A stretch of 64,000 nucleotides of DNA. Origin: Ptychodera flava (taxonomy: Eukaryota > Hemichordata > Enteropneusta > Ptychoderidae). The notes beneath the pieces were generated by a model, which was not told the DNA's origin, searched no databases, and saw only the letters and a program-made list of their open reading frames with translations. Shown piece by piece: positions 1 through 64,000 of this stretch; positions within the stretch are counted from its first letter, which is position 1, and each line of letters begins with the position of its first letter. Both the position numbers and the translations under genes were made by a program. Location: contig NC_091931.1 of the NCBI RefSeq assembly GCF_041260155.1, positions 11,389,861 through 11,453,860 of the forward strand, written 5' to 3'.

Positions 1-266
1 TGAATGAATGGGAGATTAGCTTAAAGCCTTATGTTTTTGCTATAAATTATTAATTCAATGAGACAAAAATGAGGGCAAAAGCAGTGTAACTTAAAACTAA
101 GACAAATACTTTATTCTTTTTGGTTACAGAATATGCTCGCAGCACCCTAAAAATGAGTGAAAGGGATATTACCATCGCAGTCAATTCAAAATGCACTACC
201 AGTAATCGTGCACATACTTCCAGAAACGTGAGCAACAACTCTGTGTAAATTTCTAAACACCATAAG

Positions 267-2260
267 TGTTTTAGCTACTATAGACTATTTTTGCAAAAAA
301 TATTCTTCATAACTGCCTGTCTAAAAGCTTTAATATTTAGTGTACAGGTACCTGGGGTGACCTGACTCAGATTTGTTGAAACTGTGATGAAATATGCAAA
401 ATTGTATTTTTACAGCAATTTTTGTCATTTCTTCATTTTTTTATTCAAAACAGTTTGTCAGACAGGTTTGATATTTGGCATACAGATACTCCTAGGATAA
501 CAACAGTGGGGTTTTTTGAAATTCTGGTGAACTATGCAAATTTGTATTTTTAAGGCATTTTTTGGCATTTTTGGACAATATAAGTTGTTCTCAAAAACTG
601 CTTGTCTGATAACTTTGTAATTTTGTATAAAAGTTCCTATTGGTGTTATGAGATCAATCTTTTGCTCAAAGTGTTGGGAAATCCTCAAATTTGTATTTTA
701 ACTCCATTGTCAGCGACGCGGAGCTTATCAAATAGGTTGATTTTCTGTCGTCATCGTCCGTCAACAATTGCCTTCTCCTCTGAAACTGCAATTCCAATTG
801 CTTTGAAATTTTATATGCAGTTCACTTGAGGTGACGTCACTTAAGTTTGTTCAAATCGTGGTGAAATTTGCATATTTGTATTTTTTGGGGGATTTTTTTG
901 TGTTTTTGGTAAAAATCTCTTCTTCTCTGAAACCGCTTGTCCGATTGCTTTGAAATTTGATATGCAGTTTACTTAGGGTGACTTCAGTCAGATTTGCTCA
1001 AATCGTGGTTAAGTTTGCATATTTGTATTTGAAGACAATTTTTGTCATTTTTGGTAAAAAAATCTTTAAAAATCTTCTTCTTCAAAACTACCAGTCAGAT
1101 AGTTTTGATATTTGGTACATATGTCCCTGGGATGATCTATTTAAGATTTGTTCAAATTGTGCAGAAATATGCAAATTTGCATTTTTAAAGCAATTTTTCG
1201 CCATTTTTGGTCAAAAAATGTATTTCTCAAAAAGTACTGGTTAGATAGCTTTGAAATTTGATATACAGGTTTCTATAGATAAACTAAGTAATATGTATTG
1301 ATTTTCTGATGAAATCTGAATTTATGTATTTTTTGGGCAATTTTTACCATTTTTGGTCAAAAAATGTGTATTTCCAAAACTACTCATCTGATAGCTTTGA
1401 AATTTGGTATACAGGTTCCTACAGATGAACTAAATGATTTTTATTAAAATTATGAGGTAATCTGCAATTTTGTATTTTTGGGGCAATTTTTTCCATTTTT
1501 GGTCAAAAGTGTGTATTTCCACAACTACTCATCTGATAGCTTTGCAATTTGGTATACAGGTACCTACAGATCACCTTTATGATATTTATTGAAAGTATGA
1601 TGAAATCTGCAATTTTGTAATTTTGAGGCAATTTTTGCCATTTTTGGTTAAAAAATATATTTCTCAAAAAGTAGTGGTCTGATAGCTTTGAAATTTGGTA
1701 TACAAGTTTCTACAGATGAGCTAAGTAATATATTGAATTTATGATGAAATCTGTAATTTTGTATTTTTGGGGCAATTCTTGCCATTTTCGGTCAAAAAAT
1801 GTGTATTTCCAAAACTACTCATCTGACAGCTTTGAAATTTGGTATACAGGTTTCTATAGATGAACTAAATGATATTTATTGAAATAATGATGAAATCTGG
1901 AATTTTGAATTTTTTGGGCGATTTTTCCCATTTTTGGTCAAAAAATGTGTTTCTCAAAAAGTGCATTTTTTATTTTGGTGGGCAATTGTTACCATTTTTG
2001 GTCAGAAAATTTTATTCAAAAAAACTACTCATCAGATAGCTTTGGTTAACATGTTCTCAGGGATGATCCGATGTGATATATTCAAAGTATGAGAAATCTT
2101 CAATTGTGTATTTTTGCAGCTTGTTTTAGCCACTTTTTTCTGGCCACTGCATTGAGCTATCAAAGATTTCCACCTTCTTTATCAACATGTTTCAAAAATA
2201 GTTATTATCTACATAACCACAGCGGAGCTATATCGGCCACTAAGTCGCTTGTTTAGGCAT
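267..2260. repeat. Degenerate ~145-bp tandem repeat array (family A)
   Basis: A diverged unit recurs about every 145 bp. Each unit has a block like 'GCTTTGAAATTTGGTATAC' (near 951, 1247, 1393, 1538, 1686 and 1828), then 'GATGAAATCTG', 'TTTTTGGGGCAATTTTT' and 'ATTTTTGGTCAAAAAATG'. The left edge contains TTAGCTACTATAGACTAT (from about 266). The reverse complement of that edge ends the inverted copies near 8,112 and 9,355. Another fragment lies at about 2,795-2,905. No coding potential is convincing here; the short ORFs are by-products of the low-complexity sequence. Related copies at 7.5-8.1, 8.9-9.4 and 40.2-40.8 kb show that this is a dispersed family. Confidence 0.8.
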
Positions 2261-2905
2261 TTTCTCAGTCTGTGAACTTTAATGACCTAAACCTACCCAG
2301 GATGAATTGGGAGACAGTATTGAGGCTGTGAATAATTGCTTACTTACTTAATTAGGTTTAATACTTTGTTTTCAAATTTACCTTTTTATAGTAAACTTTG
2401 TATACAAATCCCTAGGGATATTCTGATACATTTTATTTTACTCATACTGTTCATAAACTTACAAGTTTGTATTTTTGGGGATAAATTTTTACCTGCGACC
2501 TTAAATGACCTATATGAACCAAGAAAGTGTTTTAAGCGTTATCATGATCATAATGTACCGGTAGTTGTAGTTCCTATCAGTTTGTAATGAAATTTGAAGC
2601 AGAATACATATTTTAGGTTGTTTTTGAGACAGTGGACCATTTTCAGCCAACTTATAATATTAGCCACAATGAAACGGTTATGCAGATAGTTGCCCTAAGA
2701 AAAGACCCAATGTACTTGGGAATCTGGTTATGTACTGTCTGTGTACTTCTTCCAGAACATTCATGTCTACAGTAGCTTCAGTGACAATTGACGCTATTTT
2801 TTGAAATTGTGCTGAAATATTTGTATTTTTAAGGCATTTGTTTTCATTTTTGGTCAAGATAACTTGTTGTTAAAAACTACTGGTCTCATAGCTTTGCAGT
2901 TTAAT

Positions 2906-4029
2906 TTTAATTCCAAAGATTGACACCATTAGATAATTAGTGCACGAGTTACATGTGTCAAGGGACTATTACTTTAGTAATATTATTCACATTGACAAAT
3001 TCATGACACATGTGATATGAGACAGTATTTTTCAGATGAAATGCGATGTAAACATGTCTGGTATTACTTTGTGGTAGAATTTCTTCCAAAATGAATGTTT
3101 ACTCATCTTTTTATAACTTTGCAATTCACAGACATATTTTTTATGTTGAAATCCTTGGCTTGTGTTGACAGAATCATGGACACCATGTAGAGAATGCATA
3201 TTGATGCCATTTTATGCAGTTTGATTTCATTCTAATATGCTACTTTAAAGTCATTTAATCAGTTAAGTTGACTCACTTTCAACAATTTTAAGAAATTGAA
3301 TAAAGTTCATGGTTTAGAATTAGATAAACGTTTGTGGTTTAAGTGATCTTTTGTTCCATAATCTCTTCTTTCTATACAGTTAAAATTTAACAATAATATT
3401 GAATTCTTAAATTCCTAGGTTGTTGTACATATCAACATAGGATCTGGTGCATGACCATACACAATTCCACCAACTGAATGCTCACATACTATTGTTATGG
3501 GTACAAGTAATGAACAAATATCTAGGTAATTGCCAAGTAATTACCAAGGAAAGTATCAGTGTCAAAGCTGACGTATGTTCAACATATTACAGCCTAGGTG
3601 TACATATTGGAAAGAATTATCTGACATGTATAATTTTTTAGTACAGTTTACCTAGGAAGTCATTTCTGTAGTCACAAAGGAATCAACTCGGCAATTCTTT
3701 AACCCTTTCACCCCAGTTCCCTTTGTACAGATCCAACTAAGTTACCATAGAAAATGGATATGGGACAAACCGTGGTGGTCAAATTGTTAAATAGGAATAA
3801 TACACTAAACTTTCTCAGCATTCAATTTAGTACAGGTACCAAATGCCAGAGTTTAGGGGCAATCAGAACCCAGTTTTTACCTGTTCCTGGTAGCTGTCCT
3901 GCAAGATGCCACAATTTTCTGTGAAGTTCCTGCACAGTCTTTCAGGTATTCTGTAGTTCAAAGGGCTAGCATTTAACTGATATTGTGCAAACACAGGCTT
4001 CCACATTTCCAACACAAAGTTACTGCAGT
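2906..4029. other. AT-rich intergenic sequence, no gene seen
   Basis: No ORF with coding character, RNA gene or structured repeat was recognised. It lies between family A repeat fragments and the 130-bp tandem array. Confidence 0.5.
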
Positions 4030-4470
4030 TACTGCTAAGTGCAGCTAATTTGTATGCGAAAGAATCACCTTACAGCAGAGCTGCTGCAACCTGTTGTATT
4101 GTTGTACAGTTCCTGCACAAAGCAACCACACAGTCACTGCTTCCATCATTTCTCGCGCCTGTGCGGCAACAACTAATTTGCATACGAAAAAGTCGCCTTA
4201 CAGCAGAGCTGCCGCAACCTGCTGTATATTGCTGCACAGTTCCTGCACAAAGCTGCCGCACAGTTACTGTTTTTATTGCTTCTTGCACCTGTGCGGCAGC
4301 AACTAATTTGCATGAGAAAAAATCGCCTTACAGCAGAGCTGCCGCAACCTGCTGTATATTGCTGCACAGTTCCTGCACAAAGCTGCTGCACAGTTACTGT
4401 TTCCATCATTTCTTGTGCCTGTGCGGCAGCAGCTAATTTGCATGCGAAAAAGTCGCCTTACAGTTGAGTT
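4030..4470. repeat. 130-bp tandem repeat, about 3.3 copies
   Basis: The segment GTGCGGCAACAACTAATTTGC (with small changes) starts at 4161, 4291 and 4421, giving an exact 130-bp period; a partial first unit starts near 4030. Each unit carries 'CGCCTTACAGCAGAGCTG' and several short CTG/CAG-rich inverted motifs. The overlapping ORFs on both strands arise because the unit lacks stop codons, so I do not treat them as genes. A family A fragment in inverted orientation follows at about 4,520-4,660. Confidence 0.85.
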
Positions 4471-4903
4471 ACAGTAATTGTCTGTTGCACTAGTGCCGCA
4501 CCTGTGCAGGAACCCTGTGCAGCAGGCTAAAAATTTTCATAAGGGTTTATACCAAATTGCAAAGCTATCAGACAAGTATTTTTTGAGAACAAGTTTTCAT
4601 GACCAAAATGACAAAATTGTCTTCAAAATACAAATTTGCATATTTCAGGACAATTTCACTTAGAGTCAGAATGGCTGGTGTACAGTGATATGAACATGTA
4701 CTTTTGGGAGGGACGTTCTGCCAACTTTCTAAAATGGCCGCCTATTGATATGCAAATTGGTTACAAGAAACATGCATAGTGCTCAATAATCATAATACCT
4801 GGGAGCACTAGTTATAAAGAAAATTAGGAAAATAACATTTTCACAGCTCCATAATTGATAAAATTTTGAAGAAAAAGGAAAAGTCTAATTTTTTTGAAAA
4901 AAC

Positions 4904-7370
4904 TTATTTGTGACACAATACATGAGTATGTGAGGGTGCAGGTTTTGTGAAATTGTATATCTTGGGGGTCTTTGATGATTGTTTAGCATGTTCTTTCTGA
5001 ATCTCAGTTGAGCTTTTATGGCTTGTAGTTAGGTAGTGGTGTTTGCCAGAGGCTGTAATCACTATATTCTGGGTCTGTTTTTCCATAGCTTGCAAATGGT
5101 TGTGTTCAGCTTGTTGATGGTTCTGAAAGAGTTCCTGTTGTCTGGCTGTATGGATTGTGTGGATCTCATTGTCTCTTTCATGAAATTTTTTCCATTCCTC
5201 TTTGACTCCTCGCCTGGCCTTGATGACTATTTCTTCTAAGTCTTCAGGATTTTGTTTTGTAGGCATTGGTCTGTGCAATTTATTGTAAACATGAGATACG
5301 ACTCAGATGCCAGTGTTGTTACCGTATGTTCAGTTTCACTGATAAGAGATGGTCAAGGTATGCAAACATCCGTTCTGGTTCTTTTGTTTTATTTGTCGAC
5401 ACTTTGAGTTGCTGCAGCCATGCTTCCAGACATGTTTGTATACTTGCAAAGTGGAAGGAAATCTTTGAAATGACGCTGAATAAGTTGGGCAAGGGCTGGT
5501 ATGATGATGCTGAGTACAACTGTGGTTTGTGTGTCATAGTCAGATGGCTGAAGTAGGCTGTGCAGAATTGTGTCATCTTTGACCAGAACAGTATTGAACA
5601 GTTGTTGGTTACCTTGTATGAATTCTTCTAAATCTGTTGAAATTTCCCACAAATAAAAGTAAAGCTGTGTATACATGTAGTATGTGTAGACTTCAGAAAT
5701 TACAATGTTAGAATCTTCAATGATGTGCCAAAGTGGTGTAGTTACGAATTTAGATTGAGCCCGAGTGCTTTGCAGCCTGCGATAAAGAATGGGGTGTTAA
5801 ATTAAGGTCATGGTGAACTGAACCTAACAGTTGGTTTCCTTCTGTTCCTGCCTTGTCCAAATATTCTCTCATCTTTGTCTTCAGGAAGAAGATGTGTGCA
5901 GCATTTGCAAACAGTACATTGAACCGGTTTCCTCGGAACGGGGAAAGTGGAAGTGAATGCATCTGGTTGCCTTGCAGGAAGTCGTGTATGAATGTCTTAA
6001 ATGGTCAATGTCGTCTGCTATTTTCATCTCCTCTCCTAGCAAAAGCTTTGCAGGATGTGCGGATTAATCTGAGTGTACCAGGTTCGTTTGGATGATGGTG
6101 TTGTGTGGCAGCTGTTTGGATGTTGTTGTTGAAATGACCCAATTCTGCATGAAGGACCGCTTTCTGGCTGACATCTGCCATGTGCACCAATGTGTGGAGA
6201 CCACAGAAAAAGTTATTTGTTTACTACAGATTGGCTTGCTTGGTTGAGGTGTTCATAGTTGATTATGACATTTGCACTGTTGGTAACACTGATTTGCGGT
6301 AATCTTCAAGAAGTTGGTTGAATTTTGTTTCTGTTGAGGCACGGTCACTCATGATGTTTTGGATGTTGCAAAGACTTTTGCTGTGATGTGGTACTGGCTG
6401 TTGAATTGGCTATCTGGTCTATATTGTCAAGGATGAGATTGAGAGTGTGGTGTGCATGTTGTGCTGACTTGGTGGCAAGGTCCCGTAGGCCGAATACGTG
6501 ATTAAATTCCCTGGTCATTGCGAGCTGCATATGTACCATACTGTTTTCCATATTTGGAGGATTCAACTGTATGTAATGTAGTGTGTGACTTTGTGCTGAA
6601 GTCTTGGGCTAATTGTTGACGTGCAATGAGTGTCCGTTCTATGTACCACTTGTTGACAGTTAATGGAGATGGAGTTTGGTTTGGTGTTTTGCCAACCAGT
6701 TTCAGGCAGGCTTCGATAACGGCGCCGACATGTTTGGCTGGCACATGATTTTTAAGTAGGGAGTACACACACACAAACACACACACACATGGTACTTCTG
6801 CATGGAATTGGTGTGTTGACTCATATCAAATAGGGTGGCAATTTCGCCATTGGCTTCTTTCAACACCTCATATTCTTCTTATAGGTCTTTGACAGTCTGC
6901 TCTAATCAGTCAAATTCTGCTTTTGCATATTTTCTCTCCATCATGGTGTGGCTTACCTTCTGTTTTTGCACATTTTTCTCCAACAATCTTTCCGGCTGAT
7001 ACTCGATCGCTTCAATTCCTGTGATTTGTTATGATATTTTGCATGCATACATATCGAGGCAACATTGGTGTAGGTTTTGTTCAGTAATGCAGGGTTGTCC
7101 CCCTGAGCAAATGGTCCACTACCATCTGTCAATGGTGTACATTCACATTCACGTCTTTCGAGCAAGTTGTATGTGCTTGTTATGAAAGAGTGGAAAGCGG
7201 CTGCACCCTTGGCACGGGATCAACTTTTATTTAGTTTGCGATATTTTTCCAGTAGTCTTGTTAAAGATTTCTGGTATGAGTCAAGATTGGATGAATATTG
7301 TAAAGCTTTCTTTGAAACAGGCTGGGCATTCACATTGCGATTTGGTGACATTCTGCTGTAATCAAACGGC
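4904..7370 (-). pseudogene. Decayed ORF of an uncharacterised repeat-associated protein family
   Basis: Minus-strand ORF pieces in several frames line up in order as one long protein broken by frameshifts and stops. In protein order: 7,370-7,170 (a K/R-rich N-terminal helix region), 6,786-6,502 (contains VGAVIEACLKL and a region ending TLHTVESSKYG), 6,566-6,345 (contains GLRDLATKSAQ), 6,190-6,005, 5,962-5,750 (contains FRGNRFNVLFANAA), 5,676-5,389 (about 95 aa, helical), and 5,278-4,904 (a Q/H/E-rich coiled-coil-like C-terminus). From memory, the motifs GLRDxA...AQ and FxGNRFNxLF belong to a family of unknown function that occurs in many copies in marine invertebrate genomes. I cannot assign a biochemical role. 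At least four frame changes indicate a non-functional copy. It lies between inverted family A repeat fragments, which suggests it may be the remnant cargo of a repeat unit. Confidence 0.6.
6766..6792. repeat. (CA)n microsatellite
   Basis: A short run of CA dinucleotides with one interruption lies inside the decayed ORF. Confidence 0.85.
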
Positions 7371-7539
7371 AGTTTCTGATTAGGCCCCTTTCCTTTATTA
7401 TTCCTACAATCTTGTCATTGGTCATTGCTGTGCACTGCCTTGTGGTAATGGTCAATGCAAACTACCCAAAATATTAAAACATAGGGCCAAAGTCCCTGAA
7501 GCTACTATAGACATGGATACAAAATTAAGTATTTCCTGA

Positions 7540-8112
7540 CTGTATGAAATTATCTCACTAAGGTCATCCTAGGGACTTGTAAACCAAATATTAAAGCTGT
7601 CTGACCAGTGGTTTTGAAAAAACAAGCGACTCAACAGTTGACAGAGCTCTGCTGTGTTATGTAGAGAATAACCTTTTGTGACACATGTATTGATGAAGAA
7701 GGTGGGTATCTTTAATAGCTCATTTCAGGATGGCTTGACCAAAAATGGGAAAAAATTCCGTGAAAATACAGATTTGCATATTTCATCACAATTTTAACAA
7801 ATCTAAGTTGGGTTATCCCAAAGCTGTCTGACCAGTGCTTATGCAGAAGAAGATTTTTTACCAAAAATGCCTTTTTTGGTGCTAATTTGCATATTTTCAA
7901 CAATATCAAAAAATTAACAAAAATAGTTTCTCAAAATCATATTTTATCACACAACAAATATCAAATCAGTAAGTACTGCAGTTCTCAAGATATTTGAGTG
8001 GAAGGACGCCTCACAAACGGACATGCATACATACATGCATACAGACTGACGGTGGACGCCTGACAGATACCCATCCCAGTCGCTTCTATAGACTATAGTC
8101 TATAGTAGCTAA
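7540..8112. repeat. Family A repeat, inverted orientation, with terminal palindrome
   Basis: This matches the 267-2260 family in reverse complement (for example CCAAAAATGGG and AAAGCTGTCTGACCAGTG). It ends with the self-complementary block ATAGACTATAGTCTATAG followed by TAGCTAA. An internal block at 7,618-7,680 (CAAGCGACTCAACAG...GCTCTGCTGTGTTATGTAG) is also found near 2,210 and 40,730. The terminal palindrome and its dispersal suggest a transposable repeat, but I could not define a target duplication. Confidence 0.7.
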
Positions 8113-8929
8113 TAAAGGAGAGTTAATTACATTCTAATTAAAGTAAACAAGACTTCCTTAAATCAAGATTTACGTCATAAAAAAACAGCATATCTGTCAG
8201 GTTATAAAGAATTTGAGCTGGTTATTTTTTAATATCAGTATTTTCATCCTATTAACCAAGCACATTTTAACTTTCAAATTAACATTGTTAGTAAGTTCTG
8301 TTGAATAAGTTGAGATTGTATGTACTCAGAGAAAGCACACTGAAGAGAAAAATGTTTGAAACTTTAGAAGTTCAAGGTCATCAAAAGCATTATAAGCAAT
8401 CATGTAACACTTTCATTGCACTGTTTACACAGATTGCATAATTGCTATAAATAGCACATGTGGAATCTTACAGTCCAGCTTTACCATAAAAACCCTATCA
8501 CTTTGACCACTCTTTTAATTGACCACTCTATTTTTTTCCTCAAAAAGTAATGTTATTTTATCCTTACCAAGTCAACCATAAATGGAAATTAGAACTTCCT
8601 CTATCTCTATTTATTTGACCACCCTATCATGACAAACTATTATGAGCAATTTCTTTTAGATAACATACAGGGCACAATAAATGACGGTTCAGAATACATG
8701 TATATCAAAGTTGGGATTCAGGAAAGTTGCCTTTACATGTTTTAATCCTCCAAGATGGTAAGCATTTCACTATGAACTGTCAAAAAAAGTTGAACTTTCT
8801 GATAATTCCACATTAAAATTATTTTGGCTTTGATGATTTCCTAATTAATTCAATTATTTAAAATCATATTAATTATTTTTTTCTGGGTGAATTGATAGGG
8901 TTTATACAGTACAAGAATTACATACAATG
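8113..8929. other. AT-rich spacer, no gene seen
   Basis: AT-rich, with several scattered short motifs shared with family A but no ORF, RNA gene or clear structure. Confidence 0.45.
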
Positions 8930-9356
8930 TAAGTCAACTTTGACCAAAAATGACGAAAAAATTCCTTAAAAATACACCTTTGCATATTTCATCACAATTT
9001 GAAGAAATCTAAGTTGGGTTATCCCTAGGGACCTGAATATCAAATAACAAAGCTGTCTGACCAGCGGTTATGAAGAAGATGATTTTTTACCAAAAACACC
9101 TTTTTTGGCATTAATTTGCCTATTTTCAACAATATCAAAAAATTAAAAAAAAACAGTTTCTCAAAATCATATTTTTCATCTACACAACAAATATCAAATC
9201 AGTAAGTACTGCGGTTCTCAAGATATTTGAGTGGACGGACGCCTCACAAACGGACATACATACATACATACATACATACATACATACAGACTGACGACGG
9301 ACGCCGGACGGATACCCATCCCAATAGCTTCTATAGACAATAGTCTATAGTAGCTA
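8930..9356. repeat. Second inverted family A copy with CATA microsatellite
   Basis: Closely parallels 7,720-8,112 in sequence and order, including the same CGGACATACATACATA segment, here expanded to about eight CATA units at 9,256-9,290, and a near-identical terminal block (ATAGACAATAGTCTATAG, then TAGCTAA). The two copies are direct neighbours in the same orientation. Confidence 0.75.
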
Positions 9357-10063
9357 AAAACAAAACGAAGAAGAAAAAAGAAAATCCAAACAAATAAAAA
9401 CAATCAAAACAAAACAATCACATGACAAATGCAGAAAACAACAACAACAACTGACAAATAGGTACACACAATCATAATAGTCATTATAAGCAATAAAAAC
9501 ACACCAAATGAGGAGTGTTTGTGGTAAGGTTTTCATATTTTTGCACAAACAATATTTTGGTATATCCAAATTTTGAAAACAATTCTAATATTGTGATTTT
9601 GTTTAAGTTCATTTTTTTTGCCACAGTCATAGATACACATTTCAAAACTTATCAAAATTTACATTAAAAATGTCTGCTTCAAAACTGTACCTTGTCCCCA
9701 TATGCAGTCAATTTAGTGTTGTCAGTGCACTACTATCCTTACCAAAAACACAGAAGTAGAAAGTACAGTACACAAATAAATTAAAAAATAAAACAATGCA
9801 GTTTTCATTGCCACTACCAGAGGTAGGTTTTTATTATTTATTTGTATTCTTGCAAAGGTTATATTTATTTAAGCAGTATAGAAATGATCAGAATCAGTTG
9901 ATACACCAGAAAATCCAGACTCAGAAGCACAACGTATGTGCCCAAAATCAAATGAAGTTAAGAAAAATGTCTTATATTTCCAATATAATGCTGGTATATA
10001 ACTTGAAATTGAGCACTTGTTATAGCTAACATATGATTCTGGAGCATGAGCTATATGTATCAT
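9357..10063. other. Spacer without recognisable gene
   Basis: A-rich sequence (9,357-9,450) followed by AT-rich DNA. No ORF here reads like protein. Confidence 0.4.
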
Positions 10064-10350
10064 TTACATTTCGTCATCATCAGTGAAATGCGTAATGAGA
10101 TGAAAATCAATGGCTGCATCAAATGACTTGGTATACACTTTCTCAACCATATCCCTAACAATGTATTCAAGACTGCTATGATATAATTGGTTCAAACAAA
10201 CATTTAATTTTTCTTCTTTGCGGCTGTTAATATCAGTTTCATTTAATAAGGTAAGTAAAGTCTCTCTTCTGAAAGTGGTATTATCAATACTGCTGGCATG
10301 GGCCCGTCTATTTAATACCATTTTCACAGTCTTGTACATTCCAGCTTAGA
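10064..10350 (-). CDS. Possible 3'-terminal exon of an unrecognised gene
   Basis: A minus-strand ORF of about 91 aa ends at a stop at 10,064. It is balanced in composition: an R/N-rich start, a long amphipathic helical stretch (residues about 35-75, containing NQLYHSSLEYIVRDMVEK) and an acidic end (DDDEM). A plausible acceptor (pyrimidine-rich then AAG) lies just upstream at about 10,350, so this could be a last exon read from a gene transcribed leftward from beyond the 10.7-15.5 kb element. I do not recognise the family and see no partner exon, so this remains a weak call. Confidence 0.3.
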
Positions 10351-10651
10351 GAAAATTCAAAATGCAATATGCAAGTGATATACGGTAAATGTAGTATGAA
10401 ACATTCATAATTTTACGAAAATGCAGACCTTGCCTTTTGAGGCGAGCATTTGCTCTGCTCGCCTACTGCTCGCACAAATTTAAATCCACGAGAGCGATTT
10501 TCCACTTGCGTCACCCAACGCAATCTGCACAACAGCCTGGTGTTATGTCAAATCATTTTTCAGCATGTGGTTCCCCGTAAAGTCAACGTTTGTTCTGTAA
10601 CTGTCAGGTTTTGTGTTGCTGTTTACTACTGTGTTACTGTGAGAGGAATAC

Positions 10652-10659
10652 CCGTCTGA
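10652..10659. repeat. 8-bp target-site duplication (left), CCGTCTGA
   Basis: CCGTCTGA immediately precedes the left end of the GCGC-type element and recurs at 15,485-15,492 immediately after its right end. Confidence 0.6.
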
Positions 10660-13600
10660 CAGGTATGTGGGGGATCAGAAATCGACAGTCTGCGCCCCAA
10701 ATCTGCGCTAGCGCATTTCAATCTGCGCTATTGATCTGCGCTCCCATTCTGCGCTCTAGATCCATGAATGGTTTGATTTTAGTCATTACGGTGGCATTTG
10801 TGACACTGCCACGATATAGGCATTACAGCTGCCCGCTGAAAAATAAGACATGGCATGGTTTAGTGTTGAAATAGATTTGTATTTTTGTACACCATACCGA
10901 CACTTGTACACCATACCGAGTGTCAGGAAGATTGGTTATTGAGTAATGTACGATCGAATGCAATAGGGCCGTTCACAGTTAACGTCACTGTTCTCTCATT
11001 AATATGCAAAAATAAATATTTGTCCGCATTTTTAGATTACGCTTTTGAAAATTACGCATGCAAGAACGACGAAAATACATCTCAGTGGGCGACTGCTAGT
11101 GTAACAGTGAATGCTAAAAAACATATTCACGACTCAGAGTACAAGCTGCAAAAACAGCCACGCATGCAACATTGATAAAATTTGTCCGCATTTCAAGCTG
11201 CGTGTCCGATGTCGCGCGCGTACAGCTATATTTAGTAACAAACCTGTAACCGTGAACAGCGCTATTCCGAATCAAGCGCGACATACAGTTATAGTCTCAT
11301 GGATCCTAGGGCTATGAAGAAGTTTGTAGGATGGCCTACGGAAGCGCAAGTGGATACAAACTTTTGGTTTGGGTTACCGTCACTATTTAAAACCTTTTTT
11401 TACGATTTCTCTGTCGACATTGAGCATTTCTGTTCATGTTCAGAGAAATGTTTGTGCCCGACAATTCTGACGTTAGCCAGTTCCTTGTTCGCAATGTCCG
11501 TGATGATGATTGACAAGTCTACGTCCATTGACGTCAAGCTAGCTGAATACACGCGTCTGCGGCCGGTGACCTGTAGATGACGTGACACAATGGCTATCTG
11601 GCTTTGTACTGATCAGGAAGGTAGGTTGAGAGTAAACTTGCCAAAGTAATTCACAGTTATTGTGCACAAAATCGCGAAAATAGTAAAGGGAAATGTAAAT
11701 CATGTCTTTGTGTTTCACGTAACGCAATACAATGAATGGCCTGTCACTATAAATATTGTTTCTCTGACCGAGTGCTGACGTTGTGAGTTTGACTCCGATT
11801 GAGGATTTAATGAATTTCTCAAATAAAGATGACATCACTGATCTGAGAGATGTGATGTCGAAGAAACTGATTCTATGACAGTGATGATTAGATAAGTTGA
11901 TGCCATAACACATCGCAGAAGGAAAAAACCAATGATACATTTTCTCGAGATGTTTTCAATTTTTCAAGATTTGCACTTGATAACAGGAAGGCGATTTACA
12001 TGTAGTCCTATCATACAGGAAGTGAATGCCTGTGAACTTGGAACGCTCTGATTTGTACCAGTCATTTCAACTTCAGTGGTTGGTTCGAACTGTAAATATT
12101 TTTTTCAATTGTCCACAAGGACGACCCACGACTAAAACTGCATAACTTTTGTGGCACTTTCAATGCTGCTCCCTTGTTATCATGTATGATTGTCGATGGC
12201 ATTGATCAACAAATTATGACATCCGTTCTAGCTTTATGTTTATATAATGCGAGGAGGTCAGAAACGACAATGTACTCCCTTGTCACCGCATCAACTTGTC
12301 CCGATATAATCAAGGCAAGGTGGTGTCACTATAATTCCATAGACACACACTCTCTCATAAATGTATGTACTCCTTCTCTTTCGATTGTTGAAACCATGCA
12401 TGTTCATACGGAACGATTGAACTAACAAGCACAAAACTTGCGATTGAAGTTCCGCTCTTGTAAACAATGGTCAGTCCGTAAATCTTTCTCCAGTCACAAT
12501 CCCTCACGAGCATGTCCCTGTAATTTCTCAATAATTTCACAAGCTGAGCATCTCTATCAGCTCATTTTCAACCAAACTATCACTATTACAGTAGCTAAAC
12601 CAATAAAATAGTTAATTTGAGTGGTGAAAACTAAATAGATTAACTAAATAGATTCGTTCGAGATTACTGCAAACTTTTCCACAGATGTGAAGACGACATA
12701 TCCAACTCTAGCCAAAACATGACTCTGCGTTTTGAGCGGTTGCACTCGACGTCTTTTTACCAATATTAGCTACAACTTTATAGCAAGGAAAACGGTTGCA
12801 CAACAGGGCACGTTCGATTCGAAAATAGAGAGCAACTTTAAGGCAAACTTGATCGAAACATGGAGGTTTAAAAAGACCCCCTTTGACTAAGTTATGATTG
12901 GAAAAATCTCGCTGAAGTGTAGCGAAGCCCCTTCAGATAGGTTCCTGCGTGAAATATTACATATAAATGGACAATATGTGGAACTCGCGGTAGAGAAAGT
13001 CATGACCACTGTACTGTCAACAGTGCACACGACGTAACGAGGCAATCATACACAGACGCCGTGTAATTTGCCTTCGCTACCGCTGGTAGAGAGCCCAGTA
13101 AAATGTTTTACACCCTTGGTGTTTAGCTTTTAATTTTCAAATTGAGCCAGTTTGCGAAGTGAAACGTACATACAAGAAAACAGCTGGTATAGTCTTTGTC
13201 AAGAAGGATTTTATAAAAGAGAGATGCGTACATTCGTACATCTGATCCTCTTTTTCAACAATACTAGCAATGGAGCAAGAGAGTCAGCTACTACATGTAT
13301 TAGAAACCCGATGGGAAAATCGGGCAACAGCCCAGACGTCGCATGGTCACCATGGAAACCGGTGGTTCTATTCAGAACAGAAGGTACAGCAGGCGATGTT
13401 TCGCCATCTCCACAAAATGGAATCATTTACGTAATGCTTATCTTTGACCCCCAAAACCTCGAATAGCTAAATTGTACCAACCACGAAACTAGTCACGTGA
13501 ATATGTATATTTCGATACATATATGAATCCTTTCACAACGGAACGCATCAAAAATAAAGGTCGCGATTCTGGTTCAAGGACGTTCAAGAGAAGACTACGT

Positions 13601-15484
13601 CGACTAACGTCTATCCCAATTTTTTTTGACATTCTTTATTTGGCTACGAACGCTTGTCGCTCAGAAGATCAGTAGCCTAAAACTGATAGAGATAGTCCCG
13701 AATTTAATTCTTTAGCTTGCTGGGTCTGTAAAAGCATCTGGTCATCATTGCACAACCATCGAAATGAGTTTCTAAGAACTTTTACACTTTGTATCACGGT
13801 CCCTCTGTCAGAACTTTTGACACTGTCCCTCCACAAACTGTGGAAAGACGATGATTCGTAATATGATGGAGCTAAAAAAACAGAAGAGGTATCCCTCATG
13901 GTAATTTAGAACTGTCGTATCTCGTCATGTTTCCTGGTCAAACAAAGCCGAAGCAGCAGTATATGCTTTAATCCATCGAAACCTGGAATCATATCTTTCA
14001 CGACACGACGTCATGCTCAATGGTATAGACAGTAGACAGCGACATTGCACTTCCATTATGTGATATTGGATATTTTAAGGAAATTAGGATTGTTAAGTCA
14101 GATATGAGGAGAGGGGAAATCTCCAATATATCGGATATTTACCCGTGATTTAACAAGTATTCAGTATTGTCTAGTATTGTAAATAAAATCAGACTGACGA
14201 CGTCGGGCTGAACCAGCATGAAATCTCCGGTAGCACCTACATTGGATATACTTACCTGCGTTTTGACAAGTCTCGCATCACCCAGGTAAAGCATATGACA
14301 AATGTGACTTTTCGTACTGTGCTTGTATCAAAGTTAGAGTTAGACTGACAACGCCGGGCTGAGCCAGATCTATTCATGGGTGAAATCTCTGATATTTATC
14401 GGATAGAATTACCAGCGATTTGACAAGTGTAGTCTCGGTATTAGAGTCCCAACATCGCCGATAAAAATCGGATAATCGACGATTACGCAGACCCAGCGTG
14501 CCCATATACAAGGTACCTCGTTGTGGTGACGTCTAGTATTGAAATGGGACTCTACATATATATTCGAAGTCTGTTATCTATAACAGAAATATATATCTCT
14601 CTGTAACAGAAATACATGGGACGTCAAATTTCGATAGTGGACTCTAAATATTTAAAAATTGTGCAAAGTCGCTCCTTCATGTGGAAATATCCGATCGGTT
14701 AGGTTGTGCAGTTGACTTTCCCGATACTTTGGTGACTTATCAGTCATTTTTGGAACTAGATTTTCAACATAATGACACGTTAACGATGACATTTAATTTC
14801 GTGTTTTGTTCCACAATGACAATTCTAGCTTTTCAGTGACCACAGTTTAGTGTCGCAGTGTTCTACCTTTCTGAACACAGTTCATGCGTACGTCTGTGCG
14901 AAGATATTTTTGAAAACAGACACCAAAGTCAAATTTGGTCTTCGGTCTCAGCAAGATGTTGTGCTGATTCGGCAAACTCGGAAACTGTTCAGTCCGATCT
15001 TTTTTGAATGAGGTAAAGCAGATCTTAGTGAGAAAAATAAGTTAGCCAGTGAAAACACTTGCATTCACCCATGCACTTTTATTTGGGGACATTAGGTTGA
15101 CCTACTGTGCGGACACATATAACGCAACAAACCATCTACCACTAAGTTAACTATAGACAGTTTGAGCAAAGTCGTTTGGGAAAAAGTAATGGACAAAAAT
15201 ACAAGTTTTCAAAACAATAATGTAATATGTTGTCCCTTTTACCTTGGATATTCGTTGAATTCTACTCACACCCTGAGAGTTCGAGAGCGCAGAATGGGAG
15301 CGCAGATTGATAGCGCAGAATGGGAGCGCAGACTGATAGCGCAGAATGGGAGCGCAGATTGATAGCGCAGAATGGGAGCGCAGATTGATAGCGCAGAATG
15401 GTAGCGCAGATTGAGAGCGCTGATTGAAATGCGCTAGCGCAGATTGGGGGCGCAGACTATCGATTTCTGACCTCTCACACAGCT
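10660..15484. mobile_element. Non-autonomous DNA transposon with GCGC-rich terminal inverted repeats (copy 1)
   Basis: The left end (CAGGTATGTGGGGGATCAG, then AATCGACAGTCTGCGCCCC) and the reverse complement of the right end (AGCTGTGTGAGAGGTCAG, then AATCGATAGTCTGCGCCCC) are clear inverted repeats, imperfect over the outermost ~20 bp and continuing through TGCGCTAGCGCATTTCAATC. A matching 8-bp sequence CCGTCTGA flanks both ends. The 8-bp duplication and CAG-type terminus fit hAT- or P-type elements. The interior shows no transposase-like ORF, so it is probably non-autonomous. Just inside the right end, 15,283-15,420, are tandem subterminal repeats of GCGCAGATTGATA and GCGCAGAATGGGA. A related element lies at 53,149-57,778. 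Confidence 0.75.
15283..15420. repeat. Subterminal GCGCAGA tandem repeats of element copy 1
   Basis: Alternating GCGCAGAATGGGA and GCGCAGATTGATA units of about 13 bp (26-bp higher-order repeat), several copies, expanded on the right side only. Subterminal arrays like this commonly serve as transposase-binding sites; that role is inferred. Confidence 0.75.
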
Positions 15485-16860
15485 CCGTCTGAAGATGGTC
15501 CCTTCCATATCACATGATGAATTGAGCTCAAAGCCTGGATTGATTCGAATTACATGCATGGGCAACTAATTCCTATACTATTTTTATCGGTTTTTGTAAC
15601 AAATCTTGTGAGTTATATATAAATGGCAAAAAAGCTTTTCCGGGGTAGGTGATCACAAAGGTAGGACATACGTGAAAATCATCCTTGGTGAACTTCCCAT
15701 TTAACCCCTAAGACGTCATAGACTTTCATGCCAAACAACCTCATACGCGAAGAACTTTTTGAACCAATAAACTTGACATGTACACTAATTCTTTTCGAAA
15801 GGAACAGTGCATTTCCTGTGATTGGAAGCCCAGCCAAACCACTATGAATTTCAAATATCAGAAAATGAAAAATCTTTGAGTAGTCTTTCCATGTTTGATC
15901 TAGCAAATAAGGGGTTGGAAAATGGGCTTAAAATGTATATTTTTGGTTCAAAATGCTATGAAAAAATGTTTTTTAAAGGACTGTAAAAATATATCTTATC
16001 GTCAAAATGCCTGCAAACTTTTACACATTTTAAATCTCATGAAAAGACACATATTTGGGTGAAAAGCAGAACTTATCAAATGTAAATAATCAATCATTTT
16101 GTCCAGCTATGTGAATGTTTTGTTCAGTTTATTCATCAGTACTGTAGAATGGTGCCTGAGTGTTGCATTTGGTTTCTGATGACAGTCATAGTCATAGTGT
16201 CCAAAATCATTCTCACTGACCAGATTCTCCTTTCTTGTATGTTCTGTGTTTTCTCTGTCTTCTGCTGTGAGCTGTTTATACAGTGGAATTTGATCGAGTG
16301 TCCGTTTTGCCTTGCAGCATTTATCTAATTGTCTCAAAACGGACGAACTACGAGCAGACCTACGAGCTCGTACGAGCGAAGTACGAGTGACGTAATGTGC
16401 CATACTTTCAAAGGACGAGTGACGTAATGCATGTCCCAAAATCGACAAAGTGAGCGTCAAGCTGAGCGTGGAAAAACAAAAACAGCGTCGAACTGAGCGT
16501 TGAAAAAAAAAGACAAAATAGGATTCGAAATGAACGTAGAAACATGCCAAACAGAATGTCAAAGTGGGGTTCTGAGTACGGGTGCTAAAATATAGCAAAT
16601 ATGCGAAATAAACAAGTAATGACTTGACTGATTTCAGCTTGAATATAGCAAGTACAGGAACGAGTTCAAAACGTCTTTCACGTGGGTAGGCCCAACTACT
16701 GACTTTGCAGCAATAACACTGTTGACAAAATCTCAACAACAATAAATTGTGGGTTCATCATAATTGGTATTGCATGCATTAGTGAATTTTCAAAAATGAC
16801 ATTCATAATTGCATATATTTCAACTTGGGTAGCAAGAAAACCGACGTCTGAGTGACTGGC
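15485..16860. other. Spacer; no gene assigned
   Basis: Two minus-strand ORFs occur here (15,679-15,906, 75 aa; 16,107-16,742, 211 aa). The second changes from cysteine/phenylalanine-rich to ordinary composition halfway along, as expected of chance ORFs. A cluster of TACGAGC/TACGAGT motifs lies at 16,340-16,430. I cannot support a gene. Confidence 0.4.
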
Positions 16861-17023
16861 ATTGGGCGTTCGTTCGTGTGCAAACATCGCGTGCAAGCAC
16901 AGGGAACTTAGTAATCTTGTTGTTGTTGTTGTTGTTGTTGTTGGGCGTTCGTTCGTGTGCAAACATCGCGTGCAAGCACAGGGAACTTAGTTATCTTGTT
17001 GTTGTTGTTGTTGTTGTTGTTGT

Positions 17024-17058
<35 letters not shown>
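16861..17058. repeat. 80-bp direct duplication with GTT and GAT microsatellites
   Basis: A segment starting GGGCGTTCGTTCGTGTGCAA is present twice in tandem (about 16,864 and 16,943). Each copy ends in a (GTT)n run, and the second is followed by about eleven GAT units. The poly-Leu/Val/Asp ORFs across it are repeat artefacts. Confidence 0.85.
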
Positions 17059-17066
<8 letters not shown>

Positions 17067-17734
17067 AAAAAGTATTAAAAAACAATGTGTCATTCCTTGC
17101 TGTTGTTTGTCGATGTTGTAGATAATTGTAAAAGAAAACCGTAATCGTGACCAAAAAACGACGTAGGTCGCCCAACGTCACTCCTGTCCTACTATACAAC
17201 CAAGGGTGGAATCGAGATGCCCCTGATCAAGGCTCATCAGCCACCTTCAAGGCCCAGAAAAACACCCCATTTACGAGCGATCGATTGAAATCTGCTATCA
17301 TAGGCACTGAAATTTATCTCACTGACCTAATTTGGGCTTCACTTGAACTACCGACCTGCAAACGAGTAGAAAAACGGCGATTTCCAAGTCGTACCCGGTC
17401 AAAATCGATCACATTTGAACTTCCCGGTCGATGGTGATGGGCCGTCGTCACTGGGGCATTTAAATTGACCAATTGGGGGCCCTGTAAAGGCTGCTTCGGC
17501 CAGCTCTCATTACTAATACATGAGGAGGCTTGTCCCAACGCAAAATTTCACTACAGTTTAAACTTCGCCGTCTCAACTTCATTCAATTTCCATTCTTGTA
17601 AAATAATACTTATATGGATACCAATGATAAATCGACCCGTCTTTTACTGTAAACTATCACCTGGAATACTCATTCACAACGACAATGTACACTCGCTCAA
17701 GTACGAGCCCGGATGTTGTTTACGCTTGTAACGG

Positions 17735-17794
17735 GGGAAATTTAAATACCCAGAAGTGTACGCTCTAACTATCGACAGTATATCCTGACGTAAG
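17735..17794 (+). promoter_or_regulatory. Likely core promoter / 5' UTR of the P-element-like gene
   Basis: A TATA-like TTTAAATA at about 17,741 lies roughly 50 bp upstream of the inferred start codon at 17,795, leaving room for a transcription start near 17,770. The surrounding 17.1-17.8 kb is richer in CpG than the flanks. This is inferred from position only. Confidence 0.35.
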
Positions 17795-20700
17795 ATGGCA
17801 GATTTCCTGACAAAGAGTTGGTAAGTATCCGTTTATCTGCATGACTATGAAGGTTTTTCTACTTTTTCGCGTACTTTTGAACGTTACACGTACGCGTACG
17901 AGCAGGGAGCATTGAAACATAAACAATCGGCTGGTAAACATTGTCGGCCTGAAGTGAAGACATACCGGAAAAGTTTCCTTCGGTGAAACGTACATGTTCT
18001 ATATCATTGTATACGAAATTTCACCTCTGAGAAATGCAATATATCTTTCGGTCAGTATGACAGAAGAGCCGTTACCTTGTTCATGATTTAATTAAGAGTT
18101 CATTGTTATTGACTTGTACACTTGTATTTGTTTCAGGTTGCTATGCAATTATCATGTGTCACCTGGTGCCACAACGCGCCTTGTTGACATTCTCAGTCAC
18201 TTGCAGCAATCCTTAGGAAATACCCACAACATCCAGTACAAGGACAAAACTGTGAGCTGTTTCATACGAGATCTGTGGGGTGAGCACATTACAGTAAACA
18301 GAAAAGTAATTTCAGGCACATATCCCCTTCGCCAACGAACCACACTCTACACTAATTTAAGTATAAAGGACACTACTCAGCCATCTGAAAGTGATGGAAT
18401 GTCATGGGAAACCCTGAAATCCTTCTGTCCATCAGGCTGGAGTCCACCTCATTTGAACAGTGATGGCATTTTAGTATGGGTAAAAATATCTACCACAACA
18501 AACACAGTGAATGGTTGCCGTATTGTAACAGAAGTTCAGATGAAGAGAGAAGAAAGTGGTCTCACTGTTGCAGTCAAGTATGGGAGTCGCACTGTAAATC
18601 TTGAGGACATAGGCTTCAAAGTTTCAGAATTTTTCTGTCACAATGGTTCAAGCGTTCATCAGATAAATGCTTTAATGGATATGATATCAAATACATCATT
18701 TTGCTCTGGGTTTGAGTGGACCAGATCCACAGTTACCAGTCAAGGCCACAGTGAGAAATGGAAAATATCAGACAGAGAAATTACCAAAATGAGAAGCAAC
18801 AGCTGTGAACTTTTCTGCCGCTTGTCAACATGCTGTTCAAAATGCCTACTGTTAAAGAGAAAAATGAATGCAAGGGTATGTGCAAGTGATGAAGATAATA
18901 ACAGCAGACATAAGAAATTAAAAATGATGGACAAAGCTGAGGTTATAGAGCTGTTGAAAAAAGAACAAAAACTGCGAAGAAATGCAGAATTAAGAGAAAA
19001 GGGCTTAAGGAGAAAGCTGCAGGAGGAAATGTTGGAATTTGATAGCAATGATGATAGAGACTTCACAGAAATGTTTCAACTGATTGATGAGAAGCAACTG
19101 GGTGACGATATGAAAATTTTGTTTCAACAACAGAAAGACATTTTAAGACAGAAAAACGCGAAGGAATATAGATGGCATCCACGGTAAGTTGTTGCATATA
19201 CATTGTCACGCACAAAAAAGACAATATGACATAATGTATATTTGTAGTACCATATTGAAAACTCTATTATCATTGTCGAACTCTACAATACATGTGGTGC
19301 ACAATATACAATACTGTATACCATTTCCCTTGTCCACCTACAACACAAGATGTCAAAATGACTGGTTCAAATTACTGCTGAAATGACCAAACTCTGTATT
19401 TTATTATTTCAGATTTATTTTGCCTCAATTATGTAATGCCCTTATCTTTGTTTTCATGTAGTTGGTTGTGTGCATCCACAAACTTTAACCTGAAAATCAC
19501 TTAATGTAATGTGAAGGGTTTCAGATAAAAAAAAAGTTGGGACAACCGCATGCATTCCAGTGTTTATGTTGATATAATGAAATATTATGTATTGGTAAAT
19601 TCAAGTACATTACCAGAAACTCGGGCCTGAAAGGGTTTTAAAACCCTTTCTCAGATCACATGAGTACAACACATAAGTTGATAAGTGTAACATAAATATC
19701 CTGTTTAAAAATGATACATTTCATAAAAACTGCCGGTGCCCAACAATGTGGAGTTTGTGAAAAATGTTAGAAGCTGCATAATAGAGTCAAAAAAGCTCTG
19801 TGGAAATACATACAATTCAATTGTTTAAAATTTATATCACTATGTTTTCATGTCCTAATTGAATTAATCTCTTATCTTCTGAAAGGGACAAAGTCAATCA
19901 TTTTTTGGCATTATTTCAGCTATTTTAAATACTTTTCAAATGTTCACTGAAATATGCTTAGTCTCTGGATGACACAGCTCAACTAACACCTGTATAAATA
20001 AATACGCATAAGATCCACCATTAAATTTATGGTATGTACCAAAATTTCCAATACAGTTACAGTTGTGTACAGGATAAAAGTCAAATAATTGTAACATACA
20101 ATGTACATGTATGGTGATTGAGCATATTTCAGTGAGCACAGCAGCATAAATGATCAATGAAAAGAAACTAAAATAGCTGAAATATTGTCAATAATAAGTG
20201 ACTTTGATCTTTTACCATTTCAGCATAATCCAGCTATGCCTAAGTATTTATGCCAGATCCCCACAAGTGTACGATGAACTTGCAAAAGTTCTGATTTTGC
20301 CAAGCAAGAGAACTATCCGGTACAATAAAAACAAGAACCCACAAGAACCAGGTGAGACATGCATGTACCTAAAACATTATCTCTGCTGAAGTTGAGAGCT
20401 CACCCATAAGGACACACAACTTACATTGATTTGGGGCATAACTTCATACCCTGATATAACTGCTTTGATATACTATTGAATATGACAGAATAATGTACTG
20501 CCTTTGAAAGCTAACTTGGACAATATATGCATTTTCAGAAAGTAGTTTCACTGTTGATATCCCCAAATGAACTATCAGTAAAGAAAACTTTAGGCCCAAT
20601 CAGCATTATTTTTTCCATGATACATGTGCATGATTTTTGCATTTGGATCCATATGTCACCTCTTGGCAATGCATACATGTACTTTCTATGAAGTAAGGGA

Positions 20701-23700
20701 TATGGCACATGTTTAGTCTTTGAATTCAAATTTAAGTGCAATTACAATCAGAGGTTTATAATGTGTGCCCATTCGTAAGCTTATAATGTAAGTTTGAAGG
20801 TAAAATCATCAAAATAATGAAATGGTGGCTTATTGGGCTTTTAAAGGGATATAGTCGTCGGAACTGCGCTCAAAGGTCGTATGGGACCCATACGACCCAT
20901 GGCAACAACGTATCCAAGGCACTATGGTGATTGATGACAGTTAAAAAATGTCTGTCATAATCTATCATCGTACAATTTAAATGTTGCAGCTATGATGATG
21001 AGGTGCATCTAGATATCGTGCAAGAAATACATTGTTTGTAAACAAGAAACTCGCACAGGCGCAGTTCCGACGACTATATCCCTTTAAGTGATTTCTGTAC
21101 ATTGTATAATCCATATTTTACCTGAAATTTTACACAGATTTAATAAACATGCCTGTGTGCCTTTGTTTCATAATGGCATTTGACACCAAAATTTATACAT
21201 GTAAGTGTTTGTTGCTGATACCATAACTCTCTGACGTCATTTCACTGAACATATGCATTTCTACTGTCTAAGTTATAACATGTTAAGCTTGACACACAAA
21301 CAATACAGAAAAAGTACATTTACAAACTGGGAATTTGTTAATTCTTAACTGATGCATTAAAATACCTCTACAGCGTTACACACACTCAAACATGTATGTA
21401 GATCATAAAGAAAATATCCATCTAAAAAGCATTGCTGTTTTGATATCAGGTTGGAACTATGAATCTGTCAAAGGTTTGCTGGATGCTGCCAACAAGAAAG
21501 GTCTGAAGGAAGTAGATCGTTGGGGAGGACTATGCTTTGATGAAATGGCAATTCAGGTATTCTTTTTTGATTTCAATCTTAAATTTCCATGTGCATTTAG
21601 CAGTACAATATACACTTAAAGGGGAAGGTTACCCAGCGATTGTGTGTTCATGAATAAAAAATCTATGAAAAAATGGTGCGAAATCTGTCTTTGTTATCAA
21701 CTTTCACTTACCGATAGTGCGATGGCACCCATTTGGAAACCATATAGGTTATGGGTAGAAGTGATGTAAGGGCCTAGGACTGGACTGACACTTGTAGGGA
21801 AGCCCTACAAGTGTCAGTGCAGTCCTAGGCTCTTACCTCACTTCCACCTATAATTAAAGGTTTTCAAATGCGTGCCACCGCACGATCAGTAAGTGAAAAT
21901 TAAATAACAAAAACAGATTTCACACCATTTTTTCATAGATTTCTTATTGCTAAACACATAATTGCTGGGTAACCTTCCCCTTTAAAGACGCCCATTGGCT
22001 ATAAAAAGAGGATTACAGATAATGTGAATACTGTCAATAGGACCTTGTACAAACTAATATGGTTATGAGCCGTATGTTTACCAAACAACATAAATGATAC
22101 TGTGTTGACTGGTTGATTCACTTTGAATTCACACACTCTTTCAGGAGGATTTGCAGCTTTTAAAGTGTGGCGGAAAATCTAAGCTGGTTGGCATTGTTTC
22201 ATTGGGAAACTCATTCACAGATATGCAAAGATTGATGAAAGGTAAATATCCTAATCAAAATTGTCCTGGACCAGTGTTTTTTTTTAATTTCTAACTTTTT
22301 TATACATTTGAAGCTAGCTCACTGACAGCTTAGTAATCATAAAAATGTTACAGAGCTCAAAAAGTATTAATGGCTGAGTACAATAAGCTTGAAACACTGT
22401 CTCTTACCTTTTGACATATTCTAATTTCTGCCAGTCTGACCCTGATACACATCTTTCCTCAATGTATATGTATAGGAAATTGCACTACGCCTCTGTTATT
22501 ACAGATACTGTAGTTGCAATGTTGAAATAGAGATTCTGTACCTCCACTCTGGAAATACAGATACTGTACTTGCACTCTGGAAATACAGATACTGTACTTG
22601 CACTCTGGAAATACAGATACTGTACTGGCACTCTGGAAATACAGATACTGTACTTGCATTCTGGAATTACAGATACTGCACTTGCATTCTGGAAATACAG
22701 ATAGTGTACTTGCATTCTGGAAATACAGATACTGTACTTGTACTCTGGAATTACAGATACTGTACTTGCATTCTGGAAATACAGATAGTGCACTTGCATT
22801 CTGGAAATACTGATACTGTACTTGTACTCTGGAAATACAGATACTGTACTTGTACTCTGGAAATACAGATACTGTACTTGCACTCTGGAAATACAGATAC
22901 TGTACTTGCATTCTGGAAATACAGATACTGTACTTTCTCTGTGGAATTACAGATACTGTACTTGCACTCTGGAAATACAGATACTGCACTTGCATTCTGG
23001 AAATACAGATAGTGCACTTGCATTCTGGAAATACAGATACTGTACTTGTACTCTGGAAATACAGATACTGTACTTGCACTCTGGAAATACAGATAGTGCA
23101 CTTGCATTCTGGAAATACAGATACTGTACTTTCTCTGTGGAATTACAGATACTGTACTTGCACTCTGGAAATACAGATACTGTACTTGCACTCTGGAAAT
23201 ACAGATAGTGCACTTGCATTCTGGAAATACAGATACTGTACTTTCTCTGTGGAATTACAGATACTGTACTTGCACTCTGGAATACAGATACTGCACTTGC
23301 ATTCTGGAAATACAGATAGTGCACTTGCACTCTGGAAATACAGATAGTGCACTTGCATTCTGGAAATACAGATACTGTACTTGTACTCTGGAAATACAGA
23401 TACTGTACTTTCTCTCTGGAAATACAGATACTGTACTTGCAATCTGGAAATACAGATACTGTACTTGCATTCTGGAAATACAGATACTGTACTTTCTCTC
23501 TGGAAATACAGATATTGTATTTGTACTCTGGAAATACAGATACTGTCTAAATTTTTTCATTTATAAAAACTGAAGTACTTAATAGTTGTGCTAGTAATTG
23601 TCTGGCAGTGACATGTAACCTTTATAGAGGTAAGCATGTCAAATACTTTACTTATACTATCTTATGGGTACATATAGCTATTGTTGAGATGAATCATTCT

Positions 23701-26700
23701 TGGAAATCACTAACTGACCAAGGATGTTCATAAAAAAGTCTCAAGCAAGGTAAGGCAAGGGTTACTCAATATGTTAAAATTCTGATTTTTATAATTCTTT
23801 CGACATTTTGTTTTGCCCTGGCCCCTTACACAGTATGTGACAATGCTGGTTTGCTATCAGACATGCTAACAGGAACTAATTGGGCAAAGTGACTGTTGAC
23901 CTGGTTGTAGCAGCCAAAGTAAGTGGTACCCGCTTGCTTGCAATCCTGAAAGCTAGATCTTGCAGCTCACAACAGAAGACACACAATGAAGAATTCAATC
24001 CATTATATTTGTAAAAGAAACAATTTGATGTTAATATAGTTCATCCACAATTTGTTTTCTCATGACACTGGAGGTAACAGACTACAAATATGCTTGAAAT
24101 AAATAGTTTGTAAGTCTATTTATTGCAAACTAGGAGTTACTACTACATGTATAAATGTAATTTGTCCATTTATAGATTGCTGGAATGCCAATTTCTTAAC
24201 TGTCTGTATTACATAATTTGTAGTGTCCAAAATAAAGTATTCAATTTATACTTATACATTGGTCGCATATCCAATGTTCCTGAAGGAATATGATCATTGG
24301 TTATCAATTTCAGCATGTTTCCCTTAAAGTATCAGCAAGGATATGATTTCTCACAGTGAACAATTTTTTATGTAAATTGGAAAATTTACTAGTCCTGTGT
24401 GTTCTGTAATCTCTCTAATGCTTGTGCCATGTTACGAGGTAGCTTATTTAATGAGGTGAGACTTCTGAAGCTGTGCAAAACACAGCTCATGGCCCACTTC
24501 TTACAGTGACATCCCCATTAGCTTGAATTACAGGTCGATAAACACCACTGCCTACATTGCGGTATACTTCTAAAGATATTATTCCATCTAACTTTGACAA
24601 CAACTTTTCCTATCACTTTGTCTCCATCAATTCTAATAATTGCCATGTTTCCAATTGCAATTGGTACTCTGCAAGCAGGCCTTGATCTAGCTGGCCTGTT
24701 TCCTAATCGGCGTGTTTCTCTTCTTCCTCTTTGCTGCCGGATGCTATTTGTTACCTAAATAAAAAGAGACAATATTATTGAGCCATTTTCAGATAAAATA
24801 TTTAAATAAGGAAATAAATTTGCTTCGAGGTACGTCTATGAATTCAAAACATTCTAACCCTTTGAGCACCAAAGTCAATTTTTGTTGCCTTTATAAAATA
24901 TACACCTTGATATTTTTTTCAGATTTTGCTAAAATTTTGATGAAAAAGTGAGCCAATGAAATGTAATATCCATTTGGTAAAATAATCAAAACATTACTGA
25001 AAAATTCTTAAAAATTTGTAAAATGTTGCACTAAAATTTTGGCAGCAAAAATTACAGCGTTCAAAGGGTTGACTATGATCTTTGAAGCAATAAATAGAAG
25101 AACAATAATGAATCACTTGAAATAGTTGTCACAATTTTCGTTTACGAACCTGCCGGCCCTCCTTTCTCTTGTGAGTAGTCGTTGAATCGTGTCAGTTTCC
25201 TTCTGGACTTGTGGTGGTAACTGCTGGGGGAGCTGGTCTGTAAGAATAAAGCTCATCAAGGTACCAGTTTGTAGTTTGATTGCTCATCGTAACTGTCTCT
25301 GTCTTGGGATTGTCCAGGAAAGTCCTCCACCACTCAAACTGAGCAAAACTGAGGACATCCTATGATCAGAACAACATCTTAGGTAAGCTAACATGTACAT
25401 ATTGCAATGTCTGTGACATTTTTCATTTCAAATGCATTATTTTATTGATATAGAGGAATACTTTGAGTTCTGTATTACCATGCTACCATGAGGAAGTTGG
25501 ACACCATTCGATAATGAGATATACATACAACCTCTTTTTTTCAGTCAACAGTTGGAAAAGTATAGCCAAGATAATCACTCATCCATCATTTTGAAAGAGC
25601 GATCAAAAGATACACTTAGATACATGTACCTTGCTTTTGGCAATACTCTGTCTCACTTTCCGAATTTCAGCATCATCGAAAGTCATTGGAGCAATATCTG
25701 GATATCCTTCAGGTATGCTCTGTAAACCATTTTCCTTTTTGAATATTTCCAACAGTCCATCTTCTGGTTGCCAGTTGAAGTCTGTGCTCCAGTTTTTATA
25801 CTGGACTTTAACTTCCCCATTCGATGCCAGATATATTCTGAAATGACAGTGTTTTAACTTTAAGGAAATGACTCTTGATTTGGCTAAGACCATCATCAAC
25901 AATATGATAGACTCAAGTATCAATGTCAAGGAAATAGAAATATAGGGCTTCATAAACATGAAACATTTGGGCCGGCTAGTCCATGTGTCATGAGAGTTCC
26001 TCAAAAACAAAGTACCGGTATAGTGTTCCTCATGAACAAAGGAAATGTCTGCATCAAAAATTGTTAGAAATAGCTGTTTTCTGTTATCCTTGATTACAAA
26101 AGCATTTGATTGGCTACACACAGAAGAGTACCTGTAAACATGTGGAAATGACTGATTGTGAATTTCTTCTAGTTGAGGTAGCAACCAGTCTCGGATGTTC
26201 CACACAGTTTGGGAAATGGTTATTTCTTGCTTGGGATCAGTAGAATTCTCCAACACCTTGGTAAGTTCTGGCATAGTCTTTGCATCATTCTCCTTTAACT
26301 TTTGTGAATACTTGGAAAATCTTTGATCAATATCTTCATGGGTGTGCCCAACCATAAGAAATGACATCACAATCTGAAATTTATGATTAAATACATGAAC
26401 GTACTTTACTGTGTTTCTGTGTCTATATGCATGAATGACAGTCAGTCTAATGTCTGCCTTATCTTTTGTATTACCACGGATAACTTTCTATGGTTCACTA
26501 CATCATACATTTATTGTATGAGCCATTCCTTCACATATTTAATCCTAAGAAGATAAGAGTTCAAAATGCAGTATATAACTTTTCTCATCGCTTGTAACGT
26601 CAGTTTACAATTGAACATGATTGTGATTCATCTCATAAAAGATTCAGTTGTACAATATTGGAAACAAAACATTATTAACTATGGTAGTGCACTTAAAGCC

Positions 26701-29700
26701 TTATAATCCACATTCTTATCTGACCTTGACCTTTGACTTGTACTTGTAATTCATAACATTTCACTTATGCTGTCATCCAATCAAGGTATGAAAGGAATAG
26801 AGGAAAATCGTGATATATGATAATATAACTGGAATGAACGTTACATTATTACATCATAAGGAAATGTAAGTGTGAATATGCACAACAATTTCCTCACCTC
26901 TTGTAAGTATTTCCTTTTGACAAGATAGGCCATGAACCCAATGAAGAATTTATTTTTATTCTCCCTCACACAGTTGTCAAGTTGTACATATAATTTGGCA
27001 GGAAGCTTCCCATCTTTCGATTCCTTATGCAATGTATGCAAGAGACATGTTAAGGTAAGGTTTGTATCATGGCAGTATTGGCAAAGGTCAACCAGAGTAT
27101 ACATCTTCTTATTTGCATGACACAAAGCACCAGTGAAGTGAGTTTTCAGTTTATATTGTCCAATGCCCTGTAAATAAAGGTAGTACATTCTGTGACATTC
27201 CATCATAATTAATAATACACTGTAAACATGTATTTTATCTAAAGGTGATGTTTGTATATGCGGAAAAAACTTCTATGCCAAAATTGCTAAAATCACATGA
27301 TGCTTTGCCTGTGCAGCAAAATGTAAGAATGTTGGAATGTATTACTAGATTAATCATAATTTCCAAAATGGAAGTACACTCTTCAAAAGTATGTACATGC
27401 CTCTATAACTCTTTGGATTGTTAATACAATAAATTTATTTATATGCGACAAACATTGAACAGCGCTATTTCCATCTTGCAATTACTTTGAAATAGAATTT
27501 AAGTTCATACATAAATGAAGGAAGTGATTGCTGAAATATATCAACCTATATTTTATGGAATATAAAAAACAAAATTACTTTTACCTTTGGATCTGCTTTC
27601 TTTTGATCCATACCATCAATTATGATAGACAGAATTTCATCAGGATTTTTCTCAGCATCGGTTCTTCGCTGGTAGTATGCTTCCCTTTCCTTTCTGAAAT
27701 GTGGTTATGCAATGTAATTTAAGGTGAAAATAAGTCTTATTATGTCGCATGGGAATGTAGTTTTGGTCAACATGAATGACTCAGCTTTGTCAAACTATTC
27801 CAAAAATGTTATCATTCTTATGCTTTTGGAAGTGTAAAGTCTCTGTACATTTTGTTATACCAAACATTAATTTTAAAACTACTTTCCCTTGATTATTATA
27901 TTACCAAATGACAATCCAAAAAACAGACACTTTTTGAGTCATGTTATATTCCTATTTCAAATAATTAATAGCAAAATTCGCAGGTTTTGATGACTATAAC
28001 ATAGTCTTTTTGGGCACTGTGATGTAGAAAGCACATGTATTTTCTGTTAAACATTTATAAAAGTCAGCTTCAGTCACATACTACATCAAAGAATCATTCA
28101 TGTTGTGAAAAAAACTAAATATTGGTCAATAACAATAACACATACTGTTGTCTGTTTAGATGTTCATTTCTGTAAATGAGAAGACTTTGTCTGCTCTCCA
28201 TATTGACTTCCTTAGAAATGGCATCTTTTAACAGCATGCAAACCTTGCACTGCGTCATTCTTGGCATCTACAGAGGAAACATGATTTTATTGTTAACTAA
28301 ATATTATAAACATGTATAGTGAGGTCAATTAATGATTTTGTAAAGAAGTGCCATGCATTACACTCCATTGAAACACAATGAAAATTATCCTAGGTAACAC
28401 AGTAACACAGCTTGCAAGCCAGATGGTTGTATTGATTAAAATATCTGCACAACTGTAGCCAAACAGAATATGGGTAGTACAATAGCTTACATGTAGAAAA
28501 CATTTGTCAAGCAATAGTGATTTGTACATACACTTATATCAATTTCACCTTCTCTTTTTTAATTTAGCTAAAAAATCAATTGTTATATCAAGGTTTATTG
28601 TAAATGATATTTACCAAGTTACTCATCATTGTGTCTCAGTAGTGTTCCACTACTTATACATGTGTTTGTTTTGAACAATCTCCATCTATTTTCACTGTAA
28701 CGACTCAGTGATATCAATTGTATTTAATACACTGGTTATTTTAATGCATCAAACAGAAGTAAAACCACTGAAACATTATCGAGCATAAAGTGCACTGTAC
28801 ATGTGTTTGTGCAAAAACTGCCTTATTTACAGCTAAAAAAGTATTCTGTAGTATGTGAGCATACAGATAAATGATTACATACCTTTGGAAAGGACACATG
28901 ATGAAAGTGTTTCTTCCAAAGCTTATAAAATTGTTTCTTCTTTATCTCATTTTCCACATTGCAAACCCTATACTCATTGTACAGATCTTTTACTCTCAAG
29001 CATGAAGGCATTAGAATTCTTTCCATATCTGGAGAGTAGTCACCCATTTTATCAACGTACCATTTCATGAAACCAACTGCAACACTTCCTATAAATTGTG
29101 CAAATTATAAATAAAGAACGTTATCAACTGAGTTCTCAGTCTAATACTACATGTCTATTTCAAAGTTTAGAAAATTTTGTGGTCGACTGTTTTCTTATAT
29201 TTGTTTCAGTAGGATGACAGTCTTATTAGATGGACACTTTATTATGGGCCAAAGATTTGATGTATTGTATAAATCATCGCAAATGATTGCTTGTCATTGG
29301 AGGGAGGCATCGTTATTTATTGCCTTGGGGTTGTAGGAATTGCATCGGAAACTCCGAATTTTCGAGTAACCTATGTAAAACTTTCACAACACCCCAAAGG
29401 TGAGAGCATGAGAGTGGGCCCCCACCTCTTGCATCAAAAATTTTGAGCAATTGTTTTCTAATAAAGCAAACGGAGAGGTGTTTCACTTGATTTTGCACCA
29501 GGTAACATTGTTTGAAAATGGCAATGAACACTGATATATTTATTACATTTTTCGCATCATCAGTGTTTGACAAAGTCACAATATTTAACAACCAAACAAT
29601 ACATTTTGACATACATTTTGTGAAAAACAGTTCTCAGTTTGCCAGAGATTGAAGGCAAAAGAATATGCAGGAATGAAAAATCTGCGACGTTCTTGTTTCA

Positions 29701-32700
29701 TTTCTCCAGCAATCAGCTTCTAGTGTATGGCTAGAATATGGTATGGCTAGCTGTCAAAATGGTTATTGAATTGAAGTCAATTAAAAAATGTTTCTGTGAT
29801 AATAAAGAATGAATTCACACAAGTTTAGTTTTATCCTTGATTCTGTGAAAGATTTGAGAAATTGATATTTGTAATGGTGCAGTTTTGTTGCCATCTGAGC
29901 AATGTCTTCAATTCATCTTTTACTGGTAAACATACAGTGTTTTCAATCGAGTTCGAACCTTCAAGGGGGAGAGCTCGAGAGGGTCCGGTGTCCCCCTCTC
30001 GCATAACAAAGTTTGAGAAAATGTGTGCAATGGTGCAATTTGAGAGGTGTTTATATTTATTTTTTGTACAAAAAAATGAGTAACCCCCTTCTTCCTCTCC
30101 ACACTTAGCACCCCCCTTTAAGTTTTCAATATTTTTAGCGAACCCGCCTCACATTCCTCCGATCCCCAACGCCGTAAATAATTATGGCTCCCTAAACATG
30201 CTAAAGCGCAATCTAAAATAGTGCTTAAGTTAGACAGTTTAGTTAGGAAAGAGCAAATGTTCGATGTATCAGACAGATTACCATAAAACGTTTTTCCTTC
30301 ACGGGCTGATCATCTGCAACTAGTAGATATGTCAACAAGTTTGAGTTTACCTTTTACGCCCCTGCTGCATCGAGGAAAAGCCTGTGACGTCAAAACTTGG
30401 TTAACGCCAGATGAAACATACCTCTTGAGACGCCAATAACTTCTTTCAGATAGTCCCATACAGACTTTGCTCCAAGCGAATCTGTTTACAGATAATAACA
30501 TAGATGAAGCCAAACTGAAACGCCTAAGGCATCACTGACAATCCTGAGGTTAAATGTGCTATTTAAAACCAATCTTTGTTTTCCTTCGGCTGCATGAAAT
30601 CCCGGGGTGAAATTGCAGAAGTGCACATGGTAAGCGACAGGGGTCACGTACGTGAAGAGCTTTCCCTTTACAAGTGAACACAAACCCAGAGTCTTGTACA
30701 TTGGCCTACCATGCATACTTGATTGGCCTTTGTAGAAATGGGATCCACAAAAAAAAATCGATTTCTTGGAAACCGTATTTTATTCCTGTCTCTCCTTATA
30801 CTTCGACCGATCACCAGGGTCCTAGGTCTGGACAGATACAGCGAGCATGCATATGCGCATTGCAACACGCGATTTAAACGCACGCTTGTGCAACAGATCT
30901 CATGACCTTCAAAACCTGATGGACAATTACCAGCGCACGCCTCGTCGGGAGGATATTTCTTCTCTACTTCACGTTCCTGTCACAAGAGCATAATAACTTT
31001 GGACTGCTGCAAGCGATTTTTTGGTCACTAAATAAGGCCGTACGGATTCAATAGTTTTCGACCGCTTTTCTCCCTATAAAGGTCGTGTTTTTCGTACCAA
31101 CTCAAAGTTTTGGCAGGGATTGAACGCTATCAGGAGCACAGGTGCTCAAAACGTTGCCTAGGCGATTTTTAAAAGAAATTAGTGATAATGTTAGCGTGAG
31201 ATTAAAGGTAGAACTTAATAGAAGGGTGCTTTTAGTGCACTGCATTGTAACGCACCCGAACTTTAATTTTGACACCTACCGTACCGCAAGATTTATAATT
31301 TTAAAATTTCAATGAATATGCACCTGGGTATCTAAGCAAGGTTTCAGCCATGTTTGAAGATTGCTAACAGACTCTAGAATATGTGGCGATTTTTTTTGAA
31401 AAATACCTAATTCTCGAGCTTAGTACACAGTGTATGACGTCACGTTTGATATTAAAATAACCATAGGGCCAGAGGTCATGGCGCGCTTGCCACGGTCGCT
31501 TGTCCCATGAATCTGGGTCAGACCAGGATGGCGACCAGCGCGGCCTCTCAGTTCGGGGGGAAATTGGATCGTTAATTGTGAACACCAACTCCAACGCAAG
31601 CATGTAAAACTTTAGCTAAGTATCTATTTCGATAGAGCTGATATGAAACTACCTCTCTGTTAATTCTGAGTTCTGCTATCTTTCTGGTTTTGCAGTAAAT
31701 TGCTCAAAAGCGGGCCGATAGATTTGTGTCACAGCAAGGGCTCAGTTTGACATTATTTTACAAAATAACCAACGAAAGATTTTGGAATAAAATCACCGAA
31801 CGGCATAGTTCAACATGTAATTTACGTATGCGGTAATTGTCATTTATTTGAGCGCATATTTTACGTTATTTTTCGACGGAAAAAGTACTCCGAATCGCCC
31901 GGCCCTATTGACAGTGTGTGGCTGAGTTGATAGTGTCTTAGCTCTGCATGGCAGGGTAGCTGTGATATCGCAGAGCACCGTCCCTCCAGACGGTGCGCAG
32001 CGGTACTTGTGGCGTGTATCGAACGCGCTCGGGTCATTGAGGTCAGCGCCACAGTCCCGCTGCGAGCCAACGCATAGGCTTCGTTGGCAGTTTACGACGA
32101 GACCGACCGGTATCATAGATTTAGCTTGCAAAATAATGAACTATATTAGCCTTTGAATAAATAAACTTGCATCATCTTTATCATTGACTATCTGAGACTC
32201 ATTCTGTACACCTGCTAACTTTCTTGAAGATAAGAACACGTATTTTCGACCATTTTCCCGTGAGCCGTCGATGGTTTCTACGATGTTTGCTCGATCGCGC
32301 GTAAACGCACATGACCTCAATGACCCGAGCGCGTTCGATACACGCCACAAGTACCGCTGCGATATCACAGCTACATGGCAGGGCTGTGTGTTACCGGCGT
32401 TATACGGCCTCCCACCGCAGGCCTTACTACAAATCCAAGTACGCCTTATCAGTAGTAGTTGCAGTGCTGTCCACGGCCCTGGAGGGACCGTGTATAATCT
32501 CAGCAGAACGCGAACGTGTCATCAAACTACAGCTGACGAGAGACAACAAGCCCATCAACGCGTAACTCACTGCAACGTGTTACTTGCGTTCAAGTAGGCC
32601 CACTAGTAGACTTGGTTCAAGTCTGTGATTTGTGCATGTTTGAGTGGAGTGAACGCAATGATTTGTATTTTGCTTTCATGTGAAATGCGTGTGAGTGAAC

Positions 32701-35700
32701 GCTATACGGGGAGTTTCACCCGGAAATCCGGCAGAAACTAACTCACAATATGGGCCTACTGCGCAGACTCAAAGGTAACGCATTCAATATAAAAATCGCT
32801 GGGAAAACCTGCCCCTGAGCTACCAAATTCCGAATAGGTTTGAGCGAAATAGGAGAGACACAAGAGAAACTATTACAATGATTTTATTTTTTTTAAATTC
32901 ACTGACTTGAACCAAGTCTAGCCACTAGGTGAATATTCGCGCAAGTGGCATGTGATATTTTTATGACGCCTTCTTCTGAGTTGAAATTTGAACGTGTGCC
33001 ACGATCTTTGCACGTTTGGTGTACGTTTGGTGGTAAAAATCCTCCATGATTGAGGTTACTTATTAAAACTTTTTCATTAAATCGACTCACCGTCCCTCCA
33101 CCGGAGGGACGGTGATCGACTTTTTTAAGATCCTCCAAGCACATCTCTGTCTTCTTGTCTACAACAGTGTTTCCGTTAAGCAAAATCCTGCGTATTTCAA
33201 GCAAATTGTTCTGAAATACGCAAAAAAAAAAAAAAAAAAAAAAATCACGGCTGCATAAACTAATACGCATCGACAAATGCCGCCCCATGACACGGACGTA
33301 CTTGGCTCGCACTACATGGCCAGAACATGGTTCAATGCAGGATAAAATTAGAACATATGCACCTGCTTGCAAGTGACATTTATCATGGCATAGCAACATT
33401 TAGCGGAACGCAACTCCTTATGCAACATGAGATTTCATCATCATGAAGCGCCATGTCAATCAGTTCTGTACAGACGAGTCTACGTTATTGGTAACACCAT
33501 GGAGGAGGTAACACAATACAGTTAGGCCTAATGGTCATTAGTATTACGATGCATGTTATTTGGAAAGTGTTTACGGGTGACGATTTAGACACTGTCGAGT
33601 TGCATTCTTGTGAGGCCCGCTGGACTCTGTATCTGTTTTTGGTTGGCCCTTTGAAAACACTATTAAATTTCGTGGTCAGTATTTCCTTTGAACATGAAGT
33701 CATTAGGCCGCGCGCTCAACGATCGTATACGAGACTAGACTCTCGCCAGTCGCTTGTACCGCTTGGTCTCGCCTATCGGCGTAGCTTCCGGTATTGGCTG
33801 GTACAAGCACTCGACCTCGCGCCTTCGGCGCTCGATCGCCCAAGTTGGCTTGAAAGAAGGCACGAGGGACTGTCGACAGTCTAATACGAGACATGAATTA
33901 CGGCATTGCAAGCGCTCAGCTAGATATACCTTTTAAGCCCCCAGGCTATTGTTTTTTGTTAATTAAGCATGCGGTAAAAACCCCAAGTTCTACAGAAAAT
34001 ACTGCCCAACTCACTTCACTACTGATTCTCACTGTACGCATTTTGATACATTTGAAGCAAATAAAAACACAGTTGCGAAAAATAGTATGCAAGTTTTGAA
34101 CGGAAACGCTGCATACAACATACAGCGTCACCCTATAGCGATGGTGATTTACATGTATTATAAAATAAAACTAATAGCTTTTACCTGCAAACGATTATGC
34201 CGTGGACAGTAAACTTCTCTCTTCCAAAACTTCTGCCGATGTTCATAAGTTTGTACAATTCTATTAATTTACTATATCTTGCTGATCCTTGCGGGAGGAC
34301 GTAAATCCGTTGCCGAAGCTCTAGAACAGTATCCTTGATATTTTGTCGACACAATTATTTCCACAGCGGCATTGTTCCGTAAGGTCTGCCACGATTTTGC
34401 CAATTTGAAGCTCGGGCGCTGGTGCCTTCCGCCGCGGCATAGTTCCGACTTTTGGCCCACGGTACTAATGTAACATTAGGTTCGCTTGGCATGAAACAGT
34501 CGCCTACTTCGATTATGTTATGCCAAAGCGGCAGTTGAATAAGGCGCCAAATTCACAAAAAAATTGTGATTGGACAGTTCGAGATAACTTGCGGAGCGGG
34601 GAGGGGTTATTTGCATACGTAATGTTTACACACTGAACGAATTGCAACTTCATCAAACACTAGTAGTCCTGCATTTCATTAGTTAACGTTCCTTTGCTAA
34701 CATCCCATTGCTGTTCTTCATCGCATTCACTGTTTTGATCAAATCATGGACGCATCTGACAACATGGAATCTGTGTATACTTTTCATTCGAGTCCATCAA
34801 AATCAGCACCTACGATACCAGTAGAAAAAGATGTTTTTGATGGGGTATGTGAACTGGATAGTCAACCAACGTGAGTATTTCTCGACACTTCATCTGAAAT
34901 TATCATAGGTTTGCGGGTGGCTGTTGAAAAGAGGTGCCCTTCCCTTCATTTGTGTTTCAGTTCAATGTAATGAAACACGCAGCTAGTGTAACAATGTAAC
35001 AATGAGTTGCGTTAACTTCTTAATTTACATCGATGATACTTTCACGGTTCAAGAAATGGTTAACATTTTACATGTATGGCGACAATGTTTACCTTCCAGA
35101 TTTTAGCTTTCTCTACAAATGTAAGGACGAAATTGCGCTTACACACTTTCATTCATACATTTAAAGACAGTTGTTAACAAGTCTCGGTTTCCGCTTCCAA
35201 AATACAATTCTCGTTTCAACGCACTTGGGTATCTCCCTTGATTTGTCAGAGAGCGTATACCCATGCCATGTAAGAATATGAGTTATGCGTTAAACTTGCC
35301 TTACGCAAAATCCCGTTTCCATGGATGAAAAATAACACAAAACGAGATGTGTAATGTTCGGAATATGGAAAAACATGGTGGTATGATTAGAGAAAAGTAT
35401 AAATGGCACCGCAATTATTGAAATGAGGAGAGAACCTGGGAAAATGAAATAAATGACTGAGAAAGGGTATTCTTGGCCAGTGTAAAGTAGTAGATATGAT
35501 TTCCTTAATATGTTGCGTGTTCACATGTAGTATTTTTTGGCGATGTGTGTCTCTGCCATGCAAGGAGGTGAGACACGTTCATATTGAGCGTAAAACCTTA
35601 TATCTGCGCACGTCCCAGCAATACAGTAATTATACATCTCTGTCTAGACAATAGCATGGAGAATAATAGATTGCTTGCCACAATTATATTTGCTGATGTG

Positions 35701-38700
35701 GTGCGCACTTGTTGATTGTCAAATAAGCTGAAGGCAGATGAAAATCTCTCAAACGAACATCTAAAAAATGGTGCACACGGTTTCAACACTCGGCGGTGAT
35801 GTATACCATCTGCCAAATTCCTCAGCGATTGAAATGCACTCTTGAGAATACTTCAAGTACTCAAGGCATTCATTAATCATCGTCAAACTTAATCTCGTAT
35901 CACTCCCAAAAAAGCGACCTTCAATCATCCCATTTCACTTGCCTGCATCCGCGTATATGAATAACTAGACTGTAACTGAAACTGACAAATTGAATGCATG
36001 TCTGCCGTTCTATCTTGGGAAATGAGATCCTTTATAAGAATTACGAAACGTATTGTGTACCGTCTCTTCATTACTGTCACTTCGGTCTGCAAACCATGTC
36101 TTCTTTTTCATACAAGCAAATTCACTTGTCTCACAGAAATTGAAACGCATCAATAAATTTTGAGGAAACAGGAGAAGAACTTTATCATAGTCAATGAAAT
36201 AGGATGTACATTATATCATACCCGATATAACCATCTTCTATCGACGTTCAGCAATGTTAATTATTATGTTCTTGGGACGCCTTCCTCATCCCTTTCCCAT
36301 GATTTCAGATGGTTATCAATGACTTGTGGAAATCAAGTCTAACGGAATCAACCACCTGCTTTGCTGATTCCAACTGAAACTAGTACAAATGAAAACGCGA
36401 GTATTTCCCATGGCTGCCTTGAAACTTTGTGCTATAGCCACAAATTCAGGATACACAGTTGAGCAATCACACAAATTCAAAAGGAAAGCAGATTTCCTGC
36501 CATACGATTTACAATGATACATTCACTCAAGGAAAACAAGATAGCTCTATATGTAATACTTTATTTCAACAAGTGTTAGATTGCTTACAGTACTGCTTGC
36601 GTATACAGGCTTTATTTTCCCGCGCAAACTGAAAGATTAATTAACACTGGAACATGCAAAAGGATTGTGAAAATTTCCTTCACATCTTTTAAAAATTAGG
36701 AAGTCATGTAAACTCAGTTCAAAGGTGTGTTACACACAGCTTGTACAGTTATTTAGTACTCACGCTTTCCTCAAAGTCCGTCTTGACAAAGTGAGTTGAA
36801 ATCCCATTTTAGCTGGCTGTTATGTGGCTGACATGATTTCGAGATCGTTGCTGTTCAGTAATGACGTGTCGTCGGCTTCAGTTACTGGATGCATTATATT
36901 ACCGCTAAAGGAAACAGTAAAGGAAGAGGCGTGATATTATAGTCTAGTAACTACGTATTACGTATCAAAATTGAAATTAAAAATGTGCAACCTCAGTGAA
37001 GCTGTGAAGCTCAATATTATGTTATTTACTCATGAATGGAATTCACTGAACCTGCCGCGCCCTTGTGAAGCACGCTCCACAAAACGGAACGGGTTTCCCG
37101 CACTAGCGATCATCCATGATGTACAGTCAATGTATGAGATATGTCATTTAAATGAAGTTTTGAAATCCTGAGAATAATATTAATTGCCATATCTGCATTC
37201 GGACCATGGACAGAAGTTCGTGAAGAGTTAAGACCATGTATAATCGTAGCGGACATTCGCCGTGTGTGTTACGACGGTCTCATATATCTGGCATCCTGCA
37301 GCGTAGAAGCTCTACATTTCACACGCAATCGGAGCGTCGCTCATATTTTGTTTCGGAAGACTTGAACGACTTGGCAATATCTGCTTATCTTCACGCTGTG
37401 AAGACCAAAGTATTTGTTTCAAGAAAACATTGTTCGAAGAGCTGCGTGTCAGAATCAATTCTCGACCGCGGGCCATTTGAGTACTTGCGAGTTCTTACGT
37501 CTCTTTTGGGTCACAGCGCGGCGAAAGCTAATAATTGAAGTGCGAACATTTAAACCAACAAACCAGTACTCACATGAATGATATAACTGTTTTTGTCACA
37601 CATGTAATATGTCTTGTGTGTTCATGTGTGTGCATGTGTGTGGAAACATAACAGGGACAAACGGTGCAGGCTGATGTCTAAACTACAACTTTTTACTTTA
37701 TTGAAGTCTAAGAGTAAGGACTGTAACATATCACGTCACGGATACTTATTCCCTGGAATGTGGACTGTCAAGTCTGTATATTGACTCGAGGATGTTTACT
37801 TGGTGGAAGTGGACAGATGTGAGATAGACTTGATACACTACACCACAACGTCTGTATCATTCAGTTTTCTGTATCGTCTGATGTCTCATTTACCTACATG
37901 AGAGAAACTGCCGTGAAGAAATGTAAGGCCAAGCTGGCTGATTATGTATTCAATAGATTAGCATATCGAATCTTTATGTATTCAAAAAAACAGCATATCG
38001 ACGGATTAGCATCGTAGTAAACCACGCGCCTCTTTACGGCAACAGCTCAGCGCTACCCGTCAAGAGACATGGGCTGTCTCTGTGTGTTGCTTTCGACACC
38101 TTGTTGTATCGTACGGTGTGTTAACTCTCGCGAAGTTTTGTAGCGCCCGAAATAGTTTCTACCGAAAAAACTAACTATTCAAAACGGGACAGCAGCGTCA
38201 CCTGACTTAATATCCGGTATCATGACTTGTAAAACGCTTTCAGTACGGAGCGAAGTGAGTACAACGAACAGCATGTCTTTATATAAATGTCCGAACTGAG
38301 ATCGTCCGAAAATAGTCACACTGAGTGTACGGGGACGACCTTGCAGTGGAACCGGGCCGGGTTCGTTGCTGGCCGTAGTCTGTGTACATACCGAAGCCAT
38401 AGTATTCAAATGGTGTCGCCGTTGCTCTGGATCATGACAGAAAAACTGTCAAAATTTTGAAAGCTGTCGGATTAAATGTAACATATATGGGAGGAGATGC
38501 AACGGAACCAGAGGATCTCAGGCCCTGAAAGCTCGATTGTGTACACACAGACAATGAGGAGCGATACGATCGACCCGACATGACTTTGTAAAACGGATTC
38601 GTGATTGGCTAATTCTGATGATATGTTATCATGAATAATCAATTAACCCCTATTCATACTTCCGCAGTTTCCCGGCGTATATGCCAGAGTTTGATTATTG

Positions 38701-41700
38701 CGTAGGTCAGCGGAGCGGAAATATATTGCTCTGGCTCGCGAGAATGCGGATTAGCTGGTGACGTAGGAATTTTAAGAAAGGGTTTCTTGACCGGTGGGAG
38801 CACTCCGAGAAGGCGTTTATCGACAAGGATTAGCGCGCATTATTAACGTCTGGTCCCATATTTATTACATTTATTTATTTGAAAAAACAATTGTCTAAAT
38901 CTACTTAAAACGCTCCCGATCGCAACGTCGATCGTAGCTACGGGAATAAAAGTATACTTGATGATTCGCCCTGTATCCACATGTTCCAACCTAAACTTCT
39001 TGATTTCTACTCCCCTGCTGAAGTACGTCAGTGTGGCGTTCGCCGTGACTAATACGAGATGTGGCGAGCGAGCAGCGAAAACTCTGAACTGGTTATTAGT
39101 TTGAGATGACTGTTTAATGTTTGAGGATGGTGGTTGAAAAGCGAGAGCTCAGTTATGTGATATTATAAAAAAACCGCAATCATATCCATCCATACCCATT
39201 TATAATCGATAACAGGAGGTCAAAATTACAATACAATAGATATAAACATAGACACAAAACGGCAAAAGAAAATACAGTAAAGCACCGGTACACACAACAA
39301 AGTCGAACCCATGAAAGAAAGATACATATTTGATTTGACCGATTTTGGAAAGAAAGTGGCGTTCAAGGTGTTTGCTTGCACGAAATGATAGATGTCTCGC
39401 GGACAAGCAACCGGTCTCGACCTCTTGGGATACGCAGGCATGCTGAGATGCTTCATCATGATCGCATCCAGGCCTCTTGGGCCTCATAGAACCTATTGTA
39501 ATTGCTAAATTAGACTCAACTGCCAGGCAAAATGTAAAACTACTACCAATGCATTACAAGTTAGCGTACTTCAACAGGATAATTAACTTGTGAAAATGGA
39601 CTGAAATTGTAATGTGTTGTTAATTGAAAGTGTGCGCGGTGGAGCCAGGCAAGCATAGGGCTAGTGATGAATTTATTAGACAGCTATACTTCAATGCGCA
39701 TGTAGTCACATCTGGTGTCCGGTTTCTTGACCTCTAGACACTAACTAGGATAATTCGTTCGATTATTTTCTTATCATAAGTGAACTCTTGCACTGGAAGC
39801 CGACTTGTTTTGACAATTATAAAGACGTTCAGAAATTGGAGTTAAAGAGGGTAATAATGGGGTTCAATACTACAAACATGTAAATTAGTACAACATTATG
39901 TCACGTTGTGACACCCTAGTAACAAGTATTTTTTCTTCACAATAGTTTACATTTATATATTACTGTAATTGCAGGCTTGATATACAGTGGTGGTCACTTG
40001 GAAAAGATGAGGTTTCAGCAGGAGTGGAAGTCAAAGTGGGAAAAGAGGGAATTTCTCTCGACAAATATATGAAAGGTAAAACCCATACTGAAGAAAAAGT
40101 GCAGCAATCATGAAAATTTCAACATTCCAACTTCAAATTTCAACTCTTATTGTGATGCTTATAGCCAACAAATATATCATCATTTTTACTTATGTAATAT
40201 CTATTCGCACCACCGTCAGCAACACGGAGCTTATATGCTAGGTGGATGTTTGGCTATTGTCTGTTAAAAACATGTGTTTCTCAAAAATTGCTTGTCAGAT
40301 AACGGTGATAATTGGCATGCAGGCTCCTAGGGATTATCTGAAAGTGATATACTTAAACTATAATAACATCTTCTATTTTGCATTTGTGAGTAATTTCTGC
40401 AAGTTTTTTTCAAAAATTTTGTGTAAAGAAATCAACTTGCCAGACAGTTTTGAGATTTGGTATGCATGTTTCAAGCGATCATCTTTATTCAATTTGTTTA
40501 AATTAAGATGGAATCTGTAATTTTTGTATTTTTTGGCAATTTCTAATATTGTTGGTCAGAAACCCTGTTTCTCAAAAACTACTTCTCTGATAGCTTTGAT
40601 ATTTGGTAGACATCTTCTTTTGGATAACTTTTACATGACATGTTTAAATTATGATTAAATCTTCAATTGTATGGTTGCAGCTATTTTTGAAAATAGCTAT
40701 CACAGATATGCACCTTAAATAACGTATGTATCACATATATTTATTCTCTACATAACACAGCAGAGCCCTATCATCTGTTAGGTCACTTGTTCTATCTGTT
40801 GCATTACCAAAGTGAGCATAGTTCTTTACTGGTCAAAATATTATGCCCATGATGGCATGCTTACTTTTTCAGACATTGGCAAGAGCGATTCATTTGGATA
40901 TGTGAGATCTGTACATGCTGGTGAAGGTAAACTTGTAAAGGTATGTCATAACTTATATCGAATATCCTGACTGTAAACATGTGTATGTGTGTATTTGACA
41001 CTCTTCAAAGATATAATCATAGCAATCAACAAATAATTAGGAAATGAGAATTAATTGACGTGTGAGAATTAATAAACACATATGTCTGTATACAAAAATT
41101 ATTATAGACTGGTATCATTAGATTTCATTGATTACCAAAGATACACCACTTTGGTATTTTTACAGGTAAACTTCAGCAATAATAGCGTGCACTTGAATTG
41201 GTTGAACTTCCGTCCTACAACGTACTTTTCATATCAACATTTCGCCAACGTAAAGACTGTTGCAGAATTTGTCAACAAATTCAAAAATAGTTTACTTTGG
41301 AATGTGGCAGAGGGGATGCCAAGTGATAAACCTGACGAAGTGCATGACAGCAGTGCAGATACTGTCATCTTGACAGAAAGTGACGCTAGTGGTTCAGATG
41401 ACAGTATTGAAGAGGCGAGTACATCAACACACGAGACAATTACAAAACCATATGAGGACCATCATGGCACCAAATCAGACAAACTTGATGAGGAAGAAAC
41501 CAACGTCAAAATAATGCAAGCAATGGATCACAGAATTGCAAAATGCTTTGTAGGAAAATTTACCTTGAATATAGACAATCTGAAACCACCCAGCATTGAA
41601 AGGAAAGTTCGTGAACTAAATGTAAAACATGTGTCAAGTATTAGTCAGAACCTTTTAGATGATAGAGGACGAAATCTAGAACTTTCAACTCCATTAGTTG

Positions 41701-44700
41701 GATTAATCGACCCAAAGGACTGTCGGAGTAAGGATTATTTCAAACCTGACAAGGTACATGATTATCACGTTGAAGTCATTGACGGAAATCACAACTTTCA
41801 TGCACAAAAGAGGCACTATTGGTTGGAGAGGATGCAACCCTGAACAAACGGGAAGTATGTCTGTATGTAGGCCTAACAAACGAAGAGTGCAAAAGACTTG
41901 GCATAAAGAGAAACTTGTCGACATCAAACTGTCTCCCAATGTCCGACTGGGATTATATCATGTTAATTAGGGATGCGATTAAGAAAGAATTTACAGATGG
42001 ATGCACACCGGGCAGAGATACAAAGTCAAATCAGTTTTGGAGGAAGCTGTATGCCATGTTAGGATTCAAGTATGAGGTAGCTGTGAAATTTTATTAAATA
42101 ACATTAAGTCCATGTATCCTATCTGCATTTGCTCCAACATTTTTATATAAATGCAGCCCGTGACACTAATTAAATCAATACGGTGTTGAAAAAGGCAGAA
42201 TTTGAGAATGAAGCATGATTGACAAAGCATGTTTGGCAGTGTAATAAGACTCTGAAGTTGTAAAAAAGACCCAAAATCAGTCATCATTACATTTTATGAA
42301 ATGGATTAAACAGCAGTCCTGTTTGTTGAAGGATTCTCAGAAACTTTACTTCTTCAATAGACAACTTGTTTACTTTATCGATATGAAAATGATTGTGTGA
42401 TATGGATTTGTTTGCAGAAAAGGGTACTTGATGCAAAGAGACCGATCCAAAGTCTTGCAAGATTACCTGATCTTGAATTTGAGATTGTGAAAAAAATATT
42501 TGAGGGGAAACCATCACTTAAAGCCAGTGCCATAACAAAAGACCTTCAAGGGGTAAAGAGCATGGATGAAAGACTTAAGCTTCTACAGTCTTTTCTTGTG
42601 AGCAAGAAAGAATTCCAACAAGCATCAATCAAAGCAAAGGTACATATTATGTATAATTAACAAATAATGAGTGCAAGTCTTTGCATATTGTTTGTTATCT
42701 TGATCAGCAATTCTGCAGTTACAATGCTGTATGTTCCTTCTTACTACTTATATAGTAAGAACTACAGCATAGATTATTTCTTTTGCAAAGCAGATTCCAA
42801 GAGGAAACTCTCGACATGCCTCCCTATACATTTTGTTTTGTAACCTAACTGTTAATCATGATCTTACCTGTAGGTATGCTATGTGTGCATACTGCTATGA
42901 GGGCAAGAATTGATAACCATTTATTTATTACTTTGAACAGGGTAACGATTTCCATGTGCACATAGAAGATGGTTCCTTCTGTATCACTCAAGGACGGCGG
43001 AGATCACATGGTCCCAACATGATTATGTCATGTGGAGATGAGACATACAAGCTGACACCAAAAGCAGCGAGAGAGCTGATGAAAAGTAGTAAGTATGCAA
43101 TCTAGATTCAGCCAGTCTTTCCTTACTTTCTGTTACAGATTTTAGTTGAGTTATGCATGATAAATGTTCTTATCAAGTAGGTGCAAGTCAGTAATTTTTT
43201 TCTATCCATAGACTTGCAGATGCTATGAACAAATTGGTCAAGTTTTTAAATAGTAAGACAACTTTTCACTTTGAACTTGAATAATAAAATTCTCTATTTT
43301 GCAAAATGATTGTAATGTTAGTGTCCACTGTGATTCGGATACAGAGGCTTCCGCAGGTTAAGAATAAACTACTTCCTGAATTGAAGACATATTGTTTTTG
43401 GTACTTTGTTCATTTTACCTGCGACCATGTGCATTGAGGGGGTATTATACATATTAAGTACCTGTTTTAGTCTCAACCTTTTAAGTTGAAATATCTCCTT
43501 GACTGAGGCTAGTCCAGTTGTTTTGATATAAGGGATAAAAGTTACTATGGATGACCCTATTAATAGAGGATCCATAATTTTGTACTTTTGTTTTAAGTCA
43601 ATATAGTATTTAAAGAATAAACCAATTTTGACAAAAAAATTCTGACTACATCATATTTTGCGTAATAGTTTGCGAAGTGCCAATTTTTAATTCTGATTTC
43701 CTCGGACAAAATGAAGATAATATATTGTTTGTTATGGCATATCCACACCATGTGCTTGGATGGAATTTTGTGTGGAACAAAGTCTTACAGTGGATTGTAT
43801 GAGCTATGACTTTGTTCTTATACATTATTATTCATTTCTTCTCTAACCTTACAGAAAGTGATGGGAAAAGGAAAGAAAACAATGAAACAAAATGTGACAA
43901 ACAGAAGACAATGAAGAAGCGTAAATGTAAGTGTTTTCCTGACTGTGATAATTTTTTTTCGATATGACATGTGAAAATGTCTTTTCATGTGATATTCGAC
44001 ACAATGCATAAAATGGCCTAATCAAATAATTTGTAATATTTTCCATTGCAAATATAGAGGACATTGGTGTGCATAGAGAAAAATAAGGTATTGTTGCTCT
44101 TTTTGATCATCAGTAAAGTTGAGCTCTTTATCAATATGACCTGTCATTTCCCTTGACAGCATCAGACATGCACAAATCATCTGACACTGCAGAGAGGGAA
44201 AAACACTCAAAAGTGGTAGGAAAACAAAAAACTGATCAAAGGACCAGCAAGGATCGTGGTGAGTTTACATATTTATTATTAATTAAAAGTAGCTTTGACC
44301 ATTTGTATGAAGTGGCACCTTTCAGATAAACGTCTGTGAAATTTACTTCATGTAAAACTTTCTTCTGTTTTTTTTCCTAGGTGGTGTAGAGCCATCATCA
44401 CCTTCCAATGCAAGAAAGTTGAAAGGTAATGTCAATATAGTGTGCTTTATTTGAGGGAAATGGGTACACACACTGAAAATTCTCCACATATTTAATTGTA
44501 ATGGTGTTAAAATTTTAAAAAATGTGTTCATGGTAAGCATAATGAGGTTAAAAACCATAACTTTCAACTGTTATTATATTGTTTTGAAGTCAGCAATATC
44601 AATCACATCAAAATAGTGTATATATTTCCATATTGACACTAGATGTTCATGCACCAGTAAAAAGTGGATTGTTGATCAGAAAATCTTGTATGGAGCAAAC

Positions 44701-47700
44701 TCTTACAGTGGATTGTATGAGCTGATGACTTTGTTCTTATGCATTATTATTCATTTCTTCTCTAACCTAACAGAAAGTGATGGGAAAAGGAAAGAAAACA
44801 ATGAAACAAAATGTGACAAACAGAAGACAACAAAGAAGCGTAAATGTAAGTGTTTTCCTTACAAGCCTTTCATCTCATTGATTGTGATAATTCTTTTTCA
44901 CATGTCACAAGAAAGTGTCTTTTCATTTGATATTCGACACAATGCATAAAATGGCCTAATCAAATAATTAGTAATATTTTCCATTGCAAATATAGAGGAC
45001 ATTGGTGTACATAGAGAAAAAGAAGATCTTGTTGAGCTCTTTATCAATATGACCTGTCATTTCCCTTGACAGCATCAGACATGCACAAATCATCTGACAC
45101 TGCAGAGAGGGAAAAACACTCAAAAGTGGTAGGAAAACAAAAAACCGATCAAAGGACCAGCAAGGATCGTGGTGAGTTTATATTACTTATCTATTATTAA
45201 TTAAAAGTAACTATGACCATTTGCATGAAGAGGCACCTTTCAGATAAACGTCTGTGGAATTGGAAACTAGGGCACTGAAGACACTAAAAGTTTTTAAGAA
45301 CTTACATACATTACCTGTAGCATTTAACTTCATGTAAAACTTTCATTCTGTTTTTTTCCTAGGTGGTGCTGAGCCATCATCACCTTCCAATGTAAGAAAG
45401 ATGAAAGGTAATGTCAATATAGTATGCTTTAGGTGACTGAAATCGAGAAACTTGGAAAATTCTCCCCGTATTTATTGTAAAAGTGTTCAAATAAAAATGG
45501 TGTTCTTGATAAGCAAAATGATGACAAGCGAATGAACTTAATGTATATTTCAACTGATATTATATTGTTTTGAAGTTAGCAATAGCAATCACATCAAAGT
45601 AGTGTATATATTCCCATATTTACACTTTATGTGCATGCATTAATAAATATTGATTGGATCATCTTGTGTGAAGCAAAGTCTTACAGTGGATTGTATGAGC
45701 TGATGATTTTGTTCTTATACATTATTATTCATTTCTTCTCTAACCTTACAGAAAGTGATGGGAAAAGGAAAGAAAACAATGAAACAAAATGTGACAAACA
45801 GAAGACAATGAAGAAGCGTAAATGTAAGTGTTTTCCTGACTGTGATAATTTTTTTTTCGATATGACATGTGAAAATGTCTTTTCATGTGATATTCGACAC
45901 AATGCATAAAATGGCCTAATCAAATAATTTGTAATATTTTCCATTGCAAATATAGAGGACATTGGTGTACATAGAGAAAAAGAAGATCTTGTTGAGCTCT
46001 TTATCAATATGACCTGTCATTTCCCTTGACAGCATCAGACATGCACAAATCATCTGACACTGCAGAGAGGGAAAACACTCAAAAGTGGTAGGAAAACAAA
46101 AAACCGATCAAAGGACCAGCAAGGATCATGGTGAGTTTACTTATCTATTATTAATTAAAAGTAACTATGACCATTTGCATGAAGAGGCACCTTTCAGATA
46201 AACGTCTGTGGAATTGGAAACTAGGGCACTGAAGACACTAAAAGTTTTTAAGAACTTACATACATTACCTGTAGCATTTAACTTCATGTAAAACTTTCAT
46301 TCTGTTTTTTTTCCTAGGTGGTGCTGAGCCATCATCACCTTCCAATGCAAGAAAGTTGAAAGGTAATGTCAATATAGTTTGCTTTATGTGAGTGAAATGG
46401 GTACACACTGAGAAAATTCTTAACGTATCGACAATTTGGTGATAGGGATACAAGTATTGCTACCAATTTCAGCACGAATGAAATCTATGAAGCTCTATTC
46501 AATGGTTTAAATGAACTGCATTGATTGGTTGGCAAGTTGTGCCAAATGAAGAATGATACAGATGGTTACATGATGAAAATTAGTTTTAATAGTTTCCATT
46601 TGCAAAGCAGCAGGCATATATTTAAATTATGATTAACCAAATTTTACAATAAATGTATCAAGCAAAGGATGGTTTATTCAACCTGAAGTATTCCCAAAAT
46701 ATCTAGCTATTTAAATTTGTTTATGTCTATCCTTTTATGTAGGTGAATTGAAATTTCATTGTTTTTACACGTACAGTAGCTGATATTGGATGCTGAAATC
46801 AATTTATTACCAGTATGAAGTAAAAATTACAGGGAGATTTATAAATAATGGTGCTTTTAAGACGAAAATGTTCACATTTACTTCTTTAAGTATATGTGAA
46901 ATATCTATTAGTACTAAAAGCTTATAAATATGAAAATGTTTTCACTGTTTAAATGTAAAACCTATATCAAAATTTCAAAGGACACATATGCACTTATAAA
47001 CATGTAATTGTGGTATTATTATGTCCGGTTTGTTCTGCAGATTCAGAGTCAGTGTCACAATCAAGTGAAAGAAATGGAATCAATAGTGAAGGTAAATGAT
47101 GAAAATTAATGTTTTACTCTGACACTTTGAAATGTAAGTAATAGCAATAGCCTTTTAACAAACCTCCATCTATGTATTTCAAATCATGCTACAACTGCCT
47201 CAAAATAGGCGTTATCATAAATTGTTCAAATTTCTTGATACAAAAACAGTATTAGTAAGTAACTGGTTTATCCAAATATTATGTGAAGTACTTTGTTTAG
47301 TGCAATGCACACACACACACACTACAGATGCCCTTACCTTTGTATCAAACTCTCTTTCCAGATGACTTTCATTTTGAAGAAGTGAGATTTCTATCCACTG
47401 ATGGTGTTTGGGACAAATTGAAGGAAGGGCAGATGCTTCTTTGTAGACCATTCAAACAAAAAGATTACAATCCAGAAGATCCTTTCATATTCAGACTCCT
47501 CAGCAAATCGGCAAAGAACAAGAGATTTCAAGGCTTACTTATGTGTGGGGAGCTGGAGGGAAATTATAAGGATGGTGATCAGGTTTGGGCCAGAAGTCAA
47601 TGTCATGTAGAAGTCCGTGTTGACAGGGTTATGGCAATTATTTCATGGGAAATGGGATCCTCAATGCCTGTTGGTTTGGCAAACAAGATAAGGGAAATAT

Positions 47701-50700
47701 ACTAAAACATTACTTGCATAAATTGAAATATACAGTAACAGAAATGTCAGTGACCAACAATGTTTCAGCACATACAAGATTAAGTTCAATTCTTTTCAAT
47801 AATACTGATGAGAAAATAGCTTTTACTTGACTTAGACCTTAATCATCAAGGTGTAATGTTCAAAATTTTAATCAGAGAGAATTTCGTCAGTAGTTGTTCA
47901 TTATTATTTGATTACCAACACATTTGCTTGCCAAAGTTTAATGTAGTAAAAATAAAAGAACAAATAAAATTCTTACCTTTTCAAAACTTTACTTTCTCTG
48001 TCTATGTTGTAAGCAATATTGGATGTCAGATGACACACATACTGCAATATACATCACCTAATTGATATTCTGTGGCGAAGGCTTTCATGCTTTCCTTCAT
48101 TAATATGTCATTATTTATCATGGCGAAAGAAATGGTTCATGTCAATTATATTGCATGAATCTTTTATTTTGATGAGAACCTCAGTATTAGTAAGTAATCA
48201 GTAGACAGTAAACCTACTTCTAATGTAAGGATTACAAGTACAGTGTCTGGATTTCCAGATGGCAAGAATGGTATCATGATTTACAGGTTGCAAATGTGGT
48301 GTCTTGATTTCCACATTGCAAGTACAGTATCAGTAATTCCAGAATGCAAGTACAGTATCTGTATTTCCAGAATGCAAGTACAGTATCTGTATTTCCAGAG
48401 TGCAAGTACAGTATCTGTATTTCAGAGTGCAAGTACAGTATCTGTATTTCCAGAGTGCAAGTACAGTATCTGTATTTCCAGAATGCAAGTACAGTATCTG
48501 TATTTCCAGAGTGCAAGTACAGTATCTGTATTTCCAGAGTGCAAGTACAGTATCTGTATTTCCAGAGTGCAAGTACAGTATCTGTATTTCCAGAGTGCAA
48601 GTACAGTATCTGTATTTCCAGAGTGCAAGTACAGTATCTGTATTTCCAGAGTGCAAGTACAGTATCTGTATTTCCAGAGTGCAAGTACAGTATCTGTATT
48701 TCCAGAGTGCAAGTACAGTATCTGTATTTCCAGAGTGCAAGTACAGTATCTGTATTTCCAGAGTGCAAGTACAGTATCTGTATTTCCAGAGTGCAAGTAC
48801 AGTATCTGTATTTCCAGAGTGCAAGTACAGTATCTGTATTTCCCGAGTGCAAGTACAGTATCTGTATTTCCAGAGTGCAAGTACAGTATCTGTATTTCCA
48901 GAGTGCAAGTACAGTATCTGTATTTCCGAGTCAAGTACGAAATCTGAAATTTCCAGAGCGCAAGTACAGTATCTGTATTTCCAGAGTGCAAGTACAGTAT
49001 CTGTATTTCCAGAGTGCAAGTACAGTATCTGTATTCCAGATGCAAGTACAGTATCTGTATTTCCAGAGTGCAAGTACAGTATCTGTATTTGCAGAGTGCA
49101 AGTACAGTATCTGTATTTCGCAGAGTGCAGGTACAGAATCTCTATTTCAACATTGCAACTACAGTATCTGTAATAACAGAGGCGTAGTGCAATTTCCTAT
49201 ACATATACATTGAGGAAAGATGTGTATCAGGGTCAGACTGGCAGAAATTAGAATATGTCAAAAGGTAAGAGACAGTGTTTTGAATTCTGTATCATACAGT
49301 ACATGTATATGTAGCTGAGAACATTAGATTAATTGCCAGTGTAAGCCCACATAATTAAGCACTTTACAGAAAAGAGCTAATCAGTTTGGATTATACCACT
49401 GTATGTCATACTACAGGAAAACCTGTTTAAAACTGGACACCTAAGGGACTGAGAAAACTGTTTGGTTTATAGAGGTTCCTTAAACATGGCAATCTATGTG
49501 GAAGAGACTTGGAAAAGTGTTCATTCTACACACGTTTCAATTTAGACAGGTTTCACTGAAATAAGAAAAGGCCTAAAATGGCATGCCTTAGTTATCAAAA
49601 CGACCATGCGGTGGAATGTTTTTATGGCACCTACCTAAAATCTGTGATTGCCTACATCTCTACTTTTCCTCAATAACGGCTCGTAAATCTGCATATTTGA
49701 CAGTAAACCTATCATGAAAACCTTAGCCAGTTTGCTTCTCTAACAATGCAAGCTTCATCATCAGTATAATTTTCACTCAGAGAAATGCAACTTAAGCTAT
49801 CCCCTTTCTATGGCACACGCACATACTTCAGTGTAAAAAGTACAAGTACATCGTACTAGTATATAGAACATACACTACTGTTATAGCCATAGCTAAAGAA
49901 ACATGAAATAAACACATGACTAACTGAAGTGGTCTACTTTCCCCTTTTACAGGAGACTGGAAAGCAGAAACCGCGACACACGTTCTGCAGTTTGTATTCA
50001 TAGGAGATGGTGGGTTGCGATATCCCATAGCCCACTTCCCAACAAGGGAGTGCCCACCAGCTACTTTATATAGAATATTTTGGGAAGGGGTTCAGCTACT
50101 TCTAAAGGCTGGATTTCAGTAAGTATCACTAAGTAAGTTGATTTAAGGATGTACCAGCGCTACGCATGCATGGAATTTGTCTCTTCCAGGCGCTACTCAT
50201 AAAAATAAAGGTATTACGGCAAAATAAGACACCCCCCCCCAATATTTGGATTCTAATTAAAGGGACGAAGTTGCTCATTTTTAACATAATCGTGGATTTG
50301 TTACTTCTGAAATATCATTTATGTTCATTTGCTAACTGAAATCTGCTTAATATGATTGAAGTAATCATGTGTTTTGTCCTATTACAGGATGATGTGAGTA
50401 GATAGTGTCAACCAGAGACTGAGTCCATTTCAGTGAAATAACTGACATAAATAATATTTCAGAGAAACTAACATATCCAAAATAATATCAAAAATGAGTG
50501 ACTTTGTCTCTTTAAGGATGAACATGTACACCCTGAGTAAAATGCTACTCAGTAAAGCTATTGAACTAATTTAGTCTGTGTAAATGAACAGCTGTATATG
50601 TTTTTAAATTGTCTTTCAGAATTCCTGAATGAAGATAAGACATTGATATGTTGGCTGCTTCTAAGTTCACTTGGATTTCCACATTGACTTTGTATCAAAA

Positions 50701-52698
50701 CCTATGTGCCTAGTTCAAAAAATACAAATACATTTCTACAGAGGGTACCAGGGTCCAAATGCCAAATGAAGCACACTGTATTTGTTCAGTCGTCAGATTG
50801 TTTAAATGAAACCTCTTTCTCCTCAGTGTGTATTGGTCCTGCTGTGATGGTGGAGAAAGTAACCGTGGATTTATAAACCTCCATTTCAAGGATAAATCTG
50901 CCAGAGAGAGCAATTTCACCACACGTAATCCAATGACTGGAGGTAAAATGATCTTCATAATGGATCCAAAGGTATGTCCCCACTAATTACTTCCAAAATG
51001 TGTTTCTCCATGAAAGATAAAAGACTAAAAAGTAACATTTCCCTAAAAAACTTATAAAAATCTACTGAAGTCTGCCTAAAAATCTTATGAAAATCAATAA
51101 TTTTGATAATAATGAAAACAGCTACCCAACTTCAGCTGCTTCTTTGTCACAGAAAATTTACCATGGAGCAATTTCAACTGATTTGAATTTTTTTAAAGAG
51201 GAAGTCAACATTATTAGATGAATGTTCATAGATTTCTTTTGTCTATCCAGTTGCATGTAACACAGAATCTCCTTATTCTTGACTTGACAGTGTATTACAT
51301 ATTTGTGTGATCTTCATTTCTCTAGCACAACATCAAGAAAATACGCAACAACCTGGAAAAGAGCACAGAGACAGGAAAAACAACACTTCAGTTGAATGGA
51401 AACAAAGTTGCTGTGGAAGTACTGGTTAGATGCATATACTACAGATCAAACTTCCAACCCTCTAGTTATACATGAGAGGCTAACAGAGGATCATTTCCAT
51501 TTGACTCCTCAGTTAAGATGAGGAACCACTTGCTGAGGATGTACTGGACAGGAAAATGCTTTTTACTGTACAGGTACATTTAAATTTGTCTTAATATTGC
51601 TTGCAGAGGAACTATCTGTCAAAGCAATGGCCAAGCCAACTGAAGAATTTCACATGTGAAAATTAACAAAGGCTGATGATACATGTACTATTGACAGCTT
51701 CATGAAAATTTGCACAAGCTCAGTCAAAAGAAATACATTATAGTGATCAAATAAAACTATATAGTCACCGTGCTTACTTTTGAGATAAACGACATTGAAT
51801 GATTTTGTCTATTGCATTGGTGAAATATGTATATGTTAACCATTATTGTTAAAATTCATGGTCTTATATCTCAGAAACAAGCACAGTGACCCCCCCTCAC
51901 ACACATTTTATTGCACATTTTTATAATGCTTACAAAGAAGTAAATTTAAATTAAATTTTACTGATCGTACATCCTTAATGATGCAATTTTCAATCCCTTG
52001 TTCTCACATTATTTCTTGTTGACACTATGTTTACAGGCTGTCAGACCTTTGTTTTCCATTGCAATTGTTATCAGTGTGATAAGTGTGTTTTCAGATAAAG
52101 CTGATAAAGAAGTTGCCCCTTTAAGAATTTGCTTTGGGGTGCTGGCGTATTCGTATCAACACTCAGTTCACTATCCCTGTCTTTTTTCTTACAGGCTTTC
52201 AAGAGACACTTGTTTGCAAAATATGGCAAGGAAGTTTCTTACCTTGATGGAGCAATAAGGATCCTGACACACACCAGCAAATATGTAGCATTCTGCAACA
52301 ATGTGAGGAACCCCATTCGTGACATGTCTGATGGCAGATTGGTTGACTGTCGAGAATTCCTGTCATTTCTAGATGCATGGAATGCTGCTGCACAACCACA
52401 TCAGTTCATCTCAAGGAAGTTGTACTTCGATATGCAATCAGCACTTGTTGGACTGGAACAGCTGTGTCAATATAAACTCGGCCTTTTCCCGGGTTCAGCA
52501 ATCATGCCTGGCATCATAAACCAAGATGTGGTAGAAAACATCTTTTGTCAGGCACGTTCCTATAATGGACAAAACAATAACCCGACATACGATAAGTATC
52601 GCAAGTCACAAAACAGCATCATTCTTCACCAAAGGTGCATTAGCAGAAAGGGTAATGCCAGTGTGACTTTCTCACGGCAACTGTCCCTACTTGACTGA
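17795..52698 (+). CDS. P-element/THAP9-like transposase-family gene, interrupted by a 26.9-kb insertion in one intron
   Basis: Exons (all GT-AG, phases fit): 17795-17820, 18137-19183, 20224-20351, 21450-21556, 22145-22241, 49953-50118, 50827-50971, 51326-51573 and 52195-52698; about 820 aa. The start MADFLTKSW spans exons 1-2. Exon 2 encodes a long N-terminal region ending in a charged coiled coil; no THAP zinc finger is visible. Exons 3-9 follow the P-element transposase pattern: the SIYARSPQVYDEL region, GGLCFDEMAIQ (first acidic catalytic position), SCCDGGESNRGF (second), IKKIRNN, then FPGSAI and NQDVVENIFCQAR (probable third acidic residue). Exon 8 contains three single-base frame changes, so the gene is either decaying or mis-sequenced there. 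Exon 9 could also splice out at a GGTAATG donor near 52,652, so the C-terminus is uncertain. Domesticated gene and old transposon are both possible. Confidence 0.75.
19885..20207. mobile_element. Miniature inverted-repeat element in intron 2
   Basis: The left segment, AAAGTCA then ATTTCAGCTATTTTA and CACTGAAATATGCT (about 19,890-19,955), reappears as reverse complement at about 20,120-20,205. The arms are imperfect and ends approximate. Its termini resemble the AGGGACAAAGTC family seen at 50,261-50,511. Confidence 0.6.
20842..21087. mobile_element. TTAA-flanked MITE (AGGGATATAGTCG family)
   Basis: TTAA at 20842-20845 and 21084-21087 bracket a 238-bp element whose ends are perfect inverted repeats starting AGGGATATAGTCGTCGGAAC, 25 bp at least. 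The TTAA duplication is typical of piggyBac- or Kolobok-mobilised miniature elements. It sits in the intron before the FDEM exon. Confidence 0.85.
21616..21985. mobile_element. TTAA-flanked hairpin MITE (AGGGGAAGGTTACC family)
   Basis: TTAA at 21616-21619 and 21982-21985 flank a 362-bp element that is almost one long hairpin. The arms start AGGGGAAGGTTACCCAGC and stay complementary to the centre, where CTACAAGTGTCAGTGCAGTCC pairs with its counterpart. A partial copy of the same family lies at about 58,241-58,330. Confidence 0.85.
22389..22392. repeat. Target-site duplication TTGA (left)
   Basis: TTGA directly precedes the AACACTGTC terminus and is repeated directly after the GACAGTGTT terminus at 49280-49283. 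Removing the element and one copy leaves AAGC-TTGA-ATTC as the predicted empty site. Confidence 0.65.
22393..22548. repeat. Left unique part of terminal inverted repeat
   Basis: Reverse complement of 49,125-49,279, with the first differences only around the junction with the 28-bp array (CCTCCACTCTGG here against CCTGCACTCTGCG in the other end). Confidence 0.9.
22549..23546. repeat. Left subterminal array of 28-bp repeats, about 35 copies
   Basis: The unit reads CTCTGGAAATACAGATACTG followed by TACTTGCA. Variants such as ACTTTCTCTGTGG and GATAGTGCACTTGCATT form a higher-order pattern. Each unit contains TACAG-ATA-CTGTA, a near-palindrome. The array lacks stop codons and its period is not a multiple of three, so long ORFs appear in every frame; these are artefacts. 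Confidence 0.95.
23547..24486. other. Element interior: 3' flank of the leftward gene
   Basis: AT-rich, no ORF. A TTTATT at 24119-24124 (AATAAA on the minus strand) is a candidate polyadenylation signal for the leftward gene, about 360 bp past its stop. Confidence 0.4.
24487..34440 (-). CDS. DUF7869-like protein, candidate transposase of the large element
   Basis: Exons on the minus strand: 34440-34185 (start), 30481-30422, 29076-28883, 28267-28146, 27693-27585, 27167-26898, 26373-26132, 25837-25630, 25359-25150 and 24743-24487. Phases fit, except that a small exon seems missing between the second and third. Motifs in order: CRCGNNC, VHGIIVCRFAWSKV, a DxMERILMPSCLRVKDLY region, SFPKMPRMTQCKVC, LSIIIDGMDQ, LYVQLDNCVRENKN, FLMVGHTHEDIDQRFS and a basic C-terminus. 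From memory these are hallmarks of DUF7869 proteins of invertebrates. The spaced acidic residues (IIDGMDQ, QLDN, HEDID) look like an RNase H-type metal site; this is inference. Exon 1 and the last two exons each need a one-base frame change. The length is about 640 aa plus the missing exon. It is divergent from the ParB-like gene. Confidence 0.75.
31949..32385. repeat. Foldback repeat inside an intron of the DUF7869-like gene
   Basis: An arm at about 31,949-32,046 (AGCTGTGATATCGCAG, then GCGGTACTTGTGGCGTGTAT) reappears as reverse complement at about 32,311-32,385. The spacer is about 265 bp and contains no gene. The sequence is CpG-rich compared with its surroundings. Confidence 0.8.
33088..33114. 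repeat. Perfect 12-bp-arm hairpin
   Basis: CACCGTCCCTCC and GGAGGGACGGTG are separated by ACC and extended by nearly complementary ATCGA flanks. The same CACCGTCCCTCC occurs inside the foldback repeat near 31,977. A run of about 23 A residues lies at 33,222-33,244. Confidence 0.8.
34441..34745. promoter_or_regulatory. Shared bidirectional promoter of the two element genes
   Basis: Only 305 bp separate the two start codons, which face away from each other. Visible motifs: GGCGCCAAATTC (E2F-like) near 34,542, a CCAAT box on the minus strand (GTGATTGGAC, about 34,567), a GC-box-like GGGGAGGGG, and an octamer-like ATTTGCAT near 34,610. No clear TATA box is present, as is common for head-to-head animal promoters. 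Motif function is inferred. Confidence 0.6.
34746..47705 (+). CDS. ParB-like-domain protein with lysine-rich triplicated exon cassette
   Basis: Exons: 34746-34870, 39975-40075, 40873-40940, 41166-42076, 42418-42639, 42941-43088, then three copies of a 72/99/45-nt trio (43855-43926, 44160-44258, 44381-44425; 44774-44845, 45073-45171, 45363-45407; 45752-45823, 46033-46130, 46318-46362), then 47041-47091 and 47362-47705. Splice phases fit; about 872 aa. Exon 4 holds an acidic Ser/Asp/Glu linker and then a ParB/sulfiredoxin-like domain: VKHVSSISQNLLD, STPLVGLIDP, VEVIDGNHNFHAQK, CLYVGLTNEECKRLGI. IDGNH is the conserved nucleotide-binding signature of ParB-type folds. The cassette encodes a basic, nuclear-signal-like Lys/Arg region. 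Exon 4 (near 41,808) and exon 46033-46130 each lack one base. A role in binding the element's 28-bp repeats is my hypothesis. Candidate AATAAA signals lie at 47,951-47,967. Confidence 0.75.
34871..39974. other. Large first intron of the ParB-like gene, no gene seen
   Basis: About 5.1 kb. Its open frames are short and unlike protein. No inverted repeat large enough to mark a nested element was noticed. It may contain regulatory DNA of the shared promoter, which the sequence alone cannot show. Confidence 0.45.
40160..40790. repeat. Family A repeat fragment in an intron of the ParB-like gene
   Basis: Contains the family A signatures (ACCGTCAGCAACACGGAGCTT, TTTGATATTTGGTAGACATC, TTCTCTACATAACACAGCAG) in the same order as the copies in the first 8 kb, in plus orientation. 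It links the element's DNA with the repeat landscape of the host genome. Confidence 0.75.
43771..46410 (+). repeat. Tandem triplication of a three-exon cassette (~0.92-0.98 kb units)
   Basis: Units start near 43,771, 44,691 and 45,666. Each contains exon A (72 nt), B (99 nt) and C (45 nt), all of phase 1-1, so any number of units keeps the reading frame. Units 2 and 3 share an intron segment around GGAATTGGAAACTAGGGCAC (45,258 and 46,210) that is absent from unit 1. Exon A and the following intron of unit 3 instead match unit 1. In unit 3 exon B is 98 nt (one A lost in a run of five). Confidence 0.9.
47706..48239. other. 3' region of the ParB-like gene
   Basis: AT-rich, non-coding. It contains AATAAA-type hexamers near 47,951 and 47,962 as possible polyadenylation signals and then runs into degenerate copies of the 28-bp repeat. 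Confidence 0.4.
48240..49155. repeat. Right subterminal array of 28-bp repeats, about 30 copies
   Basis: Reverse complement of the left array unit (TGCAAGTACAGTATCTGTAT, then TTCCAGAG). The copies in the middle are almost identical; diverged copies occur at the inner edge (48,240-48,340) and near 48,925-48,955. It is more homogeneous than the left array, indicating independent expansion or conversion. Confidence 0.95.
49125..49279. repeat. Right unique part of terminal inverted repeat
   Basis: Ends in GGTAAGAGACAGTGTT, the reverse complement of the left terminus, followed by the TTGA duplication at 49280-49283. Confidence 0.9.
50257..50515. mobile_element. TTAA-flanked MITE (AGGGACRAAGT family)
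   Basis: TTAA at 50257-50260 and 50512-50515 bracket a 251-bp element with inverted ends AGGGACGAAGTTGCTCATTT / AGAGACAAAGTCACTCATTT. It lies in the intron between the exons encoding the HFPTRECPP and DGGESNR regions of the P-element-like gene. Confidence 0.8.
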
Positions 52699-53140
52699 AC
52701 TGAATGACTCTTCAGGGTAAACCTTACCATTCTATGTTGTCCCATAGACCCTGAAGCAAGAGGGATGGAGACTGTGGCATACATCAAAAGAAACCAATAT
52801 CTTCCTTTGTGCAACCTCCTGATCCATTAATTGAATATACCGTTCCAAACAAATATATGTAAAAATGAGAAATACTGGGGCTTTAACAACAGTATTTGTA
52901 GAATTACTAGATTTCATAAAAGCTATGAAAATGAATATAAACCATATTACAAATTTTGGTGCATACCAAAAACTAAATGATGAAAGTAGTCATGCATTAT
53001 GTCCATGTATAGAAAGTGAGTTGAGCTGTTTCTACCAGAGGTTGAGTCTGCTGTAGTGAGCAGAACATAAGTAATTTTCCAAAGTTAATTGTAAACAATC
53101 AAAATAATATTTAAAGGCAAATTAGCTGTAACTTTTGGCT

Positions 53141-53148
53141 ATTTTTTT
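53141..53148. repeat. 8-bp target-site duplication ATTTTTTT (left)
   Basis: Identical to 57779-57786 immediately after the right end of the element. The low complexity of this target makes the match less decisive than a complex sequence would be. Confidence 0.6.
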
Positions 53149-56100
53149 GAGCTATGTAAGCGGTCTGAAATCACCAAAGTGCGCCTGCAAACTGCGCCGG
53201 CGCATTTCAAACTGCGCCCCCATTTTGCGCCGGTATATTGCGCCGCCCAAAATGCGCCCTTACTCTGCGCCATTGCGAAGTTTCAATGTCAACCACGGTA
53301 TTAATAGTCTATTTTGGTTTAGTCAGGCGATTTCAAAGAAATATTCATGTTTTTCGTGGGAAATATGGTGAAATGTGTCACTAAAATGCGGAGGATGGGA
53401 GTAATTTTTTCCGACACGTATGTGAAGTATGTAATAACATCACCCGAGAGGGAAGGTAACTCCGAGCCAGTCGAGTGTCATTTGCATCGTAAATCGACCT
53501 TTAAATCTGTTTGTAGTTTCTACCCAAACCTTGTCGGTAAATACTTTCACAGGTTAAAAAAGACGCTAAATTTTACTCTCAAACTATTTCGATGGCCAAA
53601 TATCTCTGCCATTATACATTTCGTAGGGTAACTCTATACTCAGTATATGGCGAGAGTGTCCTGGCTGTCTCAGTGTCTGAATAGGCGCTGCAGCCGTAAA
53701 TCGGACACTCCATACTCATTCCCTTGTTTGATCGGAACCTCGTGGACCGTAATTCTTGCTCTAATTCTGCTACCTTTGAATCGTCCAATAATTGCTACTT
53801 CCAATTCATGACGACCCCAAATGATAAGGAATGCGACTGATTCTGAGACTCTCAGTTCATAGAAGAGTCAAAGTGCGATCACGTTTGCGACTGAACTTGA
53901 GACTCCCATTTCGCTTTGTGATGCACATTTGCGAGTGAATTTGAGACCTGGTCTGATACTCTCATTTAACGTGCAAACAGCAAATGCGACCGTCCTTACG
54001 ACTGACTTCCTGACGTAAGGTATATAAGGGTACCGGAAATCGACAAGTGCGAGGCTAAAGTTAGGAGAGCGAATGTGAGGGCTTGAAGTGTACGTGCTCA
54101 CTATGAAAGTGCGATCGATAGTGAGAATGTGAAGTGAACTCGGACTGTACATAGTTAGTGCTTGTCAGCATTTATTTCATCACTTTGGTCGAATGAAAAC
54201 TTACGATCAAAGTCATTGCTAAAACAGCGATACAATCTCCATGGAAGTACAGTGCTGTGTATCATGAGCGAACCGCTGAGTGAATTCATCATTGAAGTCC
54301 CCGATGGAAATTATTACAACACTCTTATTTCCAAACACCAAGAAGTTGATATATTCGTCTAAATAAAAATATGAATGAGACATTCATCTTTACATAATGG
54401 AGAATAGAATATTATATCAGACTACGAAGAACATTATTTACCAGGTTTTAAAAATCAGCGAGAGACTGATCGGGCTGGGACGTACGATTCACAGACTGAT
54501 TCAAAGTGGTGGTCAAAGTGAAAGGGGACGCCATGAACACTCAATCCCGATGGATATTTACATAGTTATGTCAAAAACGGGAGTCACGACCGTGATTAGA
54601 TTATTCAGAGTCAATTAACCTTGAAACTGACCAAACGATAGCACACAATTACATACAATCTAGGTCTAGCGTCCTGTGACACTATGGCGGGTTTCCGAGT
54701 CCCTGTCGCGGTTCGGAAAACGACCTGCTGACAGCTGATGACAAAAGACGCTCATGCTTTTGATCATAGACCCTGGAGCGATGTTTTGATGGATTTCTAG
54801 CTTCCTTACCCTATAAACAACTTGAAACTAAAATGAAAGACGAAAAAAGATCCGTGAACGGACGAGAGATTTCCTGTAGAAACTTCAGATATTTACTGAG
54901 GCGGATATCTATTTTTTTACATCCATGGGCGGATCATGGCGGAGAAATTTACCTCAATGGGTGGATCAATCGGAGCACCGAGAATATGGCATTTCCCGTT
55001 TGATTTCCAAAACATCATCGTGGAGTTTCTAACAGAAAGGAAAAAAATTGAAACGACAACTGATATCGTGTCATTTAAATACGGGCTTTTAATTGTTCAT
55101 TCATTTTAGTTACTATCATCGTGCCGTTTTAGAAGATTTTTGAGGACCTAAACGACATCATGTGTTGGTCCATTGCCATGGAATCCTATGCCAACGAAAG
55201 GTGGTGACTTTTTTCAAAGTTGAATAAAATTTCCTTTTTGGTTGTGTTAGTCAATTAATCGAAATATTTTTGTTCCCAATTGATCATAAACCCTCGATTC
55301 TCCCGTCTATGATTCGATATTCACAGACTCATTCTTTCTCTTCTTTATCGATCGATGAAAGTAATTTAATCTTCAATACTCTTTGACAGATGTAACATCT
55401 TCACCTATATATTGTCATTAGTTTCTAACCAACGTCCAAAAAATTGGCCCGAGCGTTTGCCAAAGCACATGGGTCTATGATTGCGTGAACGGCCGTACTC
55501 TATGCATTGGGAAGATATTCATGTTGCAGTCTGCCCGAAACAAAACCCGAGGATGTTTAGGCGATAACAAAGGCGATGTCTCAGTTGAATAAAACAAAAC
55601 TAAACTTTTCGGACATCATATTTTTATCTTGGCGTCGATTCGATGTGCGACCATACGCTGATCGCCCATATTCTCCATAAACAGATAAAGCTAGTTATAA
55701 CAATTCTGCGACAAATCCGTGGTGTTTCTCCCCGTGAATTCGAACGTCCTTGAACCCGTAGCCGCGATCATTGTTTTTTGATGTGTTCCGTGCTTGATGA
55801 TTGGTAGAATTAATGTATCAAAATTTGAAGACACGTGACTGAATCCTGTGATTGTTAGACAATTGATGGTGTGTAGGGGCAAGACGGAAAGCAACAATCC
55901 AAGGACCAAGCTAGGGAGCATCATGCATTGCATGCTTTCTAACAAAGAGCTGCGTGTTTCCATATCTATATACCATACGAAATCCGGCTTTGACCAATGT
56001 TCCTGTCCTGTTTCGGAGGATAACTTTCGAGCTGCGTAACCGATGTTGAGGTTCAGATATCCGAATATCTTTCGTGTTCGAAAGGCTTATTGATTTACAG

Positions 56101-56533
56101 TGAATACAACTTTTGTATGATTAGTTTACGTGTACATAACCCAGCACACGGGGCAAAGCCAAATACTAACCAATACCAGGTTGGAAAATTTCACAGAGTC
56201 GCTCTCATCAGAGGTCGAGAAAAAAAATATGTCGGTATCGTTGCTCCGCCATGTTTATTGTTGTTTGTGCGACTAGTTTGAAAGTCATAGACTTTCTTAA
56301 CGGTGAAATTCATATTGCCATTCAATATTTTACACACGAAGTCACCTGTCACCTCCATTCGGAAGCAAAACGTTTACACAGAATGTTTTTATAGTGATAA
56401 CTAGCTCCAGGCCGTGACATGTCTCTAGTTACGACGAAACTTCGTAAATCAAAATCGACATCAACATTGAGCTGTGATCGTGAACCGTTAAATAAATGTC
56501 GGCAAAATAAAACATCAAATGGCTAAACTTTTT

Positions 56534-56576
<43 letters not shown>

Positions 56577-57778
56577 TTCTGCAGTCGCGAACTGATCATG
56601 GTCTTTAGGATGGATAAATGCAGAGTCGGTTTACACATTTGCGCTGCGCGCTGCACAGATATCGAAAATGTACAGATACTTTCCCGAAATTTGACTTATT
56701 TTATAACATGAGTAGAACAAAACCAAAAATATTGACGTTACTCTTCGGATGTTTGACTCGCAAGTTTGCTAAAGTTAGATTACATGTATACTTACAGAAA
56801 ATGGACGCCGTAGTCTTCTGTTCAAAAAATATATGTTCTTCAACACCACGTTTCTTATGATCGGTGATGTCACATTTTATTATTTTTATAAATATAAATT
56901 AATGCACCGATTTCAAACCGATATTATTTTTTCTTGTCGAATTGAGAGACTTTTTAGTTGTTCTGTAGACAAAACGATCGGAAACAGCAGAGTATCTTGG
57001 CAATGGCACGACATCTACGCTATCGTTTAGCTGCAATATTTGTACAGTTGCAGCCAGAGCCCCGGGTAAGCCGAATTCGGAACGTAATAACGCCAGTTGC
57101 AGCGGCGTCCTAGATTGACTGTACCTTTGTCATTTCTGTTGAAGTACACCTGTTATTGCTACAAGCATTGTGGGCTTCATGAAACGTTGTTTCTCTGTAC
57201 ATGTAGGCCTATACCGGTCTCGCCGTTATATTCAGTGTCGTATAATCTGTTGTTTGCATGTCAACACATTGGCCTGTGTACAAACCTCCTGTGGACACTA
57301 ATCGTGGCCGTAATTTACACAGACATAAACATTCGATCCCGTCCGGGGATGTCAAAGGTGAACGGGATTAACTTGATCCCGGGTATCAAGTCCCTGGCCT
57401 TTATGGAGATGCAGAATTCACAAATTTTGACTGCTGCTGAGGCCAAGCCAAGATACCGCCAAGTGAGTGTAATCCGTCCCATACAAACATAACATGGTCT
57501 CGTACCTCCGAGACTCCGTGAAAACATGTCATATCATTTTTCTAGCTGCATTTTTTAGGGCACGGATATTAATATCTACAGTCTACACTGCTAAAGCGTC
57601 CTGCTAGAGCTACGCAAGTGCGACTACTCGATGTTGTGACACTCGGAAGTGTTTTGGCGCAGAGTAAGGGCGCAGTTTGGGCGGCGCAATATACCGGCGC
57701 AAAATGGGGGCGCAGTTTGAAATGCGCCGGCGCAGATTGCAGGCGCACTTTGGTGATTTCAGACCGCTTACATACCTG
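53149..57778. mobile_element. Non-autonomous DNA transposon with GCGC-rich TIRs (copy 2)
   Basis: The left end (GAGCTATGTAAGCGGTCTG, then AATCACCAAAGTGCGCC) is the near-perfect inverse of the right end (reverse complement CAGGTATGTAAGCGGTCTG). The inverted repeats continue for about 130 bp through GCGCCGGCGCATTTCAAACT, TGCGCCGGTATATTGCGCC and TTACTCTGCGCC. The flanking 8-bp repeat is ATTTTTTT. The architecture and the terminal CAGGTATGT match the element at 10,660-15,484, but the internal GCGC motif differs (GCGCC-NGGCGC against GCGCTAGCGC), so they are different subfamilies. No transposase ORF was seen inside. Confidence 0.85.
56536..56577. repeat. (GA)n microsatellite followed by poly-G
   Basis: About sixteen GA units then about nine G residues, within element copy 2. 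Confidence 0.9.
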
Positions 57779-57786
57779 ATTTTTTT

Positions 57787-59115
57787 TCAGTATCCTGGTT
57801 CAAAGTTTCTCATCCTAATCTCTATGTCATGTTGAATTGTCAAGTATTTTGCTTGTCAACACACCCTGTACATGTGTAATGTCCATTCTTTATAGCTGAT
57901 AAATGAATTCCAGTCCAGACTTGAATACAATGTTCAACAATAACAATGCTGACTGTACTCTTAAAGGATTCATTGACAAGCCTCTAGTATATACGTGGGA
58001 AGTCAGTATGGATGAGGGATTCACATCAGAAACTGTAAAACACAAAACAAAAAGTACTAAAAAATAGCTAAAATTTACAGCTAATGGAGCTTTAAAGAGA
58101 ATAACTTTGTCCCTTTGAAAACAGAATGAGGATTTTACATGGAGCATGCAGTACAGTTTAACAAGAAACTGAAGAGAATTACAAAAGTACAGAAAAAATA
58201 ACCAAAAGTATCAGCCCAGACATAGTTGTATGTCACGCCACTTAAAGGGGAAGGCTGCCCAGTAATCATGTGTTCATCATTAAAAAATCTATGATAAACT
58301 GATGTGAAATCTTCCTTTGTTATTAAAACCCTTTTGATGCACGTCACCATATATGCAGACACACACTTTTGCATTCCTGTTCTCTGTACCAGTCATTTAT
58401 GTATCATCTTGGCCATTATTTGGTTGCAATGGTTACAAGAAATTTTGCATGGTAAAATTTATTTTTTGTTGAGTTGTGGTAAATACTGCATCTTTCAATA
58501 ATGGGTTCATTAGGTAAATTGAATAACACAATTATCTTTTATAATTTTGTAACAATTGTCATTTTTCATGTGAGATACAAATTAATACACATGTACATAC
58601 AACTTACCAATATTTCAATAAATTTCTAATTAATATCAATCCAGGGTATGTACTACTTTGTTAATGTCTCTGGTATCTTTTGAAAAACTTATAGTGATAA
58701 TGAAATCTATATTTTTAAGGAAATATTGCAGGCAAGTAAACTAAGGAACCCAACCCCAGATTTGCATTTGTTGTTTCAAAACAGTCTTCAACAACAGACA
58801 AAATATATACAATTTTTTTTCATGCTGAATGAGTTTGATTAACCCCTTGATTAGTCAGGGGTTAACTTTTTTAGTTCTAGCATATGGTGGAAGCTGACCA
58901 GTGTCCCTTACCCGTATTATAGTTTTGTTTGCATTTGCTTTCTTGAATGACATACCAATCGCATCACTATCCCCATTAACCTCAGTATTCTCCCTACGAA
59001 CCGTTTGATAGCATTGCGGCTGGATTTCTATTGTTCAGACAAAATTAAAACGCTGTAATTGCTCTTGGAGAACACCGATTCTATTTGTAGCATAATCATA
59101 AAGAAAAAATATTTA
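57787..59115. other. Spacer with MITE fragments
   Basis: Contains an AGGGGAAGG-family fragment at about 58,241-58,330 and, at about 58,060-58,110, a segment (AAAATTTACAGCTAATGGAG) inversely related to sequence just left of element copy 2 (about 53,111-53,140). This suggests copy 2 landed inside an older small inverted-repeat element. No gene was seen. Confidence 0.5.
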
Positions 59116-60187
59116 CCTTGCTACTGCCTCTGGAACCGCATCATTAACCCACCAGTATCGACTGTCAATACCTGATATGTCTTGAAAACCCATGGATTTG
59201 GAAAGCAGCTGGATTTAATGATGACATCCTTCAAGACTTTTGCCAGTTCTTTCTTTGTTGACCGTTTGGGGAGAGCAAGATTGTATGCCTCTGCCAGCAA
59301 GAAAAGTTCCTCTTTTTTGTATTGAGTTGATTGGAATATGTCAGGGTGGTGACTGAGCATAGCACAAAGACGGTGGTGAGAGTTGATCAGTCCCCTGGAA
59401 TCATCACATCTGATCTGAACATCTGTTACCTTTGCAGCAGCTTGTTGTCGTTTTTGTGTCTTTTGTTGCAATTTTCTTACGATGGGCTTGCGTTTTCTTC
59501 AACTGCACCTCTCTCCTGTAGTCTTTAAGGAACTGTCCTGCACCCATGTTGATGTACCTTGACACAATTTGTGAGTACATTTTCATTGCAATGTCATGGC
59601 TTATGTTGATATGTTCACCCAGGAATAGGTTTTGGAATGTGATGAAGATGTCACTGTTGTTGAGAAGACTGTCTTTTGCATTTTGAACCAGTGATACATG
59701 CTGTTGATGAAGGTGAGCTATTGTTAGTAGCTTTATCCTTTCCTGTTCCAACTTTAGGAAAAACAAGTATGTTTCATCTGTGACATGGATAAGCCCATGT
59801 CTGGAATATTGGCGACTGTCTGTCACCCGCAGTGTTTCTGGATACTTTGAAACCCTGTGTATCAGTGTCTCTGGAACTGTGAGAAAGTTCAGAGATTGCT
59901 TTGTCTGGTATTCCAATTTCAACCGTTCATGGACTTTCTTATCAGTAGAGTACAGATTGTTTTTTATGTATTTTCTACTGCTTTCAATTTCTTTACGAAG
60001 TGTCCAACCAGCCAGGTAGCGTATTTTTCCTCTGCCATCACTCCCGATTTCTTCTACATCTACAATATTTGGCGTCTCTTCAAGACTTCTGTTTTCTGCA
60101 AGGGAAATAAGACAGTGCACCTGCAGATCATTAATCTTCCATACGATGTTAGTTAGTAGGGTGAAGTGTTCGTCTTTCATACTGGTG
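59116..60187 (-). CDS. C-terminal-like exon of a repeat-associated protein (frameshifted)
   Basis: A minus-strand ORF from about 60,180 to 59,404 (258 aa) continues in a second frame to about 59,121, with a one-base change near 59,465 at an AAAA run. A further frame change would connect to a donor-like AAG-GTAAAT at 59,116. Notable stretches are GKIRYLAGWTLRKEIESSRKY and SRQYSRHGLIHVTDETYLFF, then a lysine/glutamine-rich tail. From memory, similar 'LRYLAGW...RxGLxHVxDxxxxFF' regions occur at the C-terminal end of P-element-like and related transposon proteins. A possible acceptor (CCTGTCACCAG) lies just upstream at about 60,187. It is on the opposite strand to the P-element-like gene, so it belongs to another copy or to an inverted piece. 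Upstream exons were not found. Confidence 0.5.
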
Positions 60188-60429
60188 ACAGGGATACCAA
60201 AAAGGGATGCACCCCCTTACCAAATTCAGAGGCACTGGGGTACGCCTAAGGTCTACCATACAGCACCTGAACAACACTCAAAAGATTACAACATACCCTT
60301 GTCAAACCTAAGACAACCACTGTGTAAACTGGTGTTTTGTTGGTTTGTGAGCAGTCCTACCCCCTTTCTACCTCCATGGCTAGGTATGATGTGAGCGTAC
60401 CTAAAAGAACGCCTGCTTTAGACTGAGAA

Positions 60430-60760
60430 GCTTTGAAGCTGTATCAATAACCGCCCCGAACATACCAGCCTGTGGCTGAGAAATTTTGAGGCATAAGCAT
60501 AACCGCCCTAAACATACCAGCTGTGAACTTAGAAATTTTTGAGGCATAAGCATAACCGCCCTAAACATACCACCTTGGAACTTAGAAATTTTGAGGCATA
60601 AGCATAACCGCCCTAAACATACAAGCTTTGAACTTAGAAATTTTGAGGCATAAGCATAACCGCACTAAACATACCAGCTTTGAACTTAGACATCTTGAGG
60701 CATTATCATAGCCACCCGAAAAAAACCTGCATGTGACTTAGAAATTTCGAGGCAATTGTA
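60430..60760. repeat. 52-53-bp tandem repeat, about 6 copies
   Basis: GAGGCATAAGCATAACCGCC recurs at about 60,488, 60,541, 60,593 and 60,645, with diverged flanking copies. Confidence 0.85.
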
Positions 60761-61079
60761 ACCAAATCAAAAACACGACCGATTTGGACTAAAGGAAATT
60801 TCAGAGAAATTTTGGACAAAAAAATGTCAAAAATTTCAACCTAAATGTAATTTTGTCATAATTGAACAAATTATAAAGAAAGAAGAACACTAAAAAATTC
60901 ATTCCTAGAAAATAAACAGCCTTCACAAAATGCATAATACTGTATAAGAACCCCCACCCAAATACTTGCATAGTAATTTTCAAAGCAATCCGAACAGAGG
61001 TTGTTATTAATTTGTTTACCATTTTTTGTCATTATGTCATTTGCATATTCTAGGGAATGAAAATTTTATTTGAAATATA

Positions 61080-62110
61080 TCTGCAAAGCTGCACCGACCG
61101 GGTTTCGAGATATCTTGGTCAACAGGGGCAATAGAGAAATACATGCGCAATAAAATGGAAGGCTACGGTAGTATTTGTGAAATCGAGGTCAAAGGTCATC
61201 AAGGTGATGTGACATTTTCTTAAAAGAATTGAATGTCATAGTTTTCCCTATATACCAAAATTCAGACCTCTAGCTCTATCAGCTTGCCCAAAATTAGATA
61301 TGTGTATTATTAATAAGGTACAGGATATGGCACCATAAGGTCTCCCATCATACCAAATATGAAGGGTGTAGCCCTTGAGGTTACCGAGTTATGGACAAAT
61401 ATGTATCTTTGAGGTCAAAGGTCATCGAGGTCACATGATATTTTGTAAAAAAAATTGTATCCCATAGTTATCCTTATATACCAAAAATCAGACCTCTAGC
61501 TCTTTTGGCTTGCCCAGAATTAGATATGTGCATAATTAATGAGGTACAGGATGTGTCATCATTAGGTGTCCCATCATACTAAATATGAAGGGTGTAGCAC
61601 CCATGGTTACAGAGTTATGGACGAATATGTATATATTTGAGGTCAAAGGTCATTGAGGTAACGTGACATTTTGTCAAAAAAATTGTATCCCATAGTTATC
61701 CCTATATACCAAAAATCGACCTCCAGCTCTATTGGCTTGCCCAAAATTAGATATGTAAATAATTAATGAGGTACAGGTTGTGGCGTCATAAGGTTTCCCA
61801 TCATACAAAATATGAAGGGTGTAGCCCTTGTGGTTACTGAGTTATGGACATATATGTATATTTGGGGTCAAAGGTCATCAAGGTCACATGATATTTTGTA
61901 AAAATATTGTATCCCATAGTTATCCCTACATACCAAAAATCAGAACTATAGCTCTATTATGAAGCCCAGTATTAGGTATGTGCATAATTAACACAGGAAG
62001 TGGCTGGTCATGTGACATTTTGTCGAAAAACTTTGCTCCCATAGTTTTCTCTATGTACCAAAAACACATTGAAGTTGACAGCCAGTTAGAGTGAAATCCG
62101 ATCAAGCTGC
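61080..62110. repeat. ~227-bp satellite block 1
   Basis: Units repeat about every 227 bp and contain GAGGTCAAAGGTCATC, 'ATAGTTATCCCTATATACC', 'GACCTCTAGCTCTATTGGC', 'TGCATAATTAATGAGGTACA' and 'CATACCAAATATGAAGGG'. No coding potential. Confidence 0.9.
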
Positions 62111-62119
62111 AAAACTTAA

Positions 62120-63100
62120 TTAGCCAACGTATTGTGTATCAGGGATTTTTACGACATTAACAGCTGGGCTTGATGTGATCTTGTTTATATCTTTAATCAC
62201 CTACACCTCTCAGTTACACATCACACCAGGGCCACTCCACTGTACGCCAGACAGAGAAACATAAACAAATCACTACACTTTGCAATGTCATGTATCTTTC
62301 TTTTTTATTCATGATGAACAAATGAGCTTGAAAGTTCAGGAAGGTTTTGAAATTTTCGCTTGTCCAGTCTCAGTGAATCTACATATTAAACAATTTTGGG
62401 AATTCCTGACAATTGGACACAATGATAAGTTATCTGTTGCTTACAACAGTCTAATCATTGCAATCCTAGTTCTTACAGATGAATCAAATCATGAAATACT
62501 GTGAGGGAACATTCTCATCACAGTATACCTCAAAAACAGAATGAAAGAGAAAGTAATAGAGCTGTTACAACTTTAAAAATACCTTAAAGCTAAAAATAGA
62601 AATAATTGTGAAAAATTTGTCTAAATGGTATAAATGAAATGAACTACAAGTAATAGAACACATCACAATCATGTTTGCAAGTGTTTCAGTGAAAAGGATG
62701 CCTTGTAACAAACTGTCTTTTTTAGGTTTTATTAGAATCGTTATGTTGAAAAGGTTCTTGCAGTGCACCATTGAGTCCAATCAGGAACTCCACGAATACA
62801 TTTACAAATGTATTTTGAACATGTAAGTTTATATGATGCTGGTCTAGCCGGTCAATTCCCAAAGCTACCTGAACTTTCACGCTCACTTGTTCATCACAAA
62901 TAAAAATGAAAGATACATGACATTGCAAAGTGTGGTGATTTGTTTATGTTTCTCTGTCTGACATTCATGGAGTGGCCCTGGTGTGTTTTGTAACTGAGAG
63001 CATGTAGCTGATTAAAGATGTAAACAAGACCACATCAAGCCCTGCTGTGTTAATATGTAAAAATCGCAGATACACATTTACGGAAGCTAGTTGGCCAAAT
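62120..63100. mobile_element. Foldback element splitting the 227-bp satellite
   Basis: About 210-bp imperfect inverted arms: GGGCTTGATGTGATCTTGTT, CACACCAGGGCCACTCCA (near) and ATAAACAAATCAC...TTTGCAATGTCATGTATCTT on the left (62,165-62,345) reappear reversed at about 62,865-63,045. The same satellite continues on both sides (to about 62,110 and from about 63,200), so the element was inserted into it. A TAGCTCCTCAGT-ATATAAA-ACTGAGGAGCTA hairpin sits at 63,170-63,201. Confidence 0.75.
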
Positions 63101-63199
63101 CTTGACAGAAGGAAGTCTTGACAGAAGGAAGTAAAAGTTGACGCCGCCATTTCTAGTTTTCAATTCTAATAGCTCCTCAGTATATAAAACTGAGGAGCT

Positions 63200-64000
63200 A
63201 AAAAATTAGACCTCTAGCTCTATTCGCTTGCCCAGAATTAGATGTGTGCATAATTAATGAGGTAAAGCGTGTGTTGTCATAAGGTCTCCCATCCTACTAA
63301 ATACAGAGGACATATAGCACTTTTGGTTACTTATTTATTGACATAAACATATATTTTAGGTAAAAGGTCATCGAGGTCACATGTTATTTGGTCAAAAAAT
63401 TTCTCTCCTATAGTTATCCCTATATACCAAAAATCAGACATCCAGCTCTATTTGCTTGCTCAGAATGAGATATGTGCATAATTAATGAGGTACAGTATGT
63501 GGTGTCATAAGGTGTCCAATCATACCAAATATGAAGGGTGTGGCACTTGAGGTTACTGAGTTACGGACAAAGATGTATATTTGAGGTCAAAGGTCACCGA
63601 GGTCACGTGACATTTTGTCAAAAAATTTGTATTGCTAAGTTATCCCTATATACCGAAAATCAGACCTCTAACTCTATTGGCTCGCTCAAAATAAGATATG
63701 CACATAATTAATGAGGTACAATATGTGGCGTCATAAGCTGTCCCATCATACCATACATGAAGGGTGTAGCACTTGTGGTTACTGAGTTACGGACAAATAT
63801 GTATATTTGAGGTCAAAGGTCATGTGACATTTTGGCAAAAAAATTGTATTGCTAAGTTATCCCTACATACCAAAAATTAGACCTCTAGCTCTATTGGCTC
63901 GTTCAAAATTAGATATGTGCATAATTAATGAGGTACAATATGTGGCATCATATGGTGTCCCATCATACCATACATGAAGGGTGTAGCACTTGTGGTTACC
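63200..64000. repeat. ~227-bp satellite block 2 (continues past window end)
   Basis: Same unit as block 1, with AGGTCAAAGGTCA at 63584 and 63810. It runs off the end of the window. Confidence 0.9.

Follow-up and report, generated by a model that had tools for sequence, protein, structure and literature searches.

Borders of the element

The 64-kb window (the whole stretch of Ptychodera flava DNA that was analysed) contains a unit of 26.9 kb, at 22393–49279, bounded by inverted ends which local alignment matched perfectly over 151 bp inward from 22393 and 49279, with one mismatch and one gap over the next 18 alignment columns. The terminal inverted repeats (TIRs) are flanked by a direct repeat, TTGA, and each arm carries an array of 28-bp units:

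22389..22392: left copy of the target-site duplication, TTGA, 4 bp
22393..22543, plus strand: left TIR, 151 bp, perfect against the right end
22500..23546, plus strand: left subterminal array, 37 units of the 28-bp sequence TACAGATACTGTACTTGCACTCTGGAAA
48235..49172, minus strand: right subterminal array, 33 units of the 28-bp sequence TACAGATACTGTACTTGCACTCTGGAAA, inverted
49129..49279, minus strand: right TIR, 151 bp, perfect against the left end
49280..49283: right copy of the target-site duplication, TTGA, 4 bp

A perfect inverted match of 151 bp is far beyond chance expectation. The TTGA repeat is exactly 4 bp long, because a fifth base would mismatch; by itself such a repeat is weak evidence (approximately 1 in 256 for a fixed boundary), yet it lies exactly at the TIR edge. 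In ungapped matching, the 28-bp units showed on average 1.8 mismatches on the left (n = 37) and 1.6 on the right (n = 33), and the unit was not found at ≤7 mismatches outside the two arrays on either strand of the 64-kb window. Together, TIR and array form arms of approximately 1154 bp (left) and 1045 bp (right). A previous reading of this DNA, made from the sequence alone (hereafter, the sequence-only reading), had described near-identical inverted ends of about 150 bp, long inverted 28-bp arrays and a TTGA direct repeat; all three are present, with the arrays in opposite orientation. The 28-bp unit includes an interrupted palindrome, TACAG-ATA-CTGTA, whose 13 bases have a lower mismatch rate than the other 15 (0.042 versus 0.085 on the left, 0.040 versus 0.073 on the right). 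This lower variation is only suggestive, as short palindromes easily arise by chance.

The DUF7869 gene

Two divergent multi-exon genes lie inside the element, as had been proposed, and exons of both were traced. The minus-strand gene matches PF25273 (DUF7869) with E-values of 4.7e-34 and 1.6e-30. Five of its stretches, from 29088 to 25630, can be spliced together in frame at GT-AG sites, and comparison by tblastn with its closest protein, P0001 (an uncharacterized protein of P. flava), added one intron in the largest stretch and two 3' exons. A probable N-terminal exon was placed by a weak tblastn match to P0005 (E 4e-5). P0001 differs from the gene of the element by several substitutions and may represent either another allele or another copy. 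The exons, all on the minus strand, are as follows:

24392..24754: last coding exon region, with a stop or frame change versus P0001 (tblastn of P0001)
25147..25359: exon with a stop or frame change versus P0001 (tblastn of P0001)
25630..25837: exon (in-frame join, P0001 match)
26132..26373: exon with GHTHEDID, third acidic position (P0001, alignment)
26898..27167: exon with QLDN..ENKN, second acidic position (P0001, alignment)
27585..27693: exon with DGMDQ, first acidic position, lacking nine residues of P0001
28146..28267: exon, 41 of 41 residues identical to P0001
28883..29088: exon (in-frame joining; similar stretch in relatives)
34184..34410: probable N-terminal exon (CxCGxxC region), with a frame change (tblastn of P0005)

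A search of 5.8 billion proteins yielded 3083 candidates, among which 80 were relatives at E ≤ 0.001, and PF25273 was found in every one of the 80. The named hosts comprise a hemichordate, echinoderms, molluscs, amphioxus, a soft coral, a sponge, Heterosigma and Durusdinium; the proteins themselves are labelled 'uncharacterized', 'hypothetical' or 'unnamed', or bear a domain number. An alignment of 42 of the 80 relatives, with P0005 as its first sequence, has nine invariant columns, among them D280, D361 and D403, while E400 is conserved at ≥90% and P290 is near-invariant. Structure prediction for a DUF7869 relative gave an RNase H-like core, in which D280, D361 and D403 are located on b1, b4 and a3, respectively. 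On this model the family is predicted to have a DDD-transposase fold; DDE would also be possible given E400. Among the matches listed, the catalytic domains of Mos1/mariner and of retroviral integrase share 5–12% identity with DUF7869 over the aligned parts; both of these systems are unlike the present element in size and termini, and the target duplication of mariner is TA. The DUF7869 sequence profile gave chance-level rows only against solved structures, and the viral fold library returned no match at E ≤ 0.001.

None of 14 control genomes contained a member of the family. Three of 42 pattern matches in the prokaryote collection (L001–L003) encode a DUF7869 relative, all of them on short contigs of metagenome bins (3.2–6.4 kb). 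We read L001 and L002 as misbinned eukaryotic DNA because their reading frames are interrupted as if by introns (a check that covered these two).

The companion gene

The exons on the plus strand are matched by P0081, a second P. flava protein of 554 aa from a 44.0-Mb contig (72% identity over 68% of the query). Of the 7994 candidates scored, P0081 alone reached E ≤ 0.001 as a relative, so that matches were confined to Ptychodera, and a protein search with its core region recovered only P0081 itself among 1361 candidates. The features of this gene, all on the plus strand, are:

40857..40940: tentative first coding exon, without homologue coverage (sequence, splice site)
41166..42076: largest exon, with a frame break near 41805 (tblastn of P0081)
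42418..42639: exon (P0081 match)
42941..43088: exon (P0081 match)
43753..46428: segment of about 950 bp in three tandem copies
47362..47705: tentative alternative last exon, absent from P0081 (in-frame splice)

In two of the three tandem copies, a Lys-rich stretch matches the C-terminal part of P0081 in tblastn (E 0.001 and 0.006). A Lys-rich stretch is visible by eye in the third copy.

The sequence-only reading had called the companion protein ParB-like. By eye, a stretch V-I-D-G-x-H-N-F-x-A-Q is followed by an N-L motif, an order which we take to be ParB-like. The sequence tests gave the proposal no support: P0081 matched no Pfam family at E ≤ 10 and nothing in NCBIfam, its single row in PHROGs was a chance one of unknown function (E 0.16), and tblastn against phages and plasmids found no match. 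For direct comparison, 61 ParB frames (58 PF02195 loci) were selected for their length and for a motif of the G-E/H-R-R type; 56 of them also carry the second ParB motif, and the five without it were left out of the final comparison. Against these 56 bacterial frames, hhalign aligned the companion with an E-value of 0.38, away from the proposed motif, and its own shuffles scored as high in 223 of 300 cases for P0081 and in 194 of 300 for the joined pieces from the window. The PSSM comparison with the 56 frames was negative, and the 61-frame comparison also revealed no similarity above shuffles. An AlphaFold model of P0081 (mean pLDDT 37.1) was too poor for comparison with the ParB/sulfiredoxin fold. 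A methyltransferase was not detected in the companion protein, and its sequence profile gave no rows against solved structures.

Other searches in and around the element

For ten open frames from the region between the two genes, no Pfam match fell below E 0.05, and Rfam gave no match over the 64-kb window. The TIR did not match phages, and the TIR and array patterns, the DUF7869 alignment, P0081 and P0058 returned nothing usable from viral contigs. The sequence-only reading also mentioned P-like exons; the sole P-like match found (PF21789) lies at 52108–52698, outside 22393–49279.

Comparison with known transposons

EnSpm/CACTA elements have termini that begin with CACTA or CACTG at the edge and a 3-bp duplication. 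They were rejected here, since with an element edge at CACTG the flanking bases would be AAA on the left and TTT on the right, which do not form a direct repeat. Kolobok and piggyBac duplicate TTAA (PMC9587614, available portions) and were set aside, the duplication here being TTGA; KolobokP was discarded because it duplicates TTAA and has terminal direct repeats of great length (same portions). Ginger1, whose termini read TGTNR and whose duplications are CCGG or CCGT/ACGG (available part of PMC2836005), does not fit the AACACTG ends and TTGA duplication of the element.

The closest likeness is to Sola, described in the available text of PMC10741241 as having a DDD transposase, 4-bp duplications, TIRs of 11–1124 bp and some members above 15 kb. 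The present element shares with it the 4-bp duplication (TTGA, in one copy), the predicted DDD acidic triad of DUF7869 and the TIR length, 151 bp being within this range and the arms with arrays (approximately 1154 and 1045 bp) exceeding it slightly on the left. The accessible sections of PMC12477816 further describe Sola1-1_Ec32 of Ectocarpus, 21.5 kb, in which a ParB-domain/DNA-methyltransferase gene lies on the strand opposite to the transposase. Large size and a second gene opposite to the transposase are features that our element has in common with it, but the companion protein of our element is without a detectable methyltransferase or ParB domain. The 28-bp subterminal arrays and AACACTG termini also set the element apart, being absent from the descriptions of Sola in the available parts of both papers (PMC10741241, PMC12477816).

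Two claims of the sequence-only reading are qualified by this literature. The size of 26.9 kb, held to be far above that of typical cut-and-paste elements, is real but has precedents, as maximum lengths of KDZ, EnSpm and Sola-1 range from 15.2 to 30.3 kb, with KDZ reaching 30.3 kb (PMC12477816, in the text available). The statement that no described superfamily has such a gene pair is weakened by the ParB-domain/methyltransferase gene of Sola1-1_Ec32 in the same source.

In foldback elements, among them one from sea urchin, the TIRs are long and contain tandem repeats (available part of PMC4079207). This trait, long TIRs made of tandem repeats, is present here, and the inverted arms resemble those of Galileo, Tetris and the sea urchin long-TIR element; the foldback label denotes structure, not lineage, and the present element differs in having DUF7869 as its predicted transposase and a duplication of 4 bp, compared with 8 bp in P elements.

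Nature and mobility of the element

We consider it very likely that the unit is a discrete giant DDE/D cut-and-paste transposon of 26.9 kb, with DUF7869 as its transposase and the companion in an accessory role. The ends, the TTGA repeat and the exons support the earlier proposal of a discrete giant TIR transposon in which a DUF7869 gene is accompanied by a second, divergent one. Judged by its features, the element resembles a giant Sola-type transposon in its way of working, and descent from the Sola lineage appears somewhat favoured; both comparisons draw on described traits. We infer that the DUF7869 protein performs the catalysis and moves this element: as a DDD transposase it would attach to the ends, cut the element out and integrate it at a target opened with a 4-bp stagger. 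The companion gene would encode an accessory factor. The arrays and the companion gene suggest, by analogy, accessory binding at subterminal sites, for which Galileo, with extra transposase binding sites in its internal TIR repeats, is a precedent (PMC4079207, available part). Our guess is that the companion might bind the approximately 70 repeated 28-bp subterminal sites and pair ends that are about 25 kb apart.

The classification could be different if DUF7869 belonged, as transposase, to a hitherto undescribed DDD superfamily apart from Sola and the partner gene were a fixed module of it, which we regard as a possible but less probable reading. It shares the core of the Sola-type explanation and only the classification differs. 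The wide occurrence of DUF7869, from hemichordate to Heterosigma and Durusdinium, would agree with a separate superfamily, as would the arrays and termini that are absent from the available Sola descriptions, and no mention of DUF7869 or PF25273 was found in a literature that included few subscription papers; however, the 4-bp duplication, DDD motif, TIR length and opposite-strand companion all fit Sola as described in those same texts, and a companion gene found only in Ptychodera lends no support to a fixed module. A bolder version, in which DUF7869 represents an undescribed giant DDD superfamily of animals and protists and the acorn-worm partner is a eukaryotic ParB-type clamp that loads onto the approximately 70 parS-like 28-bp sites, slides along or condenses the DNA and thereby joins ends 25 kb apart, seems unlikely.

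Two further explanations would deprive DUF7869 of its role. The unit might be a non-autonomous foldback-like element that captured genes, with DUF7869 as a passenger or domesticated gene; the damage to the DUF7869 gene in this copy and the tandem-repeat TIRs of foldback elements, exemplified in sea urchin (available part of PMC4079207), speak for such a capture, but a gene with a predicted transposase fold located inside the TIRs is less likely to be a passenger, and we judge this quite improbable. That the inverted ends reflect an inverted segmental duplication or an assembly artefact, with no transposon involved, is very improbable: a single copy of the unit is at hand and long arrays are hard to assemble, yet the arms end exactly at a 4-bp direct repeat and enclose a predicted transposase gene, and an inverted duplication offers no reason for a target-site duplication.

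Of the results of this analysis, the most useful is the probable transposase identity of DUF7869. If the DUF7869 proteins are DDD transposases, 'uncharacterized' proteins of marine invertebrates and protists become mobile-element proteins. The giant Sola-type transposon proposed here would also be a concrete system for studying how a cut-and-paste transposon coordinates ends that are 25 kb apart, because it combines approximately 70 repeated sites near its ends with a second gene that may act on them.

State of this copy

The intact look of the two genes in the sequence-only reading was not confirmed by comparison with P. flava proteins. Nine residues of P0001, including the near-invariant P290, are missing from the DUF7869 gene shortly after the first catalytic Asp; its last two exons have stops or frame changes relative to P0001, its probable N-terminal exon has a frame change, and the companion gene is broken near 41805. 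With frame breaks in both genes, this copy has probably lost its autonomy. Perfect TIRs combined with damaged genes suggest that a copy already in decay, or one mobilised in trans, inserted fairly recently, or else that the assembly contains errors.

DUF7869 relatives in metagenome bins

DUF7869, the family of the main minus-strand gene of the element, was also found to be encoded on three short contigs (L001, L002 and L003) from bacterial metagenome bins. In L001 and L002 the DUF7869 frames are broken in a manner resembling eukaryotic introns, and the bins holding these contigs therefore seem to be contaminated.

Repeats and a possible transposon remnant within and around the element

Within the element, two 50-bp arms that are perfect inverted copies of each other, spaced 266 bp apart (31996-32361), perhaps belong to a small element nested in the large one. 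A repeat with a period of approximately 146 bp, located at the left of the window (846-2253), shares about 66-72% identity with a segment inside the element (40246-40791). A short distance to the left of the element is a 370-bp stretch (21616-21985), 85% self-complementary, which looks like a small foldback element or MITE; pieces of 86-88 bp akin to it were detected at 58239-58327.

To the right of the element, and outside it, an open frame on the plus strand (52108-52698) matches PF21789 (TNP-like_RNaseH_C, E = 8.8e-6), a P-element-like C-terminal part, and is perhaps the leftover of a P-type transposon. Further to the right, 226-bp tandem repeats form two arrays (61185-61991 and 63201-63999), and the consensus unit of the first contains several AGGTCA-like half sites.
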